From assembly GCF_003234175.2 (NCBI RefSeq), contig NZ_CP126257.1, forward strand, positions 2,542,001-2,606,000: a stretch of 64,000 nucleotides of DNA, given 5' to 3'. Both the position numbers and the translations under genes were made by a program. The notes beneath the pieces were generated by a model that had not been told where the DNA came from, did no database searches, and saw nothing but the letters and a program-made list of their open reading frames with translations. Origin of the DNA: Curtobacterium sp. MCSS17_007. GTDB taxonomy: Bacteria; Actinomycetota; Actinomycetes; Actinomycetales; Microbacteriaceae. Of this stretch, positions 1 to 64,000 are shown one piece after another (the stretch's first letter is position 1; every line of letters begins with the position of its first letter).

Positions 1-60
1 ACCGTGATCCGCCCCGAGGGCCAGGTCCGGTCGAGCACCCTGGTGTGCCCCGGTCGCTGA
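1..60 (+). CDS. 3' end of an unidentified gene (partial)
   Basis: Frame 1 is open from the window edge and ends with TGA at 58-60, leaving 19 codons (ending in LVCPGR). The old yellow enzyme start follows 53 bp later. Too little is present to name a family, and the reading frame itself is only plausible. Confidence 0.4.
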   Translation, partial: TVIRPEGQVRSSTLVCPGR

Positions 61-113
61 GCATCCGCCGCGGAGTCGGAATTGCGCCACACAACACGTG
101 GTTCAACGGAGGC

Positions 114-1208
114 GTGAAGCTCTTCGAAACCGCCGACCTCGGCGCACTCCACCTCCGCAACCGCATCGTCATGGCGCCCCTCACCCGGACGCGCGCCGGT
201 GAGCAGGGCATCCCGAACGACCTCCTCGTCGAGCACTACGCGCAGCGCGCTGGCCTCGGCATGATCATCACCGAGGGCACCTGGCCGGTGCAGGAGGGCC
301 GCTCGTACCCGGGCCAGCCCGGCATCGAGACCGACGAGCAGATCGCCGGCTGGCGTCGCGTCGCCGACGCGGTGCACGAGCGCGGCGGCACGATCGTCAT
401 GCAGCTCATGCACGGCGGCCGCGTCTCGCACACCGACATCTCGCAGACCCCGCGCATCGTCGGCCCCTCGGCGATCGCCGCGCCGGGCCAGACGCACCTG
501 GCCGACGGCTCGAAGGCCGACATGCCCGTGCCGCACGAGCTCACCACGGACGAGGTGCGCGAGGCTGTCCAGGGCTTCGCGCAGGCCGCCCGCAACGCGA
601 TCGCGGCCGGACTCGACGGGGTCGAGGTGCACGGCGCGAACGGCTACCTGGTGCACGAGTTCCTCTCGCCGGTGTCGAACACCCGCACCGACGAGTACGG
701 CGGCTCCCCCGAGGGCCGCGCTCGCTTCGCGGTCGAGGTCACCACGGCCGTCGCCGACGCGATCGGCGCCGACCGCGTGGGCATCCGCCTGTCGCCGCAG
801 CACAACATCCAGGGCGTGCTCGAGGAGGACGACGCCGACGTCCGTGCGACGTACACCGCCGTGGCCGAGGGGCTCGCACCGCTCGGGCTGGCCTTCGTGG
901 ACGTCCTGCACGCGGAGCCGGGCAGCGAGCTCGTGCAGCACGTCCGTCGCACCGCCGGCGCCCCCTTCATCGCGAACTCGGGCTTCTCGGCGATGACGAC
1001 CCGTGACGAGGCGATCACGCTCCTCGACGGTGACCTGGCGGACGCCGTCGCCGTGGGTCGTGCGGCCATCGCGAACCCGGACCTCGCGGAGCGCTGGGAG
1101 CAGGACGCGGAGCTCAACGAGCCCCGGCCGGAGCTGTTCTACGGCGCGAGCGCCGAGGGCTACACCGACTACCCGACGCTCGACGAGGTGCGCGAGCGGG
1201 TCGCGTAG
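114..1208 (+). CDS. Old yellow enzyme family alkene reductase (NemA/OYE-like)
   Basis: A 364-residue FMN flavoprotein of the old yellow enzyme family, expected to reduce activated C=C bonds of enones or nitro compounds with NAD(P)H in the cytoplasm. Visible family marks are the N-terminal LRNRIVMAPLTR strand, QLMHGGR, the substrate-binding HGAN motif (the family also uses HxxN or HxxH), the TDEYGGS turn and the C-terminal phosphate-binding stretch ending GRAAIANPDL. Length is normal. I start at GTG 114 because homologues begin with (M/V)KLFE; an in-frame GTG at 45 would add a poor 23-residue leader. GGAGG at 108-112 sits only 1 nt before the GTG, which is unusually close. It stands alone, followed by a hairpin. 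The physiological substrate is unknown. Confidence 0.88.
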   Translation: MKLFETADLGALHLRNRIVMAPLTRTRAGEQGIPNDLLVEHYAQRAGLGMIITEGTWPVQEGRSYPGQPGIETDEQIAGWRRVADAVHERGGTIVMQLMHGGRVSHTDISQTPRIVGPSAIAAPGQTHLADGSKADMPVPHELTTDEVREAVQGFAQAARNAIAAGLDGVEVHGANGYLVHEFLSPVSNTRTDEYGGSPEGRARFAVEVTTAVADAIGADRVGIRLSPQHNIQGVLEEDDADVRATYTAVAEGLAPLGLAFVDVLHAEPGSELVQHVRRTAGAPFIANSGFSAMTTRDEAITLLDGDLADAVAVGRAAIANPDLAERWEQDAELNEPRPELFYGASAEGYTDYPTLDEVRERVA

Positions 1209-1224
1209 CCGACGCACCACCTGC

Positions 1225-1266
1225 GGACGGGAGGAGCGGTGCCGGCCGGCACCGCGCCTCCCGTCC
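1225..1266. repeat. GGACGGGAGG-type intergenic hairpin, copy 1
   Basis: Inverted repeat with arms GGACGGGAGGAGCGGTGCC (1225-1243) and its near complement at 1248-1266, starting 16 bp after the OYE stop. It probably acts as a terminator, although no T-run follows. It is one of seven such hairpins in the window (also 16140, 22342, 34880, 52905, 59055, 63933). Confidence 0.75.
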
Positions 1267-1284
1267 GTCCCGGGGCCCCGACGC

Positions 1285-1425
1285 GAAACGCGGTTCCGTC
1301 CGCGAGACACCGTCGGATCCCGCACCGCCTCGCGGTGAACGCGGCGTCTCACCACGACGGGGGCGTCTCGACGAGCCGAGGCGTCTCGTCGCAGCCCAGG
1401 CGTCTCACCGTCAGCGAGGCGCCTC
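1285..1425. repeat. 19-bp-phased GAGAC/GTCTC repeat cluster 1
   Basis: Short units recur at nearly constant spacing: GAAAC 1285 and GAGAC 1304 on the plus strand, then GCGTCTC (its reverse orientation) starting at 1344, 1363, 1381 and 1400 and GCGCCTC at 1419. The intervals are 18-19 bp. The cluster fills the gap between the convergent OYE and MobA-like genes. Function unknown. Confidence 0.6.
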
Positions 1426-1998
1426 GTCGGACGGACGGTCGCGATCGGCACCGTCCCACAGGTCGGCGCAGTCGACACCCACGACGCCGGCGCGCCGGAG
1501 CCAGGCGCCGGCGACCCGGTCCGACGGGTCGGCCGTGACCGCCTCGACGAGCGCGTCGCGGCGGGTGGGTCCGACGAGCACCGGGTGGCCCGGACGCTCC
1601 CCGAACACCGCCCGGCGCAGCACGTCCGGATCGTCGACCGTCCCGACGATCCGCCGGACCACCGCGGACGGCAGCGTCGGCAGATCGACGAGCGAGACGC
1701 ACGCCACGGTGTCCCCGTCGAGCGCCCGGAGCCCGGCCGCGAGCGAGGCACCGGGGCCGGCTGACCAGTCCGCGGCGACGATGCTCCGCACACCCCCGCC
1801 GTCCGGCACGAGCTCCCGTGCACCCGTCGCGGCGGCGCCGAGGACCACCACGACCTCGCGACACCCACCGTCGAGCAGCGCTCGGACGCCCAGCTCGACC
1901 CACGGGGTCCCGTCGGGATCGCGCACCAGCGCCTTCGGCATCCCCATCCGCTGGCCGGCACCCGCGGCCAGCAGGACGCCGGTCACCGGGAGCGGCAC
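1411..1998 (-). CDS. MobA-like molybdenum cofactor nucleotidyltransferase
   Basis: A 195-residue NTP-transferase of the MobA/MocA family. The N-terminus carries the signature LAAGxGxRMGxPKAL (seen as LLAAGAGQRMGMPKAL) that binds the nucleotide phosphates, and SLVDLPTL about 90 residues later fits the metal-binding aspartate strand. MocA members transfer CMP to molybdopterin for xanthine-dehydrogenase-type enzymes. The location beside xdh genes supports that role, but CTP versus GTP specificity cannot be read from sequence. The GTG start at 1998 lies 14 nt after the uricase stop, so both are probably one transcript. No clear ribosome binding site is seen, which suggests translational coupling; an in-frame GTG at 1986 is an alternative start. 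Confidence 0.82.
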   Translation of the reverse strand: MPLPVTGVLLAAGAGQRMGMPKALVRDPDGTPWVELGVRALLDGGCREVVVVLGAAATGARELVPDGGGVRSIVAADWSAGPGASLAAGLRALDGDTVACVSLVDLPTLPSAVVRRIVGTVDDPDVLRRAVFGERPGHPVLVGPTRRDALVEAVTADPSDRVAGAWLRRAGVVGVDCADLWDGADRDRPSDEAPR

Positions 1999-2012
1999 GA
2001 GTGGGCCCGCGA

Positions 2013-2957
2013 TCAGACGAACGCCGGCACCGACGTCCACGCCGCCGGGGCGTCCTCGACCCCGTCGCGCACGACCGTGCCCGAGATCAGCCCGTAGGGA
2101 CGGTCTGCGGCGAAGAACACCTCGCCCGGGTTCTCGAGCCCGAACGGGGCGAGGTCGACCAGGAAGTGGTGCTTGTTCGGCATCGAGAAGCGGACCTCGG
2201 CGATCTCGGGGAACGCCTCGATCGCGGCACGCCCCATCGCGAACAGGGTCTGCTGCAGCGCGAGCGAGTGCAGGTCGGCGAAGGTCGCGAGCATCCGGTC
2301 GAGCACGCCGGTGTACACCGCGTCGTAGTCGATCCCCGCGGCGACGGCCTCCGGCGTGTACCGCCAGCGTGCGGTGACGGAGGTCGCCAGGATCCGGTCG
2401 TCGGTCTCGGCGAGCGTCGTGTACCCGTCGCGGGGGAAGCCGTGGAACTCGCTCCCGGTGGACTTCAGCACGGTCAGGTCGGTCACGCCCGCGAGCACGT
2501 GCACGTCGTCGCCGTCGACCTGCACCACCGCGGTGCGGGTCCCGCGACCGGCCCGGACGAACGAGTGGTCGTGCTCGTGCCCGTCGACCGCGATGCGCTC
2601 CCAGGCGTGCTGCTCGGCGGAGAGCGTCGACCCGTCGTACCAGTCGAAGGCGGTGGCGAAGTGACGGCCGAGGCGCAGCAGGAACTCCTCGGGGGTGCCG
2701 ACCCCGTGCTCCTTCGCGAACGCGTAGACGGTGTTCTTCTGGGTGTCGGTCGCGACGACCTTCGCGTTGTCGCCGTCGGTGTACGACTCGGCGAGCGCCG
2801 CGCCCCGCAGCTGCGTGGTGATCGTGAGGTCCTCGATCTCGTGCCGGTCGGTGTCGCGGGTGACGCGCACGAGCCGGACCTCGGCCTTGCCGTACTGGTT
2901 CGCTCCGAGGCGGACGGTCGTGGTGGTGGGGGCGGGCGTGGCCTCGGTGATCTCCAT
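2013..2957 (-). CDS. Urate oxidase (uricase)
   Basis: A 314-residue cofactor-independent urate oxidase, which converts urate to 5-hydroxyisourate and H2O2. Two T-fold halves are present: NQYGKAEVRLVRV at the N-terminus, a TDTQKNTVYAFAKEH stretch (catalytic Thr and Lys region), the ExF fold around FHGFPRDGYTTL, and the C-terminal SMPNKHHFLVDL motif. Length matches the family. The ATG at 2957 lies 6 nt after a CATCGT -10-like box with a phased GlnR-type site behind it, so the mRNA may be leaderless and nitrogen controlled. It is divergent from the xdh operon and co-transcribed with the MobA-like gene. Genes for 5-hydroxyisourate hydrolase and OHCU decarboxylase are not in the window. Confidence 0.93.
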   Translation of the reverse strand: MEITEATPAPTTTTVRLGANQYGKAEVRLVRVTRDTDRHEIEDLTITTQLRGAALAESYTDGDNAKVVATDTQKNTVYAFAKEHGVGTPEEFLLRLGRHFATAFDWYDGSTLSAEQHAWERIAVDGHEHDHSFVRAGRGTRTAVVQVDGDDVHVLAGVTDLTVLKSTGSEFHGFPRDGYTTLAETDDRILATSVTARWRYTPEAVAAGIDYDAVYTGVLDRMLATFADLHSLALQQTLFAMGRAAIEAFPEIAEVRFSMPNKHHFLVDLAPFGLENPGEVFFAADRPYGLISGTVVRDGVEDAPAAWTSVPAFV

Positions 2958-2963
2958 GGGCCG

Positions 2964-3006
2964 ACGATGACATCCGTGTGTTTCGGTGGTGGGTCGAACA
3001 GGTCAC
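2964..3006 (-). promoter_or_regulatory. GlnR-like box and -10 of the uricase gene
   Basis: Reading the minus strand: GTGAC (3006-3002), GACCC (2995-2991) and GAAAC (2984-2980), each 11 bp apart, then CATCGT (2969-2964) as the -10. The GAAAC begins 15 bp before the -10, and the -10 ends 6 nt before the uricase ATG. Same geometry as the four other boxes in the window. The middle half-site and the -10 are the weakest of the set. Confidence 0.6.
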
Positions 3007-3034
3007 GAGCTGCGTCCCGACCGACGTCCCGGTC

Positions 3035-3088
3035 GTGACCCGGCCGTCGACCGCCCGTAACGACGCGGAAACACCCGTTCCCTAGCGT
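3035..3088 (+). promoter_or_regulatory. GlnR-like box and -10 of the xdh operon
   Basis: GTGAC (3035), GTCGA (3046, degenerate), GTAAC (3057) and GAAAC (3068) lie on an exact 11-bp register. TAGCGT (3083-3088) is the -10, 15 bp after the start of GAAAC. GTAAC-N6-GAAAC is a perfect match to the GlnR consensus gTnAc-N6-GaAAc. The predicted transcript starts near 3095, about 165 nt before the xdhB ATG. Confidence 0.72.
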
Positions 3089-3142
3089 TGCCGCACGGCG
3101 CCCCGTCGCGTCGTCCCCCGCACCGGCACGAAGGAGGTCCCC

Positions 3143-3400
3143 GTGGCGCACCCCACCGCACCCCGGCGGCCCTCGGCATGGAACCGCGGGATGATCGCGC
3201 ACGGCCGACGGTCCGACGGCACCCCCGTCCCGTCCCGCCACCCCGATCGGACCCCTGCATGGACCTCGTCACCGTCCGCACCGTGCGGACACCGTCGCAC
3301 CGCGACGACCTCGCCCTCGCACCCGGTGAGCAGCCGCTCGCCGGCGGCACGTGGCTGTACTCCGAGGAGCAGCCCGGCCTCACCGGTCTCGTCGACCTGA
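3143..3400 (+). CDS. Possible leader ORF overlapping the start of xdhB
   Basis: A strong ribosome binding site, AAGGAGG at 3131-3137, is placed 5 nt before GTG 3143. That GTG opens an 85-codon frame that runs out of frame into the FAD-subunit gene and stops at 3400. The true xdhB ATG at 3259 has no good Shine-Dalgarno sequence. The peptide is Pro/Arg/Ser-rich and resembles no family I know. It could be a leader whose translation is coupled to xdhB, or the strong site may serve only for ribosome loading. Confidence 0.28.
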   Translation: MAHPTAPRRPSAWNRGMIAHGRRSDGTPVPSRHPDRTPAWTSSPSAPCGHRRTATTSPSHPVSSRSPAARGCTPRSSPASPVSST

Positions 3401-4083
3401 CGACGCTGGGGTGGCCCGACACCGAACGGCCGCCGGGCACGCTGCGCATCGCGGCGACGTGCACGATCGCCGCGCTGCTCGGCACCGCACCGGACGCCGG
3501 GTGGCGTGCCTGGCCGCTCGTCGGCCGGTGCGCGAACGCCCTGTTGGCGTCGTTCAAGGTCTGGAACGCGGCCACGGTCGGCGGCAACGTCGCGACCGCA
3601 CTGCCCGCCGGTGCGATCACGGCGCTGCTCGTGACCCTCGACGCCTCGGCCCTCGTCTGGACGCCGGACGGCGGGGAGCGCCGACTCCCGGTCGCCGACC
3701 TGGTCACCGGGCCCCGGGCGACGGCGCTCGCCCCGGGCGAGGTGATCCGGGCACTCGACGTCCCGGAGTCCGCGCTCGCCGCCCCCACCGGGTACCGGCG
3801 CGTCTCGCTCAGCCCGCACGGCCGCACCGGCGCGCTCGTCACCGCCCGGTGGTCCGACACGGGGTCGGTGCTCGTCGTGACGGGGGCGACGCCGCGCCCG
3901 CTCGTCCTCCGGTCGCCCGCCGTCCCCGACCCCGCCGAGCTCGACGCCCGGTTGGCCGCCCACGATGACTGGTACGACGACCCGCACGGCTCCCCCGCCT
4001 GGCGCCGAGCGGTGAGTCGTCGGTTCGCAGCCGAGCTGGTGGCCGAGCGGTCCGCCGTCGTCCGTGCAGGAGGTGCGGCGTGA
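3259..4083 (+). CDS. Xanthine dehydrogenase FAD-binding subunit (XdhB-type)
   Basis: A 274-residue FAD-binding subunit of the xanthine dehydrogenase/CO-dehydrogenase M family, passing electrons from the Fe-S clusters to NAD+ or another acceptor. The FAD diphosphate loop is seen as LAGGTWL near residue 28, and the second conserved loop as [14 protein letters not shown] near residue 111, matching the family's TxGGN signature. The C-terminal CO_deh_flav_C-like region is short. The ATG at 3259 is supported by homology of MDLVTV... and is the first good in-frame start. Its stop overlaps the GTG of the next gene (GTGA, 4080-4083), so the two are translationally coupled. Together with the Fe-S/Mo subunit it should oxidise hypoxanthine or xanthine; related substrates cannot be excluded. 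Confidence 0.87.
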
Positions 4084-6893
4084 GGTTCGTGGTGGACGGC
4101 CTGGCGGTGGACGCCGAGCCGCAGCCCGGTCAGGTGCTCCGGACCCTGCTCCGCGAGCACGGCGTGACGAGCGTCAAGAAGGGCTGCGACGCCGGAGACT
4201 GCGGCGCCTGCTCAGTCCTCGTCGACGGCGTGCCCGTGCACGCCTGCATCACACCGGCGCACCGCGTCACGGGCCGGACCGTGACCACCGCGGCCGGGCT
4301 CGGCACCCCGGAGGACCCGCACCCCGTGCAGCGCGCCTTCGCCGAGGCCCCCGGGTTCCAGTGCGGCTTCTGCACGGCCGGGTACGTGGTCACGGCGTCG
4401 GCGCTCGACGACGACCAGCTCGGCGACCGGCACCGCGCACTCAAGGGGAACCTCTGCCGCTGCACCGGGTACCGCGCGATCGAGGACGCACTCGACGGCG
4501 TGCGCAACACCGCGTGCGCGAGCGCCGGAGCCGCCGTCGGGACGTCGGTCGCCGCGCCAGCCGCGATGCGGATCGTCACCGGCCGGGAAGAGTACACGCT
4601 CGACGCCCGGCCCACCGAGGCCCTGTTGCACGTCGCGGTCCTCGGCAGCCCGCACCCGCACGCCCGGATCACGGCGATCGACACGAGCGCGGCCGAGGCG
4701 CTCCCCGGCGTGCACGCGGTGCTCACCCACCACGACGACCCCGGGGTGCTGTTCTCCACGGGCCGGCACGAGTCACGGCTCGACGACCCGGACGACACCC
4801 GGGTGTTCGACCGGGTCCTCCGGTTCCGGGGTCAGCGCGTCGCTGCGGTCGTCGCGGACAGCGTCCGGATCGCGGAGCAGGCGTGTGCGCTCCTGCGGGT
4901 CGACTACGAGGTCCTGCCGAGCGTGCACGACGTCGACGCCGCCCGGCGCCCCGGCGCCCCGCTGCTGCACGGTGACAAGACCACCGCGGAGCGCCGCATC
5001 GCCGAACCGGCGCGCAACGTCGTCGCGGCGCTGCACGGCGGGACGGGGGACGTCGAGGCGGCGCTGGCCGCCGCCGCGGCGACGGTCGAGGGCACCTGGT
5101 CGACGGGCCGGGTCTCGCACGCCGCCCTCGAGACGCACGCGACCCGCGGGTCGCTGGACCGGGACGGGAGGCTCGTGCTGCGGACCGCCACGCAGGTCCC
5201 GTTCCTGGTCCGCGACGAGATCGCCCACGTCTTCGGCCTCGACCCGGCACGGGTGCGCGTGGTGGCGAAGCGCGTCGGCGGCGGGTTCGGCGGCAAGCAG
5301 GAGCTGCTGACCGAGGACCTCGTGACCCTGGCCGTGCTGCGGACGGGTCGCACCGTGCAGTACGAGTACAGCCGCCGCGACGAGTTCACCATCGCCCCGA
5401 CGCGCCACCCGATGCGCGTGCGGGTCCGGCTGGGAGCGGACGCCGAGGGGCGCCTCACCGCCCTGCACGTCGACCAGACCATGGACACCGGCGCCTACGG
5501 CAACCACGGTGTCGGCGTCATGTTCCACTCGGTCAGCGAGTCGGTCGCGGTCTACCGGTGCCCGTCGAAGCGGGTCGACGCCGAGTCCGTGTACACGAAC
5601 AACCTGCCGTCCGGGGCGTTCCGCGGGTACGGCCTGGGCCAGGTGGTCTTCGCGATCGAGTCGGCGATGGACGACCTCGCGCGGCGGCTCGACCTCGACC
5701 CGTTCGAGTTCCGACGCCGGAACGTCGTCGTGCCCGGCGACCCGCTCGTCGTCACCGACCCCGACGAACAGGACGACCTGCGGTGGGAGGGCAGCTACGG
5801 TCTCGACCAGTGCCTCGACCTGGTCGAGGACGCCCTGCGCGCACCGCTCCCCGAGGTGCCCGCGATGGACGGCCCCGCCCTCGACGATCCGGCTCCGGAC
5901 GGGTCGGGTGACTGGGCGCACGGCACCGGCATCGCGCTCGCGGCGATCGCGACCATGCCCCCGCGCGGGCACCACGCGCACGTCTCCGTCGAGGCGACCA
6001 CGGACGGCCGCTACCGCATCGGCGTCGGGACGGCCGAGTTCGGCAACGGTACGACCACCGTGCACACCCAGCTCGTCGCGACCGCGCTCGGCACCACCCC
6101 GGACCGCGTCGACGTGCACCAGTCGGACACCGACGCCGCCCGGCACGACACCGGTGCCTTCGGCTCGGCCGGCGTCGTGGTCGCGGGCAGGGCCCTGTAC
6201 GCCGCAGCGCAGGACCTCCGCGAGCAGCTCACCGCGCGTGCGCTGACCCTCGTGGCGGCCCGGACACCGCGCACCGCGTCCGGGGTGCTCGGCCCCGCCG
6301 TCGAGGTCCTGCCGGACGGCGTCCGCATCGGCGACGAGGTCGTCGGACACGCCGAGCTCCTGGCGGAGGGACCGCTCGTCGCACACGCGAGCCACGACGG
6401 CACCCCGCGGTCCCTCGCGTTCACGGTGCACGGCGCCCGCGTCGCCGTGCACCGCCCGACCGGTGAGGTCCGCGTGCTCCACAGCGTGCAGGCGGTCGAC
6501 GCCGGGACGGTCCTGAACCCCGAGCAGCTGCGCGGGCAGGTCGAGGGCGGCGCCGCACAGGCGATCGGCTCGACGCTCTACGAGGAGGTCGTGCTCGACG
6601 ACACCGGCCGTGTCACGACCGACGCGTTCCGGTCGTACCGGGTGCCGAAGATCTCCGACGTGCCGCGCACCGAGGTCCGCTTCGCCGAGACCCACGACCC
6701 GCTCGGGCCGCTCGGCGCGAAGTCGATGAGCGAGGCGCCGTACAACCCCGTCGCGCCCGCCGTGGCGAACGCCGTCCGCGACGCGATCGGGGTGCGGCCG
6801 TACCGACTGCCGATGACCCGGGACCGGGTGTGGGCCCTGCTGCAGGGCGCGACGGCGGGCGCGTCGGACCCGACCGACGCCGGAGGTGCGTGA
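4080..6893 (+). CDS. Xanthine dehydrogenase, fused 2Fe-2S and molybdopterin subunit
   Basis: A 937-residue fusion of the usual small Fe-S subunit and large Mo subunit. Residues about 1-150 hold two 2Fe-2S centres: the plant-type set CDAGDCGAC with a later Cys at VHAC, and the helical-bundle set CGFC...CRC. Residues about 160-930 are the aldehyde oxidase/xanthine dehydrogenase Mo domains, with the GGGFGGKQE molybdopterin loop, GAFRGYG and the late [12 protein letters not shown] stretch in which the Glu fits the catalytic base region. The enzyme hydroxylates purines such as hypoxanthine or xanthine to urate, feeding the uricase next door. The GTG start overlaps the xdhB stop by 4 bp. The order FAD / Fe-S+Mo differs from E. 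coli XdhABC, where Fe-S is separate, and from animal enzymes, where all three are fused. Confidence 0.9.
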
Positions 6894-7885
6894 TGTTCGA
6901 ACTGGCACCGCGCCTCCTGGCCGTCCTCGACGCCGACGAGCCGGTCGTCGTCGCGACGGCCGTGTCGATGACCGGGAGCGCACCGAGCGGCGTCGGGACG
7001 TCGATGGCGGTGCTGCCCGGCGGCCAGGTCGTCGGCACGATCTCGGGCGGCTGCGTCGAGGGATCGCTGTTCGTGACCGCGGAGCAGGTGCTCGAGACCG
7101 GCGACCCGGTGCTCGAGCGGTTCGGGTTCGACGCCGCCCCGGACGACCCGGACGCCCTGTGGGCACCGGCACTCCGGTGCGGCGGTCGGGTCGAGGTGCT
7201 GGTCCGGCGGATCGCTCCCGACGACACCCTGCTCGTCGGGGCCCTGCGCGATGCGGCGCGGGGCGTGCCGACCTCGGTGTCGCTCTCGCTCGAGGCGGCG
7301 ACCCTCGGGGTGGTCGTGACCGCGCCGGACGGCTGTCGCGGGCGCGTCTTCGTCGAGCGGGCGGACCACCGGCCCCGTTGCGTCGTCGTGGGCGCCGTCG
7401 AGACCGCGGTCGCGCTGACCAACGCTGCCGCGGTGCTCGGCTACGCGGTCACGGTGGTCGACCCACGGCCGGTGTTCCTGACCGACGAGCGGTTCCCTGC
7501 GGCCGAGGAGCGGATCGTCGGGTGGCCGACCCGGGTGCTCCGGGACCTCCCGATCGACGGCACGACGGTCGTGGTGGTGCTGTCCCACGACGACCGGTTC
7601 GACGCCGACGTCATCGACCTGGCGCTGCGTCGCGGGGCCGGGTACGTCGGCGCGATGGGATCACGGGTGACACACGAACGGCGGGACGGGGCGCTGCGGG
7701 CGATGGGCACGCCGGACCTCGACCGGCTCCGCTCCCCGATCGGGCTCGACATCGGTGCGGAGACCCCGGCCGAGATGGCCGTCGCGGTCATGGCCGAGGT
7801 GGTCGCCGTGCGTCGGGGTGCCCCCGGCGGCGCCCTGACGGGCGGGGCCGGTCCGATCCACCGGAGCGCGGCGGCCGCGCGCTGA
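6893..7885 (+). CDS. XdhC/CoxI family molybdoenzyme maturation protein
   Basis: A 330-residue XdhC-type chaperone. In studied systems this family binds molybdopterin, helps its sulfuration and inserts it into xanthine dehydrogenase. The N-terminal XdhC/CoxI domain carries GSAPSGVGTSMAV and the conserved SGGCVEG motif. The C-terminal Rossmann-like XdhC_C domain is seen around CVVVGAVETAVAL, VVDPRP and the late GYVGAMGSR stretch. The Rossmann loop here reads GAVETA rather than the commoner GAGHVA-like loop. The ATG at 6893 overlaps the TGA of the Mo subunit by one base, making it the last gene of the xdh operon. It ends 28 bp from the 3' end of the convergent deaminase gene. Confidence 0.85.
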   Translation: MFELAPRLLAVLDADEPVVVATAVSMTGSAPSGVGTSMAVLPGGQVVGTISGGCVEGSLFVTAEQVLETGDPVLERFGFDAAPDDPDALWAPALRCGGRVEVLVRRIAPDDTLLVGALRDAARGVPTSVSLSLEAATLGVVVTAPDGCRGRVFVERADHRPRCVVVGAVETAVALTNAAAVLGYAVTVVDPRPVFLTDERFPAAEERIVGWPTRVLRDLPIDGTTVVVVLSHDDRFDADVIDLALRRGAGYVGAMGSRVTHERRDGALRAMGTPDLDRLRSPIGLDIGAETPAEMAVAVMAEVVAVRRGAPGGALTGGAGPIHRSAAAAR

Positions 7886-7913
7886 CCCGCCGTCCGCACC
7901 GCGCGCGCCCCCG

Positions 7914-9206
7914 TCACACCGGGGTGCGTGCGAGGCGCTCCGTCAGCCGCGCCGCGATCTCGCGCTCGTCACCGGTGACGAGCCGGAAGTCCCGGACCAC
8001 CACGCGTCCGCCGACGACCACGTGCCGGGGTCGTCGCCCGGGCGATGCCCAGAGCAGCCCCGCGACCGGGTCGGCCACGCCCGCATCGGCCACCCCGGAC
8101 ACGTCCCAGACGCAGAGGTCACCGGCGGTGCCCTCGCCGAGGTGCCCGAGCTCCGGGCGACCGAGGCCCGCCGCCGACCCCTCCGTCATCATGCCGAGCA
8201 CCTGGCGAGCCGGGAGCTGCGGCCCGACGAGCGCCGACACCTGCATCGCCAGCCGTCCGTCCGCGAGCAGGTGCCCGGCGTCGTTGCTGCCTCCGCCACT
8301 CGTCCCGAGCCCGACCGGGATGCCCGCCGCCGTGAGCTCCGCGACCGGGGCGATCCCCCACCCCATCGGCACGTCGCAGCCCGGAGCGTGGGTGGCGGTC
8401 ACGCCGGCCGCAGCGAGGCGGGCGACCTCGTCGTCGGTGACGTCGCACAGGTGGGCGATCGTGACGTCCGGTGCGAGCCACCCCCACTCCTCGAGCAGGT
8501 CCAGCGGTCGCCGGCCGTACCGTTCGAGCGCGATCGCGGTGTCCACCTGCTCGTTCGCCTGCGTGCGTCGCCGGAGTCCGTACCGCGCGGCGACCTCGCC
8601 CAGCGCGCGGAAGGTCGCCTCGCCGTCGGAGTGGACCCCCGCCGGCCCCACCGCCAGCTGGAGGCCGCCGTCCGGGTCCACCCCGCCGACCGCCCGCTCG
8701 TGCAGCAGGCCGGTCGCGATCGCGTCCGCCGACGCCGCGGCACGGCCCGGGTCGTCCCGGGCCGACCCGCGGACGAACACGAGCCGTCCGCCGAGTCCGC
8801 GCACCGCGTCGACCGTCGCTGCGGCGAGCGCCACGGTGTCCTCCGCGCTCGCGTCGGACGGCCAGTTCAGGTGGTGGTCGGCGATCGTCGTGACGCCGGA
8901 CAGGAGGCCCTCCGCCGCTCCGGCAGCCGCCGCGAGTCCGTACAGCTCGGCATCGTGCCCCGCGCGGCCGTACGCCGTCGCCATCGTCGGCAACCACTCG
9001 GCCATGGGCACGCCACGCGTGCCCGGCAGGGTGCGGAACGCGGTCTGCAGCAGGTGGTGGTGCGCGTTCACGAGGCCGGGCGTGACCACGCAGCCCGACG
9101 CGTCGAGCGTGGTCACGAGGTCGCTGCCGTCGTCGAGGACGACGTCGCCCTCCCGCTCGGTGCGAGGGTCGACGAGGACGCGCAGGGCACCGGTGACGGT
9201 CAGCAT
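7914..9206 (-). CDS. 8-oxoguanine deaminase-like amidohydrolase
   Basis: A 430-residue amidohydrolase-superfamily enzyme of the guanine/8-oxoguanine deaminase and chlorohydrolase branch. Metal and substrate motifs in order are PGLVNAHHHLLQ (HxH near residue 67), DHHLNWP near residue 110 (like the DHH motif of 8-oxoguanine deaminases), the H of HLCD near 250, and GTSGGGSNDAGHL with the catalytic-region Asp near 308. It is predicted to deaminate an oxidised purine or similar N-heterocycle and release ammonia. The ATG at 9206 lies 6 nt after a TAGAAC -10 with a well-formed GlnR-like box, so the mRNA is probably leaderless. It is convergent with the xdh operon. Hydroxytriazine or isocytosine substrates remain possible. 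Confidence 0.8.
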   Translation of the reverse strand: MLTVTGALRVLVDPRTEREGDVVLDDGSDLVTTLDASGCVVTPGLVNAHHHLLQTAFRTLPGTRGVPMAEWLPTMATAYGRAGHDAELYGLAAAAGAAEGLLSGVTTIADHHLNWPSDASAEDTVALAAATVDAVRGLGGRLVFVRGSARDDPGRAAASADAIATGLLHERAVGGVDPDGGLQLAVGPAGVHSDGEATFRALGEVAARYGLRRRTQANEQVDTAIALERYGRRPLDLLEEWGWLAPDVTIAHLCDVTDDEVARLAAAGVTATHAPGCDVPMGWGIAPVAELTAAGIPVGLGTSGGGSNDAGHLLADGRLAMQVSALVGPQLPARQVLGMMTEGSAAGLGRPELGHLGEGTAGDLCVWDVSGVADAGVADPVAGLLWASPGRRPRHVVVGGRVVVRDFRLVTGDEREIAARLTERLARTPV

Positions 9207-9212
9207 GCCCGA

Positions 9213-9255
9213 GTTCTAACAGGCCGCTGTTTCCGGGGCGTGACGAGGACGTGTC
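9213..9255 (-). promoter_or_regulatory. GlnR-like box and -10 of the deaminase gene
   Basis: Minus strand: GACAC (9255-9251), GTCAC (9244-9240) and GAAAC (9233-9229) in 11-bp register, then TAGAAC (9218-9213) 15 bp after the start of GAAAC. Six nt separate the -10 from the ATG at 9206. All three half-sites match the GNNAC/GTNAC pattern, making this one of the best boxes. Confidence 0.72.
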
Positions 9256-9304
9256 GGCGCTGCCCCACGTGGTCGACGCGGGAGCGGGTGGGTACGCTGC
9301 TCTG

Positions 9305-10750
9305 GTGCCGCGCAGACCCTGGTCCCTCACGGCGGATCCGCGGGTCCGGGCCGTCGCCTTCCTGATCCTCGCTGTCTGGGGCGTGTACCAGTGCACCTGG
9401 AACCTGCTCGGCGCGAACGTCACCGGTGACGAGGCGATCTACGTGCGCTCGGGCTGGGCCTACGTGCACGGCGACCTCAGCACGAACCGTGAGCACCCGC
9501 CGTTCGCCAAGTACCTGTTCGGCGCCGCTCAGCTCGTCTTCGGGCAGGGCGTCCTCGGGCCACGCATCGTCGTCGCCGTCCTCGTGCTCGCCGCCGGTGC
9601 GGCCGTGTTCCTCTGGCTCCGCGTGCACATCGGCTTCTGGGCCGGGCTGACCGCGGCGGCCCTCTGGCTGCTGACGCCCCGCGACGGCGCCGGTTCCGGA
9701 GCACGCCTCGACCGCCTGGCCCTGCTCGACCCCGTGATGGCGGTGTTCGCGCTCCTGGCCCTCGGGGCCGGGTGGGCGTGGGTCCGCTCGGGGCGGTGGT
9801 GGCTCGTCCCGGTGTCCGCGACGCTGATGGCGATGTCGGTCACCTCGAAGGTGTCGACCGTCGTCCTGCTGCCCGCGTTCCTGGTGCTCCCGCTCCTGCA
9901 CCGCGACGTGCGCCGGCTCGTCGTCGGTGGGCTCGTGTGGGCAGGCACGTTCGGCCTCGTGTTCGTCCTGCTCTACCTGCCGATGGGCATCCGCTCGGCC
10001 ATCACCTACATGATCGACTTCCAGGACGGGCAGAACACGAACGGCCACCCGATCAGCATCGACGGGCACGTCTTCACGTTCGCACCCTGGTGGGCCGACC
10101 TGCGCTTCTTCGGGGACGGGGTCGGCGCGGTCATGGTCGTGGTGATCGTCGTCGGACTCGTCGCGGCCTTCGTCGTCCGGCCGGACCGGCTGGTCGCGTA
10201 CCTCGGTACCGCGCTCGGGCTGCTCGTCGTCTTCTACGTGGTCGTCGCGCGGATCGCACTGCCGACGTACTACGAGGCGTGGATGCCGCTCACCCTGCTC
10301 CTCACCGCGATCGGCTACGCGCGGCTGGCGTCGCTGCGGCCCCGTGTCTGGTGGTCGTCCCTCGCCACGGTGCTCGTCCTCCTGAGCGTCGTGCCCGCCG
10401 CGCGGGTCAGCCTCGTCGCCTGGACCGAACGACCGACGGGGATCGCTCGGGTCGACGGCTGGCTCCGGTCGCAGGGCATCGACGGCGGCCAGGTCCTCTT
10501 CGTCTCGGCGACACCGACGCTCTACGATCCGTACTTCCTCGGCCGGGGCACGATGGACCCCGACGCCGGCCCGTTCGTCGCCGTGGTCGTCGGCAACGAC
10601 GTCCGCTTCCCCGCGCCCGGCGCCGTGGCGACGTTCCTGCAGCAGGACCGGGGGTCACTCCGGACGACCGACCTCGACGGGCTGCGGGTGTACGCGCCCG
10701 AGGACGGCGAGATCCGCAACGAGGGCGGGGTGCTCGGCCTCACGCGGTGA
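9305..10750 (+). CDS. GT-C fold membrane glycosyltransferase (PMT/ArnT-like)
   Basis: A 481-residue polytopic membrane protein of the dolichyl-phosphate-mannose or ArnT-like mannosyltransferase superfamily, which moves a sugar from a polyprenyl-phosphate donor to a cell-envelope acceptor. The first extracytoplasmic loop carries the acidic catalytic motif TGDEAIYV (near residue 39), followed by REHPPFAKYLFG, the family HPP motif. Roughly ten hydrophobic segments follow, and the C-terminal 80 residues form a small soluble domain. GTG 9305 is chosen because TACGCT (9293-9298) ends 6 nt upstream, the leaderless spacing seen often in this window; GTG 9251 would add 18 residues upstream of the first membrane segment. 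Acceptor unknown. Divergent from the deaminase gene. Confidence 0.8.
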   Translation: MPRRPWSLTADPRVRAVAFLILAVWGVYQCTWNLLGANVTGDEAIYVRSGWAYVHGDLSTNREHPPFAKYLFGAAQLVFGQGVLGPRIVVAVLVLAAGAAVFLWLRVHIGFWAGLTAAALWLLTPRDGAGSGARLDRLALLDPVMAVFALLALGAGWAWVRSGRWWLVPVSATLMAMSVTSKVSTVVLLPAFLVLPLLHRDVRRLVVGGLVWAGTFGLVFVLLYLPMGIRSAITYMIDFQDGQNTNGHPISIDGHVFTFAPWWADLRFFGDGVGAVMVVVIVVGLVAAFVVRPDRLVAYLGTALGLLVVFYVVVARIALPTYYEAWMPLTLLLTAIGYARLASLRPRVWWSSLATVLVLLSVVPAARVSLVAWTERPTGIARVDGWLRSQGIDGGQVLFVSATPTLYDPYFLGRGTMDPDAGPFVAVVVGNDVRFPAPGAVATFLQQDRGSLRTTDLDGLRVYAPEDGEIRNEGGVLGLTR

Positions 10751-10790
10751 CGGCGGGACTGCTCGGCGCCACGTGGCAACGGTCGGCACG

Positions 10791-11405
10791 CTACGGACGG
10801 CGGGCCGGCGCGGTCGTGCGGAGCCCGCTGCCGCGCCGTTCGAGGTCGGCCAGCGCGAGGATCGTCTCCGGGTCGCGCCGCCGCCACCGGTCCACGACGT
10901 CGACGCCGAGCCGACCGGCCGCGTCGCGCGTCGTCAACGCCCGGACCGCGAGCAGTTCCGTGCCGTCCGGACGGCCCGCCAACCGCTGTGTCGCGGACGC
11001 CCGCCGGATGAAGCCGCCGCGGTACCGGCACCAGACCACCACCAGGACGACGACGAGCACCACCGCCAGCGACGTGCCGAGCAGGTGTGCGAGGTGCAGC
11101 GTCTCCTCCTGCTGCTGCGCGCCGGCCGCGGCGATCCGGCCCGCGCTCCGACTCGCGTCCTCGAGCGGGCCACTCACCGACCGCCCGACGAGCGGGACGT
11201 CTCCGAGGGCGCCGGCGGTCTGCCGCAGTTGGTCCTCGAACGCCGACCCCTGCTCCTGGACGCGGCCGCCGATCGCGGCGAGGGAACTGATCGAGGCAGA
11301 CACCGCGCGCCCGAGCAGCACGGCGCCCACGATGCCGGCGACCACGACGAGGTCGAGGAGCACCTGCGCCGCGGTCCGGACGGGTCGGGCGTCGTAGATC
11401 ACCAT
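10791..11405 (-). CDS. Two-TM membrane protein of unknown function
   Basis: A 204-residue protein I do not recognise. It has a membrane segment at residues about 13-35 (LLDLVVVAGIVGAVLLG), an outward-facing Ser/Gln/Gly-rich region of about 75 residues, a second segment near 112-127 (LAVVLVVVLVVVW), and an Arg-rich cytoplasmic tail. The layout recalls small actinobacterial membrane proteins with a loop between two helices. The ATG at 11405 lies 6 nt after TAGGAC and has no Shine-Dalgarno site, so it is probably leaderless. It is convergent with the glycosyltransferase, 40 bp away; a shared role in the envelope is only a guess. Confidence 0.7.
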   Translation of the reverse strand: MVIYDARPVRTAAQVLLDLVVVAGIVGAVLLGRAVSASISSLAAIGGRVQEQGSAFEDQLRQTAGALGDVPLVGRSVSGPLEDASRSAGRIAAAGAQQQEETLHLAHLLGTSLAVVLVVVLVVVWCRYRGGFIRRASATQRLAGRPDGTELLAVRALTTRDAAGRLGVDVVDRWRRRDPETILALADLERRGSGLRTTAPARRP

Positions 11406-11650
11406 GCTCCGGTCCTACCAGGCACGCGGACGACCGCTCGGAGGGGCCCCGCGCCGTCGATCTGCAACCGGACGACGTCCGGCGTCCGACGGTCGCGGCG
11501 GTGGAGCCGGTCGGGGCCGTCGTCGGGATCGCTCACCGGCACGGCGGGCGCGTCCTCCGGGACGACCGGGTGCCGCGCCGGACGGGCCGTCGTGGTCCGT
11601 TCGCCGTCGGAAGCATGCTGTGATGGACGTGCACGTCCGGAGGAAGCACG

Positions 11651-12142
11651 GTGGTGGACATGGGTGACAGTGGTGGGGACAGCGGCTCGCCCCTCGACGT
11701 GATCGGCGCGCTCACGCGGATGGAAGCGGCGGACGCCGCACTGCGGCACCGCCTCCGCGACCACCTGCACGTGTCGGGGAGCGACGTCGTGCTGCTCCAG
11801 TTCGTGGGCCGGGCCGAGGCCGGTGGCCGGACGGTGCGCGTCGCGGACCTGGTGCGCCACCTCGGGCTGAGCAGCCCGGCCGTGACCGCGACGACCCAAC
11901 GACTCGAGCGTGCCGGGCACCTCGAGCGGTCGCCGCACCCGGAGGACCGGCGCAGCCGCCTCATCCGCCTCACCGCGAGCACCCGCGCGGCCTTCACCGC
12001 GGCACTGGACCACACCAACGGGCAACTCCACGAGCTGCTGTCCTCCTTCTCCGACGACGATCGCGCCCGGTTCGTCCACGTCATCGAACGTGTCACCACC
12101 GCTCTCGACGACGGCGCTCCGTCTCCGCCCGCAGCCCACTGA
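11651..12142 (+). CDS. MarR family transcriptional regulator
   Basis: A 163-residue winged-helix regulator of the MarR family. The recognition helix and wing lie at residues about 60-100 (VADLVRHLGLSSPAVTATTQRLERAG, then HPEDRRSRLIRLT), with the characteristic DxRxxxxxLT wing motif. N- and C-terminal helices would form the dimer. GTG 11651 is preceded by GGAGG at 11638-11642 with a suitable gap. It is an orphan: the divergent gene is the two-TM protein and the downstream gene is convergent. Its target and ligand are unknown. A run of 19 C follows 37 bp after its stop. Confidence 0.85.
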   Translation: MVDMGDSGGDSGSPLDVIGALTRMEAADAALRHRLRDHLHVSGSDVVLLQFVGRAEAGGRTVRVADLVRHLGLSSPAVTATTQRLERAGHLERSPHPEDRRSRLIRLTASTRAAFTAALDHTNGQLHELLSSFSDDDRARFVHVIERVTTALDDGAPSPPAAH

Positions 12143-12179
12143 CCGTCCGCGCGGCCGGCAGCGGCACAGCTGTCCCGAG

Positions 12180-12198
12180 CCCCCCCCCCCCCCCCCCC
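12180..12198. repeat. Homopolymer run of 19 C
   Basis: Nineteen consecutive C residues lie between the 3' ends of the convergent MarR and AraC genes. Runs this long are rare even in GC-rich genomes and are prone to slippage in replication and in sequencing, so the exact length is uncertain. Confidence 0.9.
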
Positions 12199-12247
12199 GG
12201 TCATCGGTCACGACCCGACCGATCCGGGTGGCCGACAGCGGTCCGGT

Positions 12248-13201
12248 TCAGCTGCGCCGGAGGGTCTCGCTCGGGTACTCGCCGTACCGTGCGGCGTACG
12301 TGGCGGAGAACCGCCCGGGGTGCGCGAAGCCCCACTCCCTCGCCACGTCGGCCACGTTGGTCGTCGCGGGATCCGCCCGCAGCAGCTCGGTACGGATGCG
12401 CTCGAGGCGCACCTGGCGGATGTAGGCGTTCGGGGACATCCCGAGGACGCGACCGAACGCCGTCTGCAGGGCGCGGAGGCTGAGGTTCGCCAGGGTGGCG
12501 AGATCGGTGCTCGTGATCGGGAGGTGCGCGTGCTCGTGGACGTACTCGGCGACGCGCTTCAGCCGGGCGTTCGCCGGCAGCAGGAGCTCGGGCGGGAGGT
12601 CGGCGGTCGCCTGCGGGTAGAGCTCCAGCAGCGACACCGCCGCGAGCCGGCCCATCTCGGCCTGGAGGAGCGGTGATGCGGCCCGGTCCATCGTGGTCGC
12701 GGAGATGAGGTGCACGGTCTGCCGCCACCGTCGCAGCGCGTCGTCGTCCGGACGGACGGTGTGGTCGAAGCCCGCACGCGAGACCGAGACGCCCCGCTCC
12801 GTCGCGATCTCGACGACCGTCGCACGGTTGACCTGCACGAGGCGTTGCTCGTAGTCCGCGAACGCGAACTCGAAGGAGTGCCCCGGCCACAGCTGCGGGC
12901 GGCCCGGCTCGAGGCGGATCGCGCGCGGACCGACGTCGAGGACCCCGGTCCCCCGGGTGATCCACTGCATGACGAAGTCGTCACCGGCGGGCATCTCGCC
13001 CGTCAGGCGGCCGTCGAACTGCACGGCCCGGAGGGTCATCGCAGCGTCCCCCGCGGCGGCGTACCGGTAGGAGAACGCGGTGTCGGTGGTGTCCGCTTCC
13101 CAGGCCACGCCCGCGTAGGCGGTGGCCAGGGTCCGACGCGCGTCGGTGATGTCGGCGCCGCGTTCGTCGACGCGGATCGGGGCGGGAGTCTGCTCAGTCA
13201 T
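12248..13201 (-). CDS. AraC family transcriptional regulator
   Basis: A 317-residue AraC-type activator. Residues about 1-200 form an effector/dimerisation domain of the AraC-binding-like 14 kind (FAFADYEQRLVQV region), as in activators of aromatic or amine catabolic genes. The last 100 residues hold the two helix-turn-helix units (ITSTDLATLANLSLRALQ; the second around TTNVADVAREWGF) and the signature GFAHPGRFSATYAARYGEYPSE. The start at 13201 gives a full-length protein. No obvious target operon adjoins it, and the downstream neighbour is convergent. The effector cannot be inferred. Confidence 0.87.
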   Translation of the reverse strand: MTEQTPAPIRVDERGADITDARRTLATAYAGVAWEADTTDTAFSYRYAAAGDAAMTLRAVQFDGRLTGEMPAGDDFVMQWITRGTGVLDVGPRAIRLEPGRPQLWPGHSFEFAFADYEQRLVQVNRATVVEIATERGVSVSRAGFDHTVRPDDDALRRWRQTVHLISATTMDRAASPLLQAEMGRLAAVSLLELYPQATADLPPELLLPANARLKRVAEYVHEHAHLPITSTDLATLANLSLRALQTAFGRVLGMSPNAYIRQVRLERIRTELLRADPATTNVADVAREWGFAHPGRFSATYAARYGEYPSETLRRS

Positions 13202-13265
13202 CGTGCTCGAGCAGAAGTGTCACATCCCGACACACCTCATCGGTCGAGGTGTCCGGAACACGTCA

Positions 13266-13871
13266 TCAGGACAGGGCGCTCGAGTCGACGTCGTACACCG
13301 CGATGAGCACGGCCGCTGCCGTCCTCGCAGTGCGGGCCGGCTGCACGGAGCCGTGGATCGCGGCCTCGACCTGTGCGCCCTGCAGGAGCAGCGTCAGCGC
13401 CGGTGCGACGTGGGCGGGGAGTCCCGCGAGTCCGCAGAGCACGGCGACGTGCTGCTCGACCTGCCGGAGGTGGTCGTCGGCGAGCTGCCGGATCACGGGG
13501 TCCCGTCGGCCGAGTTCCCCGTACCCGTTGATGAACGCACACCCTCGGTAGGAGTCGTCCGCGAAGCACTGTTCCAGGTAGGTGAACACCATGAGGAGAC
13601 GGTCCCGGGGGTCCTCCGCCCCCTGCTCCGCCGCAGCGAGGCCGCCCATCCAGTGCTGGTGGCGGTGCTGCAGTGCCGCCACCACGAGTTCCCGCTTCGT
13701 CGGGAAGGCCGCCCGCAACGCGGGACGGCTCACCCGGGCGCCCGCCGCGATGCGCGCCAAGGACACCGGCCCGACACCCTCGGACCCGAACAGGGCGTCC
13801 GCGGCCGCCACGATCGGCTCCGCACCCGCGGAGCGGGCGGGAGGAGCGCTGGTCAGGACGGAGGAGGTCAC
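13266..13871 (-). CDS. TetR family transcriptional regulator
   Basis: A 201-residue TetR/AcrR-type repressor. The N-terminal helix-turn-helix spans residues about 17-60 (VSLARIAAGARVSRPALRAAFPTKRELV), followed by a helical ligand domain whose motifs (YRGCAFINGYGEL) resemble TetR_C_16 or YxaF-like members. The GTG at 13871 is the best start; upstream codons in the same frame look non-coding. It lies 82 bp downstream of a set of three tiny genes on the same strand and could share their transcript. Target unknown. Confidence 0.8.
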   Translation of the reverse strand: MTSSVLTSAPPARSAGAEPIVAAADALFGSEGVGPVSLARIAAGARVSRPALRAAFPTKRELVVAALQHRHQHWMGGLAAAEQGAEDPRDRLLMVFTYLEQCFADDSYRGCAFINGYGELGRRDPVIRQLADDHLRQVEQHVAVLCGLAGLPAHVAPALTLLLQGAQVEAAIHGSVQPARTARTAAAVLIAVYDVDSSALS

Positions 13872-13953
13872 AGGATCCAGGAACAGGTGCCGACCGGAGC
13901 CGACTCGTCGGCCCGTCCGGGGAGCACCCGGGACGCCCCGGGCACGGACGCGT

Positions 13954-14124
13954 TCACGCGGCGAAGAAGTCGGCGTAGGACGGTTCCGCCGGGACGAACA
14001 CGTGCTCGACCTGACCCACACGGGCGGCCACCATCTGCGCGAGCTCGGTCGGCGGGGTCAGGCCACGACGGCGCCACTCGGTCGGGTGGCGGCGGAGGAC
14101 GTCGAGGGAGATCGTGTCATGCAT
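13954..14124 (-). CDS. Tiny hypothetical protein, 56 residues
   Basis: An unrecognised 56-codon gene, MHDTISLDVLRRHP... to ...SYADFFAA. It is acidic/basic mixed and probably soluble, with one likely helix (PPTELAQMVAARVGQ). The ATG at 14124 overlaps the end of the preceding 35-codon gene by 8 bp, which together with good third-position GC argues that it is real and translationally coupled. It may be the third gene of a three-gene micro-operon. No function can be assigned. Confidence 0.55.
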   Translation of the reverse strand: MHDTISLDVLRRHPTEWRRRGLTPPTELAQMVAARVGQVEHVFVPAEPSYADFFAA

Positions 14125-14224
14125 CGGTGCGGTCCTGTTCGGCGATGAGGTGGAGGATGTCGATGGGCTGCGTCAGTGCGAGCTCCGGTGCGAACTCGAG
14201 CGCCGGGGCGGCGGGAGCGCTCAC
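14117..14224 (-). CDS. Tiny hypothetical protein, 35 residues
   Basis: A 35-codon frame (MSAPAAPALEFAPE... to ...HLIAEQDRTDA) starting at GTG 14224, which overlaps the stop of the upstream 71-residue gene as GTGA and runs 8 bp into the next start. The overlap on both sides is the main evidence. The peptide is acidic and Ala-rich, with a Pro-rich N-terminus and a possible C-terminal helix. No family recognised. Confidence 0.45.
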   Translation of the reverse strand: MSAPAAPALEFAPELALTQPIDILHLIAEQDRTDA

Positions 14225-14436
14225 GCGGAGAGCCCCAGGACGACCGCGGCGGACGCGGCGACGGTGACCGAGACGATGCCGGTGGCGGTCGCGGCGAGCA
14301 TGAGCGTGCGCTGACGGGCCTGCTCGCGGACCTCGGAGAACGGGCTGCGCGATGCGACCCGGCGGCTCCGACCGGAGCGTGCGGCGTGCGCGGTCGAGGG
14401 AACCATCAGGGTGTCGGGGGCGGTGAACGTGGTCAC
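14221..14436 (-). CDS. Small single-span membrane protein, 71 residues
   Basis: A 71-residue protein starting at GTG 14436, preceded by GGGAGGG a few bases upstream. The N-terminal 45 residues are polar and Arg/Ser-rich, and the C-terminus is a hydrophobic segment (MLAATATGIVSVTVAASAAV) that should span the membrane once. It leads a putative operon with two even smaller overlapping genes. A TATGGT -10-like box lies upstream near 14500. No known family is recognised; the gene faces away from the GlnR-controlled amidohydrolase. Confidence 0.55.
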   Translation of the reverse strand: MTTFTAPDTLMVPSTAHAARSGRSRRVASRSPFSEVREQARQRTLMLAATATGIVSVTVAASAAVVLGLSA

Positions 14437-14661
14437 GGGGCCCTCCCTCTCTGGGCCGTCAGCGACCCGGTGTCGTCCGGCGTCTCCGGACGAGATGACC
14501 ATAGGAAGGAAACCGTTCACGACGTGAACGATCCGGGGAAGACGGCGAAACCTGGACAGGAACGGACGCGATCCGCGTCCGAAAGCGGCCAGACGCGTCG
14601 GCAGCCGGTCGGGACGAGCCGCGTGCCGCAGCGTTCCGACCACGGTCACCCGGGGTCCGAG

Positions 14662-14704
14662 GAAACCACGCGGTGACACCCGCGAAACACGCGCATCCTA
14701 GGTT
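14662..14704 (+). promoter_or_regulatory. GlnR-like box and -10 of the 14711 amidohydrolase
   Basis: GAAAC (14662), GTGAC (14673) and GAAAC (14684) at exact 11-bp spacing, then TAGGTT (14699-14704) 15 bp after the last GAAAC start. The -10 ends 6 nt before the ATG, so the transcript is predicted to be leaderless. All three half-sites match the GlnR pattern. Confidence 0.74.
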
Positions 14705-14710
14705 CGCCCC

Positions 14711-16108
14711 ATGACGCAGACCCTGATCCGCGCCGGCTGGGTGCTCACCGCCGCACCGGACGACTCCACCACGCCCGCAGCGATCCGCGACGGCGCCGTG
14801 CTGCTCGACGGGGACCGCATCGCCGCCGTCGGCACCTTCGCCGAGCTGTCCGCCGCGCACCCCGACGCACCGGTCCGCGGGGGCGCGTACGACATCGTCA
14901 CCCCGGGCTTCGTGAACACGCACGGACACTTCAGCGAGGGACTGATCACGGGCATCGGCTCGCAGTACACGCTGTGGGAGTGGCTGACGGCGCTGATCGG
15001 TCGCGTCAACCCGGTGATGACCCGCGAGAAGGCGTACGCCGGCACGGTGCTGCAGGGGATCCAGCTGCTCCGGAGCGGCGTGACGACCGCGAACGACATG
15101 TTCTGCGCGGACCCGATGCCCGACGAGCCGGCCACGCCCGGTGTCGTGCAGGCGCTCGAGGACCTGGGCCTGCGCGGTGTCGTGTCGTTCGGTTCGGGGG
15201 ACATCGACCGCGACTTCGGCGCGACGCCGATCCTCGAGGAGTTCGAGGCCCTGCGCGAAGCCGCCGCCGCCAGCCGCTACAGCACGTTCCGCGTCGGCGT
15301 CTCGTCGATCGGCCGGTACACCGACGACACCTGGCAGGAGCACGTCGACTACGCGGTCGCGGGCGGCCACGGGGTGCACGTGCACTTCCACGAGGTGCGC
15401 GAGGAGGTCACGGCCGCCCGCCAGCGGACCGGACGGACGGCGATCGGCCACGCCGAGGCGACGGGCATGTTCCAGGTCCCGGTGATCGCCGCGCACAGCG
15501 TCTGGGTCGACCGCGAGGACCGTGAGCGCTACGCCGCCAACGGTGTCGGCGTCGCGCACAACCCGGTCGCGAACGGCATCCTCGCCAGCGGCATCGCCCC
15601 GATCGCGGAGCTCCGCGCCCTCGGCGTGCCGGTCGGCATCGGCGTCGACGGCCCGGCCTCGAACGACTCGCAGGACTTCCTGCAGGCGATGAAGACCGCC
15701 GCGCTGCTCGCCCGCGTCCGCGACCTGCAGGCCACGGCGATGAGCGCCCGCGAGGCGTTCGAGACGGGCACGATCGGTGGCGCCCGCGCCCTGCGCATGG
15801 AGGGCGAGATCGGATCGCTCGAGCCCGGCAAGCGCGCGGACCTGGTGGTCTTCGACGGTGACTCCCCCACCCTGGCGAACGTGCACGACCCCTACCAGGC
15901 GGTCGTCTTCGTGGCGGGCAGCCGTGAGGTCCGCGACGTCTGGGTCGACGGCGAGCTGAGCCTCGCCGACGGCGACGTCACGAAGGTCGACGTCCGCGAG
16001 GCGGTGGACCGAGCACGACCCTTGGCGCGTCAGCTGGTCACCGAGGCGGGCCTGGAGCGCCTGTCGGCGCTCACCGGGGGCGCGCTCGACGACACCGAAC
16101 GTCCGTAG
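14711..16108 (+). CDS. Amidohydrolase of the AtzA/TrzN/SsnA deaminase branch
   Basis: A 465-residue metal-dependent hydrolase of the S-adenosylhomocysteine deaminase/chlorohydrolase type. Motifs are PGFVNTHGHFSEG (HxH near residue 73), HVHFHEV (metal His near 220), VIAAHSVW (His near 262), HNPVANGILASGIAP and the C-terminal Asp of GIGVDGPASNDSQD. It should deaminate or dehalogenate an N-heterocycle such as a purine, pterin or triazine. The ATG at 14711 directly follows a -10 box by 6 nt and carries a three-half-site GlnR-like element, which suggests a role in nitrogen supply. It is monocistronic and followed by a hairpin at 16140. The substrate cannot be fixed from sequence. Confidence 0.8.
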   Translation: MTQTLIRAGWVLTAAPDDSTTPAAIRDGAVLLDGDRIAAVGTFAELSAAHPDAPVRGGAYDIVTPGFVNTHGHFSEGLITGIGSQYTLWEWLTALIGRVNPVMTREKAYAGTVLQGIQLLRSGVTTANDMFCADPMPDEPATPGVVQALEDLGLRGVVSFGSGDIDRDFGATPILEEFEALREAAAASRYSTFRVGVSSIGRYTDDTWQEHVDYAVAGGHGVHVHFHEVREEVTAARQRTGRTAIGHAEATGMFQVPVIAAHSVWVDREDRERYAANGVGVAHNPVANGILASGIAPIAELRALGVPVGIGVDGPASNDSQDFLQAMKTAALLARVRDLQATAMSAREAFETGTIGGARALRMEGEIGSLEPGKRADLVVFDGDSPTLANVHDPYQAVVFVAGSREVRDVWVDGELSLADGDVTKVDVREAVDRARPLARQLVTEAGLERLSALTGGALDDTERP

Positions 16109-16139
16109 CGGCGCACACGGGCCGGGTCGGGGACGGACC

Positions 16140-16182
16140 GGACGGGAGGCGGTGCGCACGTCGTGTGCACCGCCTCCCGTCC
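16140..16182. repeat. GGACGGGAGG-type intergenic hairpin, copy 2
   Basis: Arms GGACGGGAGGCGGTGCGCAC (from 16140) and the complementary GTGTGCACCGCCTCCCGTCC (to 16182), separated by a few bases. It lies between the convergent amidohydrolase and ferredoxin-reductase genes and is well placed as a bidirectional terminator. Confidence 0.8.
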
Positions 16183-16206
16183 GTCACACCACAGTTGGAC
16201 GGCCCG

Positions 16207-17160
16207 TCACAGTTCCAGGACCAGGCGCGGGCAGCCGCGCCGGGCGCGCGAGACGCACACCATCATCGTGCGGTCGTCGGCCTGCTCCTCGGGGCTGAGC
16301 ACGGTGTCCCGGTGCTCCACCGAACCCTCGAGGACGGGGGTCTCGCAGGTGCCGCACGTGCCCTCGCGGCACGAGGACAGGACGAAGGCGCCGGCCTCCT
16401 CCGCGACCTCGAGCAGCGTCCGGTCGGCCGGCACGGACACGGTGACACCCGTCACCGCGAGCTCGACCTCGAACGGTTCACCGGGGGCGTCGACGTCGGC
16501 GGCCGGTTCGAACCGCTCGACGCGGACGCTCCCGGCGGGCCAGTGCGCGGCGGCCGACTCGACCGCGTCCATGAGTCCGCGTGGACCGCAGCAGTACACG
16601 ACGGCGTCGCGCGGTTCGGCGAGGAGGCCGATCACGTTCACCCGCGGGTGTTCGTCCGCCGCGGCGAGGACGACCCGGTCGGGGTGTGCCGCGACGAGCT
16701 CGTCGACGAAGGCCATCCGGCTCCGGCTGCGACCCGCGTAGTGGAGCTCCCAGGGCGTGCCGGCGCGTTCCGCTGCATCGATCATCGCCACGAGCGGCGT
16801 GATCCCGATGCCGCCGGCGACGAACACCGCGGGCCTGGTCGGGTCGAAGCCGAAGTGGTTGCGCGGTCCGGCGACCACGACCTCGACTCCGACAACGAAC
16901 CCGTCGTGCACGGCGAGCGATCCCCCGCGGCCGTCCGGTTCCCGGAGCACCGCGATGCGCCAGTGGCCCTCGGTCGTGGTCGTCACGAGCGAGTACTGCC
17001 GCTCGGTGCCCGGCGCGACCTCGAGGTCGACGTGCGCCCCGGGCTCCCAGTCCGGCAGCGGCATGCCGTCGACCGGTGCGAGGTCCAGCGCGACGACGTC
17101 GGTCGCGACGACCCGGCGAGCGGCGACCCGCACGCGGCGACGTTCCGGTGCCGCGGTCAC
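16207..17160 (-). CDS. Phthalate dioxygenase reductase-like FMN/2Fe-2S oxidoreductase
   Basis: A 317-residue electron-transfer protein of the PDR/VanB class. In order: FMN-binding domain with RQYSL (residues about 82-86), NAD-binding domain with GGIGITPLVAMI (about 140), and a C-terminal plant-type 2Fe-2S domain with CREGTCGTC followed by C in MMVCVS. Such reductases feed Rieske-type oxygenases or N-demethylases, but no oxygenase gene lies in this window. The GTG at 17160 overlaps the stop of the XRE-cupin regulator gene by 4 bp, so the regulator and reductase are one operon. It may serve an oxygenase encoded elsewhere, or the oxygenase may have been lost here. Confidence 0.85.
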   Translation of the reverse strand: MTAAPERRRVRVAARRVVATDVVALDLAPVDGMPLPDWEPGAHVDLEVAPGTERQYSLVTTTTEGHWRIAVLREPDGRGGSLAVHDGFVVGVEVVVAGPRNHFGFDPTRPAVFVAGGIGITPLVAMIDAAERAGTPWELHYAGRSRSRMAFVDELVAAHPDRVVLAAADEHPRVNVIGLLAEPRDAVVYCCGPRGLMDAVESAAAHWPAGSVRVERFEPAADVDAPGEPFEVELAVTGVTVSVPADRTLLEVAEEAGAFVLSSCREGTCGTCETPVLEGSVEHRDTVLSPEEQADDRTMMVCVSRARRGCPRLVLEL

Positions 17161-17792
17161 GCGACGACTCCGGTGCTCCGGGCCGCCCCGGCGCGCGGGG
17201 TCTCCTTGACCACGATCATGTGGAAGCGGCTGCCGTCCGCGCTGCACCAGCGGTGCCCGGTCCCGCCGCGGTAGTACGCGGAGTCACCCGGCCCGAGGCG
17301 CAGGGGCTCCTGGCCACGGAGGTCGAGCAGGACGTCGCCGGCGAGCACGGTGAGGAACTCGTCCTCGCGGTGCTCGAAGTAGTCGCCGAGGTCGGTGTTC
17401 TCCCCGGTCCACTCGAGCGGCTCGAAGGCGTGCGGGCCGGCGTGCACGAGGAGTCGCGCCTCACCGCTCGAGAACGGGCCGCGTGCGCCCTCGCCCGCAC
17501 GGATGACCTCGGGGCCCCGGTCGTCCCGGTCCGACCGTTCCGGGGCGCCGGCGGCGAGCAGCTCGACCTGGGTGGTCCCCAGCGCGGCGGCGATCTTCTC
17601 GAGGGACACCATGCTCGCGCGGGAGTGCCCGCGTTCGACCTGGCTGAGGAACGGGTGCGACAACCCGGTCAGCTCGGCGACCTGCACGAGGGTCAGTCGT
17701 GCAGCGCGTCTGCGGGCGCGGATGTGCTCCCCGATCCGCTGGGTCTGGTCGTCGACGACGCGGTCGGTCTCGGTGGTGGTGCCGGTGCTCAC
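17157..17792 (-). CDS. XRE family regulator with C-terminal cupin
   Basis: A 211-residue regulator with an N-terminal XRE helix-turn-helix (residues about 20-75: LTLVQVAELTGLSHPFLSQVERG) and a C-terminal cupin (EDEFLTVLAGDVLLDL; GTGHRW near the end). This architecture (PuuR, SutR, MmyB-like) usually controls amine, sulfur or aromatic use and senses a small ligand through the cupin. GTG 17792 is the natural start. It forms an operon with the downstream reductase and is divergent from the 18004 operon, so it could control that operon from the shared 211-bp region. The GlnR-like box there sits closer to the 18004 side. Confidence 0.87.
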   Translation of the reverse strand: MSTGTTTETDRVVDDQTQRIGEHIRARRRAARLTLVQVAELTGLSHPFLSQVERGHSRASMVSLEKIAAALGTTQVELLAAGAPERSDRDDRGPEVIRAGEGARGPFSSGEARLLVHAGPHAFEPLEWTGENTDLGDYFEHREDEFLTVLAGDVLLDLRGQEPLRLGPGDSAYYRGGTGHRWCSADGSRFHMIVVKETPRAGAARSTGVVA

Positions 17793-17910
17793 GCGCACTC
17801 CTCTCGGCCTGGTGGCGGCGCTCCGGTGCGGTGGTGGGCGGGTCGGACGAGTCCCCGGCCGGAACCGTCGTTCCGGCCGCCCGGTCCGGCCGGGACGGGT
17901 GTCACACACG

Positions 17911-17953
17911 GCAACCGTCTCGAAACGAGAGGGAAACACTGCCGCCCTAGCAT
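17911..17953 (+). promoter_or_regulatory. GlnR-like box and -10 of the 18004 operon
   Basis: GCAAC (17911), GAAAC (17922) and GAAAC (17933) at 11-bp spacing, then TAGCAT (17948-17953), again 15 bp after the last GAAAC start. A leader of about 45 nt precedes the ATG, which has its own GGGAGG site. Just downstream, TTGATGCGATCAA at 17962-17974 is a near-palindrome that could bind a second regulator such as the divergent XRE protein. Confidence 0.7.
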
Positions 17954-18003
17954 CGGAGATGTTGATGCGATCAACATTCTCACACACGATCGGGAGGCTC
18001 CGG

Positions 18004-19305
18004 ATGGACGCGACAGCACCCCACCAGGTCGGGCTCCTGCGGTCGGCGCTGCTGCCGGACGGGCGCCTGGTCGACGTCGCGATCGACGGCGAGACGGTGA
18101 CCGACGTCGCCCCCGCCGGCACGCTCTCGGCTCCCGCCGACGCCGTGCTCGACCTCGACGGACGCCTGCTGCTCACCGCCCCGGCCGAACCGCACGCGCA
18201 CCTCGACAAGGCCCTGAGCGCCGATGCCATCCGCCCGCCGCTCGGCGACCTCGGTGCCGCGATCGCCTCGTGGTCCGCGCACGCCACCACGATGACCGTC
18301 GAGGACGTCGCCGACCGGGCACGGACCGCCGCGCTGGCCCTGCTCGCCGCCGGCACGACGTCCGTCCGCACCCACGTCGACGTGCTGAGCGGCCGACGCA
18401 CCGCCGAGGACGCCCCCGCCTCGGTCGAGTCGGCCACCCGCGGCGCCCGGGCCCTCGTGCAGGTCCGCGACGAGCTCGCCGGCCTGATGGACATCGAGCT
18501 CGTCGCACTCGCCGGCCCGCTCGCCCCGGACCACCACGTCGAGGCCGTCCTCGATTGCGGCGTCGACCTGGTCGGCGGTGCCCCGCACCTCGCCGAGAAC
18601 CCGCTCGCCGACGTCGACCGATTGCTCGCGATCGCCGAACGGTACGGGGTCGGGGTCGACCTGCACACCGACGAGAGCCTGGACGGGCCCGTCACCCTCG
18701 ACCACTACGCCCGCGCCGTGCTGCAGATGCCGCGCGACGAGCACACCGGCCGGCAGTACTCCGCCGGGCACTGCGTCCGGCTCGGCACGCTCGGCCCGGA
18801 GCGCCTGGCCGAGGTCGTCGCCGACGTCGCCGCCGCGGACCTCGGCGTCATCGCCCTGCCGATCACGAACCTGTACCTGCAGGGGTGGCAGCATCCGGTG
18901 TCGACCCCGCGGGGACTCACCGCGATCCGCGCCCTGACCGAGGCCGGCGTGCGGGTCGCCGCGGGCGCGGACAACGTCCGCGACCCGTTCAACCCGGTCG
19001 GGCGGAGCGACGCCCTCGAGACGGCGAGCCTGCTCGTGTCGGCCGGCCACGTCACACCCGACCAGGCGTACGCGATGGTGAGCGACACCGCCAGGAGCGT
19101 GATGGGCCTCCCGGCCGCCGGCCCCGTCCCCGGACGGCGGGCCGACCTGCTCGCGATCGCCGCGACGAGCATCACCGACGCGGTGGCGAACGCTCCGGCC
19201 GACCGCATCGTCCTGTCCCGCGGGCGGCTCGTCGCGCGCACCGAGGTCCGCACGACCGTCGCCCTCCCGGTGCCCGTCCGCGCGACCGCACCCGTCCCCG
19301 CCTGA
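18004..19305 (+). CDS. Cytosine deaminase-like amidohydrolase
   Basis: A 433-residue amidohydrolase of the cytosine deaminase (CodA/AtzC) group. Metal-binding motifs are EPHAHLDKA (HxH near residue 62), DLHTDES (His near 220), GHCVRL (His near 258) and the Asp of GADNVRDPFNPVG near 320, parallel to the DDVxDPxxPxG stretch of CodA. It should remove an amino or alkylamino group from a pyrimidine-, triazine- or creatinine-like ring. The ATG at 18004 follows GGGAGGCTCC. It heads an operon with its own ABC importer, so it probably acts on the imported compound. The long C-terminal tail is Val/Pro/Ala-rich and without motif. Confidence 0.8.
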   Translation: MDATAPHQVGLLRSALLPDGRLVDVAIDGETVTDVAPAGTLSAPADAVLDLDGRLLLTAPAEPHAHLDKALSADAIRPPLGDLGAAIASWSAHATTMTVEDVADRARTAALALLAAGTTSVRTHVDVLSGRRTAEDAPASVESATRGARALVQVRDELAGLMDIELVALAGPLAPDHHVEAVLDCGVDLVGGAPHLAENPLADVDRLLAIAERYGVGVDLHTDESLDGPVTLDHYARAVLQMPRDEHTGRQYSAGHCVRLGTLGPERLAEVVADVAAADLGVIALPITNLYLQGWQHPVSTPRGLTAIRALTEAGVRVAAGADNVRDPFNPVGRSDALETASLLVSAGHVTPDQAYAMVSDTARSVMGLPAAGPVPGRRADLLAIAATSITDAVANAPADRIVLSRGRLVARTEVRTTVALPVPVRATAPVPA

Positions 19306-19355
19306 CCCCCTCGCCCCACCACCGCGAACCCGTGACCCGAGAACCCGAGGTGCCC

Positions 19356-20123
19356 GTGACCACCACCGCCCCGCCGCCCGTCACCACGACGGACACGCTG
19401 CTCGACTTCCGGAACGTCGAGATGACCTTCCCGAACGGCACGATCGCCCTGCAGGGCGTCGACCTCACCGTCGACCGCGGGCAGTTCGTCTCCGTCGTCG
19501 GCCCCTCCGGCTGCGGCAAGTCGACCCTGCTGCGCATCGCCTCCGGACTCGAGTCGGCGTCCGACGGGTCCGCCGACGTCGCCGCCGACCGCATCGGGTA
19601 CGTGTTCCAGGACGCGACCCTGCTGCCGTGGCGCACCGTGCAGGGCAACGTCGAGCTGCTCGCCGAGCTCGGGCGCGTGTCGAAGGCCGAGCGGGCCGCC
19701 AAGGCCGCTCGTGCCATCGACCTGGTCGGGCTGAACGGCTTCGAGACGAACCTGCCGAAGCAGCTGTCCGGCGGCATGCGGATGCGCGTCTCCCTCGCCC
19801 GGTCGCTGACGCTCGACCCCGAGCTGTTCCTGTTCGACGAACCGTTCGGCGCCCTCGACGAGATCACCCGCGAGCGCCTCAACGACGAGCTCCTCCGGCT
19901 CTTCGTGGAGCAGCAGTTCGCCGGACTGTTCATCACCCACTCGGTGTCCGAGGCCGTGTACCTGTCCACCGAGGTCGTCGTCATGTCCGGCCGTCCGGGC
20001 AGCATCGTCGGCCGGTTCGAGGTGCCGTTCCCGATGCCCCGCGACCCCGACATCCGCTTCACCCCCGAGTTCGCCGAACTGGTCGGCGAGGTCTCGCACG
20101 CGCTCCGGGAAGGACACCGCTGA
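19356..20123 (+). CDS. ABC transporter ATPase (nitrate/sulfonate/pyrimidine type)
   Basis: A roughly 255-residue ATP-binding subunit of the TauB/SsuB/ThiZ-like class. Seen are Walker A GPSGCGKST, the Q-loop VFQDATLLPW, signature LSGGMRMRVSLARSL, Walker B LFLFDEPFGALDE and the switch His in LFITHSVSEA. The start is uncertain: GTG codons at 19332, 19350 and 19356 are in frame, and I prefer 19356 because CGAGG ends 5 nt upstream. The stop overlaps the permease start by one base. It energises import by the permease and lipoprotein encoded next. Confidence 0.9.
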   Translation: MTTTAPPPVTTTDTLLDFRNVEMTFPNGTIALQGVDLTVDRGQFVSVVGPSGCGKSTLLRIASGLESASDGSADVAADRIGYVFQDATLLPWRTVQGNVELLAELGRVSKAERAAKAARAIDLVGLNGFETNLPKQLSGGMRMRVSLARSLTLDPELFLFDEPFGALDEITRERLNDELLRLFVEQQFAGLFITHSVSEAVYLSTEVVVMSGRPGSIVGRFEVPFPMPRDPDIRFTPEFAELVGEVSHALREGHR

Positions 20124-20992
20124 TGGTCACCCTGCAGGAGGTCGCCGAGACCCGCGCCGTCCGAGCGGCCGCACGTCGCACCGCACCGCGCTCCCGCCGG
20201 CGCGTGTCGTGGTGGCAGCCCGTCGTCGTCCTCGCCGTGCTCGTCGGCATCTGGTACGCCGCGGCCGCGTACTACGACCACGTCCGCGGCCTCGCGTTCC
20301 TGGTGCCGTACCCGCACCTCGTGGCGAAGGCGATCGTCGCCCCCACGATGCCCGACGGCTCGCCCTCGACCTTCGGCACCGACCTGTGGGCCGCGCTCGG
20401 TCGCACCACCGTGGTGTCCCTCGTCGGCCTCGGCGTCGCGATCGTCATCGGTGTCGCCTGGGCGATGGCGATGGCGCAGGCGAAGTGGCTCGAGCGCTCG
20501 CTCTACCCCTACGCGGTGGTGCTGCAGTGCGTGCCGATCCTGGCGCTCGTGCCGCTCATCGGCGCCCTGTTCGGCTACGAGTTCGCCAGCCGGGTCATCG
20601 TCACCGTGATGATCGCCCTGTTCCCGATGGTGTCGAACACCCTGTTCGGCCTGCAGTCCGCCGACCGTGGGCAGCGCGAGCTCTTCCGGCTGCAGCGGGC
20701 GAGCCGGTTCGCCCAGCTGGTGAAGCTGCAGTTCCCCGCCGCGCTGCCGTCGATCTTCGTCGGTCTGCGGACCTCGGCCGGCCTGAGCGTCATCGGCGCG
20801 ATCGTCGGCGACCAGTTCTTCCAGCGCGGCAACCCCGGGCTCGGCGTCCTCATCCAGGTGACCGCCTCGCGCCTCATGGGGCCGGAGCTCTACGCGACCA
20901 TCATCATCGCCTCGCTCTACGGCGTCGCCGTCTTCCTCGTGTTCGGACTGATCGGCCGTCTGGCCGTCGGTCGCTGGCACGACTTCAGCTGA
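20123..20992 (+). CDS. ABC transporter permease (BPD type)
   Basis: A 289-residue inner-membrane permease of the binding-protein-dependent family, with about six membrane segments and an N-terminal Arg-rich cytoplasmic stretch. The EAA-like loop that contacts the ATPase is around ELFRLQRASRFAQLVKLQFPAALPSIFVGLR (about residues 190-220). ATG 20123 overlaps the ATPase stop (TGATG). A 119-bp gap without hairpin precedes the lipoprotein gene. It probably works as a homodimer, since only one permease gene is present. Confidence 0.88.
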   Translation: MVTLQEVAETRAVRAAARRTAPRSRRRVSWWQPVVVLAVLVGIWYAAAAYYDHVRGLAFLVPYPHLVAKAIVAPTMPDGSPSTFGTDLWAALGRTTVVSLVGLGVAIVIGVAWAMAMAQAKWLERSLYPYAVVLQCVPILALVPLIGALFGYEFASRVIVTVMIALFPMVSNTLFGLQSADRGQRELFRLQRASRFAQLVKLQFPAALPSIFVGLRTSAGLSVIGAIVGDQFFQRGNPGLGVLIQVTASRLMGPELYATIIIASLYGVAVFLVFGLIGRLAVGRWHDFS

Positions 20993-21111
20993 CCCGTGTC
21001 GCGGCGGTCTCCCCCGACCGCCGCGGCGCGGGTCGCCCCGACTCCCCTTCGCTTCCCTTCCCCCTCCCCGACCCACAGCACCACGAGACCCGCACCACGA
21101 ACGGAGCCTCC

Positions 21112-22299
21112 ATGCGCACCACCACCCGATTCGGCGTCGCCACCGCAGCCCTCGCGGCGACCGCCCTCGCCCTGACCGGATGCGCCGCCGGCTCGTCCGC
21201 CGGCCCTGCGGCGTCGAGCGCCAACGCGAAGACCGCGACCGGCCCCGCGATCGACCTGTCGAGCGTCTGCCCGGCGACGGTCGTCGTCCAGACCGACTGG
21301 AACCCCGAGGGCGAGCACGGCCACCTGTACGAGATGCTCGGCCCGAACCCGTCGATCGATGCCTCGGGCAAGACCGTCACAGGCGACCTGTACGCCAACG
21401 GGAAGAGCACCGGCGTCAAGCTCGAGATCCGCGCCGGCGGCCCCGCGATCGGCTACACGAAGGTCGCGTCGCAGATGTACCAGGACAAGGACATCACCCT
21501 CGGCTACATGTCCACCGACGAGCAGGTGCAGTTCTCCGGCAACCTGCCCACGACGGCCGTCTTCGCCGAGAACGACTCCTCCCCGATGTCGATCATGTGG
21601 GACCCGAAGACCTACCCCGACGTGGACAGCATCGAGGACCTCGGCAAGGAGCTCGAGAAGAACGGGGGTGTCGTCCGCTACTTCAACGGTGCCGCGTACA
21701 TGACGTACCTCGAGCAGTCCGGCATCCTGCCGGGGAAGGTCCTCGACGGCAGCTACGACGGCACCCCGTCGAAGTTCGTCTCCGCCGGCGGCAAGGACGC
21801 ACAGCAGGGCTTCGCCACCGCCGAGCCGTACATCTACCAGAACCAGGTCGCGGCCTGGGGCAAGAAGGTCGCGTACAAGACCATCTCGAGCACCGGGTGG
21901 AACCCCTACCCCGAGGCAATGTCCGTCCGCACCGGCGACCTGTCGAAGCTCGAGCCGTGCCTGCAGAAGCTCGTGCCCGTCATGCAGCAGGCCGACGTGG
22001 ACTACCTCACGGCCCCCGAGGCGACGAACGACCTCATCACGCAGCTCGTGCAGCAGTACAACAACGGCTGGACCTACGACTCGAAGGTCGGCGCGTTCGC
22101 CGCGTCGCAGATGGTGAAGCTCGGCCTGGCGAAGGACACCGACGGCTACATCGGCTCCATGGACGAGCAGCGCATGCAGGACTTCATCGAGAAGGCCACC
22201 CCGGTGTTCGCCGGGACCGGTGACGTGAAGAGCGACCTGCAGCCGTCCGACCTGTACACGAACGAGTTCCTCGACAAGTCCATCGGTCTGGGCAACTGA
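21112..22299 (+). CDS. ABC transporter substrate-binding lipoprotein (NMT1/pyrimidine-like)
   Basis: A 395-residue secreted lipoprotein. A signal peptide with lipobox LALTGC puts the lipidated Cys near residue 24, followed by a Ser/Ala linker. The mature domain (VVVQTDWNPEGEHG near residue 60, EIRAGGPAIGYTK near 105) resembles the NMT1/ThiY/SsuA-like type II binding proteins that capture pyrimidines, thiamine precursors or sulfonates. The WNPEGEHG and AGGPAIG stretches would line the ligand pocket. It completes the importer of this operon. The ligand is unknown; the flanking deaminase and creatininase-like enzymes argue for an N-heterocycle. Confidence 0.85.
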   Translation: MRTTTRFGVATAALAATALALTGCAAGSSAGPAASSANAKTATGPAIDLSSVCPATVVVQTDWNPEGEHGHLYEMLGPNPSIDASGKTVTGDLYANGKSTGVKLEIRAGGPAIGYTKVASQMYQDKDITLGYMSTDEQVQFSGNLPTTAVFAENDSSPMSIMWDPKTYPDVDSIEDLGKELEKNGGVVRYFNGAAYMTYLEQSGILPGKVLDGSYDGTPSKFVSAGGKDAQQGFATAEPYIYQNQVAAWGKKVAYKTISSTGWNPYPEAMSVRTGDLSKLEPCLQKLVPVMQQADVDYLTAPEATNDLITQLVQQYNNGWTYDSKVGAFAASQMVKLGLAKDTDGYIGSMDEQRMQDFIEKATPVFAGTGDVKSDLQPSDLYTNEFLDKSIGLGN

Positions 22300-22341
22300 C
22301 ACCGGGTCGGCCGAGCCGACCACGCAGAGCCGACCAGTTCC

Positions 22342-22384
22342 GGACGGGAGGCACGGCACACGTCGTGTGTCGTCCCTCCCGTCC
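22342..22384. repeat. GGACGGGAGG-type hairpin, copy 3, inside the 18004 operon
   Basis: Arms GGACGGGAGGcACGGCACAC and GTGTGTCGTcCCTCCCGTCC, 42 bp after the lipoprotein stop and 36 bp before the next start. The position between genes of one strand suggests partial termination or 3'-end protection of the transporter mRNA. Confidence 0.75.
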
Positions 22385-22420
22385 GTCGTCTCCCGCACCA
22401 CCCACCCCACAGGAGTGAGC

Positions 22421-23806
22421 ATGACCACCGTCACCCCCGCCTCCCCCACCGTCCCGGCCGAGGCGCTCGCGTCGCTCCGCGCCGAGCTGGTCGACCTGCT
22501 CGGCGAACGCGGCGTCAGCGCCGACGAGCGCACCCGCGCCCGCGCCTCCGTCGACGAGGCGACCATGAGCCCCATCCTCAGCGAACAGCTGCCGCTCGGC
22601 CTCGCCGACCTCGTCGCCTACCCGGCGTCCGCGGAGCACGTCGCCGCGACGCTCGCAGCGGCCGTCCGGCACGGCGTCCCGGTCACCACGCGCGGCAAGG
22701 GCACCGGCAACTACGGCCAGGGCATCCCGCTGCACGGCGGGCTCGTCCTCGACACCTCGCGGGCACGCGCCGTCGTCGAGGTCGGCGACGGGTGGATCAC
22801 CGCAGAAGCCGGCACCTCGATGGTGGCCCTCGAGCAGGCCGCGGCCGCCGCCGGGCAGCAGCTCTGGATGTACCCGTCGACCGCGCAGTCCACCATCGGC
22901 GGCTTCCTGTCCGGCGGCTCCGGTGGCACCGGCTCCATCGCCCACGGCTCGAACTGGCAGGGCTTCGTCACCGCGCTCGACGTCGCACTGCCCGGCTCGG
23001 ACGAACTGCTGCACGTCGAGGGCGACGACGCACAGCCGTTCGTGCACACGTACGGCACCGCCGGCGTCATCGCCCGGGCGACGGTCCGGCTCGAGCCGCT
23101 GCAGGAGTGGCGTGCGGTGTACGCGTCGTTCCCGACCTTCGAGGACGCGCTCGTCGCCGTCCGGACCCTGCGCGGGCTCGACCCGGTGCCACGGCTCGTC
23201 AGCGCCGACCGGCCCGCAGTCGCGGCCACGCTGCCGTCCGACACCGCGATCCCCGACGACCGGGCAAGCCTCCGCGCGATCATCGACGACGTCGTCCTCG
23301 ACGAGGCGCGCACGCTGATCGAGCAGGCCGGCGGGACCGTCTCGGACGTCCGCGAGGGGCTCCAGCAGACGACCAAGGTGTCGATGCTGTCGTACAACCA
23401 CCCGATCTGGTGGCTCAAGCGGAACACCCCCGACACCGAGTACTTCCACGTCGAGGTCGGCGGCGAGGCGCTCATCGACCGGATCGCCGAGGTCGAGGCC
23501 GTCTACCCGGGCGGGATGCTGCACATCGAGGCGGCACACGTCGGCCCGATCGGCATGCTCACCGCGCCGTACACCGGGGCCGAGGACGTCTACGCCGGCT
23601 ACCCGGTGCTCCGTGAGCTGGGTGTCCGGGTGCACAGCCCGCACCAGTACTACGTCGACCACGGGGTCGAGGAACTCGTGGCGCTGAAGCAGCGCACCGA
23701 CCCCGAGGGGCTGCTCAACCCGGGGCACGTCATCGACCCGTCGCTCGTGGTCAGCGGTGGTTCGACCGCGTCGGCGCAGCCCGTCGTGCCGGGGTTCGGC
23801 AAGTGA
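22421..23806 (+). CDS. FAD-dependent oxidase (GlcD/VAO family)
   Basis: A 461-residue FAD-linked oxidase. The N-terminal PCMH-type FAD domain shows TRGKGTGNYGQGIPLHGG (pyrophosphate loop, near residue 90), TAEAGTSM and TIGGFLSGGSGGTGSIAHG (near 165), all typical of vanillyl-alcohol-oxidase-type enzymes. The C-terminal domain ends with DPEGLLNPG, the family's usual tail. ATG 22421 follows AGGAGTGAGC. It would oxidise an alcohol, amine or hydroxy acid made from the imported compound. The stop overlaps the start of the creatininase-like gene by 4 bp. Confidence 0.86.
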   Translation: MTTVTPASPTVPAEALASLRAELVDLLGERGVSADERTRARASVDEATMSPILSEQLPLGLADLVAYPASAEHVAATLAAAVRHGVPVTTRGKGTGNYGQGIPLHGGLVLDTSRARAVVEVGDGWITAEAGTSMVALEQAAAAAGQQLWMYPSTAQSTIGGFLSGGSGGTGSIAHGSNWQGFVTALDVALPGSDELLHVEGDDAQPFVHTYGTAGVIARATVRLEPLQEWRAVYASFPTFEDALVAVRTLRGLDPVPRLVSADRPAVAATLPSDTAIPDDRASLRAIIDDVVLDEARTLIEQAGGTVSDVREGLQQTTKVSMLSYNHPIWWLKRNTPDTEYFHVEVGGEALIDRIAEVEAVYPGGMLHIEAAHVGPIGMLTAPYTGAEDVYAGYPVLRELGVRVHSPHQYYVDHGVEELVALKQRTDPEGLLNPGHVIDPSLVVSGGSTASAQPVVPGFGK

Positions 23807-24687
23807 GCGGCGCCGTGCGCTCGCGCCGCCTGGCGGAGCTGTCGGGGCCGGCGGTCGCCGCCGGCTTCGGACCGGAGACGATCGTCGTGCAGCCGACCGG
23901 GGCCGTCGAGCACCACGGGCCGCACCTGCCGCTCGTCACCGACTTCCTGCTCGCCGACCACATCGGCGGCGCGGCCGTCGAGCGGGCGGCGTCCGAGGGA
24001 CTCGACGTCTGGCAGCTGCCGACGCTGGCGTTCACGAAGTCCGACGAGCACAGCTGGGCGCCGGGCACCGTGTGGCTCGACGAGTCGACGATGTTCGACA
24101 CCGCCGTGCAGATCGGCCGGGCCGTGGCGCTGACGGGGGCCGGGTCGCTCGTCTTCGCGAACGGGCACGGCGGGAACGTCGCCCTGCTCCAGGTCGCGCT
24201 GCGCGAGATCCGGAAGCGGTACGGACTGAAGACGTTCCTCATGCCGACGCTCGCGCGGATGCCCGGTCCCGACGGCGAGGACGCCGACGAGCGCGGGCTC
24301 GGGATCCACGGCGGGGCGGCCGAGACGTCGATGATCCTGCACCTGCGGCCCGACCTGGTCGACATGTCGCTCGCGGAGCGGTGGGTGCCCGACCACCTGG
24401 CGGAGTTCGAGAAGATCCGGTTCAACGGTGGGCCGGTGTCCTTCGGGTGGCTGTCGAACGACTTCGGCACGCCGGGAGTCGTCGGGGACGCGAGCCGGGC
24501 GACCGCGGCGTACGGGCGGGCGCTGTGGGACCTGTCGCTGGACGAGGCCGTGGCGTCCCTGCACGAGATCGCCCGGTTCGACCCGGCGGTCGCGAAGCCG
24601 GCCGTGGGCGCTGCCGGATCGGGAACGGGCACTGCCGGTACCGGAGCGGCGGGGCCGCTCGTGGCGGACGTGGTGGCGGTCCCGTGA
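23803..24687 (+). CDS. Creatininase family amidohydrolase
   Basis: A 294-residue creatininase-fold protein. Metal ligands are visible at VEHHGPHLPLVTD (Glu, His, His and Asp near residues 33-47), HSWAPG, ANGHGGN (near 127) and GIHGGAAETSM (Glu near 170). Family members hydrolyse cyclic amides such as creatinine, or formamides of pyrimidines. In this operon ring opening of a cyclic amide is a fair guess. GTG 23803 and the next start at 24684 both overlap by 4 bp, so three consecutive genes are coupled. The last 30 residues are Gly/Ala-rich and dispensable-looking. Confidence 0.85.
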   Translation: MSGAVRSRRLAELSGPAVAAGFGPETIVVQPTGAVEHHGPHLPLVTDFLLADHIGGAAVERAASEGLDVWQLPTLAFTKSDEHSWAPGTVWLDESTMFDTAVQIGRAVALTGAGSLVFANGHGGNVALLQVALREIRKRYGLKTFLMPTLARMPGPDGEDADERGLGIHGGAAETSMILHLRPDLVDMSLAERWVPDHLAEFEKIRFNGGPVSFGWLSNDFGTPGVVGDASRATAAYGRALWDLSLDEAVASLHEIARFDPAVAKPAVGAAGSGTGTAGTGAAGPLVADVVAVP

Positions 24688-25307
24688 CCGTGCTGCCGGG
24701 GCAGGCGACGGCCGTCACGGACGACACTGCCGCCGCCCCGGCCGACCCGCTCGAGCTGGCCGCCGCGTGGCTCCCGACCGCCGAGGAAGGACCCGGCCCC
24801 ACCATGACCCTGTCCACGCTCGGCGTCGACGGCTACCCGTCCGCCCGGACCGTGCTGCTCTCGCGCTTCGACGGAGAGCGCCTGCACTTCCACACCGACA
24901 GCCGGAGCCGCAAGGCCGCCGAGCTCGCCGCACTCCCCCGCGCCGCGGTCACCGTCGTCTGGCCGGAGGCGGCACGGCAGCTCGTGGTCGTCGGTGACGT
25001 CGTACCCGTCACCGACGCCGAGGCCCGCGCCGCCTACGCCGCCCGGACCCGGTACCTGCAGGTGTTGGCGTGGGTGAACGACCACGCGGCCGCCGGCGAC
25101 ACCGCCGACCGTCGTCGGGAGCTCTGGGCCGCGTTCGAGCACGACCGTGGCGGCGCCGACCTCGAGCCACCCGACACCTGGGCGGGCTTCGCCCTCACAC
25201 CGGTGCGCATGCTGTTCTGGCGCGGTGCGACCGATGCGGCGAGCAACCGGCTCTTCTACGAGCGCCGCGCCGACGGCTCGTGGTCAGAGGAGTCGTGGCC
25301 GGGCTGA
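24684..25307 (+). CDS. Pyridoxamine 5'-phosphate oxidase-like flavoprotein
   Basis: A 207-residue FMN-binding split-barrel protein of the PNPOx type. It matches the family in the stretch ARTVLLSRFDGERLHFHTDSRSRKA (FMN-phosphate Arg and Ser/Lys), then RQLVVVGDV, and the C-terminal dimerisation part NRLFYERR. A true PdxH would keep the C-terminal RLxPxR pattern; here it is NRLFYERRADGSW, so a role in pyridoxal phosphate synthesis is not certain. It may supply or use reduced flavin for the pathway. It ends the operon and converges on the PucR-type gene. Confidence 0.8.
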   Translation: MTVLPGQATAVTDDTAAAPADPLELAAAWLPTAEEGPGPTMTLSTLGVDGYPSARTVLLSRFDGERLHFHTDSRSRKAAELAALPRAAVTVVWPEAARQLVVVGDVVPVTDAEARAAYAARTRYLQVLAWVNDHAAAGDTADRRRELWAAFEHDRGGADLEPPDTWAGFALTPVRMLFWRGATDAASNRLFYERRADGSWSEESWPG

Positions 25308-25334
25308 TCCGACCGCCGGGACACCGTGACCAGG

Positions 25335-25402
25335 GCGAGACACCCCTCCCCGCGCGAGACGCCGTCGGAAGTGTCGGCGTCTCGGGAGGACGGCGGTGTC
25401 TC
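25335..25402. repeat. 19-bp-phased GAGAC/GTCTC repeat cluster 2
   Basis: GCGAGAC starts at 25335 and 25354 (19 bp apart), followed by the inverted units GCGTCTC at 25377 and GTGTCTC at 25396 (19 bp apart). The symmetric layout lies between the convergent PPOX and PucR genes. Confidence 0.6.
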
Positions 25403-25438
25403 GGCAAGAGCGCGGCGTCCGGCGGAAGGTCTGCCCCG

Positions 25439-26965
25439 TCACGCCCCGCCGAGCGCCCGCGTCGCCAGGTGCAGCGCGAGCCGGGTCTCCGGGTCGCCCA
25501 GGTCCACGCCGAGCAACCGCTCCACCCGGTCGATGCGGTCCGCCACGGTGTTCCGGTGCACCCCGAGCACCGCGGCCGTCTCCGCCACCGACGACTCCGC
25601 GTCGAGGTACGCCGCCAGGGTCGAGCGCAGCGCACCTCCCCCGCGCTCCAGCGGTGCGAGGATCTGCTCCGCCGCCGGCAGGAACGTGTCGGTCTGGGTC
25701 CACGCGAGCAGCAGCTGCGCGAGCCCGAGCCGGTCGACGTGTACGAAGAAGCCGGACTCCGGCCGCGCGGCGGCCAGGCGGACGGCGTCACCTGCCTCGC
25801 CCAACGTCCGCACGAGTCCCGCGGGCCCGGCGTGGACGCTGCCGACGCCGGCGTTCGTGTCGACGGCGGAGCGCAGGGCGTTCTGCGCCGCCCGCACCGA
25901 GGCGGCGACCCGGGCGACCGCTGCACGGTCGGGTTCGTCGGGCGACGAGGACCAGAGCGCCCACCCGTCGGTCTGCTCCACCACGACCACGTCGAGTCCC
26001 TCGGCGTCGAAGGCGACCTCGACCTCTCGCCGCAGCGCCACCGCGTCGACCGTCCCGCGGGCGACGAGCCGGACGCCCACGTGCCACGCGTCGAGCTCCC
26101 ACCCGGCCGCGATCGTCCGCTGCACCAGCGGGGGCGCCGGGGCGCCGTCGGCGGCACGGAGGTCGTCGAGCATCGCCATGCGGTAGCGGGCGTCGCGCTC
26201 GTCGTCGAGCCGGGTGAGGACGAGCCGGTGTCCGGCCGCGACCGCCGCCACGCGCAGCGCGGTCGCGAGCACCGCCCGTTCGGCCTGCAGCGGCGTGGTG
26301 GTGCCGACCGCGAGCCACGCCCGCGGGCCGATGCCGGTGGGGACGGGCACGGCAACGACGGTCTCCCGGTCGTCGGTCGCCCAGACCGGTTCGCTCGTCC
26401 CGACCGTGCGGGCGAGCAGCGCCGCGGTCGCCGGCGCGACGCCGGCCCCGCGGAGGGGGCGCCCCGACGCGTCGAGGAACCGGATCGCGTGTCCGAGCTC
26501 GCTCTCGAGCCGCGTGAACAGCTCCTCGAGCGCGGGTCCGGCGTCGAGCCCGACACGTGCCGCGGTGACGGCGGCACGCGCAGCGGGCGCATCGCCCGAC
26601 CCGATGAGCTCGTGGACACGCACGGACGCCACCCAGGGGTCCGGCGTCGCGACGACGGCGACGCCGAGTCGGTCGGCGAGCGCGGACGTGCCCGGCCCGG
26701 GCAGTGGCGCGCCGGCCGCGAGCCCGACCACGAGCACCGGAACCCGGGCGGTGGCGGCGCGGCGGAGCAGCACGTCGAACCGCGCGTCGAACCGCTCGAC
26801 GGGTGTGAGCAGGACGACCGCGCCTTCACCGGGACCGAGTGACCGACCGACGTGCTCCGGCGGTCCCACGACCCCGCGCACGCTGCCGACCGTGCCCGTC
26901 GGCGGTCCGACGAGCAGCGCCGTACCTGCGGGCAGCAGCGGCAGGAACTCCGCGACCGGGATCAC
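25439..26965 (-). CDS. PucR family transcriptional regulator
   Basis: A 508-residue regulator. The last 60 residues form the PucR C-terminal helix-turn-helix (YLDAESSVAETAAVLGVHRNTVADRIDRVE, ending LGDPETRLALHLATRAL). The middle carries a GGDEF-like/CdaR region, and residues 1-150 match the PucR-type N-terminal sensing domain in length. PucR of Bacillus activates purine catabolism; relatives control allantoin, hydantoin or sugar-acid use. GTG 26965 overlaps the stop of the third DUF917 gene by 4 bp, so it sits at the end of the permease-hydantoinase operon and probably controls it. Confidence 0.86.
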   Translation of the reverse strand: MIPVAEFLPLLPAGTALLVGPPTGTVGSVRGVVGPPEHVGRSLGPGEGAVVLLTPVERFDARFDVLLRRAATARVPVLVVGLAAGAPLPGPGTSALADRLGVAVVATPDPWVASVRVHELIGSGDAPAARAAVTAARVGLDAGPALEELFTRLESELGHAIRFLDASGRPLRGAGVAPATAALLARTVGTSEPVWATDDRETVVAVPVPTGIGPRAWLAVGTTTPLQAERAVLATALRVAAVAAGHRLVLTRLDDERDARYRMAMLDDLRAADGAPAPPLVQRTIAAGWELDAWHVGVRLVARGTVDAVALRREVEVAFDAEGLDVVVVEQTDGWALWSSSPDEPDRAAVARVAASVRAAQNALRSAVDTNAGVGSVHAGPAGLVRTLGEAGDAVRLAAARPESGFFVHVDRLGLAQLLLAWTQTDTFLPAAEQILAPLERGGGALRSTLAAYLDAESSVAETAAVLGVHRNTVADRIDRVERLLGVDLGDPETRLALHLATRALGGA

Positions 26966-28044
26966 GCGGCGACCTCCGGCACGACCGCTGCGTCGATCCC
27001 GAACGCCCGCGGGGACACCCGTGTGGTCCGGTGCGGCGACGCCCACCACCACGGCGCGCCGGGCAGCACGAGCACGGCGAGCTCGTCGCCGACCCGGGCG
27101 CGGTCGGTGGCGACGGGACGGAGGGACCGCGCGTCGACCACGACGATGCAGCTCGGCGTGCTGGCGACGGGCTCGCCGTCCACCAGGCAGTGCACCCACT
27201 CGCTGCCCGCCTCGATGCGCACGACAGCCCCGGACACCGCGTCGCGGATCGCCATCGATCCGTGCACGAAGGCGACGGCGTCGCCCCCGCGTTGGACGTC
27301 GAGCACCCGCCCCGTGGTGACCACGCGGGCACCGGCCACCGCCGACGCGAGGGCGTGGACGTCGGTGGCGGCGGCGACGGCACGGCCGGCGCGCAGGGCA
27401 CGGTCGACGCTGCCCGTGATGCACCGGTCGGCGAGCACGTCGGCGTCGACCGGCCCGACCGCGAAGGCGGCCCACCCGCCGCTGTGCGAGACCGCCTCGC
27501 GCCAGACGGTCTCGAGGTCCCGCGGGTCCGGAGCGTCGACCACGATCCGCAGACCGCTCGACGTCACGGCAGCGGCGGTGACCGCCGGCATCCGGTCGAC
27601 GAACAGGGACAGCTGGTCGAGGCGCGGCGTCGCCCGTCCGACCAGGTCGGCGTCCACCAGCGGCAGCCCCGCGGCGAGCGCCGTGAGCGCGGCGGCGGGC
27701 CCGGTGACCCCGCCGATCTGCGCGGCGACCACGGCGTCGGCCCGCCGTCCGGTCCAGCGCTCGACGGCGGCGAGCGCGTCGGGGAGCTCCCGGCCGCTCG
27801 GCGTCTTCTCCTCGAGCACGGTGGTCGACCCGACGAGCCCGACCGCCACGACCGAACGGACCCCGCCGTCGACCGGCACGACCGGCACCCGTCCACCGCC
27901 GAGCGCCCGCCGGAGGGCGTGCGCCATGTGGTCCACCTGACCGCCACCGCCGCACCCGAGGAGCGCGGTGCCGCGTGCGAAGTCGTCGACGTCGTCGGCC
28001 CGGAGGCCCGTCACGACCCCGTCACGCTGCTCGCCCTGGTGCAC
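26962..28044 (-). CDS. DUF917 family protein, third paralogue (divergent)
   Basis: A 360-residue DUF917 protein (the Pfam family now linked to S-methyl-thiohydantoin desulfurase). The conserved glycine loop reads LGCGGGGQVDHM here instead of LGTGGGGDP in the two upstream copies, so a Cys replaces Thr and the Asp-Pro is lost. A 'PLVDADLVGRATP' stretch corresponds to the PVVDADGMGRAFP of its siblings. The GTG at 28044 lies 28 bp after the second copy, and the stop overlaps the PucR start. Sequence divergence suggests a distinct subunit or substrate. Confidence 0.78.
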   Translation of the reverse strand: MHQGEQRDGVVTGLRADDVDDFARGTALLGCGGGGQVDHMAHALRRALGGGRVPVVPVDGGVRSVVAVGLVGSTTVLEEKTPSGRELPDALAAVERWTGRRADAVVAAQIGGVTGPAAALTALAAGLPLVDADLVGRATPRLDQLSLFVDRMPAVTAAAVTSSGLRIVVDAPDPRDLETVWREAVSHSGGWAAFAVGPVDADVLADRCITGSVDRALRAGRAVAAATDVHALASAVAGARVVTTGRVLDVQRGGDAVAFVHGSMAIRDAVSGAVVRIEAGSEWVHCLVDGEPVASTPSCIVVVDARSLRPVATDRARVGDELAVLVLPGAPWWWASPHRTTRVSPRAFGIDAAVVPEVAA

Positions 28045-28072
28045 ACCAGCGATCCTCGCGCATCGGCGCCGT

Positions 28073-29188
28073 TCAGCGCGCCCCCACCGGAGTGCGCTCG
28101 TGCAGCTGCTCGACGGGGACGAAGTCGTCGTGCAGGCCGAAGCACGACGGTCCGAAGACGGCGAGGGCCTCGGGCGTGCGCATCAGATCGGGCGTGGAGA
28201 CCCCGATCACCCGGACGCGCTGGCCGTAGCGCAGCCGTTCGGTCGTGATCGGCTCCGCCGTCTCCGCGTCGAGCACGCAGATCAGGTCCGGCACCACCGC
28301 GACCAGGCGGCCGTCGCGTCGGGCGACGAGGTTCTCGTTCTGGAAGACGACCTCGAGCTCCGATCCGTCGGCACCTCGCACGACGGCGCGGCCCTTCGCG
28401 AACCCGTCGACCGTCCGGCGCTCGACGTCGACGACCTTGCCGTCGAACAGCTCGCGCAGGTGCGTGTAGATCGTCTGCCCGAAGGCCTCGGCGAGCCCGG
28501 CCACCGGGTCGCGGTGTTCCTCGCGGGCACGACGGATCGCCCGGCCCACCGAGAGTGCCAACGACAGCGTGCGGGGCACGGCGGTCGCACGCACCTGGCT
28601 GCCGGTCATCGCGTACTCGGCGATGTACGCGACCCCGCCGAGCCGGATCGTGACACCGCGGGCGAGCCACTCCATCTGCCGGTTGTCGTGCCCGGTGTCG
28701 ATGACGACGCCGTGGCCGTTCTCGTCACTGATGGCGAGCGGGGACCCCGGCACGCCGTACACCGAGAAGGTCTCCATCTGGAGCTCGGGGAACGCGCGGC
28801 CCATGCCGTCCGCGTCGACCACGGGCAGGCCGCCCGTCGCGCCGACGAGCAGCGGGATCATCGAGTTGATGCCGCCGCACTCGATGGGCATCGTCGCGAT
28901 CGCGGTCCGCCCGAGGTGCTCCTCGAGCCGCCGGAGGGCGCCGAGTGGTTCCGGACCTGCGGGCAGACGCTCGAGCACCACGGTCGGGGCGCCCATCTGC
29001 GCGGTGGGGATGACGAGGGCGTCGTCCGGCACCTCGGACGGGTCGAGGATCGTGACCGGCCCGTGCTCCTCGATCGCGGCCTTGACGAGCAGCATCCCGA
29101 TGAGCGGGTCGCCGCCGCCGCCGGTGCCGAGCACGGCGGCTCCCCGGGCGAGGTCGGGCAGATCGTCGACGTCGATGGTCCAGCTCAT
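28073..29188 (-). CDS. DUF917 family protein, second paralogue
   Basis: A 371-residue DUF917 protein. Marks are LGTGGGGDPLIGM (near residue 20), GAPTVVLERLP, ECGGINSM, VVDADGMGRAFPE (near 130) and the C-terminal DLICVLDAETAEPITTERLRYG. DUF917 members often adjoin HyuA-type hydantoinases and act on hydantoin-like or thiohydantoin-like rings. ATG 29188 overlaps the stop of the first copy (ATGA). The similarity to the upstream copy suggests an old duplication; whether they form heteromers is unknown. Confidence 0.85.
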   Translation of the reverse strand: MSWTIDVDDLPDLARGAAVLGTGGGGDPLIGMLLVKAAIEEHGPVTILDPSEVPDDALVIPTAQMGAPTVVLERLPAGPEPLGALRRLEEHLGRTAIATMPIECGGINSMIPLLVGATGGLPVVDADGMGRAFPELQMETFSVYGVPGSPLAISDENGHGVVIDTGHDNRQMEWLARGVTIRLGGVAYIAEYAMTGSQVRATAVPRTLSLALSVGRAIRRAREEHRDPVAGLAEAFGQTIYTHLRELFDGKVVDVERRTVDGFAKGRAVVRGADGSELEVVFQNENLVARRDGRLVAVVPDLICVLDAETAEPITTERLRYGQRVRVIGVSTPDLMRTPEALAVFGPSCFGLHDDFVPVEQLHERTPVGAR

Positions 29189-30333
29189 GCGTGTTCTCCC
29201 TCGCTCACGGTGCCGTCGTGGCGGACCGCTCGGGTGTCGTAGCCGAAGTACCGCGGCCCGGCGAGCGCGAGGCCCGCGGGGGTGTGCCAGCGCGGGTCGG
29301 CCGGGGCGGTGACGACGCGGATGCGCGCGCCGAACCGCAGCCCCTCGGTGGTGATCGGTTCGCCGGTCTCGGCGTCCAGCGTGACGATCAGGTCGGGCGT
29401 CGTGGTGCGGACCGACCCGGCCACCTCGACCAGCAGGTGCTCGTTCTGGAACCGGAGCAGTGCCTCCAGGCCGGTGTCGCTGCCGGAGCCCGTGATGCGG
29501 GCGGTCCCGCGGGCGAAACCGGTGACCGTCTTCCGCTCGACGTCGGCGACCTTGCCCTCGAACACGACGGTCCCGCCGAGCACCGCGGTGACGGCGGCGA
29601 CCGGGTCCTCGTTGGCGGCCCGGGCGGCGACGAGCGCCTCGCCCAGTGCGACGCTCAGCGACAGGCTGCCGCGGACGTACGACTCCTTGACCTGCGCACC
29701 GGACATCGCGTACTGGGCGGTGATCGCCGAGCAGCCCATCTCGACGGTGGCGGTGCGCGCGAGCCGTTCGGCCCAGCGGTTGTCGACGGTGTCGAAGACA
29801 GCGGTGTTGCCCTTCTCGTCGGCGAGCGCCATGGGGGTCGCACTGACGCCGGACAGGGTCGGCAGGACCATCTGCACCTCCGGGAAGGCGCGGCCCATGG
29901 CGTCGCCGTCGACGAGCGGCAGGCCCAGCTCTGCGGCGGCGACGATCGGGCTCGTCGAGTTGACGCCTCCGACCTCGATGCACGCCACGTGCGTCGGGGT
30001 GACGCCGAGGTGGGTCGCCAGGCTGCGGATCGCCTCGGCGAACTGGGCTCCGGACGGCAGCTTCTCGACCATGACGGTCGGTGCGCCGATCATGGCGACG
30101 TTGAGCACGACGGCGTCGTCGGGCAGGTCCTCCACCTGGACGACCGGCACGGGGCCGTGCTCGCGGACCGCGGCCTCGGCCAGCAGACGGCCGACGTAGG
30201 GGTCACCGCCACCGCCCGTGCCGAGGACCGCGGCGCCGCGGGCGAGGGCGGCGCAGTCCTCGCAGATCTCGGTGAGCGGACGGACGGTGGTCGTCGTCGG
30301 ACGCGTGTCCGCGCTGGGGGCCGTCGTCGTCAT
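29185..30333 (-). CDS. DUF917 family protein, first paralogue
   Basis: A 382-residue DUF917 protein with LGTGGGGDPYVGR (near residue 38), GAPTVMVEKLPSG, EVGGVNSTSP, LVDGDAMGRAFPE and a C-terminal DLIVTLDAETGEPITTEGLRFG region that is nearly parallel to the second copy. The N-terminal 20 residues are Thr-rich and additional. ATG 30333 overlaps the HyuA stop by 4 bp, so translation is coupled to the hydantoinase. Together HyuA and the two regular copies look like a multi-subunit ring-opening enzyme, by analogy with HyuA/HyuB. Confidence 0.86.
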   Translation of the reverse strand: MTTTAPSADTRPTTTTVRPLTEICEDCAALARGAAVLGTGGGGDPYVGRLLAEAAVREHGPVPVVQVEDLPDDAVVLNVAMIGAPTVMVEKLPSGAQFAEAIRSLATHLGVTPTHVACIEVGGVNSTSPIVAAAELGLPLVDGDAMGRAFPEVQMVLPTLSGVSATPMALADEKGNTAVFDTVDNRWAERLARTATVEMGCSAITAQYAMSGAQVKESYVRGSLSLSVALGEALVAARAANEDPVAAVTAVLGGTVVFEGKVADVERKTVTGFARGTARITGSGSDTGLEALLRFQNEHLLVEVAGSVRTTTPDLIVTLDAETGEPITTEGLRFGARIRVVTAPADPRWHTPAGLALAGPRYFGYDTRAVRHDGTVSEGEHA

Positions 30334-31886
30334 CGGACCAGCGCCCCGAGTGCCAGGTCGCCGACGGCCTTCGCGCGGATGCGCGTGGCGTTGCCGGGCA
30401 GGTACGGGATCGGGACCTCGTCGAAGTCGACGACCGCGACGCTGGACGGGTCGGCGCCCGCGGCGACGGCCCGGTCGACCGCCTCCTGTCGCGCCTCGTC
30501 GACCACGGCAGACCGCTTGCCGTCGCTGATCGCGTAGACCTTGTCGACCTCGCCCGAGACCTGGGCGATGGCGGCGCCGATGGCGTTGGCGACCGAGTAG
30601 TGCTCGGGCCGGTGCACCGTGCCGAGCCCGGGCAGCGTGTCGGGCAGCAGGACGGAGCCACCGCCGACCGCGACGACGGGCAGCGGGTCCGACGAGGTGC
30701 GCATGCGCTCCACGACGTCGGCGACGCGCTCGGCGATCACGGCGAGCGCCCGCTCGGCGACCTCGGTCGGCACGCCGGCGACACGGGATGCGTCCCCGAT
30801 GCTGCCGCGCTCGCCGCGGACCGCGACGTCGGTGGCGGTGAGCGTGTCGCCGCCGAAGACGAGTCCCTCCTCGGTGAGCCGGTAGCCGACCGAGTCCGGA
30901 CCGACGAGCGCGCCGTCCTCGCGGATGCGTGACCCGCCGCCGATCCCGATCGACAGGACGTCCGGCATGCGGAAGTTCGTGCGGATGCCCGCGACCGCGA
31001 CCTCGCCGGTGGCCTCGCGGGGGAAGCCGCCGGTCAGCACGCCGACGTCGCTCGTGGTGCCGCCGACGTCGACGACGGCGCAGGTGTCGAAGCCGGACAG
31101 CACCGCAGCACCGCGCATCGAGTTCGTCGGGCCGGAGGCGAACGTCGCGACCGGGTACCGCCGGGCGTACTCGACGTCCATGAGCGTGCCGTCGTTCTGG
31201 CTGAGGAACAGCGGGGCGTCGATGCCGCTGCCCGCGACGGACCCGGACAGCCCGTCGACGATGCGGTCGGCGAGCTCGCGGAGCGCCGCGTTGATGATCG
31301 TGGCGTTCTCGCGCTCGAGCAGTCCGATCCGACCGATGTCGCTCGACAGCGAGAACGCGACGTCCGGTCCGAGCTCGGCGGCCATGATCGCCTGCGCGCG
31401 CTGCTCGAACTCGTCGTTGATCGGCGAGAACACCGACGAGATCGCCACCGAGCGGATCCCGGCGGCGCCGATCGCCTCGGCGTGCCGCTTCAGCTCGTCC
31501 GGGTCCAGCTCGGAGATGACCCGCCCGTCGAACTCGTGGCCCCCGTGTGCCAGGAACGCACGGCCCTGCACGGCACCGACCAGCTGCTCGGGCCAGTCGG
31601 TGAAGGGCGGCAGGGACGCGGTCGCCGGCAGGCCGAGGCGGACCGCCGCGGTCGGGGCGAGCCCGCGCGCCTCGATGAGCGCGTTGATGAAGTGCGTGGT
31701 GCCGATCATCACGCCGTCGATGTCCGCCGAGGTGAAGTCGCGCTGCTCGCGCAGGCCGGCGAGCGCGGCCACGATGCCGGACGTGACGTCCTGGCTGGTC
31801 GACCGCTTCACGGCCGCGGCGACCGTGCTGCCGTCCATCAGGACGGCGTCCGTGTTCGTGCCGCCGACGTCGATGCCGATGCGCAT
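30330..31886 (-). CDS. Hydantoinase/oxoprolinase A subunit (HyuA-like)
   Basis: A 518-residue HyuA/oxoprolinase family protein with an actin-like ATPase fold. The N-terminal phosphate loop is DVGGTNTDAVLMDG (near residue 6), the second is VVDVGGTTSDVGVLTGG (near 270), and an adenosine-type loop follows at GGGSVLLPDT (near 425). Members open hydantoins or 5-oxoproline rings with ATP. No HyuB partner is present; its place is taken by DUF917 genes. The ATG at 31886 lies 144 bp after the permease gene, with a stem-loop between them. Confidence 0.87.
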   Translation of the reverse strand: MRIGIDVGGTNTDAVLMDGSTVAAAVKRSTSQDVTSGIVAALAGLREQRDFTSADIDGVMIGTTHFINALIEARGLAPTAAVRLGLPATASLPPFTDWPEQLVGAVQGRAFLAHGGHEFDGRVISELDPDELKRHAEAIGAAGIRSVAISSVFSPINDEFEQRAQAIMAAELGPDVAFSLSSDIGRIGLLERENATIINAALRELADRIVDGLSGSVAGSGIDAPLFLSQNDGTLMDVEYARRYPVATFASGPTNSMRGAAVLSGFDTCAVVDVGGTTSDVGVLTGGFPREATGEVAVAGIRTNFRMPDVLSIGIGGGSRIREDGALVGPDSVGYRLTEEGLVFGGDTLTATDVAVRGERGSIGDASRVAGVPTEVAERALAVIAERVADVVERMRTSSDPLPVVAVGGGSVLLPDTLPGLGTVHRPEHYSVANAIGAAIAQVSGEVDKVYAISDGKRSAVVDEARQEAVDRAVAAGADPSSVAVVDFDEVPIPYLPGNATRIRAKAVGDLALGALVR

Positions 31887-31997
31887 GGGGTTCCCTTCGG
31901 GGTGGTGCTGTCGTGGTGCCGGTGGTGGTGCTGACGAGGTGTCGGGCCGACCGCGCCGTGTCCGGATCAGGGGTCACGGCACGGTCGGCGACGAGGT

Positions 31998-32026
31998 GGC
32001 GGTCGGCAGGGGGGGCGCCGACCGCC
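31998..32026. terminator. Stem-loop between permease and HyuA genes
   Basis: Perfect 10-bp arms GGCGGTCGGC (31998-32007) and GCCGACCGCC (32017-32026) with a 9-nt loop, starting inside the gap just after the permease stop on the minus strand. No T-run follows, so it may only weaken transcription into the hydantoinase genes. Confidence 0.5.
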
Positions 32027-32030
32027 GGCT

Positions 32031-33407
32031 TCAGGGCGCCGGTGCCGGCGCGGGTGCCGAGGCCGGGGCATCGGCGGACGCTGCCGGGGCGTCCTCGGTG
32101 CGGCTCACGCCGACACCGCGGACCCAGCCGGCCTTGCCGGCGACGACGTAGAGGACGAAGGCGATGACGACCGAGTTGATCGACGGGATGCCCACGGTGA
32201 CGAAGTAGCCCACGAGCGCCGCGACGGCCCAGATCACCAGGGTGGCGGGGACCCAGGTCGGGCTGGTCGCGGGCAGGCCCTCGCTCGCGCTGAGCTCGCG
32301 GCGCCAGCGCTGCACGACGAAGTACTCCGCCACCATGATCCCGGCGATCGGCGGGAACACGACGCCCAGCACGATGAGGAACGGGGTGAACGCGTCGAGG
32401 AACCCGACCGCGGCGAGCACCGACCCGACGACACCGAGCACGAGCGTGACGACGCCGCGGTTCACCTTGCGACCGAACACGACGTCGATGAAGTTCGTGA
32501 CGCCGAGGCTCGAGCTGTAGATGTTCCAGTCGTTGATCTTGAACGTGCCGAGCAGGATCACGAGGATGCCGACCCAGCCGACGCTCGACGTGATGACGCG
32601 GGTGATGTCGGACGACCCGACGGCGTGGGCGAGCAGGACACCCGCGAGCCCGATGACGTACTCCCCCAGGGTGACGCCGAGCGCGGTCTGCTTCACCACG
32701 TCGCCGACCGACCGGTTGAACCGGGTCATGTCCGGCGTGATGACGGCGCCCACGATGAAGCCGCCCGCGACGAGCGTCGTGCCCGCGACGAAGCTCAGCT
32801 CCGGGCCCGCGGGAGCCTTCGCGGCGAGCTCGGCCAGGGAGTGCTGGCTCAGCTCGACCGTGACCGCCCAGCCGACCAGGACGAGGAACAGCGGCACCGT
32901 GATGTTCGCGAGCCACTGCATCGAGTGGAAGCCGCGGAGCACGATCGCGGTGACGAGCAGGCCGAACACGAGCGACCACGCCCACGCCGGCAGGATCGGC
33001 AGGATCGCGACGAGCCCTGCGGCGGAGACGCCGGACTGGATGCCGAACCACCCGATCAGGCTCAGGCCGATCGCCAGACCGACGAGCGCCGAACCGGCCT
33101 TCCCGAAGCCCGTCCACCGCGCGATGACCGACGTGTTGAGGCCCTCGCGCATCCCGATGACCCCGACGAAGACCGACACGATCTCGAGGATCACGGCTCC
33201 GAGGGTGATGGCCCAGAAGGCCTCCCAGAAGCCCATGCCGAAGCCGAGCGTGGCACCGAGCAGGAACTGGGACAGGGCGGAGATCTGCCCGAACCGCTGC
33301 ACCGCCACCTGGAACCAGCCGTAGCGGGCGGAGACGGGGACGCGGGACAGGGAGTGGTCGTCGACGACGACGGACGGGGCTGGTGGTGCTGACGCTGCAC
33401 TGGCCAT
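32031..33407 (-). CDS. NCS1 family cytosine/purine/hydantoin permease
   Basis: A 458-residue permease with about 12 membrane segments, related to CodB and Mhp1. Typical features are the N-terminal SALSQFLLGATLGFGMGFWEA helix, IGWFGIQSG (substrate-site helix), VGAVITPDMTRFNR in helix 6, and INDWNIYSSSLG in helix 8. Mhp1-type members import hydantoins with Na+, CodB members cytosine. ATG 33407 is preceded by AGGAGCATCCG, a good Shine-Dalgarno site. It is the first gene of the HyuA/DUF917/PucR set and probably imports its substrate. The last 30 residues are Ala/Pro-rich and cytoplasmic. Confidence 0.88.
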   Translation of the reverse strand: MASAASAPPAPSVVVDDHSLSRVPVSARYGWFQVAVQRFGQISALSQFLLGATLGFGMGFWEAFWAITLGAVILEIVSVFVGVIGMREGLNTSVIARWTGFGKAGSALVGLAIGLSLIGWFGIQSGVSAAGLVAILPILPAWAWSLVFGLLVTAIVLRGFHSMQWLANITVPLFLVLVGWAVTVELSQHSLAELAAKAPAGPELSFVAGTTLVAGGFIVGAVITPDMTRFNRSVGDVVKQTALGVTLGEYVIGLAGVLLAHAVGSSDITRVITSSVGWVGILVILLGTFKINDWNIYSSSLGVTNFIDVVFGRKVNRGVVTLVLGVVGSVLAAVGFLDAFTPFLIVLGVVFPPIAGIMVAEYFVVQRWRRELSASEGLPATSPTWVPATLVIWAVAALVGYFVTVGIPSINSVVIAFVLYVVAGKAGWVRGVGVSRTEDAPAASADAPASAPAPAPAP

Positions 33408-33726
33408 CGGATGCTCCTGGGGGAAGGGGTGCCGGTCGGGGCGACCGGGTTGCGGCAACCGTAGTGACGCGTCCGGAGCAGGGACACGTGCAGGGTGTCG
33501 TTACGGGCACGTGAATCCGTGCACCATGCACACCACCGCGCCTGTGAGCGCCGCGCTCCCCGCTCCCCAGCACCCCGCCGGAGCTCCGAACGGAGCCCCG
33601 GGACACTCGGCGACAGCAACGGTGGAGCAGAAGACGTCGGGTCCACGCGACCGACCCGACGGGAACTGCTCCATCGATGGAGGAGCACGCGGACGCGACC
33701 GGCGTAGAGGAGCCCCCGGGAACGAC

Positions 33727-33757
33727 GAAGGCCCCGCCGCAGTGCGACGGGGCCTTC
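33727..33757 (-). terminator. Terminator of the tRNA-Arg gene
   Basis: Perfect 10-bp arms GAAGGCCCCG (33727-33736) and CGGGGCCTTC (33748-33757), immediately downstream of the tRNA on the minus strand. Confidence 0.7.
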
Positions 33758-33764
33758 TCAGATG

Positions 33765-33837
33765 TGCGCTCGAAGGGACTCGAACCCCCAACCTTCTGAT
33801 CCGTAGTCAGATGCTCTATCCATTGAGCTACGAGCGC
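33765..33837 (-). tRNA. tRNA-Arg (anticodon ACG)
   Basis: On the minus strand a 73-nt cloverleaf folds with acceptor arms GCGCTCG and CGAGCGC, D-loop AATGGATA, anticodon loop CTACGGA (anticodon ACG, read as ICG), and T-loop TTCGAGT. The discriminator is A, and CCA is not encoded. It decodes CGU/CGC/CGA codons. Confidence 0.95.
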
Positions 33838-33947
33838 ATCCGGTCTTCCGACCGAACCGGCCTTGCGGCCGTGGAAGACTCTACAACAGGTGCGGCGCGG
33901 AACGCGAATCGAGCCGCTCCGCACGGAGCCTTCGGCGTGTCGCGGGC

Positions 33948-34733
33948 TCAGGCGACGGTCGGCTCCTCGTCGAACACCTCGGCGAGGAACACCTGCAGCG
34001 CCTGCCACGAGCGACGGTCCGCGCGCTCCTGGTACTGCGCCCCGTGGTCGGGCGCATCGGTGCCCGGCACCGCGAAGGCGTGCATCGCGCCCGCGTAGGT
34101 CACGACCTGCCAGTCGACCGACGGCTCCGCGCGCATCTCGTCCTGCCACTCGGCGACCGTCGTGTCCGGCACCATCGGGTCCGCTCCCCCCGTGAGCACC
34201 AGGAGCTTCGCCCGGATCGCGGACGCGTCGGACGGCTCGTGCACGATCAGGCCGCCGTGGAACGAGACCGCACCGGCGAGGTCGGCACCGGTGCGGGCGA
34301 GCTCGATCGCCCCGGAGCCGCCGAAGCAGTACCCCATCACGACGATGCGGGAGTGGTCGACGTCGGGGTCCTCACGGAGCCGGTCGAGCCCGGCGGTCAG
34401 GCGGGCGCGGAACAGCGGGAGGTCCTGGTAGTACGAGCCGGCGACCTGGGCCGCGGTGTCGTCGCCGGGGCGGACGCCCTCACCGTAGACGTCGGCACCG
34501 AACGCCACGTAGCCCAGCCGCGCGAGCATGGTGACACGTGCCTCGACGTGCTCGTTCACGCCGTGCCAGTCGTGCACCACCAGGACGGCCGGGCGGGGGC
34601 CAGACACGGCGTGGTCCTTCGCGAGGACACCGAGGAGCGCCGTGCCCTCGTGGTCGTAGCGGACGGGCTCGACGCGGACGTCGGAGCCTGCGGGTTCGGG
34701 GACGGTGGACAGGACGTCGTCGGTGGTCTTCAC
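33948..34733 (-). CDS. Dienelactone hydrolase family protein
   Basis: A 261-residue alpha/beta hydrolase of the dienelactone hydrolase type. The triad is visible as Cys in GYCFGGSG (about residue 132), Asp in GGADPMVP and His in AMHAFAVP (near 220). VVHDWHGVNEH near residue 55 is the family's first loop. Real substrates are often small lactones or esters. I start at GTG 34733, 8 nt after TAGCGT; a GTG at 34784 would put the -10 inside the gene. It is upstream of a tRNA on the same strand, with no metabolic partner nearby. Confidence 0.83.
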   Translation of the reverse strand: MKTTDDVLSTVPEPAGSDVRVEPVRYDHEGTALLGVLAKDHAVSGPRPAVLVVHDWHGVNEHVEARVTMLARLGYVAFGADVYGEGVRPGDDTAAQVAGSYYQDLPLFRARLTAGLDRLREDPDVDHSRIVVMGYCFGGSGAIELARTGADLAGAVSFHGGLIVHEPSDASAIRAKLLVLTGGADPMVPDTTVAEWQDEMRAEPSVDWQVVTYAGAMHAFAVPGTDAPDHGAQYQERADRRSWQALQVFLAEVFDEEPTVA

Positions 34734-34770
34734 GTCACCGGACGCTACGCCGCCGGGCTCCGGCGTCGTC

Positions 34771-34862
34771 GAGACGCCGTCCACTCGTGGAGAGGCTCCG
34801 CACCCGCCGTGACACCGCGCGCGGAGCGAGACGCCGGCGTCTCGCGGCCGCGCCGGTGTCCC
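34771..34862. repeat. 19-bp-phased GAGAC/GTCTC repeat cluster 3 with perfect palindrome
   Basis: Contains GAGAC 34771, GACAC 34811, then the perfect 20-bp palindrome GCGAGACGCCGGCGTCTCGC (34826-34845) and GTGTCCC 34856, which is 19 bp after GCGTCTC 34837. It lies between the G6PDH 3' end and the dienelactone hydrolase 5' end. Confidence 0.6.
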
Positions 34863-34879
34863 GCGCGCGACCAGCGGGC

Positions 34880-34921
34880 GGACGGGAGGCGCGTGGCGAG
34901 CCCGCCACGCGCCTCCCGTCC
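34880..34921. repeat. GGACGGGAGG-type intergenic hairpin, copy 4
   Basis: Perfect 20-bp arms, GGACGGGAGGCGCGTGGCGA-like against its complement, separated by about 2 bases; ends 9 bp from the G6PDH stop. Probable terminator of the G6PDH gene. Confidence 0.8.
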
Positions 34922-34930
34922 GACACGGCG

Positions 34931-36355
34931 TCAGCAGTCGATGTTGTCCCAGCTCTCGGGACCGGCCGACCCGGCCGCGTACTCGTCGAGCGGGGCCTTG
35001 CCGTCACGCCACGCCTGCAGGAAGGGCTCGACGACCTTCCACCCCTGCACCGCGCTGTCGCCGCGCACCGACAGGGTCGCGTCACCCTCGAGCACGCCGG
35101 CGAGGACCTCGCCGTAGGCGCTGAGGCGCCCCGGGTTGAAGTTCACCGACAGGGCCGTGTGGTCGATCGTGTACGGGTCGCCGGGGCCGTTCACGTTGAG
35201 CTCGAGCTGCATCTCGTCCGGAGCGATCCAGATGCGCAGCTTGTCCGGCCGCTCCGCTCCGGTCAGCCCGTTCGGCACGTGCGGCGAGTCCTTGAAGGTG
35301 ATGACGATCTCGCGGCGCTGCTGCTCGAGCGCCTTGCCCGAGCGGAGGGTGAAGGGCACGCCCGCCCAGCGCCAGTTGGCGACCTCGAGGGTGAGCTGTG
35401 CCAGCGTCTCGGTACCGAGCGACGGATCCACGCCGTCCTCGTCGACGTAGGACGGCAGCGACCGGTCTCCGACCGTCCCCGCCGTGTAGCGGGCGCGCTT
35501 ACCGGCCGACACGACGTCACCGCCCCACGGCCGCACCGCGCGGAGCACGAGCTCCTTCTGGGTGCGCAGGTCGTCGGCGTCGATCGAGGCCGGGGCCTCC
35601 ATCGCGACGACGGCCATCACCTGCAGCAGGTGGCTCTGGATCATGTCGACCAGGGCGCCGGCCTTGTCGTAGTAGCGGGCTCGGCCCTCGAGGCCGAGGG
35701 TCTCGTCGTAGACGATGTCGACGCGGGCGACGTGCGCCGAGGACAGCAGCGGCTCGATGATGCGGTTCGCGAAGCGCAGCCCGAGCAGGTTGAGCACGGT
35801 CGAGCGGCCCAGGAAGTGGTCGACGCGGTGGATGCGCTCCTCGGGGAGGAACGAGTGCAGCAGGTCGTTGAGGTGCTCGGCGCTCTCGGCGTCGGTGCCG
35901 AAGGGCTTCTCGAGCGCCAGCCGCGTCCCCTTCGGCAGCTCGAGGTCCTGGAGCACCGCGCAGCTCTTCTCGGTCACGGCCGGCGGCAGCGCGAAGTAGA
36001 TCGCCGGGTCGTGGTCGCACGCCGCGAGGAGGGCCTTCAGGTCGTCCGCGTCGGTGACGTCGGCCTTGCGGTAGGTCGAGGCCTCGATGACCTCGACGAG
36101 CCTCCGGCTGAGCTTCTCGTCGCCGTCGTGCGCGCCCTCGTCCTCCTCGTTCTTCGACGCCTGCGCGTTCTCGAAGGACTCGCGGACCTGCGCCTTCCAG
36201 TCCTCGTCGGAGATGTCCTCGACGCCGGCCCCGACCAGCTGGACCTCCCAGTCGTCCTTGACGTCGAGGAGGGTGGCGAGACCGGGCAGCAGCAGCCGCT
36301 TGGACAGGTCACCGCTGGCACCGAGGATGAGCAGGCTGGTCTGGAGGCTCGACAT
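34931..36355 (-). CDS. Glucose-6-phosphate dehydrogenase-like protein (atypical)
   Basis: A 474-residue protein of the G6PDH family, which oxidises glucose 6-phosphate to 6-phosphogluconolactone with NADP+. The coenzyme loop is GASGDLSKRLLLPGL, and EKPFGTD matches the conserved EKPxG. The substrate signature, normally DHYLGK, reads VDHFLGRST here, so the Lys that contacts the sugar phosphate is replaced by Arg. The gene is alone, not with transaldolase and OpcA genes as the main actinobacterial zwf usually is. It is probably a second, altered copy, with activity to be shown. ATG 36355 lies 7 nt after TACGGT, so it is probably leaderless. Confidence 0.83.
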   Translation of the reverse strand: MSSLQTSLLILGASGDLSKRLLLPGLATLLDVKDDWEVQLVGAGVEDISDEDWKAQVRESFENAQASKNEEDEGAHDGDEKLSRRLVEVIEASTYRKADVTDADDLKALLAACDHDPAIYFALPPAVTEKSCAVLQDLELPKGTRLALEKPFGTDAESAEHLNDLLHSFLPEERIHRVDHFLGRSTVLNLLGLRFANRIIEPLLSSAHVARVDIVYDETLGLEGRARYYDKAGALVDMIQSHLLQVMAVVAMEAPASIDADDLRTQKELVLRAVRPWGGDVVSAGKRARYTAGTVGDRSLPSYVDEDGVDPSLGTETLAQLTLEVANWRWAGVPFTLRSGKALEQQRREIVITFKDSPHVPNGLTGAERPDKLRIWIAPDEMQLELNVNGPGDPYTIDHTALSVNFNPGRLSAYGEVLAGVLEGDATLSVRGDSAVQGWKVVEPFLQAWRDGKAPLDEYAAGSAGPESWDNIDC

Positions 36356-36437
36356 GCCCCAGACCGTACTCATCCGTTCCGGCGCGTGGCCGGGGTTGCG
36401 TCGGTACGGTGGGTCCAGTCCGGCGCGAGGGAGCACC

Positions 36438-37607
36438 ATGAGCAGTGGGTACGGAGGGCGACGCATCCGCGTCGCCGTGGTCGGGACGGGCATGATCGCG
36501 GGCGTCCACGCGCGGGCCGCCCGCGCCGCCGGTGCCGAGGTCGTCGGGGTGCTCGGTCGGACGCCGTCGCGCTCGGAACAGGTCGCCGCGCAGCTCGACG
36601 TGCCCCGCGGGTACGCCTCGCTCGACGAGGTGCTCGCGGACGCGCCCGACGTCGTGCACGTCTGCACGCCGAACGACCAGCACCACCCGCAGTCGATGGC
36701 CGTCATCCGCGCCGGGATCAACGTCGTGTGCGAGAAGCCGCTCGCGATCAGCGCCGCCCAGGCCGCCGAGCTGGCGTCCGCCGCTGCCGAGGCCGGCGTG
36801 GTGGCGACCGTGCCGTTCGTCTACCGGTACCACCCGGTCGTCCGCGAGATCCGCGCGCGGATCGCTGCCGGCGAGCTCGGCCGGCTGCTCGCGGTGCACG
36901 GCCACTACCTGCAGGACTGGATGCTCGACGAGGACGCCTCGAGCTGGCGGGTCGATGCCGGTGCGGGCGGCGTCTCCCGCGCCTTCGCGGACATCGGTTC
37001 ACACTGGTGCGACCTCGTCGAGTTCGTCACCGGCGAGCCCTTCGCGTCCGTGAGCGCCGCGACCGACATCGTCTACCCGACCCGTCCGGCGGCGTCGGGA
37101 CCGTCGTTCTCCGGCTCCCCCGACCCCGACCCGGTGGCGGACGCCGGGCAGCGTGCGGAGGTCACCACGGAGGACACCGCCGTCGCGACCTTCCGCACGG
37201 GCACCGGGCGCATCGGCAACGTCGTCGTCTCGCAGGTCGCCGCCGGCCGCAAGAACCGGCTGTGGTTCGAGGTCGACGGGACCCTGGGCTCCGCGGCCTT
37301 CGACCAGGAGCAGCCCGAGTCGGCGTGGTTCGGCAACGAGCGCGGGGCGCAGATCGTCGTCCGCGACCCCTCGCTCGGGTTCCCGGACCAGCGTCGGCTG
37401 GCGGTCGTGCCGGCCGGACATCCGCAGGGCTACCTCGACGCCTTCGCGGCGTTCGTCGCCGACACGTACGCGGCGGTCCGGGCGGAGGGCGACCGGTCGG
37501 CGTGGCCCGAGGGTCTGCCCACGTTCGACGACGGCGCCCGCGCGGCCGCCGTCATCGAGTCCGTCGTCGCCAGCGCTGCCGACGGCACCTGGCGCCCGAT
37601 CCCCTGA
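36438..37607 (+). CDS. Gfo/Idh/MocA family oxidoreductase
   Basis: A 389-residue NAD(P)-dependent sugar or inositol dehydrogenase-like protein. The N-terminal Rossmann loop is VVGTGMIAGVHARAA, and the conserved CEKPLAI holds the catalytic-region Lys (near residue 104). The C-terminal alpha/beta domain has GGVSRAFADIGSHWCDL, matching the family GGxxxDxGxH pattern except that Phe-Ala precede the Asp. A Pro/Asp-rich insert follows near residue 225. ATG 36438 follows GAGGGAGCACC; TACGGT near 36406 is a likely -10. It is divergent from the G6PDH-like gene, 82 bp apart, so both may act on phosphosugars or share control. Substrate unknown. Confidence 0.84.
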   Translation: MSSGYGGRRIRVAVVGTGMIAGVHARAARAAGAEVVGVLGRTPSRSEQVAAQLDVPRGYASLDEVLADAPDVVHVCTPNDQHHPQSMAVIRAGINVVCEKPLAISAAQAAELASAAAEAGVVATVPFVYRYHPVVREIRARIAAGELGRLLAVHGHYLQDWMLDEDASSWRVDAGAGGVSRAFADIGSHWCDLVEFVTGEPFASVSAATDIVYPTRPAASGPSFSGSPDPDPVADAGQRAEVTTEDTAVATFRTGTGRIGNVVVSQVAAGRKNRLWFEVDGTLGSAAFDQEQPESAWFGNERGAQIVVRDPSLGFPDQRRLAVVPAGHPQGYLDAFAAFVADTYAAVRAEGDRSAWPEGLPTFDDGARAAAVIESVVASAADGTWRPIP

Positions 37608-37657
37608 CCGTCACCTGGACCTGAGCGCGTACAGGAACCACCGAGCACGGTGGGTGC

Positions 37658-39472
37658 ATGAGCACGACCGTGAGCGACTTCGTCATCGACCGCATCAAGG
37701 CATGGGGGGTCTCCCGGGTGTTCGGGTACCCCGGGGACGGGATCGGTGCGTTCGACGGGGCCCTCGGCAAGGCCGACGGCAGCGAGCGCGAGCTCGAGTA
37801 CGTCCGCCCGACGCACGAGGAGATCGCCGCGCTCATGGCGACCGCACACGCCAAGTTCACCGGCGAGGTCGGGGTCTGCGTCGCGACGTCGAGCCCCGGC
37901 GCCTTCCACCTGCTCAACGGCCTGTACGACGCCCAGATGGACAACCAGCCGGTCGTCGCGATCGTCGGGCAGCAGGGACTCGCCTCGATCGGCACGTTCA
38001 CGCAGCAGGAGTCGAACCTCGAGCGCGTGTTCGCCGACGTCGCCTGCTACGTGGAGACCGTCGCCACGCCGGACGCGGTCGGCGTCGTCGTCGACACGGC
38101 CTTCCGCACGGCGATGCTCCGCAAGCAGCCCGCCGTCGTCGTGCTCCCCCACGACGTGCAGGCCATGAAGTACCAGGCCCCGGCCGCCGAGCACTGGGTG
38201 TCCCGGTCGAGCGACGTCGCCCCGTCGACCCGGATCGTGCCGCCGCAGGACCAGATCGCGCGCTTCGCCGAGATCCTGAACGCCGGGGAGCGCGTGACGT
38301 TCCTGGTGGGCGCCGGTGCTCGCGGTGCCACGGACCTGGTGCTCGAGGCCGCCGAGAAGACCGGCGCCGGCATCATCACCGCACTGCGGGGCAAGGACGT
38401 CGTGCCCTCCGACGTGCCGTACCACACGCAGCAGGTCGGGCTCCTCGGCTCGCGCCCGAGCCTCACCCAGATCAAGGAGTGCGACACGATCGTGCTCCTC
38501 GGCTCGAACTACCCCTACGGCGAGTACCTGCCCGCCTCCGGCCAGGCACGTGGCGTGCAGGTCGACATCAAGCCGGAGCAGATGGGCCTGCGGTACCCGA
38601 CGGAGCTCAACCTGTGGGGCGACGTCGGCGCGACGCTGGAGGCGGTCATGCCGCTGCTCCGTGACAAGCAGGACACCGCGTGGCAGGACAAGCTCGCCGG
38701 TGAGATGCGCGAGTGGGAGGCGGAGATGCACCGCCAGGCCGAGGTCGCCTACGACGACGGCGTCAACCCACGCCGCGTCATCCGCGCCGTGAACGAGCGG
38801 CTCCCCGAGGGCGTCACGGTCACCTGCGACGCGGGGACCACGGCCGACTGGTACGGCCACCACATCCGGCTGCGCCGCGGCATGCACGGCGACATGTCCG
38901 GCCGACTGGCGACGATGCTCGCGGCGATGCCGTACGCCGTGACCGCGAAGTTCGCCTTCCCGGACGCACCGGCGGTCTGCACGATCGGCGACGGGGCGTT
39001 CCAGATGCTCGGCATGAACGAGCTCATCACGGTGAAGAAGTACATGGCGGACTGGCCGAACCAGCAGCTCGTCATCGTGGTCATGCACAACGACGACCTC
39101 GGCCAGGTCTCGTGGGAGATGCGGACCGAGGACGGCAACCCGATGTGGTCCGGGTCGCAGGACGTCGAGTCGATGGACTACGCCGGGTACGCGCGGCTGC
39201 TCGGCTTCGAGGGCATCGCCGTCCACAGCGACGACGAGGTCGAGGCAGCGGTCGAGCGGGCCTTCGCCAACCCGGGTGTGACGCTCATCGACGCCCACGT
39301 CAGCCGCAACGTGCCGCCGCTGCCGCCGCACATCACCGCCGAGTACGCCGTCAACACCGCCAAGAGCCTGCTGAAGGGCGACCCGGCGGAGCTCGGGGTC
39401 GTCAAGGACTCGGCGAAGGCGATGGCCGCCGAGGCGGTCGAACGGGTGAAGGGCGTCCTCGGCCGCGACTGA
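37658..39472 (+). CDS. Thiamine diphosphate-dependent oxidase (PoxB/acetolactate synthase-like)
   Basis: A 604-residue ThDP enzyme of the pyruvate oxidase/acetolactate synthase superfamily. The Pyr domain has the catalytic Glu in the THEEIAALM stretch (near residue 49). The middle domain carries LVGAGARGATD. The PP domain binds Mg-ThDP through GDGAFQMLG...HNDDLGQ (near 445-480). It is closer to PoxB-like oxidases than to IlvB, and no IlvN follows. It may decarboxylate pyruvate to acetate with a quinone or O2. The gene starts 50 bp after the Gfo/Idh stop and may be co-transcribed with it. The C-terminal tail (AKAMAAEAVERVKG) is helical, as in membrane-activated PoxB, but unproven. Confidence 0.83.
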   Translation: MSTTVSDFVIDRIKAWGVSRVFGYPGDGIGAFDGALGKADGSERELEYVRPTHEEIAALMATAHAKFTGEVGVCVATSSPGAFHLLNGLYDAQMDNQPVVAIVGQQGLASIGTFTQQESNLERVFADVACYVETVATPDAVGVVVDTAFRTAMLRKQPAVVVLPHDVQAMKYQAPAAEHWVSRSSDVAPSTRIVPPQDQIARFAEILNAGERVTFLVGAGARGATDLVLEAAEKTGAGIITALRGKDVVPSDVPYHTQQVGLLGSRPSLTQIKECDTIVLLGSNYPYGEYLPASGQARGVQVDIKPEQMGLRYPTELNLWGDVGATLEAVMPLLRDKQDTAWQDKLAGEMREWEAEMHRQAEVAYDDGVNPRRVIRAVNERLPEGVTVTCDAGTTADWYGHHIRLRRGMHGDMSGRLATMLAAMPYAVTAKFAFPDAPAVCTIGDGAFQMLGMNELITVKKYMADWPNQQLVIVVMHNDDLGQVSWEMRTEDGNPMWSGSQDVESMDYAGYARLLGFEGIAVHSDDEVEAAVERAFANPGVTLIDAHVSRNVPPLPPHITAEYAVNTAKSLLKGDPAELGVVKDSAKAMAAEAVERVKGVLGRD

Positions 39473-39518
39473 CGCCGCGGCCGCCGTGGTTGTCCCCCGA
39501 ACGGGAGGAACGTCCCCC

Positions 39519-39534
39519 GTGGTGTGAACACCAC
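39519..39534. promoter_or_regulatory. Inverted repeat upstream of the 5'-nucleotidase promoter
   Basis: GTGGTGT-GA-ACACCAC, 7-bp perfect arms, 45 bp upstream of the TAGGTT -10 (39580-39585) of the nucleotidase gene. The direct repeat GTCCCCCG occurs twice just before it. It could be an operator; the protein is unknown. Confidence 0.4.
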
Positions 39535-39594
39535 GTGACGTGTTGCGGCACCCCCTGGCGGGTCGGCTGTGGGAGTTCCTAGGTTCTTGCGTTG

Positions 39595-41949
39595 ATGAAC
39601 GCTCACACCGCTCCGCGCCGCCGGCGCCTGGCCGGGGCATCCGCCCTGGTCGCCGCCGGCGTCCTCACCGCCCTCACCGTCCCGTCCGCCGCCCTCGCCG
39701 CCGAGGGTGACACCACCATCGACATCCTCGACGTCAACGACTTCCACGGCCGCATCGAGTCCGAGGGCACCGCCACCGACAAGGCGGCCGGTGCAGCGAA
39801 GCTCGCCGGCGTCGTGCAGTCCTACCGCGAGGCCAACCCGAACACGATCTTCGCCAGCGTCGGCGACAACGTGGGCGCGTCGACCTTCACCTCCCTCATC
39901 CAGCAGGACGCGCCGACGATCGACGCGCTGAACGCGATGGACCTCGACGTCAGCGCGATCGGCAACCACGAACTCGACAAGGGCCAGGACGACCTGACGG
40001 GGCGCATCGAGGACCGGGCCGAGTGGCCCTACGTCTCGTCGAACATCGTGAAGGCCGGCACGACGGACCCGGCGTTCACGCCGTGGTCGATCGTCGAGCG
40101 CGGCGGCGTGAAGGTCGGCTTCATCGGGGCGACGACCGAGGACCTCATCCCCGGACTCGTCAGCCCCGGAGGGGTGCAGGGCCTCGCGATGGCGCCGATC
40201 GTCAGCCAGGTCAACCGCTACGCCGAGGAGCTCACCGACGGCAAGGCCGACAACGGTGAGGCCGACGTGCTCGTGCTGCTCGTCCACGAGGGCGCGACCA
40301 CGAGCGCGCTGTCGGACGCCACCGGCAGCGGCGCGTTCGGCAAGATCACCGCGGGCGTCTCGTCCAAGGTGTCGGCGATCGTGTCGGCCCACACGCACGC
40401 CACGTACAACCACTCGATCGCAGGGCCCGACGGGAAGCCCCGACCGGTGATCCAGACCGGCTCGTACGGTGTGAACTTCGGCCACCTCCAGCTCACCGTG
40501 GGCGCCGACAAGAAGCTGAGGAGCATCACCTCGGAGGTCAGGTCCGTGAACGGGTACACCGGTGTCCCGGCGGACCAGTCCTCGGTCCAGGCCGTGACCG
40601 GCATCGTCACCGCGGCGAAGGCCAAGGCGGACGTCGAGGGCGCGAAGAAGCTCGGTGACATCACCGCGGACCTGCGTCGCGCCGTGCAGTCGGACCGCAC
40701 GAGCGAGAACCGCGGCGGCGAGTCCGTCCTGGGCAACTACATCGCCGAGGTGCAGCGCGCCGCGACGACCCGGCAGGGCTCGCAGGTCGCCTTCATGAAC
40801 CCCGGCGGTCTCCGCACGGACATGCTGTTCGCCTCGAGCGGCGCGAACGACCCGGACGGGCAGGTGACCTACAAGGAGGCCGCCCTCGTCCAGCCCTTCG
40901 CCAACACCCTGGTCACGCAGGACATGACCGGTCAGCAGATCAAGGACGCCCTCGAGCAGCAGTGGCAGCCGGACGGCCTCGAGCGTCCGTTCCTCAAGCT
41001 CGGTGTCTCCGACGGATTCGCCTACACCTACGACCCGAACGCCGAACGCGGCTCGCGGATCACCGCCATGACGCTCGGCGGCGCCCCGATCGCGTTGGAC
41101 GACACGCTGAAGGTGACGGTCAACTCCTTCCTCTCGACCGGTGGCGACAACTTCGCCGCCTTCGCCGGCGGCACGAACAAGGCCGACTCGGGCACCGTCG
41201 ACCTCCAGGCGCAGGTGGACTACTTCATCGCGAACCCGGTCGTCACCCCGCCGACCGACCAGCGTGCCGTGGGTGTCGTGACGACGCCGGTCCCCGCAGA
41301 GGGCTTCCAGCCGGGCGACGAGGTCTCGGTGTCGCTGTCGTCGCTCGTCTTCAGCAGTGACGACCCCGCCACCGCGGGCTCCGTCTCGGTCAGCGCCGGC
41401 GACGTCGTCCTCGCCGAGTCCGCCATCGACCCGACGATCGTCGACAAGCGCGACGAGCAGGGCCGCGCGACCCTGACGTTCACCGTCCCCGGTGCCGATG
41501 ACGCGAGCCAGGTCGACACGGCGGGCGACACGGTCCGCGCCACCGCGCTCCGTGCCACCGCCGCGGCCGCCCCGACCGAGACGACCGACGAGCCCCTCGT
41601 CCTCACCCTGCCGAACGGCCAGACGATCACCCTCGCGGTGACGGTGCCGATCGAGACCGCTGTCGAGCCGACGGACCCGACCGACCCGGGCACCGGTGGG
41701 CCGACCGACCCGACCACTCCGGGCGCGGACCTGCCCGGCGGCGGCACGGACGGCGGCGTCACCGGTCCCGACGGCACCGGTGCCGCCGACCAGCAGCCGA
41801 CCAGGGCCGCCGGGGACCTCGCCTGGACGGGCGCGGACCTGGTGGTCCCGGGCATCGCCGCGGGGGTCCTGCTGCTCGCCGGCACCCTGGCGCTCGTCCT
41901 CGCACGTCGGAAGCGCGCCGCGCACGACGAGACGGTCCTGACGGACTGA
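39595..41949 (+). CDS. Secreted, cell-wall anchored 5'-nucleotidase/metallophosphatase
   Basis: A 784-residue surface enzyme. A signal peptide (residues 1-36, cut after SAALA) is followed by a calcineurin-like metallophosphatase domain with DVNDFHGR, GDNVGAS, GNHELDKG and AHTHATYNH. The 5'-nucleotidase C-terminal domain has MNPGGLRTD and STGGDNF. A Thr/Pro/Asp-rich linker leads to LAWTG, a hydrophobic segment and RRKR: a sortase anchor of the LAxTG kind used by class E sortases in actinobacteria. It should release phosphate and nucleosides from external nucleotides. TAGGTT ends 6 nt before TTG 39592 and 9 nt before ATG 39595, so a leaderless start at either is possible; I list the ATG. Confidence 0.9.
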   Translation: MNAHTAPRRRRLAGASALVAAGVLTALTVPSAALAAEGDTTIDILDVNDFHGRIESEGTATDKAAGAAKLAGVVQSYREANPNTIFASVGDNVGASTFTSLIQQDAPTIDALNAMDLDVSAIGNHELDKGQDDLTGRIEDRAEWPYVSSNIVKAGTTDPAFTPWSIVERGGVKVGFIGATTEDLIPGLVSPGGVQGLAMAPIVSQVNRYAEELTDGKADNGEADVLVLLVHEGATTSALSDATGSGAFGKITAGVSSKVSAIVSAHTHATYNHSIAGPDGKPRPVIQTGSYGVNFGHLQLTVGADKKLRSITSEVRSVNGYTGVPADQSSVQAVTGIVTAAKAKADVEGAKKLGDITADLRRAVQSDRTSENRGGESVLGNYIAEVQRAATTRQGSQVAFMNPGGLRTDMLFASSGANDPDGQVTYKEAALVQPFANTLVTQDMTGQQIKDALEQQWQPDGLERPFLKLGVSDGFAYTYDPNAERGSRITAMTLGGAPIALDDTLKVTVNSFLSTGGDNFAAFAGGTNKADSGTVDLQAQVDYFIANPVVTPPTDQRAVGVVTTPVPAEGFQPGDEVSVSLSSLVFSSDDPATAGSVSVSAGDVVLAESAIDPTIVDKRDEQGRATLTFTVPGADDASQVDTAGDTVRATALRATAAAAPTETTDEPLVLTLPNGQTITLAVTVPIETAVEPTDPTDPGTGGPTDPTTPGADLPGGGTDGGVTGPDGTGAADQQPTRAAGDLAWTGADLVVPGIAAGVLLLAGTLALVLARRKRAAHDETVLTD

Positions 41950-41965
41950 CGCCGCGCCTCCCGGC

Positions 41966-42011
41966 CGACGACGGGCCGCCCCACGGACGTGTGGCGGCCC
42001 GTTCCGTCGTC
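41966..42011 (+). terminator. Terminator-like hairpin after the 5'-nucleotidase gene
   Basis: Nested arms GACGACGGGCCGCC and GGCGGCCCGTTCCGTCGTC surround a short CCACGGACGTGT loop. It begins 16 bp after the stop codon. Confidence 0.55.
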
Positions 42012-42137
42012 CGATGGCAGCAGTCCCCTGCTGCGCAGCGCCCGCGCGAGGTACGCTCCCCCTGTCGCATCGCGATGCGTCGCGCCGGGTCGCCCCCAGG
42101 GCCGGGCGGTGGTTCCGCCCGTCGGACCCCGCGGCGC

Positions 42138-42176
42138 GGGTGCTCTCCGTCTCCAGGGAAACGACGGAGGGCACCC
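42138..42176 (-). terminator. Terminator-like hairpin after efeB
   Basis: Arms GGGTGCTCTCCGT (42138-42150) and ACGGAGGGCACCC (42164-42176), with one mismatch, lie 17 bp beyond the efeB stop on the minus strand. Confidence 0.55.
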
Positions 42177-42193
42177 GTCTCACCGCCCTGCGG

Positions 42194-43471
42194 TCAGTGG
42201 AACAGCTGCTCCCCGACGTACGAGCCCTTCCGCGGTGCCGGCGGCACGGCGAACACCCCGGACCCGATGTGCGACACGTACTCGTTCAGCCGGTCGGACG
42301 CACCGAGCTTGCGCTGCAGCCGGGTGAAGTGCTCCGGGTCGTTCGTGTACGCCGCGAAGAGCAGGCCGGCGTCGAGCTGGCCGTACTGGTTCAGCCCGTC
42401 GGTGTAGTTGTACCCGCGGCGCAGGATCTTCACGCCGCCGTTGTTCTCGTGCGCGGCGAGGGCGACGTGCGAGCGCGGGTCGATCGCCGTGTCCCCGGCC
42501 CCGCCGTGCGGTGCCCGGGCGTGGAAGTCGGGGGTCGTGTGCTCGGACCCTCCGGAGAGCGGCGCACCCTCGACCTTCGTCCGGCCGAACACCCGCTGCT
42601 GGTCGCTGACGACGTCGGCGTCCCAGGTCTCCAGGTTCATCCGGATCTTCCGCACCACCTGGTACGTGCCGCCGGCCATCCAGTCGGCCCCGCGGTCGAG
42701 CCAGACGAACCGCTCGTACTCGTCGTCGGTGGACACGTTCCGCGTGCCGTCCTTGAACCCCATCAGGTTGCGGGGCGTCGACTGCGTCGGACCTGCCGAG
42801 GCCCGGCCGAACCCGATGACCGTCCACCGCACGGTCGCGGTGCCCCGAGCCATCCGTGCCAGGTCGCGCACCGCGTGGTAGGCGACCTGCGGGTCGTCGG
42901 CGCACGCCTGCAGCGAGAGGTCGCCGCCCGTGAGCTGTGCGTCGAGGTTGTCGCTCGGCAGCGTCGGGATCGCGGCGAGGTGCGCCGGGCGCCTCGCCGC
43001 GAGGCCGAAGCGCTCGTCGAAGACACCGGGACCGAGCCCGACCGTGACGGTGAGCGACGCCGGGCCGAGGTCGAGCGCCTCGCCGGTGTCCGCGCCGACC
43101 CCGTCACCGTGGGCGGGCTCGACGCTGCCGATGGTCCGCCCCGCCTGCAGCTGCGCGATCGCGGCCGACCAGCGCGCGAGCAGCACCTGCAGCTCCGTCG
43201 CGGTCGACGCCGTCAGGTCGAACACCATGAAGACGCAGTGCCGCTGCGGCGTCGTGCGGATGCCGCCCTGGGGCTGTCGGGCACCGGTCGCGTAGAACGG
43301 GACCGCCTGGGACAGGTCGATCGACTCGTCGCCGTTCGCCGCCGCGGTGAACGGGTCCACCCCGGTGGCCACCGCGGAACCGGCGACCCCGGCGACCGCG
43401 CCGACCCCGGCTCCGGCGGCGGCGAGTCCGGCGCCGATCAGGCCGCGGCGGGAGAATCGGGAGTCGCTCAC
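42194..43471 (-). CDS. efeB: Dye-decolorizing heme peroxidase, EfeB
   Basis: A 425-residue Dyp-type peroxidase exported by the Tat route: the N-terminus has RFSRRGLIG followed by an Ala/Gly-rich hydrophobic stretch. Family marks are GFKDGTRN (the GxxDG motif with the distal Asp), the proximal heme His in DPRSHVALAAHEN, and the distal Arg in ILRRGYNYTDG. In EfeUOB systems it oxidises Fe2+ or helps release iron from heme at the cell surface. GTG 43471 overlaps the efeO stop by 4 bp. It is the last gene of the efeUOB operon. Confidence 0.93.
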   Translation of the reverse strand: MSDSRFSRRGLIGAGLAAAGAGVGAVAGVAGSAVATGVDPFTAAANGDESIDLSQAVPFYATGARQPQGGIRTTPQRHCVFMVFDLTASTATELQVLLARWSAAIAQLQAGRTIGSVEPAHGDGVGADTGEALDLGPASLTVTVGLGPGVFDERFGLAARRPAHLAAIPTLPSDNLDAQLTGGDLSLQACADDPQVAYHAVRDLARMARGTATVRWTVIGFGRASAGPTQSTPRNLMGFKDGTRNVSTDDEYERFVWLDRGADWMAGGTYQVVRKIRMNLETWDADVVSDQQRVFGRTKVEGAPLSGGSEHTTPDFHARAPHGGAGDTAIDPRSHVALAAHENNGGVKILRRGYNYTDGLNQYGQLDAGLLFAAYTNDPEHFTRLQRKLGASDRLNEYVSHIGSGVFAVPPAPRKGSYVGEQLFH

Positions 43472-44718
43472 GCCGTCGCGACCTTCTCGGCGAGGCGGGA
43501 CAGCGGGTCCTGCAGCGCCTGGACCTGCTGCGAGATGCGGTTGGCGTCCTCGGCCTTCGCGGCGTCGTCCCACGTGCTGAAGCCGCCCAGGGCGTTCGCG
43601 TCGCGGAAGCCGTCCATCATCGTGTTCGTCGCGTCGAACTGCGCGGCGATCTGCTTCGTCAGCGCCGGGTCGACCTTCGCCAGGCCCGGCTTGAGGTACG
43701 CGAAGGCCTGTCGGGCGCCCTCGACGTTCGCGGCGAGGTCGACGAGGTCGATGTGGCTGTACGCCTCCTCCTCCCCGGTGATCTTGTTCGACTGGACCTC
43801 CTCGAGCAGCCCGGCGGCGCCGTTCGCCAGGTCCTCGGGCTTGTACTCGAGCGACGGCACGCGCTTCGCCAGGAGTTCGACGTCGGCGGTCAGTGCCGCA
43901 GCCGTCTGCTTCGTCGACGCGGTGATCGCGCCAGCCTCGAAGAGGTCCTTCTCGACGGCGTGGAAGCCGCTCCAGCCGACCGCGTCGTCGAGGTTCGACG
44001 CACGCATGTCGATCAGGTAGTCCAGGTTGCCGGCGTTGTCGGTGGCCGAGAACCCCTTCTTGACGAAACCGTCGACGTCGCTCTCGACGTGCTCGTAGAA
44101 CGGGCGGGCGGCGGCGTAGTCGCGCTTCGCGGCCTCGAGGTCACCCGCGTCCACGTCGTGCTGCAGCTGCTGCACGGCCGCCACCATGTCGGTGACCTGC
44201 CCGTCGACGTAGGTCGCGTAGCCCTTCGCACCGTCGGCCAGCAGGGTGGCGGCGCTGCTGTTCGCGCTCGAGGCGGCCTTGCCCGTGACGGTGAAGTCGG
44301 TGAGCTCGCGCTCCGCGCCGGGGCAGTACACCTGGTACTTCCCCCCGCCCAGCGTGGCGGTGAAGCGGACGGCGTCGAGCCCGGGGGCCAGGTTCTCCTT
44401 CTCGCCCAGGATGCGCTGGTCCTGCAGGAGCTCCACCTCGGTGATGGCGGTGGACGACTCGTTGTGCACCGTGAACGTGACGGGGCCCGCGGGGACCGTC
44501 GTGGTCGACACGGCGCAGGCGTCGGATCCGTCGTTCGTCAGGGTGATGGTGACGCGGGAGACCTTCCCGGTGCCGCCCGAGGCGTCGTCTGAGGGGGTGC
44601 CGGTCGAGCAGCCGGTCAGGGCGAGGGCGGTGACGGCGCCGAGGGCTCCGAGGGCGATCAGGGGGCGGGCGGCCAAGGGGTGGGCGGCGCGGGGGCGGGC
44701 GGTCCTACCGAACGGCAT
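43468..44718 (-). CDS. efeO: Iron uptake lipoprotein EfeO (cupredoxin + M75)
   Basis: A 416-residue lipoprotein with lipobox LALTGC near residue 36. Residues about 50-140 form the cupredoxin-like domain (CAVSTTTVPAGPVTFTVHN, ending in VYCPGAERE), and residues about 160-410 are the M75 (imelysin-like) iron-binding domain with the HxxE motif in GFHAVEKDLFE. It passes iron to the EfeU permease. ATG 44718 lies 14 bp inside the end of efeU, so translation is coupled. Confidence 0.93.
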   Translation of the reverse strand: MPFGRTARPRAAHPLAARPLIALGALGAVTALALTGCSTGTPSDDASGGTGKVSRVTITLTNDGSDACAVSTTTVPAGPVTFTVHNESSTAITEVELLQDQRILGEKENLAPGLDAVRFTATLGGGKYQVYCPGAERELTDFTVTGKAASSANSSAATLLADGAKGYATYVDGQVTDMVAAVQQLQHDVDAGDLEAAKRDYAAARPFYEHVESDVDGFVKKGFSATDNAGNLDYLIDMRASNLDDAVGWSGFHAVEKDLFEAGAITASTKQTAAALTADVELLAKRVPSLEYKPEDLANGAAGLLEEVQSNKITGEEEAYSHIDLVDLAANVEGARQAFAYLKPGLAKVDPALTKQIAAQFDATNTMMDGFRDANALGGFSTWDDAAKAEDANRISQQVQALQDPLSRLAEKVATA

Positions 44719-46294
44719 GGTCGAGGCTCCTTGCAGGGACGTCGGCGGGCGGTCCGCGCGACGGGTCGGTTCCGGGGGTGGTGGTCGGTGGCGTGACGGC
44801 ACGACGGCGGTCGCGGAGGGCGAGCAGCGTCTGGGCGGCCGCGGCGACGAGGAGCGCGATCGGCAGCCAGGTGTCCCAGAGCCGCAGCTCGGCAGCGCGG
44901 GTCCGTGCAGCGGTCAGGTCGGCCGCGGCGCGGTCCACACGGTCGGTCGGGACCGCCCACACCGTGCGCTCGAGCGTCGTCGTCCGAGCGGCCGGGAGGC
45001 CCCCACCGCTCAGCGTGAGCACGTCGCGTTCCGAGCGGGTCGCGTCCAGGACGCCCCCACCGACGGTGGTCAGGGACACGGTGTCGCGGACGGCCCACCG
45101 GGCCGTGAACGGCCCGGGGTCCGTGCTCGGCGAGATGCCGACGGGGACCCGACCGAACAGGCCGACGAGGTCGTCGAGCGTCAGCGAGGTCGGACGGTCG
45201 GTCGCGGGGACGTCCTCGGTGACCTGCCAGCGGTCGGCGGCGACGCCGGAGCGGGTCACGCGGCGGTGGGCCGACGCGGGGAGGGTGCGTCGTGCCTCCC
45301 GGCCGGTGCCGGCGACGCGCAGGACCGCAGCCGCACCGTCGACGTCGGCCGTGACGGAGCGTGCGTCGCCGGTGACCGCGGCCGTGCGCGGCAGGTCGGC
45401 GCCCGTGCTCGGGACGGCCAGGGCCAGGACGACCGCCGTTGCCGCGAGGCCGGCAGCGACCGCAGCACGGACCAGTGGGACGCGGGCCGTCGACGGACGC
45501 CAGCGGGGCGGCCAGACCGCGATCGCCAGGACGGGCACGACGTAGAGCAGCCAGCCGAGCACCTCGATCACGCGCGGGTCGGCGGGGATGCCGAGCACGC
45601 CGGTGACCAGGGCGCCACGGAGCGATCCGTTCGGCGCGAGCCAGCCGAGGTCGACCGTGCGCTGCTGACCGATGACGATCCAGCCGGCCTCGTGGGCGTG
45701 CCGCAGCGCGGTCAGCACGAGGCCGCCCGCGACGAAGACGAGGAAGACGCCGGTGCCGGTGAAGAACCGGCCGAGGTCGAGGCGGACGCCGCCCGTGTAG
45801 ATGCCGTACCCGATCGCCACCGCGACGGCGATGCCGATCACCGCTCCGAGGGCGGCCGACCCGGTGTCCGTCGACGCCTGGAAGGTCGCGAGGAGGAAGA
45901 CCGAGGTCTCGAAGCCCTCCTTGAGGACCGCGAGGAGCGCCATGCCGGCGAGCGCCCACGACGTGCCCCGCCCGAGCGCGGTCGACGCGCTCGCCTGCAG
46001 GTCCCGCGACAGCGTCCGCGCGTGCGTGCGCATCCACACGATCATCCCGGTGACGAAGACCACGGCGACGACACCGATGACGGTCTCCATGCCCTCCTGC
46101 TGGGCCTGCGGCAGCGCCTGTTCGACGAGTTGCAGGCCGAAGCCGACGGCGATGCTCAGGGCGACCGCGAGCCCGACGCCGGCCCACATCGGGGCGAGGG
46201 GCGCGCGGTTGCGACGGAGGAACGCGGCGATGATGCCGACGATGAGCGTCGCTTCGAGGCCTTCGCGGAGGCCGATGACGAGGGTGGCGATCAT
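44705..46294 (-). CDS. efeU: Ferrous/ferric iron permease EfeU with long C-terminal extension
   Basis: A 529-residue Ftr1/EfeU-type permease. The first 280 residues carry seven membrane segments with the two iron-binding REGLE-type motifs: REGLEAT (residues 9-15) and KEGFETS (near 123). Most EfeU proteins end there. This one continues for about 240 residues: an outward-facing domain of mixed strands (residues about 300-490) and a final membrane helix (WLPIALLVAAAAQTLLAL) with a basic tail. A DtxR/IdeR-type box lies just upstream of ATG 46294, so iron repression is likely. It heads efeUOB. Confidence 0.92.
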   Translation of the reverse strand: MIATLVIGLREGLEATLIVGIIAAFLRRNRAPLAPMWAGVGLAVALSIAVGFGLQLVEQALPQAQQEGMETVIGVVAVVFVTGMIVWMRTHARTLSRDLQASASTALGRGTSWALAGMALLAVLKEGFETSVFLLATFQASTDTGSAALGAVIGIAVAVAIGYGIYTGGVRLDLGRFFTGTGVFLVFVAGGLVLTALRHAHEAGWIVIGQQRTVDLGWLAPNGSLRGALVTGVLGIPADPRVIEVLGWLLYVVPVLAIAVWPPRWRPSTARVPLVRAAVAAGLAATAVVLALAVPSTGADLPRTAAVTGDARSVTADVDGAAAVLRVAGTGREARRTLPASAHRRVTRSGVAADRWQVTEDVPATDRPTSLTLDDLVGLFGRVPVGISPSTDPGPFTARWAVRDTVSLTTVGGGVLDATRSERDVLTLSGGGLPAARTTTLERTVWAVPTDRVDRAAADLTAARTRAAELRLWDTWLPIALLVAAAAQTLLALRDRRRAVTPPTTTPGTDPSRGPPADVPARSLDHAVR

Positions 46295-46297
46295 GGC

Positions 46298-46316
46298 GAA
46301 GGTGAGGCTAACCTAA
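46298..46316 (-). promoter_or_regulatory. DtxR/IdeR-type iron box upstream of efeU
   Basis: On the minus strand TTAGGTTAGCCTCACCTTC matches the 19-bp consensus TTAGGTTAGCCTAACCTAA at 16 positions. It ends 3 bp before the efeU ATG and includes TAGGTT, a possible -10. Iron-loaded DtxR/IdeR would block transcription. Confidence 0.85.
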
Positions 46317-46363
46317 CCGCGCCACGACCCGCCACTCCTGCGGCGTGGGGTTTGATTGTTCTC

Positions 46364-47137
46364 ATGAACCTGCTGACCACCGAGGGCCTGGCGTCGGTCA
46401 CGAACGTGCTCGACCTGGCCGGCGTGTTCGCCTCGGCACTGCTCGGCGGTTCACTCGCCCGCACCATGGACTTCGACCTGTTCGGGTTCCTCGTCGTCGG
46501 GTTCGTCTCCGGGCTCGGCGGCGGCATCCTCCGGGACACCCTGTTGCAGAACGGCCCGCCGGTCGCGCTCGTCGACCCGCTCTACCTGCCCGTCGCGATC
46601 GCCGGCGCCCTGGTCGCCTTCTTCGTGTCGTTCTCCGAGCTGACCTGGGACCGGCTGTTCACCGTCCTCGACGCCGCCGTCATCGGCTTCTGGTCGGTGG
46701 TCGGGGTGCAGCGCACCTTCGACGCCGGGCTCGGGTGGCCGACCGCGATCATCATGGGCACGATCACCGCCGTGGGCGGCGGGGCGATGCGCGACCTGCT
46801 GCTGCGGCGCGTGCCCGCGGTGTTCGGCGGGAACGCGCTGTACGCCACGGTCGCCGTCGCCGCGTCCGCCGTCATGGTCGTCGCGTCCTACCTCGGGTCG
46901 CCGTCCATCGGCATCATCGCGGCGATCGTGCTCTCGCTCGGGCTCCGGTACGGTGCCGTGAAGCGTGGCTGGGGCCTGCCGAACGGGCGCGAGTGGCAGC
47001 CGAAGTCGACGCTCGGCGCCCTCCTGCAGCGGGGACGACGCCTGCGCCCCGACGCGATCCGACTGCTCCGACGGCCCGGGCGGCGCACCGGTAGCGGCAG
47101 CGTGCACAGCGACCGGGAGACGCCCGGCGACGCCTGA
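46364..47137 (+). CDS. TRIC/UPF0126 family membrane protein
   Basis: A 257-residue integral membrane protein of the UPF0126 (YicG/TRIC-like) family, with two repeats of three helices plus a seventh. Each repeat has the glycine-rich kink: GFVSGLGGGILRDTLLQ (near residue 53) and GTITAVGGGAMRDLLLR (near 140). Relatives act as cation channels or in glycine uptake. The C-terminal 50 residues are Arg-rich and cytoplasmic. ATG 46364 is the best start; TTG 46352 is also in frame. It is divergent from efeU across a 69-bp gap holding the iron box. Confidence 0.85.
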   Translation: MNLLTTEGLASVTNVLDLAGVFASALLGGSLARTMDFDLFGFLVVGFVSGLGGGILRDTLLQNGPPVALVDPLYLPVAIAGALVAFFVSFSELTWDRLFTVLDAAVIGFWSVVGVQRTFDAGLGWPTAIIMGTITAVGGGAMRDLLLRRVPAVFGGNALYATVAVAASAVMVVASYLGSPSIGIIAAIVLSLGLRYGAVKRGWGLPNGREWQPKSTLGALLQRGRRLRPDAIRLLRRPGRRTGSGSVHSDRETPGDA

Positions 47138-47475
47138 GGCGCCCTGCTCGACTCCCGCTCCTGCACCCGCGTCCTGCGGACGGGTGGAGGTCACGGACTG
47201 TGCAGCGTCACAGCCGAGCGATACCATCGCTACCGCCGGGTATCGACCTGGTGAGCACCGTCCACCGACGCACCGACACGACCCGAACGTGCCGGTCCAC
47301 CGGGACGGACGGAGCAGGGGGCTTCGCTGGTGCCGCGCGTGGTCGCAGCGCGCGGCGCGGCAGGTCCCCGACCGTTGCACGACCGGGTGCGACGCAGCCT
47401 GCACGCCACCACCGTGCCGGCATCGACAGTACGGCGCACCACCGCACGACATCGACGAGCACGGACCAGGACCAG
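47138..47475. other. 338-bp intergenic region before the TetR gene
   Basis: No gene found. It holds the inverted repeat described separately at 47219-47245, with TACCAT at 47222-47227 as a possible -10, and then about 230 bp of leader sequence without a convincing ORF. Frames that stay open here have no ribosome binding site. Confidence 0.5.
47219..47245. promoter_or_regulatory. Candidate TetR operator
   Basis: CGATACC and GGTATCG, 7-bp perfect arms with a 13-bp spacer, overlapping a possible -10 (TACCAT). Size and position fit an operator for the downstream TetR regulator itself. Confidence 0.45.
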
Positions 47476-48084
47476 ATGAGCGACGACGCCGCAGCACCCA
47501 CACCACGGACGCCTCGAGCCGAGGTCCGCGAACGGCTGCTGGCCGCCGGCGCCGACGTCTTCGCCGAGTCCGGCGTGCACGGTGCCCGCCTCGACGACGT
47601 CGCCGCGCGGGCCGGGTTCAGCAAGGGCGCCGTCTACTCGAACTTCTCGTCGAAGCAGGACCTCGTCGCCCAGGTCATGCAGCGGTCGACGAACCGGGTG
47701 CTGGCCGCGCTGCAGGAGGTCGTGCGCGAGGACGTCGCCGCGTCGAGCATCGCCGACGTCGTACGCACGGCGTTCGGTCGCCACGACCAGGGTCGGCAGT
47801 TCGCCCTCGTCAGCGAGCTCCGCGGCTACGCACTCCGGCACCCCGAGTTCATGCCCGAGTTCGTACGGCAGCGCCGGGAGCTGCAGGACGGGGTGCTCGA
47901 CCTCGTGCGGCTGTGGTTCGGTGCGCACCCCGAGGTCGAACCCGGCATGCCGCTCGAGGACTTCGCGACGCTGCTCATCGGCGCGAACGTCGGGATCGTG
48001 TTCGACGGCCCCGCGCTGCCCGGGGTGGACCCGGGCGACGTCATCGCCGCGCTGGTCGACGCGGTCGTGCGCCCGCGGCGCTGA
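47476..48084 (+). CDS. TetR family transcriptional regulator
   Basis: A 202-residue TetR/AcrR regulator with a canonical DNA-binding domain: RLLAAGADVFAESGVHGARLDDVAARAGFSKGAVYSNFSSKQDLV (residues about 22-65). The ligand domain is helical, with no close subfamily recognised. ATG 47476 was chosen because the protein then begins with a typical short polar tail. It is convergent with the transglutaminase gene. No obvious effector target is adjacent except the UPF0126 gene upstream. Confidence 0.88.
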   Translation: MSDDAAAPTPRTPRAEVRERLLAAGADVFAESGVHGARLDDVAARAGFSKGAVYSNFSSKQDLVAQVMQRSTNRVLAALQEVVREDVAASSIADVVRTAFGRHDQGRQFALVSELRGYALRHPEFMPEFVRQRRELQDGVLDLVRLWFGAHPEVEPGMPLEDFATLLIGANVGIVFDGPALPGVDPGDVIAALVDAVVRPRR

Positions 48085-48102
48085 AGCGCAGCGGGCGCGA
48101 GG

Positions 48103-50472
48103 TCACGCCGGCCGCCGGCGCCGCCGCGCGCCCTCGTGGGACCAGGCGGACGACGGCAGCAGGCTCGGCGGGAACACGCGCGACCGCACCACGCGCCCAC
48201 GGCGGACCGATGCGTCCAGGGCGGCACGGGCCTCCAGGACCGACCGCCGCAGCGACTCCGCGTCCACCGCTGCCGTGCCGTCCACCGCGAACCGCTCCAC
48301 GTCGACCGCGTCGACCACCGCGCTCAGGTGCGGCAGCACCGACGCGGGCACGGTCCCGGCGAGCCGGCCGAGCACCGCACGGGCGGTCCGTGCCACGGCG
48401 GCGGCATCACCGGGCGGTGCCAGGCCCGGGGCGTACCCGTGGTCGGCGACGTCGTCGAGCACCTCGCGCCAGGCGTGCAGGGCCGGTGACCGTCCGGCAC
48501 GGATCGCGGTGAGACGCCGTCGCCGCCGCAGTGCCCGGACCGCTCCCGGCGCGATCAGCACCGCCAGCAGGAGCAACAGTCCGACCGCGAGCCCGGCGAC
48601 TCCGGGCCCGGAGGCCGTGGTCGATGCAGCGGCTCCGGCTTCCGGCGACGCCGAGGACGTCGGGGTCGGGGTGGGCGTCGCCTCGTCGGACGTGTCCTCG
48701 CCCGGCGCGGGCAGCGGCGTCTCGGACGGCGCCGGAGCCGGGGTCGCCGACGACTCGGTGCCGGCCTGCGCTGCCGCGTCCGAGGCGGGCGTCGGTTCGA
48801 AGGAGACCCATCCCGCACCCCTGATGTACAGCTCCGGCCACGAGTGCAGCTGTCGGTTCGAGACCGTGTACTCGCCGTCCTCGGTCTGGTCGCTGCTCGC
48901 CCGGTAGCCGACGGCGATGCGCGACGGGATGCCGAGCGTGCGCGCCATCACCGCCATCGACGACGCGAAGTGCACGCAGTACCCCTGACGGACGCGCAGG
49001 AACGTGTCGATGACGTCCATGCTGTCGCCGTCGTAGCCCTGCTCGACGGGGGCCGTCTCGGAGTACGTGAACAGGTCGCTCCGGAACCACTGCTCGAGTG
49101 CGCGGGCCCTGGCGTAGTCGTTCGGCAGACCGCCCGCGACCCGCTGCGCCGCCGCACGGATGTCGCGCGGCAGGTCCTCCGGCAGCGACAGGTCGGTGCG
49201 GAGCTGCGCGTCGCTCGGCGCGGAGAACCCGCGACCGTCGGTGCGTCCGAGGATGCCGCTCGCCGCGATGGCGTCGAGGTACTCCCCCGACGACGTCGAC
49301 GCACCGAAGGCCTGGTAGGTGGAGCCGCGCTGCGTCGACGGACCGGTCGAGCGAACGGTGCTCGAGTCGCCCATCCACCGCCACTGCGACAGGTCGAGGT
49401 TCGTCGACTGCGACTCGAGCGACACGGCACCGGCCGGCACCGGCAGGTAGTTGCTCGACAGGCCCGTGATCCGCACCGTCAGGTCGCCGCGGCTCGCCAG
49501 GCGCGGGTTCACACCGACGGCCCACTGCTGCTGGTCCGCGGTGTCGGAGGTGCTCGCGTCGGTCACCGTCGGCACCCAGTCGCCGCTGCCGAACTCGTCG
49601 AGGTCGGCGAGCTTCAGGTACTCGGGCTGCCCGTCGGCGGTCCGGTACCGCAGCACCTCGATCTCGTTCGGCTGCCGGAGGTCGCGGCCCAGTTCGAGCA
49701 GCGTTCCCGGGCGACCGGGCTGGATCGGGGACTGCAGCGCCCCGGTGACGCCGGACAACCAGCTCGCGTTGAGGGGCACGAGCGCGGGCAGGCCCACGGC
49801 GACCACGAGGCCGATCGCCCCGACCACCGCCGCCGGGAACGCGCGTTGCACCGGGCGCACGGACAGCCACAGCAACCCGAGGAAGGCTGCGCCGACCAGG
49901 ACGACGAGCACCGGGGACGCGGGCTCGCCGGTCACCACACCGGGCACGATGAGCACCACGAGCGCCGGCACGGCGGCGAGTGCCACGGTCGGCGCGATCG
50001 CCGCCAGGAACAGGGACACCCCGGCGACCCAGGCGATGGCGATCGTGACGACGAGCCGGATCGCGTCGGTCTGCGGCAGCGGGGCCGGGTTGAGGCGGAT
50101 CGCCGCCAGGGCCTCGCCGAGCGCGCCCTCGCGGTCGAGCCACCCGAGCGGGTGCACGTCGTTCACGACCGCGGCCACGCACGAGCCGACCACGAGGGTC
50201 GCGACGAGGGCGATGAACCGCACCCCGGGTGCGCGACGACGGACGGCCAGGACGACGGCGACGAGCACGGCCGTGAAGACCACGCCGGAGAGCCACCAGG
50301 CGGAGCCCTGCACGAGCGGTCGCATCGCCAGTGCGGCGACCAGGACGGGGAGCGGTGCGAGCGCGACGACCCACGGGCTCGGGACGTCCGAGCGCTCCGT
50401 GGGCCGGGCGGACCCAGCGGGCGGGGTTCCTGCGCCGATGCGGGCACGGTCGGTGGTCGAGGTGCCGCTCAC
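48103..50472 (-). CDS. Membrane-bound transglutaminase-like protein (TgpA type)
   Basis: A 789-residue protein with five or six membrane segments in the first 230 residues, an extracytoplasmic transglutaminase-like domain, a Pro/Thr/Ser-rich linker (near 600-640), a last membrane helix (VAGLAVGLLLLLAVLIA) and a cytoplasmic DUF4129-like tail. The catalytic set is visible: Cys in QGYCVHFAS (near 500), His in LHSWPELY and the acidic FEPTP. With DUF58 and MoxR genes upstream it makes the common three-gene actinobacterial set of unknown role in the envelope. GTG 50472 overlaps the DUF58 stop by 4 bp. Confidence 0.88.
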   Translation of the reverse strand: MSGTSTTDRARIGAGTPPAGSARPTERSDVPSPWVVALAPLPVLVAALAMRPLVQGSAWWLSGVVFTAVLVAVVLAVRRRAPGVRFIALVATLVVGSCVAAVVNDVHPLGWLDREGALGEALAAIRLNPAPLPQTDAIRLVVTIAIAWVAGVSLFLAAIAPTVALAAVPALVVLIVPGVVTGEPASPVLVVLVGAAFLGLLWLSVRPVQRAFPAAVVGAIGLVVAVGLPALVPLNASWLSGVTGALQSPIQPGRPGTLLELGRDLRQPNEIEVLRYRTADGQPEYLKLADLDEFGSGDWVPTVTDASTSDTADQQQWAVGVNPRLASRGDLTVRITGLSSNYLPVPAGAVSLESQSTNLDLSQWRWMGDSSTVRSTGPSTQRGSTYQAFGASTSSGEYLDAIAASGILGRTDGRGFSAPSDAQLRTDLSLPEDLPRDIRAAAQRVAGGLPNDYARARALEQWFRSDLFTYSETAPVEQGYDGDSMDVIDTFLRVRQGYCVHFASSMAVMARTLGIPSRIAVGYRASSDQTEDGEYTVSNRQLHSWPELYIRGAGWVSFEPTPASDAAAQAGTESSATPAPAPSETPLPAPGEDTSDEATPTPTPTSSASPEAGAAASTTASGPGVAGLAVGLLLLLAVLIAPGAVRALRRRRRLTAIRAGRSPALHAWREVLDDVADHGYAPGLAPPGDAAAVARTARAVLGRLAGTVPASVLPHLSAVVDAVDVERFAVDGTAAVDAESLRRSVLEARAALDASVRRGRVVRSRVFPPSLLPSSAWSHEGARRRRRPA

Positions 50473-51800
50473 CGGACGCTCCCCTGGTTCTGCGCGCCCG
50501 GCACGGGCACCACGAGGGTGCGCCAGCCGGCGCGGTCGAGGATCCCGCGCACGACCGGGTCGGGCGGCACGATGGTCGCCAGGATCCCCCGGCTCGACCC
50601 GCTCGTGGCGGAGACGAGCTCGGCGGCCTGCTCGGCGGTGCAGCGGCCGGTGACGACGGCGGTCATCCCGTGCACGTCACGCCCGTGGACCTCCGGCAGC
50701 ACGTCGGTCACCGATCGGGCGTCGGACCGCACGCGGACGTCGGCGAGCCCGACGAGCACGTCCGTCAGGCTCCCGGCGTCGCCGGCGTGCCGGGAGCTCG
50801 TCGCGACGGCGTCGCTGACGAGCACGACGCGGGAGGTCCGTGCACTGAGTGCCCGCGCGACGCTCGCCGCCACGACGACCGCGTGCTCGAACGCGGCGTC
50901 GCCGCCGAGGTCACTCAGCTCGGCGAGGTCGTCGCGACCCAGCGCCTGGTACGACTCGCGGCGGACGTCGATGGCGATCACCGCCTCGGGCGGCTGGGCC
51001 TGCGTGGTCTGTCGGACGTGCAGCTCACCGCGGCGCGCGCTCTGTGCCCAGTGCACGCGCCGGATCGGGTCACCCTGCCGGTACGGTCGGAGCTCGCTGT
51101 CGTCGGCGGAACCGCCCTGTCCGACGCGGCCCTCGTCGGCGGACACCGCGCCGGCGAGCGCCCCGGTGTCGATCGCGGCCAGGGGGGTCGACGCGGGGAC
51201 CACCACGACCTCCTCGGCGGCGACGACCGGACGGTCGATGCGCAGCAGGCCGAACGGGTCCTCGACACGGATCGTCACCGGCCCCACGAGCGTGCGGCCG
51301 CGGTGCACCGCCAGCGCCTCGACGTCGAGGACGGCGGGCGGCTCGTGCGGTCCGACGAGTGCGTAGGTCTCGGCGTCGGACACGCTCGCGAAGGCGTCCT
51401 CGAGCTGCTCGCGTACGAGGAGCGTCGTCCGTGGTCCGATCGGCAACGACGTCCCCCGCAGGGTGATCCGCTCGCGGTACACCTCCCCGACCTGGACCAC
51501 CGCCCTGGACGTCGTGCGCGTGGCCCGGAGCGGGGCGGCGACCACGAGCGCCATCACCACGCCGAGCACGAGGAGCACGACGAGCAGCAGCCCGGCGGAC
51601 ACCGCGATGCTCGTCGCCGCGACGAGGCCCCCGCCGACCAGGGCGATCCCCGAGCCGAGCACGGTCCACCCACGGGCGGTGGGGCGCGGGAAGGGCGTCC
51701 GCCGCAGCAGCCCCGCGCCGCGTCGGCCGTACCGGAGCGCCCAGGACCGCACCGCGCCGGCGCGCAGCGCGAGCGTCGAGGGTCCCCCGCCGTCGGACAT
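50469..51800 (-). CDS. DUF58 domain protein
   Basis: A 443-residue protein with two membrane segments (residues about 40-85) and a cytoplasmic DUF58/VWA-like domain. The signature is seen around SELRPYRQGDPIRRVHWAQSARRGEL (near 245), the R-Y-x-x-G-D-x-x-R-x-I-xW box of the family, and IAIDVRRESYQ aligns with the MIDAS-like aspartate strand. Expected to work with the MoxR ATPase in protein assembly. ATG 51800 overlaps the MoxR stop by one base (TGATG). Confidence 0.88.
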   Translation of the reverse strand: MSDGGGPSTLALRAGAVRSWALRYGRRGAGLLRRTPFPRPTARGWTVLGSGIALVGGGLVAATSIAVSAGLLLVVLLVLGVVMALVVAAPLRATRTTSRAVVQVGEVYRERITLRGTSLPIGPRTTLLVREQLEDAFASVSDAETYALVGPHEPPAVLDVEALAVHRGRTLVGPVTIRVEDPFGLLRIDRPVVAAEEVVVVPASTPLAAIDTGALAGAVSADEGRVGQGGSADDSELRPYRQGDPIRRVHWAQSARRGELHVRQTTQAQPPEAVIAIDVRRESYQALGRDDLAELSDLGGDAAFEHAVVVAASVARALSARTSRVVLVSDAVATSSRHAGDAGSLTDVLVGLADVRVRSDARSVTDVLPEVHGRDVHGMTAVVTGRCTAEQAAELVSATSGSSRGILATIVPPDPVVRGILDRAGWRTLVVPVPGAQNQGSVR

Positions 51801-52792
51801 CAGGACCGGACGGCGGCGGAGGCGAAGGGCACGGCGGTGTCGGACACGATCCGGACCACCACGTCGCGGGCCGTGTCCTCGGCAGCGCCGCCGAGGCCGC
51901 GGGCGACCGGGACCAGTCGGTGGGCGAGGATCAGCGGGGCGAGCTGCGCCACGTCGTCCGGCGTGACGAACGGACGGCCGAGCAGTGCGGCGTGGGCGCG
52001 CGCGGCCTGGGCCAGGTGCAGGGTCGCACGGGGGCTCGCGCCGAGGACCAGGTCGGGATGCGAGCGCGTGGCGCGGACGATGGCGACGATGTACGCCTCG
52101 ACGTCCGGTGCGACGTGCACCCCGCGCACCGTGTGCACGATGGCGCGCAGCGTCGGGACGTCGACGATCGGACGGAGCGAGGACAGCGGGTCGTGCGTCC
52201 CGCGTGTCGCGAGCATCTGCCGCTCGGCGTCGGCGCTCGGGTACCCCATGGCGATGCGCGCCATGAAGCGGTCGCGCTGGGCCTCGGGCAGCGGGTACGT
52301 CCCCTCCATGTCGATCGGGTTCTGCGTCGCGACGATCATGAAGGGCGACTCGAGGGGGCGTGTGACGCCGTCGACCGTGACCTGCGACTCCGCCATCGCC
52401 TCGAGCAGGGCCGACTGGGTCTTCGGGCTGGTGCGGTTGATCTCGTCGCCGATGACGACGTTCGCGAACACCGGTCCGGGCGAGAACCGGAACGTGCCGG
52501 AGGACTGGTCGTAGATGTTCACGCCGGTCACGTCCGACGGCAGCATGTCCGAGGTGAACTGGATGCGGTTCACCGAGCCGCCGACCGAGGCCCCGAGCGC
52601 CTTGGCGAGCACGGTCTTGCCGACCCCGGGGACGTCCTCGACGAGCAGGTGCCCCTCGGCGAGCATGACGGTGAAGGCGGTGCGGATCGCGTCGACCTTG
52701 CCGTCGACGACCGTGGAGACGGCCGCGACGACGTCGTCGCCGACCGCTCGCACGTGTTCGATCGGGAAGGCTTGGTCGGTCGGGTCCGGCAC
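51800..52792 (-). CDS. MoxR family AAA ATPase
   Basis: A 330-residue AAA+ ATPase: Walker A EDVPGVGKT (near residue 53), Walker B VVIGDEINR, sensor VATQNPID (near 150) and the typical EGTYPLPEAQRDRF loop. MoxR proteins act as chaperones for VWA/DUF58 partners, which follow here with overlapping genes. GTG 52792 is preceded by GAGGAGG, a strong ribosome binding site. TAGCAT about 30 bp upstream may be the -10. Confidence 0.92.
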   Translation of the reverse strand: MPDPTDQAFPIEHVRAVGDDVVAAVSTVVDGKVDAIRTAFTVMLAEGHLLVEDVPGVGKTVLAKALGASVGGSVNRIQFTSDMLPSDVTGVNIYDQSSGTFRFSPGPVFANVVIGDEINRTSPKTQSALLEAMAESQVTVDGVTRPLESPFMIVATQNPIDMEGTYPLPEAQRDRFMARIAMGYPSADAERQMLATRGTHDPLSSLRPIVDVPTLRAIVHTVRGVHVAPDVEAYIVAIVRATRSHPDLVLGASPRATLHLAQAARAHAALLGRPFVTPDDVAQLAPLILAHRLVPVARGLGGAAEDTARDVVVRIVSDTAVPFASAAVRS

Positions 52793-52904
52793 GCAGGCCT
52801 CCTCGTCTCGGGACAGGTGTCGTGCATGCTACATCGGCGCGGTGACAGGCTCCGGGGATGCGGCACCGATCATCCGCGGGACACACACCGGGCCCGGTAC
52901 GGCC

Positions 52905-52946
52905 GGACGGGAGGCGCGGTGCGGACTCGCACCGCGCCTCCCGTCC
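52905..52946. repeat. GGACGGGAGG-type intergenic hairpin, copy 5
   Basis: Arms GGACGGGAGGCGCGGTGCG and CGCACCGCGCCTCCCGTCC, loop of about 4 nt. It lies between the GH18 3' end and the MoxR 5' end on the minus strand. Confidence 0.8.
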
Positions 52947-53000
52947 GCGGATCGTCGCGTCACGCTCGTGCCGGTCGTCGACCGGGCCGCGCCTCCGTCG

Positions 53001-53993
53001 TCAGCCGGGGAGCGCCTCCGTCGTCAGCGACCAGAGCGCGACGCCGTGCAGGCCGAGGCGCTGCGCCAGGGCGACGCGCACCCGGTAGGAGCGGGCGTCG
53101 GACCAGTGCAGCTCCCGGCCGTCGGCGAGCGTCGCGCTCCACTCCCCCGTCCGCTCGGACCACCGCGCGGCGCCACCGGCGAGGCGACGCGCCCGTGCAG
53201 GGGACACCTGACCGGCGTCGCGTCCGCCCCAGAGGTACCCGTACCCGGCGATGCCGAGGTCGATGCGCTCGGCGGGGACGCCGAGGTGCTCCGCGGTCTC
53301 GACGACCCGCTCCGCCCAGGGCAGTGCTCCGACCGTGCCCGGCTCGCTCCACGGACCGTGCTGGTCGTAGGTCATGAGCACGAAGCGGTCGACGTGCTCG
53401 GCGAGCGCCGGGAGGTCGTACCCGGTGTCGCGGAACCCGGCGGCCGACGTGGAGGCCATGACCGCCATCGTGACGGTCGACCCCGCCCCGAGCTCGTCGT
53501 GCACGGCCGACTCGAGTGCGGCCGCGAACGCGACGAGTCCGGCCCGGTCGCGCGCGCGGAGCGACTCGAGGTCGATCTGCACGCCGTCCAGGTCGTTCCG
53601 CGCGGCGAGTACCGCGAGCTCGCGTGCGACGTGGCGTCGGGTCGCCGGGTCGGCCAGCAGCGCCGTGCCGGTGTCGGGCGAGAAGTCGCCGAGGGACTCG
53701 GAGAAGTTGCTGACGAGCAGCTCCGCCTCGGCACCTCCACGGTGCGCGGTGCGGACGAGCGAGCGGACCTCGTCGGGCAGGGCTGCCAGGCCGGCACCGT
53801 CCTCGGTCAGGGTGACACCGTCGATCCCGATGGTGGCGGCGTGCTCGGTCGCGGCGCGGACCCGGGCCGCGGCGGTGCCGGGTTCGACGTACGCCTCGAC
53901 CACCGGACCGGACGTCCGGGGTGTCACGGCACACCCGCTGAGCGCGGTCGTCGCGAGGACGACGGCGACGGCGAGTGCGGGCCAGCGGATCAC
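53001..53993 (-). CDS. GH18-like secreted lipoprotein
   Basis: A 330-residue lipoprotein with lipobox TTALSGC (Cys near residue 20) and a glycoside hydrolase family 18 barrel of the YaaH/SleL-like kind. The catalytic strand reads DLDGVQIDLE: the acid Glu and its Asp neighbour are kept, but the first of the middle acidic residues of DxxDxDxE is Gln. DRFVLMTYDQHGPWSEPG corresponds to the conserved MxYD strand. It probably cuts GlcNAc-containing glycans or peptidoglycan. GTG 53993 lies 6 nt after TACCGT, so leaderless; the longer frame upstream has no support. Confidence 0.82.
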   Translation of the reverse strand: MIRWPALAVAVVLATTALSGCAVTPRTSGPVVEAYVEPGTAAARVRAATEHAATIGIDGVTLTEDGAGLAALPDEVRSLVRTAHRGGAEAELLVSNFSESLGDFSPDTGTALLADPATRRHVARELAVLAARNDLDGVQIDLESLRARDRAGLVAFAAALESAVHDELGAGSTVTMAVMASTSAAGFRDTGYDLPALAEHVDRFVLMTYDQHGPWSEPGTVGALPWAERVVETAEHLGVPAERIDLGIAGYGYLWGGRDAGQVSPARARRLAGGAARWSERTGEWSATLADGRELHWSDARSYRVRVALAQRLGLHGVALWSLTTEALPG

Positions 53994-54045
53994 CCGCCAA
54001 CGGTAGCCGAGGGAGGGACGTGCTCCACGGCTGACGACCGGCCCC

Positions 54046-54495
54046 TCAGGCCCGGGCGTGCTCGAGCCGTTCGACGGCCTCGGCGAGCGCCTCGAGCTCG
54101 GGGACCCCGCGTGCGTCGGCGAGCGCGGCTTCGAGCGCCGCCGCATGGATCGGGGCGGCCTCGTCGAGCAGCGCCTGACCGGCGTGCGTCAGCTCGGTGT
54201 ACAGGCCCCGCCGGTCGTCCGCGCAGAGCACCCGGGTGAGCAGGGCGCGCTCCTCGAGCCGGTTGACGAGGCGGGTGGTGGCACTCGGGCTGAGCGCCGC
54301 CGCCCGGGCGAGCTGCTGCATCCGCATGTGGAAGCCGTCCTGTCGGCGGAGGGCGTCGAGCACGGTGAACTCGACGACCGACAGGTCGACGGCGCGGAGC
54401 GCACGTTCGAGCCGGGTCTCGATCGCGGCGTGCAGGGCGGCGAGGGTGCGCCAGCCGTGGGCGCGGACGGCGACGGACGTGTCGTCGACGGACAT
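54046..54495 (-). CDS. MarR family transcriptional regulator
   Basis: A 149-residue MarR repressor with recognition helix LARAAALSPSATTRLVNRLEERALL and wing CADDRRGLYTELT (residues about 58-100). ATG 54495 is preceded by CAGGAGGCACC. It is divergent from an MFS transporter, with an inverted repeat between them. This is the usual layout of a drug-efflux pair in which the MarR protein blocks both genes until a ligand binds. Confidence 0.9.
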   Translation of the reverse strand: MSVDDTSVAVRAHGWRTLAALHAAIETRLERALRAVDLSVVEFTVLDALRRQDGFHMRMQQLARAAALSPSATTRLVNRLEERALLTRVLCADDRRGLYTELTHAGQALLDEAAPIHAAALEAALADARGVPELEALAEAVERLEHARA

Positions 54496-54524
54496 GGTGC
54501 CTCCTGGTGTGGGTGAACCGTTGC

Positions 54525-54553
54525 TTGCTTGCGCGGATACACCGCGCGTGCAA
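54525..54553. promoter_or_regulatory. Candidate MarR operator
   Basis: TTGCTTGCGCGG (54525-54536) and CCGCGCGTGCAA (54542-54553) form an imperfect inverted repeat (TTGCnnGCGCGG) around ATACA. It lies in the 129-bp region between the MarR and MFS genes and starts 30 bp from the MarR ATG. A further GTGTGCAAC occurs at 54570-54578. Confidence 0.6.
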
Positions 54554-54624
54554 CCATCGATGTGCCGCGTGTGCAACTACCAGCGTACGCGGGACCACTC
54601 CCCCGCACAACGAAAGGGACACCC

Positions 54625-55845
54625 ATGCCCGCCGGACTCATCGCCCTCGCCCTCGGGGGCTTCGGCATCGGACTGACCGAGTTCGTCATCACCGGACTCC
54701 TGCCCGAAGTCGCGGCCGATTTCGCGGTCAGCGAGACCACCGCCGGGTGGCTCGTCACTGGCTACGCGCTGTCCGTCGTGGTCGGCGCCCTCGCCCTGAC
54801 CGCGGCGACCACCCGTCTGCCACGGAAGCCGGTGCTCGTCGGCCTGCTGGTCCTCTTCATCGTCGGCAACACCCTCTCCGCACTCGCACCGACCTACGGC
54901 GTGATGATGACCGGACGGGTCGTCGCGGCGCTCTGCCACGGAGCGTTCTTCGGCATCGGGTCGGTCGTCGCGGCGAACATGGTCGAGCGTGGTCGGCAGG
55001 CGTCCGCCGTCGCGCTCATGTTCACCGGCCTGACGGCGTCCAACGTGCTCGGGGTGCCGTTCGGTACCTTCCTCGGCCAGACGTTCGGGTGGCGCAGCAC
55101 GTTCTGGGCCATCGCCGCGATCGGTGTCGTCGCACTGGTCGGCGTGCTCCTGCTCGTCCCCGCGGTGCGCACCGCCGGGACCCCCTCGCTCGTCCGGGAG
55201 CTCGGGGCGTTCCGGTCCGGGCAGGTCTGGCTGTCGCTCGGGATCACCGTCCTCGGCTTCGGCGGGATGTTCGGGGCGTTCACGTACATCGCCTACACGC
55301 TGACCTCGGTGTCGGGCTTCGCCGCCAGCACCGTGCCCTGGCTCCTCGTCGTGTTCGGTGTCGGGCTCTTCGTCGGCAACATCGTCGGGGGCCGGGCAGC
55401 GGCACGCTCGATCGACGGGACCCTGCTCGTCGTGCTCGCGGTGCTCACGCTCGTGCTCGTCGGGTTCGCCCTGGTGGCGACCTCGGCCGTGCTCACGGTC
55501 GTCGCCCTCGTGCTGATGGGCGCGTTCGGGTTCGCGACCGTCCCCGCCCTGCAGACGCGGGTCATGCAGTACGCGGACCACGCCCCGACCCTTGCCAGCG
55601 GGGCGAACATCGCGGCGTTCAACCTCGGCAACGCGCTCGGCGCCTGGATCGGCGGGCTCACCATCGCCGCCGGGCTCGGGTACACGTCACCGCTCTGGGC
55701 CGGTGCCGCGATCACCCTCGGCGCCGTGCTGCTGACGCTCGGTGCCGCGGGCGCCGCTCGTCGGTCGGCCCGTTCTGCCGGCGCGTCGATCCCGACCGCT
55801 GCCTCCGAGGCCGGCGTGAGCACGGACAGCACCGCCAGCGTCTGA
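54625..55845 (+). CDS. MFS transporter, DHA1 family (AraJ/Cmx-like)
   Basis: A 406-residue 12-helix major facilitator. The first helix GLTEFVITGLLPEVAADF and motif-A loop TRLPRKPVLVG are typical of the DHA1 branch with AraJ, YdeA and Cmx, proton-driven exporters of sugars or drugs. Motif C is seen as GLTASNVLGVPFGTFLG. ATG 54625 follows AAAGGGACACCC. Regulated probably by the divergent MarR protein. The C-terminal 30 residues are Ala/Ser-rich. Export of a toxic small molecule is likely; the compound is unknown. Confidence 0.88.
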   Translation: MPAGLIALALGGFGIGLTEFVITGLLPEVAADFAVSETTAGWLVTGYALSVVVGALALTAATTRLPRKPVLVGLLVLFIVGNTLSALAPTYGVMMTGRVVAALCHGAFFGIGSVVAANMVERGRQASAVALMFTGLTASNVLGVPFGTFLGQTFGWRSTFWAIAAIGVVALVGVLLLVPAVRTAGTPSLVRELGAFRSGQVWLSLGITVLGFGGMFGAFTYIAYTLTSVSGFAASTVPWLLVVFGVGLFVGNIVGGRAAARSIDGTLLVVLAVLTLVLVGFALVATSAVLTVVALVLMGAFGFATVPALQTRVMQYADHAPTLASGANIAAFNLGNALGAWIGGLTIAAGLGYTSPLWAGAAITLGAVLLTLGAAGAARRSARSAGASIPTAASEAGVSTDSTASV

Positions 55846-55893
55846 ACCGGCACCACCGCCCGGACGGAGATCGCCCGGACGGACATCACCCCG

Positions 55894-55930
55894 GAACGAC
55901 GAAACCCCCGCTTCGGCGGGGGTTTCGTTC
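55894..55930. terminator. Bidirectional terminator between MFS and tRNA-Ser
   Basis: Long stem GAACGACGAAACCCCCG / CGGGGGTTTCGTTC with a CTTCGG loop region. It serves the MFS gene on the plus strand and the tRNA on the minus strand. Confidence 0.8.
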
Positions 55931-55934
55931 GGTG

Positions 55935-56024
55935 CGGAGACGGAGGGATTTGAACCCTCGGTCCCCTCAAAGGGGACTCCACCTTAGCAGGGTGGTGCAC
56001 TCGGCCTGACTATGCGACGTCTCC
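55935..56024 (-). tRNA. tRNA-Ser (anticodon GCT)
   Basis: A 90-nt minus-strand cloverleaf with acceptor arms GGAGACG/CGTCTCC, anticodon loop CTGCTAA (GCT), a long variable arm (GTCCCC...GGGGAC) typical of tRNA-Ser, T-loop TTCAAAT and discriminator G. CCA is not encoded. It reads AGU and AGC. Confidence 0.95.
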
Positions 56025-56178
56025 GTGCGCTCTCGCGAACGCAGACCCCACCATACAGGAGGACGAGCCCCGTCTCGACCTCGGCGCCGAGCAGACACGC
56101 TGAGCGCTCGCACGTCCCCGGAACGCGGCAGACGGACCGTCCGGACAGACGGTCCCCTGAAGTGGGGACGCCGAGGGG

Positions 56179-56207
56179 TTGTCGACGCGTACCCCGACGC
56201 CTAGCAT
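56179..56207 (+). promoter_or_regulatory. Orphan promoter
   Basis: TTGTCG (56179-56184), a 17-bp spacer, and TAGCAT (56202-56207): a good housekeeping-type promoter pointing into a region with no ORF. Confidence 0.55.
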
Positions 56208-56213
56208 CATCGG

Positions 56214-56367
56214 GACGCGGCGATCACGTTCCGGAGCACGTCCTCCGTAGTCGCGACACAGCACCAGACGTCGTCCCCCCTTCTGCAGAGCCCGTCGCGC
56301 CCGGTCGCGCGGAGCCCTGACGGGGACGGCCAGGGGGCGCGGACCCGATCCGCGCCCCCGCCCTGGG
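56214..56367 (+). ncRNA. Candidate small RNA
   Basis: Between the orphan promoter and a GC-rich hairpin (GGGGGCGCGGA 56333-56343, TCCGCGCCCCC 56349-56359, extended by CCAGGG/CCCTGG) lies about 150 nt with no ORF. It contains a C6 run at 56275-56280. No known RNA family is recognised, and the terminator lacks a T-run. Confidence 0.35.
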
Positions 56368-56469
56368 TGCTCGACCGACCTCGGGCCGGCCGTCGCGCGG
56401 CAGGACTGCGAGCGCGACAGCCCACTGCGCACGCCCGCGCCCGGCACCCGGGCAACGCCCGACTGGTCC

Positions 56470-56520
56470 GCGAGAGCGACAGTGCCCCGCCGCAGTTCAC
56501 CGGCGCACTGTCGCTCTCGC
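56470..56520. repeat. Perfect 16-bp inverted repeat
   Basis: GCGAGAGCGACAGTGC (56470-56485) and GCACTGTCGCTCTCGC (56505-56520) with a 19-nt spacer. It could be a stem-loop in the 3' region of the GntR transcript or a protein site. A diverged copy of the left arm (GCGAGCGCGACAGCCCACTGC) occurs from 56409. Confidence 0.7.
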
Positions 56521-56692
56521 AGAGGAGTCGCGCGAAGAGGACGCGGGCACCAGCCGACAGGCACCGAGCGCGTCCGTCGGGCATTGCACACGGCCACGCG
56601 CGCGGGCACGGCCACGCGCACCGCGCACCGCACACGCGAACCGCGAGCGGGCACCGCCCACCCGACACCGCTCGCCCGGCACCCACCCGCGG

Positions 56693-57367
56693 TCACGCCG
56701 CCGCGCGGAACCGGTCCGGTAGCGCGATGAGGTCCTCGGCGAGCCCGACGAGTTCGCTCGCACACACCTCGAGCCGCTCGTGCTCGGCAGCGGCCACCGC
56801 CCGTTCGACCTGCGCCACCCGAGCACGCCGCCCCACGACCGCGTCGATGCCGTTCGCCGCCGCGACGTCGTCCGTGAAGAAGGTGTCGAGCACCGCCCGC
56901 TGCGCGACGAGCCAGTCAGCGCTCACGATCGCACCACGGCGACGCAGGTACCACGCCCCGAGCTCGACGAGTGCCCCGGCCTCGGTCAGGCACGTCGTCA
57001 GCACCTGGGCGTCGAAGGGTTCCCCGGTGCCCTGGCCGGCAGCCGCCGGGTCGGCGATCATGGCCCGCGCCACCCGCAGCCGCTCGACCATCTGCACCAC
57101 GGACCACTGGGCCACCACGACCCCGACGTACCGCTGCACGCTCACGAGCCGCAGTGACTCGAGCGGGACGAGGGCTTCACGTACGGGCGTTCGGGACACC
57201 CGCATGTCCTCGGCGATGTCGTCGAGTCGCAGTCGCTGCCCGCGGCGGTAGACACCGCGCAGGACGTTCTCGAGCAGCTTCAGGAAGACGGCGTCACGCA
57301 GCAGGCCGCGTCGGATGCCGCTCGGGTCGGGGACCCGGTCGCTCCCCGAGGACGATGACCGATCCAT
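56693..57367 (-). CDS. GntR family transcriptional regulator (FCD-like)
   Basis: A 224-residue GntR regulator. The winged helix lies at residues about 25-90 (VLRGVYRRGQRLRLDDIAEDMRVSRTPVREAL), with the typical SRTPVREAL turn. The C-terminal domain is helical, as in the FCD class, though the metal-binding Asp/His pattern is not clear. ATG 57367 is preferred; GTG 57385 is in frame six codons upstream. It faces the same way as the MFS symporter gene upstream, with a terminator between, so it may control that gene in trans. Confidence 0.83.
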   Translation of the reverse strand: MDRSSSSGSDRVPDPSGIRRGLLRDAVFLKLLENVLRGVYRRGQRLRLDDIAEDMRVSRTPVREALVPLESLRLVSVQRYVGVVVAQWSVVQMVERLRVARAMIADPAAAGQGTGEPFDAQVLTTCLTEAGALVELGAWYLRRRGAIVSADWLVAQRAVLDTFFTDDVAAANGIDAVVGRRARVAQVERAVAAAEHERLEVCASELVGLAEDLIALPDRFRAAA

Positions 57368-57461
57368 CCACCCAGCGTCACGCACGGTGGCCGCCGAGGG
57401 TTCCGGGAGCGGGCGACCGGTGGACCGTTCCGGTCGGTGTCGGGATGTGGAGGAGTGCCAT

Positions 57462-57492
57462 GACGAGACCCTCCCAGCGGGAGGGTCTCGTC
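57462..57492 (-). terminator. Terminator of the MFS symporter gene
   Basis: Perfect 14-bp arms GACGAGACCCTCCC (57462-57475) and GGGAGGGTCTCGTC (57479-57492) with a 3-nt loop, 25 bp beyond the symporter stop. Confidence 0.8.
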
Positions 57493-57516
57493 ACGAAACA
57501 TCACGTATACGAAATC

Positions 57517-58965
57517 TTACTTCTTGGCGCCACCGGTGAGGACGGACAGCGGTTGCGTGATGTCCTCGAGGCCCTTGCGTGCTGCGTCGACGCCGAACAC
57601 CAGGGCCACGATGCCGCCGACGATCATCACCCCGGACCCGAGCAGGTACCCCCAGAACAGCGGTTCGCGCGACGACCCGTCGCCGATGAACGCCCCGTAG
57701 ATCGTCGGGGCGATCGCACCGAAGACCTGCGCGAGCGCGAAGAAGTACGAGATCGCCTGCGACCGCAGCTCGAGCGGGAAGATCTCGCTCACGGTCAGGT
57801 AGGCGCTCGAGGCGCCGGCAGAGGCGAAGAAGAACGACACGCACCAGAACACGACCTGCACGGTGGCGCTGATCGCGTCCGCGCGGAACAGGAACGCCGA
57901 GGTCGCGAGCACGAGCCCGGACACCAGGTACGTCAGGAAGATCATCTGCCGCCGGCCCCAGGTGTCGAAGAAGCGACCGAGCAGGATCGGGCCGAGCAGG
58001 TTGCCGATGGCGAAGGGGAAGAAGTACACCGCCGTCTCCGAGGTCTTCAACCCGAAGAAGTTGGTGAGCACGAGGGCGTACGTGAAGAAGATCGCGTTGT
58101 AGAGGAACGCCTGGGTGATCATCATCGTCGCGCCGACGAGCGTGCGCGACGGGTACTGCTTGAGCAGGACCCTCGCGATCGTCAGGAACCCGACCTTGTC
58201 GAGCGGCGTGACCGTCATCGCCTTGGACTCGTCGACGTCCGGCAGCCGGTGTCCCGTCGACTTCTCGACCGACTCCTCGATCGCCGAGACGGTCCGCTCG
58301 GCCTCTTCCTCGCGCCCGTGCGTCATGAGCCACCGCGGGCTCTCGGGGATGTGCCGACGCAGGAAGATGATGACGATGCCGAGCACCGGGCCGAGGAAGA
58401 ACCCGATGCGCCAGCCGATGTTCTCGGCGAAGATCGACGTGTCGAGCAGGTAGATGTTGGCGAAGGCGCCGAGGGCGGCACCACCCCAGTACGTGCCGTT
58501 GATCGCGATGTCGACGTGTCCGCGGTACTTCGACGGGATCAGCTCGTCGATCGCGGAGTTGATCGCGGCGTACTCACCGCCGATGCCGAGTCCGGCGATG
58601 AACCGGAAGGCCGCCAGGAACCAGAAGTCCTGCGCGAGGCCGGCGATGCCCGAGCCGATCAGGTAGATCGCGAGCGTCAGGATGAACAGCTTGCGCCGGC
58701 CCAGCCGGTCGGACATGCGTCCGAACACGAGCGCGCCGATCACCTGCCCGAACAGGTAGATGGTGCCGAGCGTCGTCACCTGCTGCGTGGACAGGTCGAG
58801 GTCCGCCTGGAACCCGGCGTTCGAGACGATCTGGATCTCGAGCCCGTCGAGGATCCAGGAGACGCCGAGGCCCACCACCACGCTCCAGTGGAACCTTGTC
58901 CACGGCAGTCTGTCCATCCTGGCGGGGACCAGGCTCTTGATCGCCCCGTTCGTCGTACTGCTCAC
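57517..58965 (-). CDS. MFS metabolite:proton symporter (sugar-porter/SHS fold)
   Basis: A 482-residue 12-helix transporter. Motifs are GRMSDRLGRRKLF (loop 2-3), RFIAGLGIGGEYAAINSAIDEL (helix 4-5, the G-x-G-x-G-E-x pattern of acid/aromatic symporters), PESPRWLMTHGREEEAERT (sugar-porter PESPRWL) and the repeat loop RFFDTWGRRQM. It should take up a sugar or organic acid with protons. GTG 58965 follows TACGGT by 8 nt. The substrate is open; the GntR gene downstream is a candidate regulator. Confidence 0.87.
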   Translation of the reverse strand: MSSTTNGAIKSLVPARMDRLPWTRFHWSVVVGLGVSWILDGLEIQIVSNAGFQADLDLSTQQVTTLGTIYLFGQVIGALVFGRMSDRLGRRKLFILTLAIYLIGSGIAGLAQDFWFLAAFRFIAGLGIGGEYAAINSAIDELIPSKYRGHVDIAINGTYWGGAALGAFANIYLLDTSIFAENIGWRIGFFLGPVLGIVIIFLRRHIPESPRWLMTHGREEEAERTVSAIEESVEKSTGHRLPDVDESKAMTVTPLDKVGFLTIARVLLKQYPSRTLVGATMMITQAFLYNAIFFTYALVLTNFFGLKTSETAVYFFPFAIGNLLGPILLGRFFDTWGRRQMIFLTYLVSGLVLATSAFLFRADAISATVQVVFWCVSFFFASAGASSAYLTVSEIFPLELRSQAISYFFALAQVFGAIAPTIYGAFIGDGSSREPLFWGYLLGSGVMIVGGIVALVFGVDAARKGLEDITQPLSVLTGGAKK

Positions 58966-59054
58966 GAGAGCGGACCGTACTCCGGGGATTCCAGGCTGGT
59001 TCCCAGTGGCAGCGCAGCTTTACATCCTCACAGATTCAGGAACCCGTGCAAGGT

Positions 59055-59096
59055 GGACGGGAGGCGCGTCGCCCACCGGTCCCGCGCCTCCCGTCC
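59055..59096. repeat. GGACGGGAGG-type intergenic hairpin, copy 6
   Basis: Arms GGACGGGAGGCGCG and CGCGCCTCCCGTCC with a loop of about 14 nt, between the divergent MFS and MetE-like genes. Here it does not follow a gene end directly, unlike the other copies. Confidence 0.75.
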
Positions 59097-59173
59097 GGTG
59101 CACGGTCGTGCCGAGCGTGACGCACCATGACCGGCCACGACGCCGGTCGCGACGGCGTCGGTACCGTGGCGGG

Positions 59174-60373
59174 GTGCCCCTGCAGAACTCGACCGACCGC
59201 ATCCTCACCACGCACACCGGGTCCCTCCCCCGCACGCCCGAGCTGACCGCGCTGCTGGTCGCTCGCGACCAGGGCAAGCCGTACGACGCGCAGGCGCTCC
59301 GCGAGGAGACCGCTGCCGTGCTCGCCCGCACGGTCGATGCGCAGCTCGATGCCGGGATCGACGTCGTCAACGACGGCGAGGTCCCCCGTGTCGGGTTCTC
59401 CACCTACATCCGCGAGCGCCTCTCCGGCTTCGGCGGGTCGGGGCACCGCAAGCCGACGCTCGACAGCGTGAAGTTCCCGGAGTACGCGGCGTTCCAGGCC
59501 CGGCAGATCGACGAGGGCGCCGAGTTCGCCCGGGTCTGGGACACCCCCGTCGCCCAGGGCCTGCTCGAGTACGACCAGGAGCGCGCCGGCATCCGCGAGG
59601 ACCTGGACGGGTTCGAGCGCGAACTCGCCCGGAACGCCGCCGCCGGGCGCGCGCCTGCCGGCACCTTCCTCTCCGCGGCGACGCCGGGCATCGTCGCGAC
59701 GACGCTGCTCCTCGACGAGCAGAACCCGCACTACCGCGATCACCGCGAGTACGTCTTCGCGCTGGCTGAGCAGCTCCGGGTCGAGTACGAGGAGATCGTC
59801 GCCCGCGGGCACGTGCTCCAGCTCGACGCCCCCGACCTCGCGATGGAGCGCGTGATCCACTTCGGGGACGCACCGCTCGAGGTGTTCCTCGACGCGGTCG
59901 ACCTGCACGTCGATGCCCTCAACCACGCGCTGCGCAACATCCCGAAGGAGCAGACCCGGCTGCACGTCTGCTACGGCAACTGGCAGGGGCCGCACCAGGA
60001 CGACGTCCCGGTCGACGTGCTGCTCCCCCACCTCTACCGCGCCGAGGTCGGCTCCTTCAGCATCCCGTTCGGCAATCCGCGGCACGCGCACGAGTTCCCG
60101 GCGTTCCGTGACCTGCCGCTGCCCGAGGACGCAGTGCTCGTGCCGGGTGTGATCGACGTGACGACGAACTACCTGGAGCACCCGCAGCTCGTCGCGAACC
60201 GCATCGTCGAGGCAGCCGAGGCGGTCGGCGACCCCACGCGCGTGATCGCGGGGACCGACTGCGGGCTGGCGACCTTCGCGAGCTACGAGTTCGTCGCGTC
60301 GGACGTCGCGTGGGCGAAGCTCCGCGCGCTCGTCGAGGGCGCGGAGATCGCGTCGCGTCGCCTGTTCGGCTGA
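59174..60373 (+). CDS. MetE C-terminal-like methyltransferase (UROD/MetE fold)
   Basis: A 399-residue protein of the cobalamin-independent methionine synthase C-terminal family, without the N-terminal half of MetE. It starts LTTHTGSLPRTPEL, the usual HxGSxPR motif. The zinc site is visible as His and Cys in RLHVCYGNW (near residue 266) and Cys in AGTDCGLATF (near 360). QLDAPDLAM fits the family's substrate Asp. Short MetE-like proteins move methyl or alkyl groups between thiols, including epoxyalkane:thiol transferases. GTG 59174 is 6 nt after TACCGT, so leaderless. Not in a methionine operon here. Confidence 0.83.
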   Translation: MPLQNSTDRILTTHTGSLPRTPELTALLVARDQGKPYDAQALREETAAVLARTVDAQLDAGIDVVNDGEVPRVGFSTYIRERLSGFGGSGHRKPTLDSVKFPEYAAFQARQIDEGAEFARVWDTPVAQGLLEYDQERAGIREDLDGFERELARNAAAGRAPAGTFLSAATPGIVATTLLLDEQNPHYRDHREYVFALAEQLRVEYEEIVARGHVLQLDAPDLAMERVIHFGDAPLEVFLDAVDLHVDALNHALRNIPKEQTRLHVCYGNWQGPHQDDVPVDVLLPHLYRAEVGSFSIPFGNPRHAHEFPAFRDLPLPEDAVLVPGVIDVTTNYLEHPQLVANRIVEAAEAVGDPTRVIAGTDCGLATFASYEFVASDVAWAKLRALVEGAEIASRRLFG

Positions 60374-60376
60374 CGC

Positions 60377-60438
60377 GGGACGCCTCGGGCCGCGCGAGAC
60401 GGCCCCGGCCGCCCGAGACGCCTCCGGCAGAGCGTCTC
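60377..60438. repeat. 19-bp-phased GAGAC/GTCTC repeat cluster 4
   Basis: GGGAC 60377, GAGAC 60396, GAGAC 60415 and the inverted GTCTC 60434, all exactly 19 bp apart, between the MetE-like and AAA ATPase genes. Confidence 0.6.
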
Positions 60439-60505
60439 GTGCAGAGGGGGCGTCCGTCGGCCGGAGTGGTCGCCAGCGTCGGCGGGCAGGCGTACCGTGG
60501 CGCCC

Positions 60506-61891
60506 GTGACCCGACCTGACATCCAAACGGTCGGCGAGCTCCGCGCTGCTGGGCACGTCCAGAAGTCGGTCCGCGCCGAGATCCGCGACAACCTCCTCCA
60601 GGCCCTGCGCGAGGGCCGTGACCCGTGGCCCGGCCTGCACGGCTTCGAGACCACCGTCATCCCCCAGCTCGAACGCGCGCTCATCGCCGGACACGACGTC
60701 GTCCTGCTCGGTGAGCGCGGGCAGGGCAAGACCCGCCTGCTGCGGACCCTTCAGGGACTGCTCGACGAGTGGACCCCGGTGATCACCGGCTCGGAGCTCG
60801 GCGAGCACCCGTTCGAGCCGATCACCACCGCGAGCCAGCGGCGGGCCGAGGACCTCGGTGACGCCCTGCCGATCGCGTGGGTGCACCGCGACGAGCGCTA
60901 CGTCGAGAAGCTCGCGACCCCCGACACCAGCGTGGCCGACCTGATCGGCGACGTCGACCCGATGAAGGTGGCAGAGGGGCGCAGCCTCGGCGACCCGGAG
61001 ACCATCCACTTCGGCCTGATCCCCCGCGGCCACCGCGGCATCGTCGCGATCAACGAGCTCCCCGACCTCGCGGAGCGCATCCAGGTCGCGATGCTCAACG
61101 TGATGGAGGAACGCGACGTGCAGATCCGTGGCTACGTGCTGCGCCTGCCGCTCGACGTGCTCGTCGTCGCGAGCGCCAACCCCGAGGACTACACGAACCG
61201 CGGCCGGATCATCACGCCGCTGAAGGACCGCTTCGGCGCCGAGATCCGCACGCACTACCCGATCGAGCTCGCGGACGAGGTCGCCGTCATCCGGCAGGAG
61301 GCCCAGCTCACCGCCGAGGTCCCGGACGCGCTCATCGAGATCCTCGCCCGGTTCACGCGCGCCCTGCGCCAGTCCAGCGCGGTGGACCAGCGGAGCGGCG
61401 TCAGCGCACGCTTCGCCATCGCCGGCGCCGAGACGATCTCCGCCGCGGCCGTGCACCGCGCCGCGCGGCAGGGCGAGGAGCACCCGGTGGCCCGGCCGAT
61501 CGACCTCGAGACCGCGGTCGACGTCCTCGGCGGCAAGATCGAGTTCGAGAACGGGGAAGAGGACCGGGCGGACGAGGTCCTCGAGCACCTGCTCCGGACC
61601 GCGACGGCCGAGACCGTGCGGTCGCGCTTCCGCGGGATCGACTTCGGCGTCCTCGTCGAGGCGCTCGACGGCGGCACGATGGTGACCACCGGCGAGCAGG
61701 TCAGCGCCCGGACCTTCCTCGAGGGGCTGCCCTCGATCGGTGAGTCGGACGTCTACGACCAGGTGTGCGAGCGCCTCGGCGCGACCGACGACGGCGAGCG
61801 GGCCGGCGCGATCGAACTGGCGCTCGAGGGGCTCTTCCTCGCGCGGCGCATCAGCAAGGAGTCGGGGGGCGGCGAGGCCGTCTATGGCTAG
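60506..61891 (+). CDS. AAA ATPase of the magnesium-chelatase/MoxR type
   Basis: A 461-residue AAA+ ATPase similar to BchI/ChlI-like and MoxR proteins: Walker A LGERGQGKTR (near residue 71), Walker B GIVAINELPDL, sensor VASANPEDYTNRG (near 225) and an arginine-finger-type DRFGAEIRTH. A short extension precedes Walker A (VGELRAAGHVQKSVRAEIRDNL). GTG 60506 is 7 nt after TACCGT, so leaderless; GTG 60497 overlaps that -10 and is unlikely. Its end overlaps the VWA gene by 8 bp. The two act probably as an ATPase/VWA chaperone pair; no chelatase H subunit is present. Confidence 0.87.
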   Translation: MTRPDIQTVGELRAAGHVQKSVRAEIRDNLLQALREGRDPWPGLHGFETTVIPQLERALIAGHDVVLLGERGQGKTRLLRTLQGLLDEWTPVITGSELGEHPFEPITTASQRRAEDLGDALPIAWVHRDERYVEKLATPDTSVADLIGDVDPMKVAEGRSLGDPETIHFGLIPRGHRGIVAINELPDLAERIQVAMLNVMEERDVQIRGYVLRLPLDVLVVASANPEDYTNRGRIITPLKDRFGAEIRTHYPIELADEVAVIRQEAQLTAEVPDALIEILARFTRALRQSSAVDQRSGVSARFAIAGAETISAAAVHRAARQGEEHPVARPIDLETAVDVLGGKIEFENGEEDRADEVLEHLLRTATAETVRSRFRGIDFGVLVEALDGGTMVTTGEQVSARTFLEGLPSIGESDVYDQVCERLGATDDGERAGAIELALEGLFLARRISKESGGGEAVYG

Positions 61892-63920
61892 TCGGCAGAA
61901 CCGCCGTCTGACCCGCAACGCCCGGTACGGGAAGACTGCCTCCTACGGGAAGTACGGGGGCGGGCCGGATCCGCTCGCTCCCCCGGTCGACCTGTCCGAG
62001 GCGCTCGACGCCATCGGCGAGGACGTCATGGGCGGCACGTCGCCGGAGCGCGCCCTCCGCGAGTTCCTCCGACGCGGCGGACAGACCCAGCGCGGACTCG
62101 ACGACCTGATGCGTCGGGTCGCCGAGCGTCGCCGCGAGCTCACCAGCCGGAACAACCTCGACGGCACCCTGCAGCAGGTCAAGGAGCTCCTCGACGAGGC
62201 CCTGCTCGCCGAACGCGGCGAGCTCGCCCGGAACGTCGACCTCGACGACGGCGACCGCGCACTGGCCGAGATGCAGCTCGACAGCCTGCCGCCGTCGCCC
62301 GCGAGCGCCGTGCAGGAGCTGAACGGGTACGACTGGAAGAGCCCGACGGCCCGGCAGAAGTACGACGAGATCAAGGACCTGCTCGGGCGCGAGGTCCTCG
62401 ACCAGCGCTTCGCCGGTGTGAAGCAGGCGCTCGAGAACGCCTCCGACGAGGACCGCGCGGCCGTGTCCGAGATGATGCGCGACCTCAACCAGCTGCTCGA
62501 GGACCACCGACGCGGCACCGACACGCAGGAGCAGTTCGACGCCTTCACGGCGCAGCACGGGCAGCACTTCCCGTCGGAGCCGAAGAACGTCGAGGAGCTG
62601 CTCGACGACCTCGCCGCCCGGGCCGCGGCCGCCCAGCGCATGCGGAACTCGATGACCCAGGAGCAGCGGGACGAACTCGACGCCCTGGCGCAGCAGGCGT
62701 TCGGCTCGCCGGACCTGATGGGCCAGCTCGGGCAGCTCGACGACAACCTGCGCGCGCTCCGTCCCGGCGAGGACTGGGGCGGTTCGGAGCGCATGGACGG
62801 CGAGCAGGGCCTCGGCCTCGGCGACGGCACCGGGGTGTTCCAGGACATCGCCGACCTCGACGCCCTGGCCGAGCAGCTCGCGCAGTCCGGGCCGGGGTCC
62901 GACCTGGCCGACCTCGACCTCGACGCCCTGCAGCGTCAGCTCGGGGACGAGGCAACGGTCGACGCCCGCACCCTGCAGCGGTTGGAGCAGGCACTCCGCA
63001 ACTCAGGCGCGGTCAAGCGCGGCTCGGACGGACAGCTCCGCCTGACCCCGAAGGCGATGCGGCAACTCGGCAAGAGCCTGCTCAAGGACGTCGCCGAGCG
63101 GATGTCCGGGCGGCAGGGTGCCCGCGACCTCCGCCGGTCGGGTGCCTCCGGCGAGCCCTCCGGTGCGACCCGCCCGTGGGCGTTCGGCGACACCGAGCCG
63201 TGGGACCTCCCCCGGTCGATCACGAACGCCCTCGTGCGCACCGCCGCGGACGGCAGGTCCGGGCCCGGCGTGCGCCTGACGATCGACGACGTCGAGGTGC
63301 AGGAGACCGAGGCGCGGACGCAGGCCTGTGTCGCGTTGCTCGTCGACACCTCGTTCTCGATGGCGATGGAGGACCGCTGGGTCCCGATGAAGCGAACCGC
63401 CCTCGCGCTGCACACCCTCGTCAGCACACGGTTCCGCGGCGACGACCTGCAGCTCATCGCGTTCGGGCGCGAGGCCGAGGTCATGGACGTCGACCAGCTC
63501 GTCGGCCTCGACGCGCAGTGGGACAAGGGCACGAACCTGCACCACGCCCTGCTCCTGGCGAACCGGCACTTCCGGAAGCACCCGACGGTGCAGCCCGTGC
63601 TCCTGATCGTGACCGACGGCGAGCCGACGTCGCACCTCGAGCCGAACGGTCAGGTGTGGTTCGGGTACCCGCCCGACCCGGTGACGATCGCACTGACGGT
63701 GCGGGAGCTCGAGAACGCCGGGCGGCTGGGCGCGCAGACGACGTTCTTCCGGCTCGGTGACGACCCCGGGCTCGCGCGCTTCATCGACGCGATGGCTCGA
63801 CGCGTGGACGGGTCGGTCGTCGCGCCCGAGAACGACGACCTCGGCGTCGCCGTGGTCGGCTCGTACCTGGGTGCACGTCGGGGCGGCACGTCCCCGTTCG
63901 GCGACGACTGGGCGGGCTGA
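61884..63920 (+). CDS. VWA domain protein, partner of the AAA ATPase
   Basis: A 678-residue protein. Residues about 1-450 are helical and rich in Asp, Glu, Gln and Leu (several coiled-coil-like stretches such as LDDNLRALRPGEDW), followed by a basic linker. The C-terminal 200 residues are a von Willebrand A domain with the MIDAS site LVDTSFSMA (DxSxS near residue 488) and TDGEPTS. Such proteins pair with MoxR/BchI ATPases to remodel or activate metalloproteins. ATG 61884 overlaps the upstream gene by 8 bp. A hairpin follows the stop. Confidence 0.88.
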   Translation: MASRQNRRLTRNARYGKTASYGKYGGGPDPLAPPVDLSEALDAIGEDVMGGTSPERALREFLRRGGQTQRGLDDLMRRVAERRRELTSRNNLDGTLQQVKELLDEALLAERGELARNVDLDDGDRALAEMQLDSLPPSPASAVQELNGYDWKSPTARQKYDEIKDLLGREVLDQRFAGVKQALENASDEDRAAVSEMMRDLNQLLEDHRRGTDTQEQFDAFTAQHGQHFPSEPKNVEELLDDLAARAAAAQRMRNSMTQEQRDELDALAQQAFGSPDLMGQLGQLDDNLRALRPGEDWGGSERMDGEQGLGLGDGTGVFQDIADLDALAEQLAQSGPGSDLADLDLDALQRQLGDEATVDARTLQRLEQALRNSGAVKRGSDGQLRLTPKAMRQLGKSLLKDVAERMSGRQGARDLRRSGASGEPSGATRPWAFGDTEPWDLPRSITNALVRTAADGRSGPGVRLTIDDVEVQETEARTQACVALLVDTSFSMAMEDRWVPMKRTALALHTLVSTRFRGDDLQLIAFGREAEVMDVDQLVGLDAQWDKGTNLHHALLLANRHFRKHPTVQPVLLIVTDGEPTSHLEPNGQVWFGYPPDPVTIALTVRELENAGRLGAQTTFFRLGDDPGLARFIDAMARRVDGSVVAPENDDLGVAVVGSYLGARRGGTSPFGDDWAG

Positions 63921-63932
63921 GCCCGACCAGCT

Positions 63933-63980
63933 GACGGCCGGGAGGCGCGGCGCCGTCCGGCACCGCGCCTCCCGTCCGTC
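63933..63980. repeat. GGACGGGAGG-type intergenic hairpin, copy 7
   Basis: Arms GACGGccGGGAGGCGCGG and CCGCGCCTCCCGTCCGTC, slightly diverged on the left, 12 bp after the VWA stop. Probable terminator, perhaps shared with a convergent gene at the window edge. Confidence 0.7.
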
Positions 63981-64000
63981 AGAAGAGCGGCCAGGGCACG
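63979..64000 (-). CDS. Possible 3' end of a minus-strand gene (partial)
   Basis: A minus-strand frame ends with TGA at 63981-63979 after codons VPWPLF. Six codons cannot prove a gene; the hairpin just beyond supports a convergent gene end here. Confidence 0.2.

Follow-up and report, generated by a model that had tools for sequence, protein, structure and literature searches.

Five promoters in the window (the whole stretch of DNA analysed, 64 kb in length) carry evenly spaced GlnR-type sites whose distance from the start signal is always exactly the same, and purine breakdown is therefore probably on when nitrogen is short. Judged from the sequence, all five promoters are very probably activated by GlnR, with the scavenging of purine nitrogen switched on under nitrogen limitation. 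The scavenging of nitrogen from purines and related rings in the genus Curtobacterium would then answer to the global nitrogen regulator. The finding extends the known GlnR system without being a new kind of system. The promoters stand before the following genes.

2013..2957, minus strand: uricase (factor-independent urate hydroxylase; TIGR03383, 361.9 bits, cut-off 168.4)
3259..7885, plus strand: whole xdh operon, whose three genes have family-level matches under the equivalog cut-off
3259-4083, plus strand: xdh operon, FAD subunit
4080-6893, plus strand: xdh operon, Fe-S/Mo subunit
6893-7885, plus strand: xdh operon, XdhC-like maturation factor
7914..9206, minus strand: amidohydrolase, nearest family 8-oxoguanine deaminase (NF006055, 243 bits, under the cut-off of 532)
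14711..16108, plus strand: amidohydrolase of the ATZ/TRZ and deaminase type (PF01979, 189 bits; NCBIfam matches under cut-off)
18004..24687, plus strand: whole 18004 operon
18004-19305, plus strand: 18004 operon, amidohydrolase
19356-20123, plus strand: 18004 operon, ABC ATPase
20123-20992, plus strand: 18004 operon, ABC permease
21112-22299, plus strand: 18004 operon, putative binding protein without a Pfam match
22421-23806, plus strand: 18004 operon, FAD oxidoreductase
23803-24687, plus strand: 18004 operon, creatininase-family hydrolase

The earlier note had described all of these as genes that release nitrogen from rings, which is only roughly right, since xanthine dehydrogenase oxidises the ring and releases no nitrogen. 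In each of the five promoters (uricase, xdh, 9206 deaminase, 14711 hydrolase and 18004 gene), the half-sites form direct repeats on an 11-bp register, at positions -22, -11 and 0 from the last GAAAC, and the first base of this last GAAAC lies 15 bp ahead of the -10.

2991..3006, minus strand: uricase promoter, upstream half-sites GTGAC (3006-3002) and degenerate GACCC (2995-2991)
2980..2984, minus strand: uricase promoter, last half-site GAAAC
2964..2969, minus strand: uricase -10 CATCGT, ATG 6 nt beyond; leaderless layout, also in relatives
3035..3072, plus strand: xdh promoter, half-sites GTGAC (3035), GTCGA (3046, degenerate), GTAAC (3057) and GAAAC (3068)
3083..3088, plus strand: xdh -10 TAGCGT
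9229..9255, minus strand: deaminase promoter, half-sites GACAC (9255), GTCAC (9244) and GAAAC (9233)
9213..9218, minus strand: deaminase -10 TAGAAC, ATG 6 nt beyond; leaderless layout, also in relatives
14662..14688, plus strand: hydrolase promoter, half-sites GAAAC (14662), GTGAC (14673) and GAAAC (14684)
14699..14704, plus strand: hydrolase -10 TAGGTT, ATG 6 nt beyond; leaderless layout, also in relatives
17911..17937, plus strand: 18004-operon promoter, half-sites GCAAC (17911), GAAAC (17922) and GAAAC (17933)
17948..17953, plus strand: 18004-operon -10 TAGCAT

The constant distance to the -10 that had been claimed was thus borne out at every promoter. The claimed register of GTNAC and GAAAC half-sites also held in all five, but the middle half-site of uricase is degenerate and no GTNAC half-site stands in register in the 18004 promoter. 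In the xdh promoter GTCGA, GTAAC and GAAAC occupy positions -22, -11 and 0, with the extra GTGAC at -33. The site type matches the GlnR box gTnAc-n6-GaAAc (PMC10704036; the papers cited here are represented by excerpts). A strict box in coding-strand orientation, to which all five sites had been likened, is present in three of them (xdh, deaminase and hydrolase), but 18004 reads GAAAC-N6-GAAAC and uricase only GTGAC-N17-GAAAC. The uricase promoter is the weakest of the five; apart from its middle half-site, its -10 matches TATAAT at just three of six positions. A good -35 was not found in the five promoters, with at most 3/6 matches to TTGACA at spacers of 16-18. Several Curtobacterium purine genes have their ATG 6-7 nt past the -10 and may, we propose, give leaderless GlnR-dependent mRNAs.

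Sites of this kind might be a chance resemblance spotted by eye in GC-rich DNA, given that a lone 5-bp half-site turns up often (GTNAC has 430 occurrences in the window) and that the uricase site is degenerate. We compared the 64-kb window with 200 windows simulated from its own first-order Markov model, and the matches in the simulated windows were far below those observed: GTNAC-N6-GAAAC was found three times, where the simulations averaged 0.12 (maximum 2), and GNNAC-N6-GNAAC-N10-TA four times, where they averaged 0.015 (maximum 1). Backward patterns served as controls for scans of the whole genome, and gave a single match each, compared with 16 for the strict pattern GTNAC-N6-GAAAC and 11 for the relaxed pattern GNNAC-N6-GNAAC-N10-TA.

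Half-sites and spacing are also kept in relatives while the flanking sequence diverges. For xdh, G[AT]AAC-N10-TA was kept in all 20 Curtobacterium-clade loci, and in an unanchored count the gap was 10 in 19/20, with no other gap from 0 to 30. When 18 xdh promoters were aligned on an anchor, the frequency of the majority base was 0.98 in the columns of the sites, as against 0.68 in the rest, but some of the site columns are set by the anchor, and the unanchored count is therefore the better test. Upstream, GNNAC was found in these promoters at -11 (17/18), -33 (6/18) and -22 (1/18). Orthologues of the deaminase all carried GAAAC-N10-[TC]A (9/9), with GNNAC at -11 in eight and at -22 in only one; the match in L057, which covers only residues from 366 on at a contig edge, was left out of the counts. 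The last half-site and -10 of the hydrolase were kept in 10/10 orthologues, with GNNAC at -11 in all ten and at -22 in nine, and the 18004 promoter kept all three half-site positions in 5/5 relatives. The uricase promoter was present in eight of 16 relatives and missing from the other eight; where present, GNNAC stood at -22 in 8/8 and at -11 in 1/8. Counts for deaminase, hydrolase and uricase leave out matches below 80% identity. Outside the Curtobacterium clade, no box was seen in the 260 bp upstream of xdh in 59 of 60 loci (two of which, L077 and L119, have almost no upstream sequence); the sole box, at L062, lacks a -10 and was taken as chance. Simulation, backward controls and conservation together bear out the earlier claim that five identical layouts are unlikely to be accidental. 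We reject chance for the xdh, deaminase, hydrolase and 18004 promoters, and as an account of the sites in general it has almost no prospect of being right.

The genome contains one clear GlnR (PF21695 GlnR_1st, 144.9 bits, cut-off 27; PF00486, 98.4 bits). Its best PDB relatives are 8hih and 8hig, and FGGTRTVDVHVRRLRAKLG is identical in the three alignments shown; 8hih we take to be a GlnR-dependent transcription activation complex. The earlier note had proposed a genome scan as a check, and boxes before glnA and amtB were indeed found. Both boxes, spaced as in the window, recurred in the genus genomes sampled: in 28/29 loci for glnA (the 29th, L161, was left unjudged because its gene start did not lie where expected) and in 29/29 for amtB, where the -10 is CARACT. 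The glnA promoter at L159 reads GTAAC-N6-GAAAC-N6-GTCAT-N6-GAAAC. Offsets 22 and 33 at glnA and amtB are fixed by anchoring, and the GNNAC register counts given above concern only the five window promoters. Strict boxes also lie upstream of a xanthine permease and an NCS1 permease, and relaxed boxes upstream of a UraD-UraH fusion and an ABC binding protein. The pbuX box, with TAGCGT, was kept in 8/19 orthologous loci (L218 and L233 were incomplete and unjudged). The regulon extends beyond the five promoters, and its geometry beyond the purine cluster. Scatter of the motif at random positions, named earlier as grounds for refutation, was not seen as a whole, since 7/16 strict matches stand in the correct orientation before nitrogen genes; the other nine (L001-L006, L009, L014, L015) were not counted as nitrogen promoters, such a placement being absent or unjudgeable. 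Among relaxed matches, 4/11 (L030 to L033) lack a clear assignment to a nitrogen-gene promoter and were likewise left uncounted. The glnR gene itself (L126) has no strict site upstream, and we did not retain autoregulation, in contrast to the mycobacterial glnR autoregulation reported in excerpts of PMC10704036.

A scan of 60 genus genomes, our own included, gave 204 matches against 3 for the control. Across the family, 95 GlnR-bearing genomes gave 1267 matches against 507, with no excess in 13 of them, and the backward control was likewise high in several small GlnR-bearing genomes. Genomes without a GlnR match gave 55 against 44, a comparison of just five genomes, four of them of 0.9-1.5 Mb; G109, without a GlnR match, still showed an excess (25 vs 8).

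Another OmpR-type regulator, above all MtrA, might be the main binder, as repressor or activator, with GlnR secondary. The genome has 12 more winged-helix matches besides GlnR, and the winged-helix protein at L017 presumably resembles MtrA in its family features. Streptomyces MtrA recognises and competes for GlnR sites according to excerpts of PMC12323332 and PMC10704036, and MtrA could share GlnR sites here. However, the MtrA consensus GTAACCNNNNNGTAACC, as given in excerpts of PMC12323332, does not fit the five sites, all of which end in a GlnR-like GAAAC. A fixed 15 bp to the -10 would moreover be needless for a repressor, and where both proteins compete, GlnR is decisive in the text excerpted from PMC10704036. 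We consider MtrA as main binder improbable.

Under nitrogen limitation, GlnR would bind head-to-tail on the 11-bp repeats, the b-site (the last, GAAAC, at about -27 to -23) and the a-site (at about -38 to -34) would replace the -35 element, and GlnR would bring RNA polymerase to a TANNNT -10 exactly 10 bp beyond the last site. The fixed 15-bp spacing suggests that GlnR stands in for the -35 contact of sigma at a fixed register. Xanthine and NCS1 permeases, deaminases, xanthine dehydrogenase, uricase and UraD-UraH would be induced together with glnA and amtB. The arrangement is in keeping with a class II placement of GlnR across the -35, as in the activation complex (Shi 2023 via PMC10704036, in excerpt), which has a four-site promoter, head-to-tail DNA-binding domains and a bridge between GlnR and RNA polymerase.

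Class-wide, TANNNT was found at gap 10 in 21/23 glnA promoters with a recognisable first box, and the geometry therefore looks like a general rule of GlnR promoters. That GlnR-activated promoters throughout the class Actinomycetes start the last half-site exactly 15 bp before the -10 seems to us somewhat the better bet. If true, the rule would allow activated GlnR targets to be told from repressed ones by their sequence only, and whole regulons to be predicted with few false matches; if mechanistic, it would show which GlnR boxes activate. It already makes a loose motif a fairly specific genome scan, as in the 60 genus genomes. No statement of the rule was found in the literature searched, mainly listings, and it may already be in print. 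Among the matches listed, the sole one joining GlnR and Microbacteriaceae was a study of a lake community.

In Streptomyces coelicolor the arrangement is gTnAc-n6-GaAAc-n6-GtnAC-n6-GAAAc, head-to-tail, with two glnA boxes (Tiffert 2008, as excerpted from PMC10704036), and glnA here is alike. Unlike this a-b-a-b order, the purine promoters often have two or three half-sites, GAAAC or GACAC serves as a-site, and here the spacing up to the -10 is spelled out. For Mycobacterium smegmatis the box is Gn2AC-n6-GnAACA (PMC3662644, in part), and the excerpts of PMC3662644, PMC4222082 and PMC4617892 name as ChIP targets of GlnR glnA, amtB, xanthine/uracil and cytosine/purine/allantoin permeases and a putative allantoicase. 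Levels of uricase, transthyretin, OHCU decarboxylase and guanine deaminase go up when nitrogen is limiting (PMC4617892, in part), and growth on guanine and uracil depends on GlnR (PMC4222082, in part). In contrast, separate boxes stand here before xanthine dehydrogenase, the 8-oxoguanine-deaminase-like enzyme and each of two further amidohydrolases, one of which leads an ABC operon.

A purine regulator encoded in the cluster might bind the repeats instead. The region contains an AraC-type protein (12248-13201), a MarR protein (11651-12142) and an HTH-cupin protein (17157-17792), TetR-like proteins being a further type considered, and a separate palindrome suggests local control of one operon.

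17959..17977, plus strand: perfect palindrome ATGTTGAT-GCG-ATCAACAT, directly 3' of the 18004-operon -10; candidate operator of a local repressor
17157..17792, minus strand: divergent HTH-cupin regulator (PF13560/PF01381 and PF07883); candidate palindrome binder

The same repeats and geometry, however, recur some 1 Mb away, at glnA and amtB, and class-wide at glnA. We therefore rejected a local regulator for all five promoters, and as binder of the repeats it is very improbable. The palindrome core GTTGATNNNATCAAC has a single exact match in the genome, and the palindrome thus leaves the other four promoters unexplained. GlnR remains the preferred binder of the repeats, with the palindrome as a candidate extra local operator beside its sites that would act on the 18004 operon. 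The 19-bp palindrome was kept in 5/5 relatives of this locus, and the HTH-cupin regulator was found at the same five loci; this neighbouring protein is probably the binder. With both GlnR boxes and a local operator, the 18004 operon would need nitrogen shortage and its own substrate together.

An earlier note had proposed that five promoters in the window form a GlnR-like regulon with fixed geometry, and this geometry was borne out, since in all five (5/5) the -10 hexamer lies 15 bp past the point where the last GAAAC starts. The window comes from a 3.31-Mb genome on one contig, and its xdh FAD subunit shares 95% identity with the counterpart in Curtobacterium sp. MCSS17_008. Genes, half-sites (in 11-bp steps, ending with the last GAAAC), -10 hexamers and, where the -10 lies close to the ATG, the 6-nt gap between them (from coordinates) were as follows.

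Uricase (TIGR03383, score over cut-off): GTGAC/GACCC/GAAAC; -10 CATCGT; gap 2958-2963
Xanthine-dehydrogenase-type operon (xdh): GTGAC/GTCGA/GTAAC/GAAAC; -10 TAGCGT
Deaminase (9206), an amidohydrolase, nearest family 8-oxoguanine deaminase, score under cut-off: GACAC/GTCAC/GAAAC; -10 TAGAAC; gap 9207-9212
Hydrolase (14711), a second amidohydrolase, ATZ/TRZ type: GAAAC/GTGAC/GAAAC; -10 TAGGTT; gap 14705-14710
18004 operon, a cytosine-deaminase-like amidohydrolase gene, then ABC-transporter, FAD-oxidoreductase and creatininase-family genes: GCAAC/GAAAC/GAAAC; -10 TAGCAT

The strict box, GTNAC-N6-GAAAC, occurred three times in the window, each time at one of these promoters, against a mean chance expectation of 0.12 by simulation. 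A good -35 was absent from all five (at most 3/6 matches, with spacers of 16-18). If the -10 is placed at -12 to -7, the b-site would fall at roughly -27 to -23 and the a-site at roughly -38 to -34, and a GlnR array would cover the position of the absent -35. Such an arrangement suits class II activation as well as the activation complex described in PMC10704036, with its head-to-tail GlnR tetramer.

Conservation was assessed in relatives of each promoter. Loci were fetched by the xdh subunit, and among the best 80 of 110, 20 belonged to the Curtobacterium clade (two titled Microbacteriaceae bacterium); G[AT]AAC-N10-TA was present upstream of xdh in all 20. Measured from the first recognisable box with no -10 assumed, TANNNT occurred at a gap of 10 in 19/20, and none of the other gaps between 0 and 30 had it. 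L061 is the exception; there, by eye, the GAAAC closest to the -10 sits 22 bp further along. The box lay between -126 and -228 from the gene start across relatives, and its conservation is therefore not plain sequence similarity. The last half-site and -10 were found at the set distance in 9/9 relatives for the deaminase, 10/10 for the hydrolase, 5/5 for the 18004 gene and 8/16 for uricase; in the other eight uricase relatives the immediate upstream region resembles, by eye, the end of a gene, which probably encodes hydroxyisourate hydrolase. The mean fraction of GNNAC at the five window promoters was 0.79 at offset 11, 0.61 at 22, 0.31 at 32 and 0.11 at 33 (median 0 over offsets 5-44), and the outermost half-sites were not uniformly kept (at -22, 1/9 for the deaminase and 1/18 for xdh). 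Outside the Curtobacterium clade, 59 of the 60 loci among the best 80 of 110 showed no xdh box, and the sixtieth had no -10; because of this, the tie between the GlnR site and xanthine dehydrogenase appears to have been added at lineage level. Where relatives have the uricase, deaminase or hydrolase site, the ATG lies 6-7 nt past the -10 in 27/27, a gap so short that these three mRNAs are predicted to be leaderless.

The genome scan suggested in the earlier note was run, and did find strict boxes before glnA and amtB. There were 16 strict matches against one for the backward control (the same pattern read backwards). Seven lay upstream of nitrogen genes in the right orientation (xdh, deaminase, hydrolase, glnA, amtB, the xanthine permease pbuX and an NCS1 permease); the other nine did not, or were ambiguous. 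The relaxed box with TA at the set distance (GNNAC-N6-GNAAC-N10-TA) gave 11 matches against one, of which seven fit (xdh, deaminase, hydrolase, 18004 gene, a branched-chain-type ABC binding protein, a UraD-UraH fusion and pbuX) and four do not. The steps from xanthine to allantoin are thus divided over two chromosomal places with one promoter layout in common. The pbuX box was present in 8/19 orthologues. Across 60 Curtobacterium genomes, the pattern including the -10 gave 204 matches against three for the control, with at least one match in 59/60.

Thirteen winged-helix matches were found in the genome, one of which is GlnR (PF21695 GlnR_1st, score 144.9 bits, cut-off 27; nearest PDB entries 8hih and 8hig). 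No strict site was found upstream of glnR. In a survey of 30 genomes of the genus, GTAAC-N6-GAAAC-N6-GTSAY-N6-GAAAC-N10-TASCCT preceded glnA in 28/29 loci (the remaining one was not judged), and GTTAC-N6-GAAAC-N17-GAAAC-N10-CARACT preceded amtB in 29/29. More widely, glnA matched in 52 genomes besides the one studied here, presumably of the class Actinomycetes, and the first box was recognisable in 23 of the 29 loci fetched. TANNNT lay exactly 10 bp past the second b-site position in 21 of these 23, at 11 bp in one and at neither in one. Of the six loci lacking a regex match, four (L242, L256, L258, L260) have, by eye, variant half-sites at the same spacing, and L244 and L261 show no promoter and are apparently coding sequence. 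Because glnA across the class shares the spacing, the five-promoter geometry looks like ordinary GlnR-promoter geometry, here on purine genes.

Of 100 genomes from the family, 95 had a GlnR match (E <= 1e-40). These 95 gave 1267 pattern matches against 507 for the control, with an excess in 82, and the only five genomes without a GlnR match gave 55 against 44; one of the five, G109, had 25 against 8, contrary to expectation. G109, the pbuX count, the missing strict site before glnR and the xdh loci outside the clade speak against the GlnR reading. MtrA and GlnR have sites in common in Streptomyces, according to PMC12323332, and MtrA may share the GlnR sites here too. Judged from sequence, the regulon is real, GlnR-type and well conserved. 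In M. smegmatis, GlnR is already known to bind at purine permeases, and nitrogen limitation to induce uricase together with its partners (PMC3662644, PMC4222082, PMC4617892). An explicit spacing rule was not met in the GlnR literature covered and may already be in print; the geometry rule is useful.

Other boxes were observed at fetched loci. The NCS1 (allantoin-type) permease is preceded by its strict box at L010 1501-1516 (minus); TAGCGT lies 26 bp (15 + 11) past the b-site start, one register step on, with a degenerate half-site between (by eye). At L122 5797-5851 and 2859 (minus), GNNAC-N6-GNAAC boxes lie upstream of the gene for the branched-chain-type ABC binding protein and of a permease gene close by on the opposite strand, with TA at the set distance only for the binding-protein gene. 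A peptide-type ABC transporter gene is preceded by a strict box, at L001/L127 3128 (minus), with no TA at the 15-bp distance. L005 and L032 carry candidate boxes near presumed glycine-cleavage genes, one on the gcvP side and one 322 bp upstream of a gcvT-like gene.

The 18004 operon has a further element.

17959-17977: perfect 8-3-8 palindrome, ATGTTGAT-GCG-ATCAACAT, directly past the -10, at the expected transcription start

On the simplest reading, a local repressor would act at this palindrome. The palindrome core matches the genome exactly at one place, and the relatives that also have the HTH-cupin gene all share the full palindrome (5/5).
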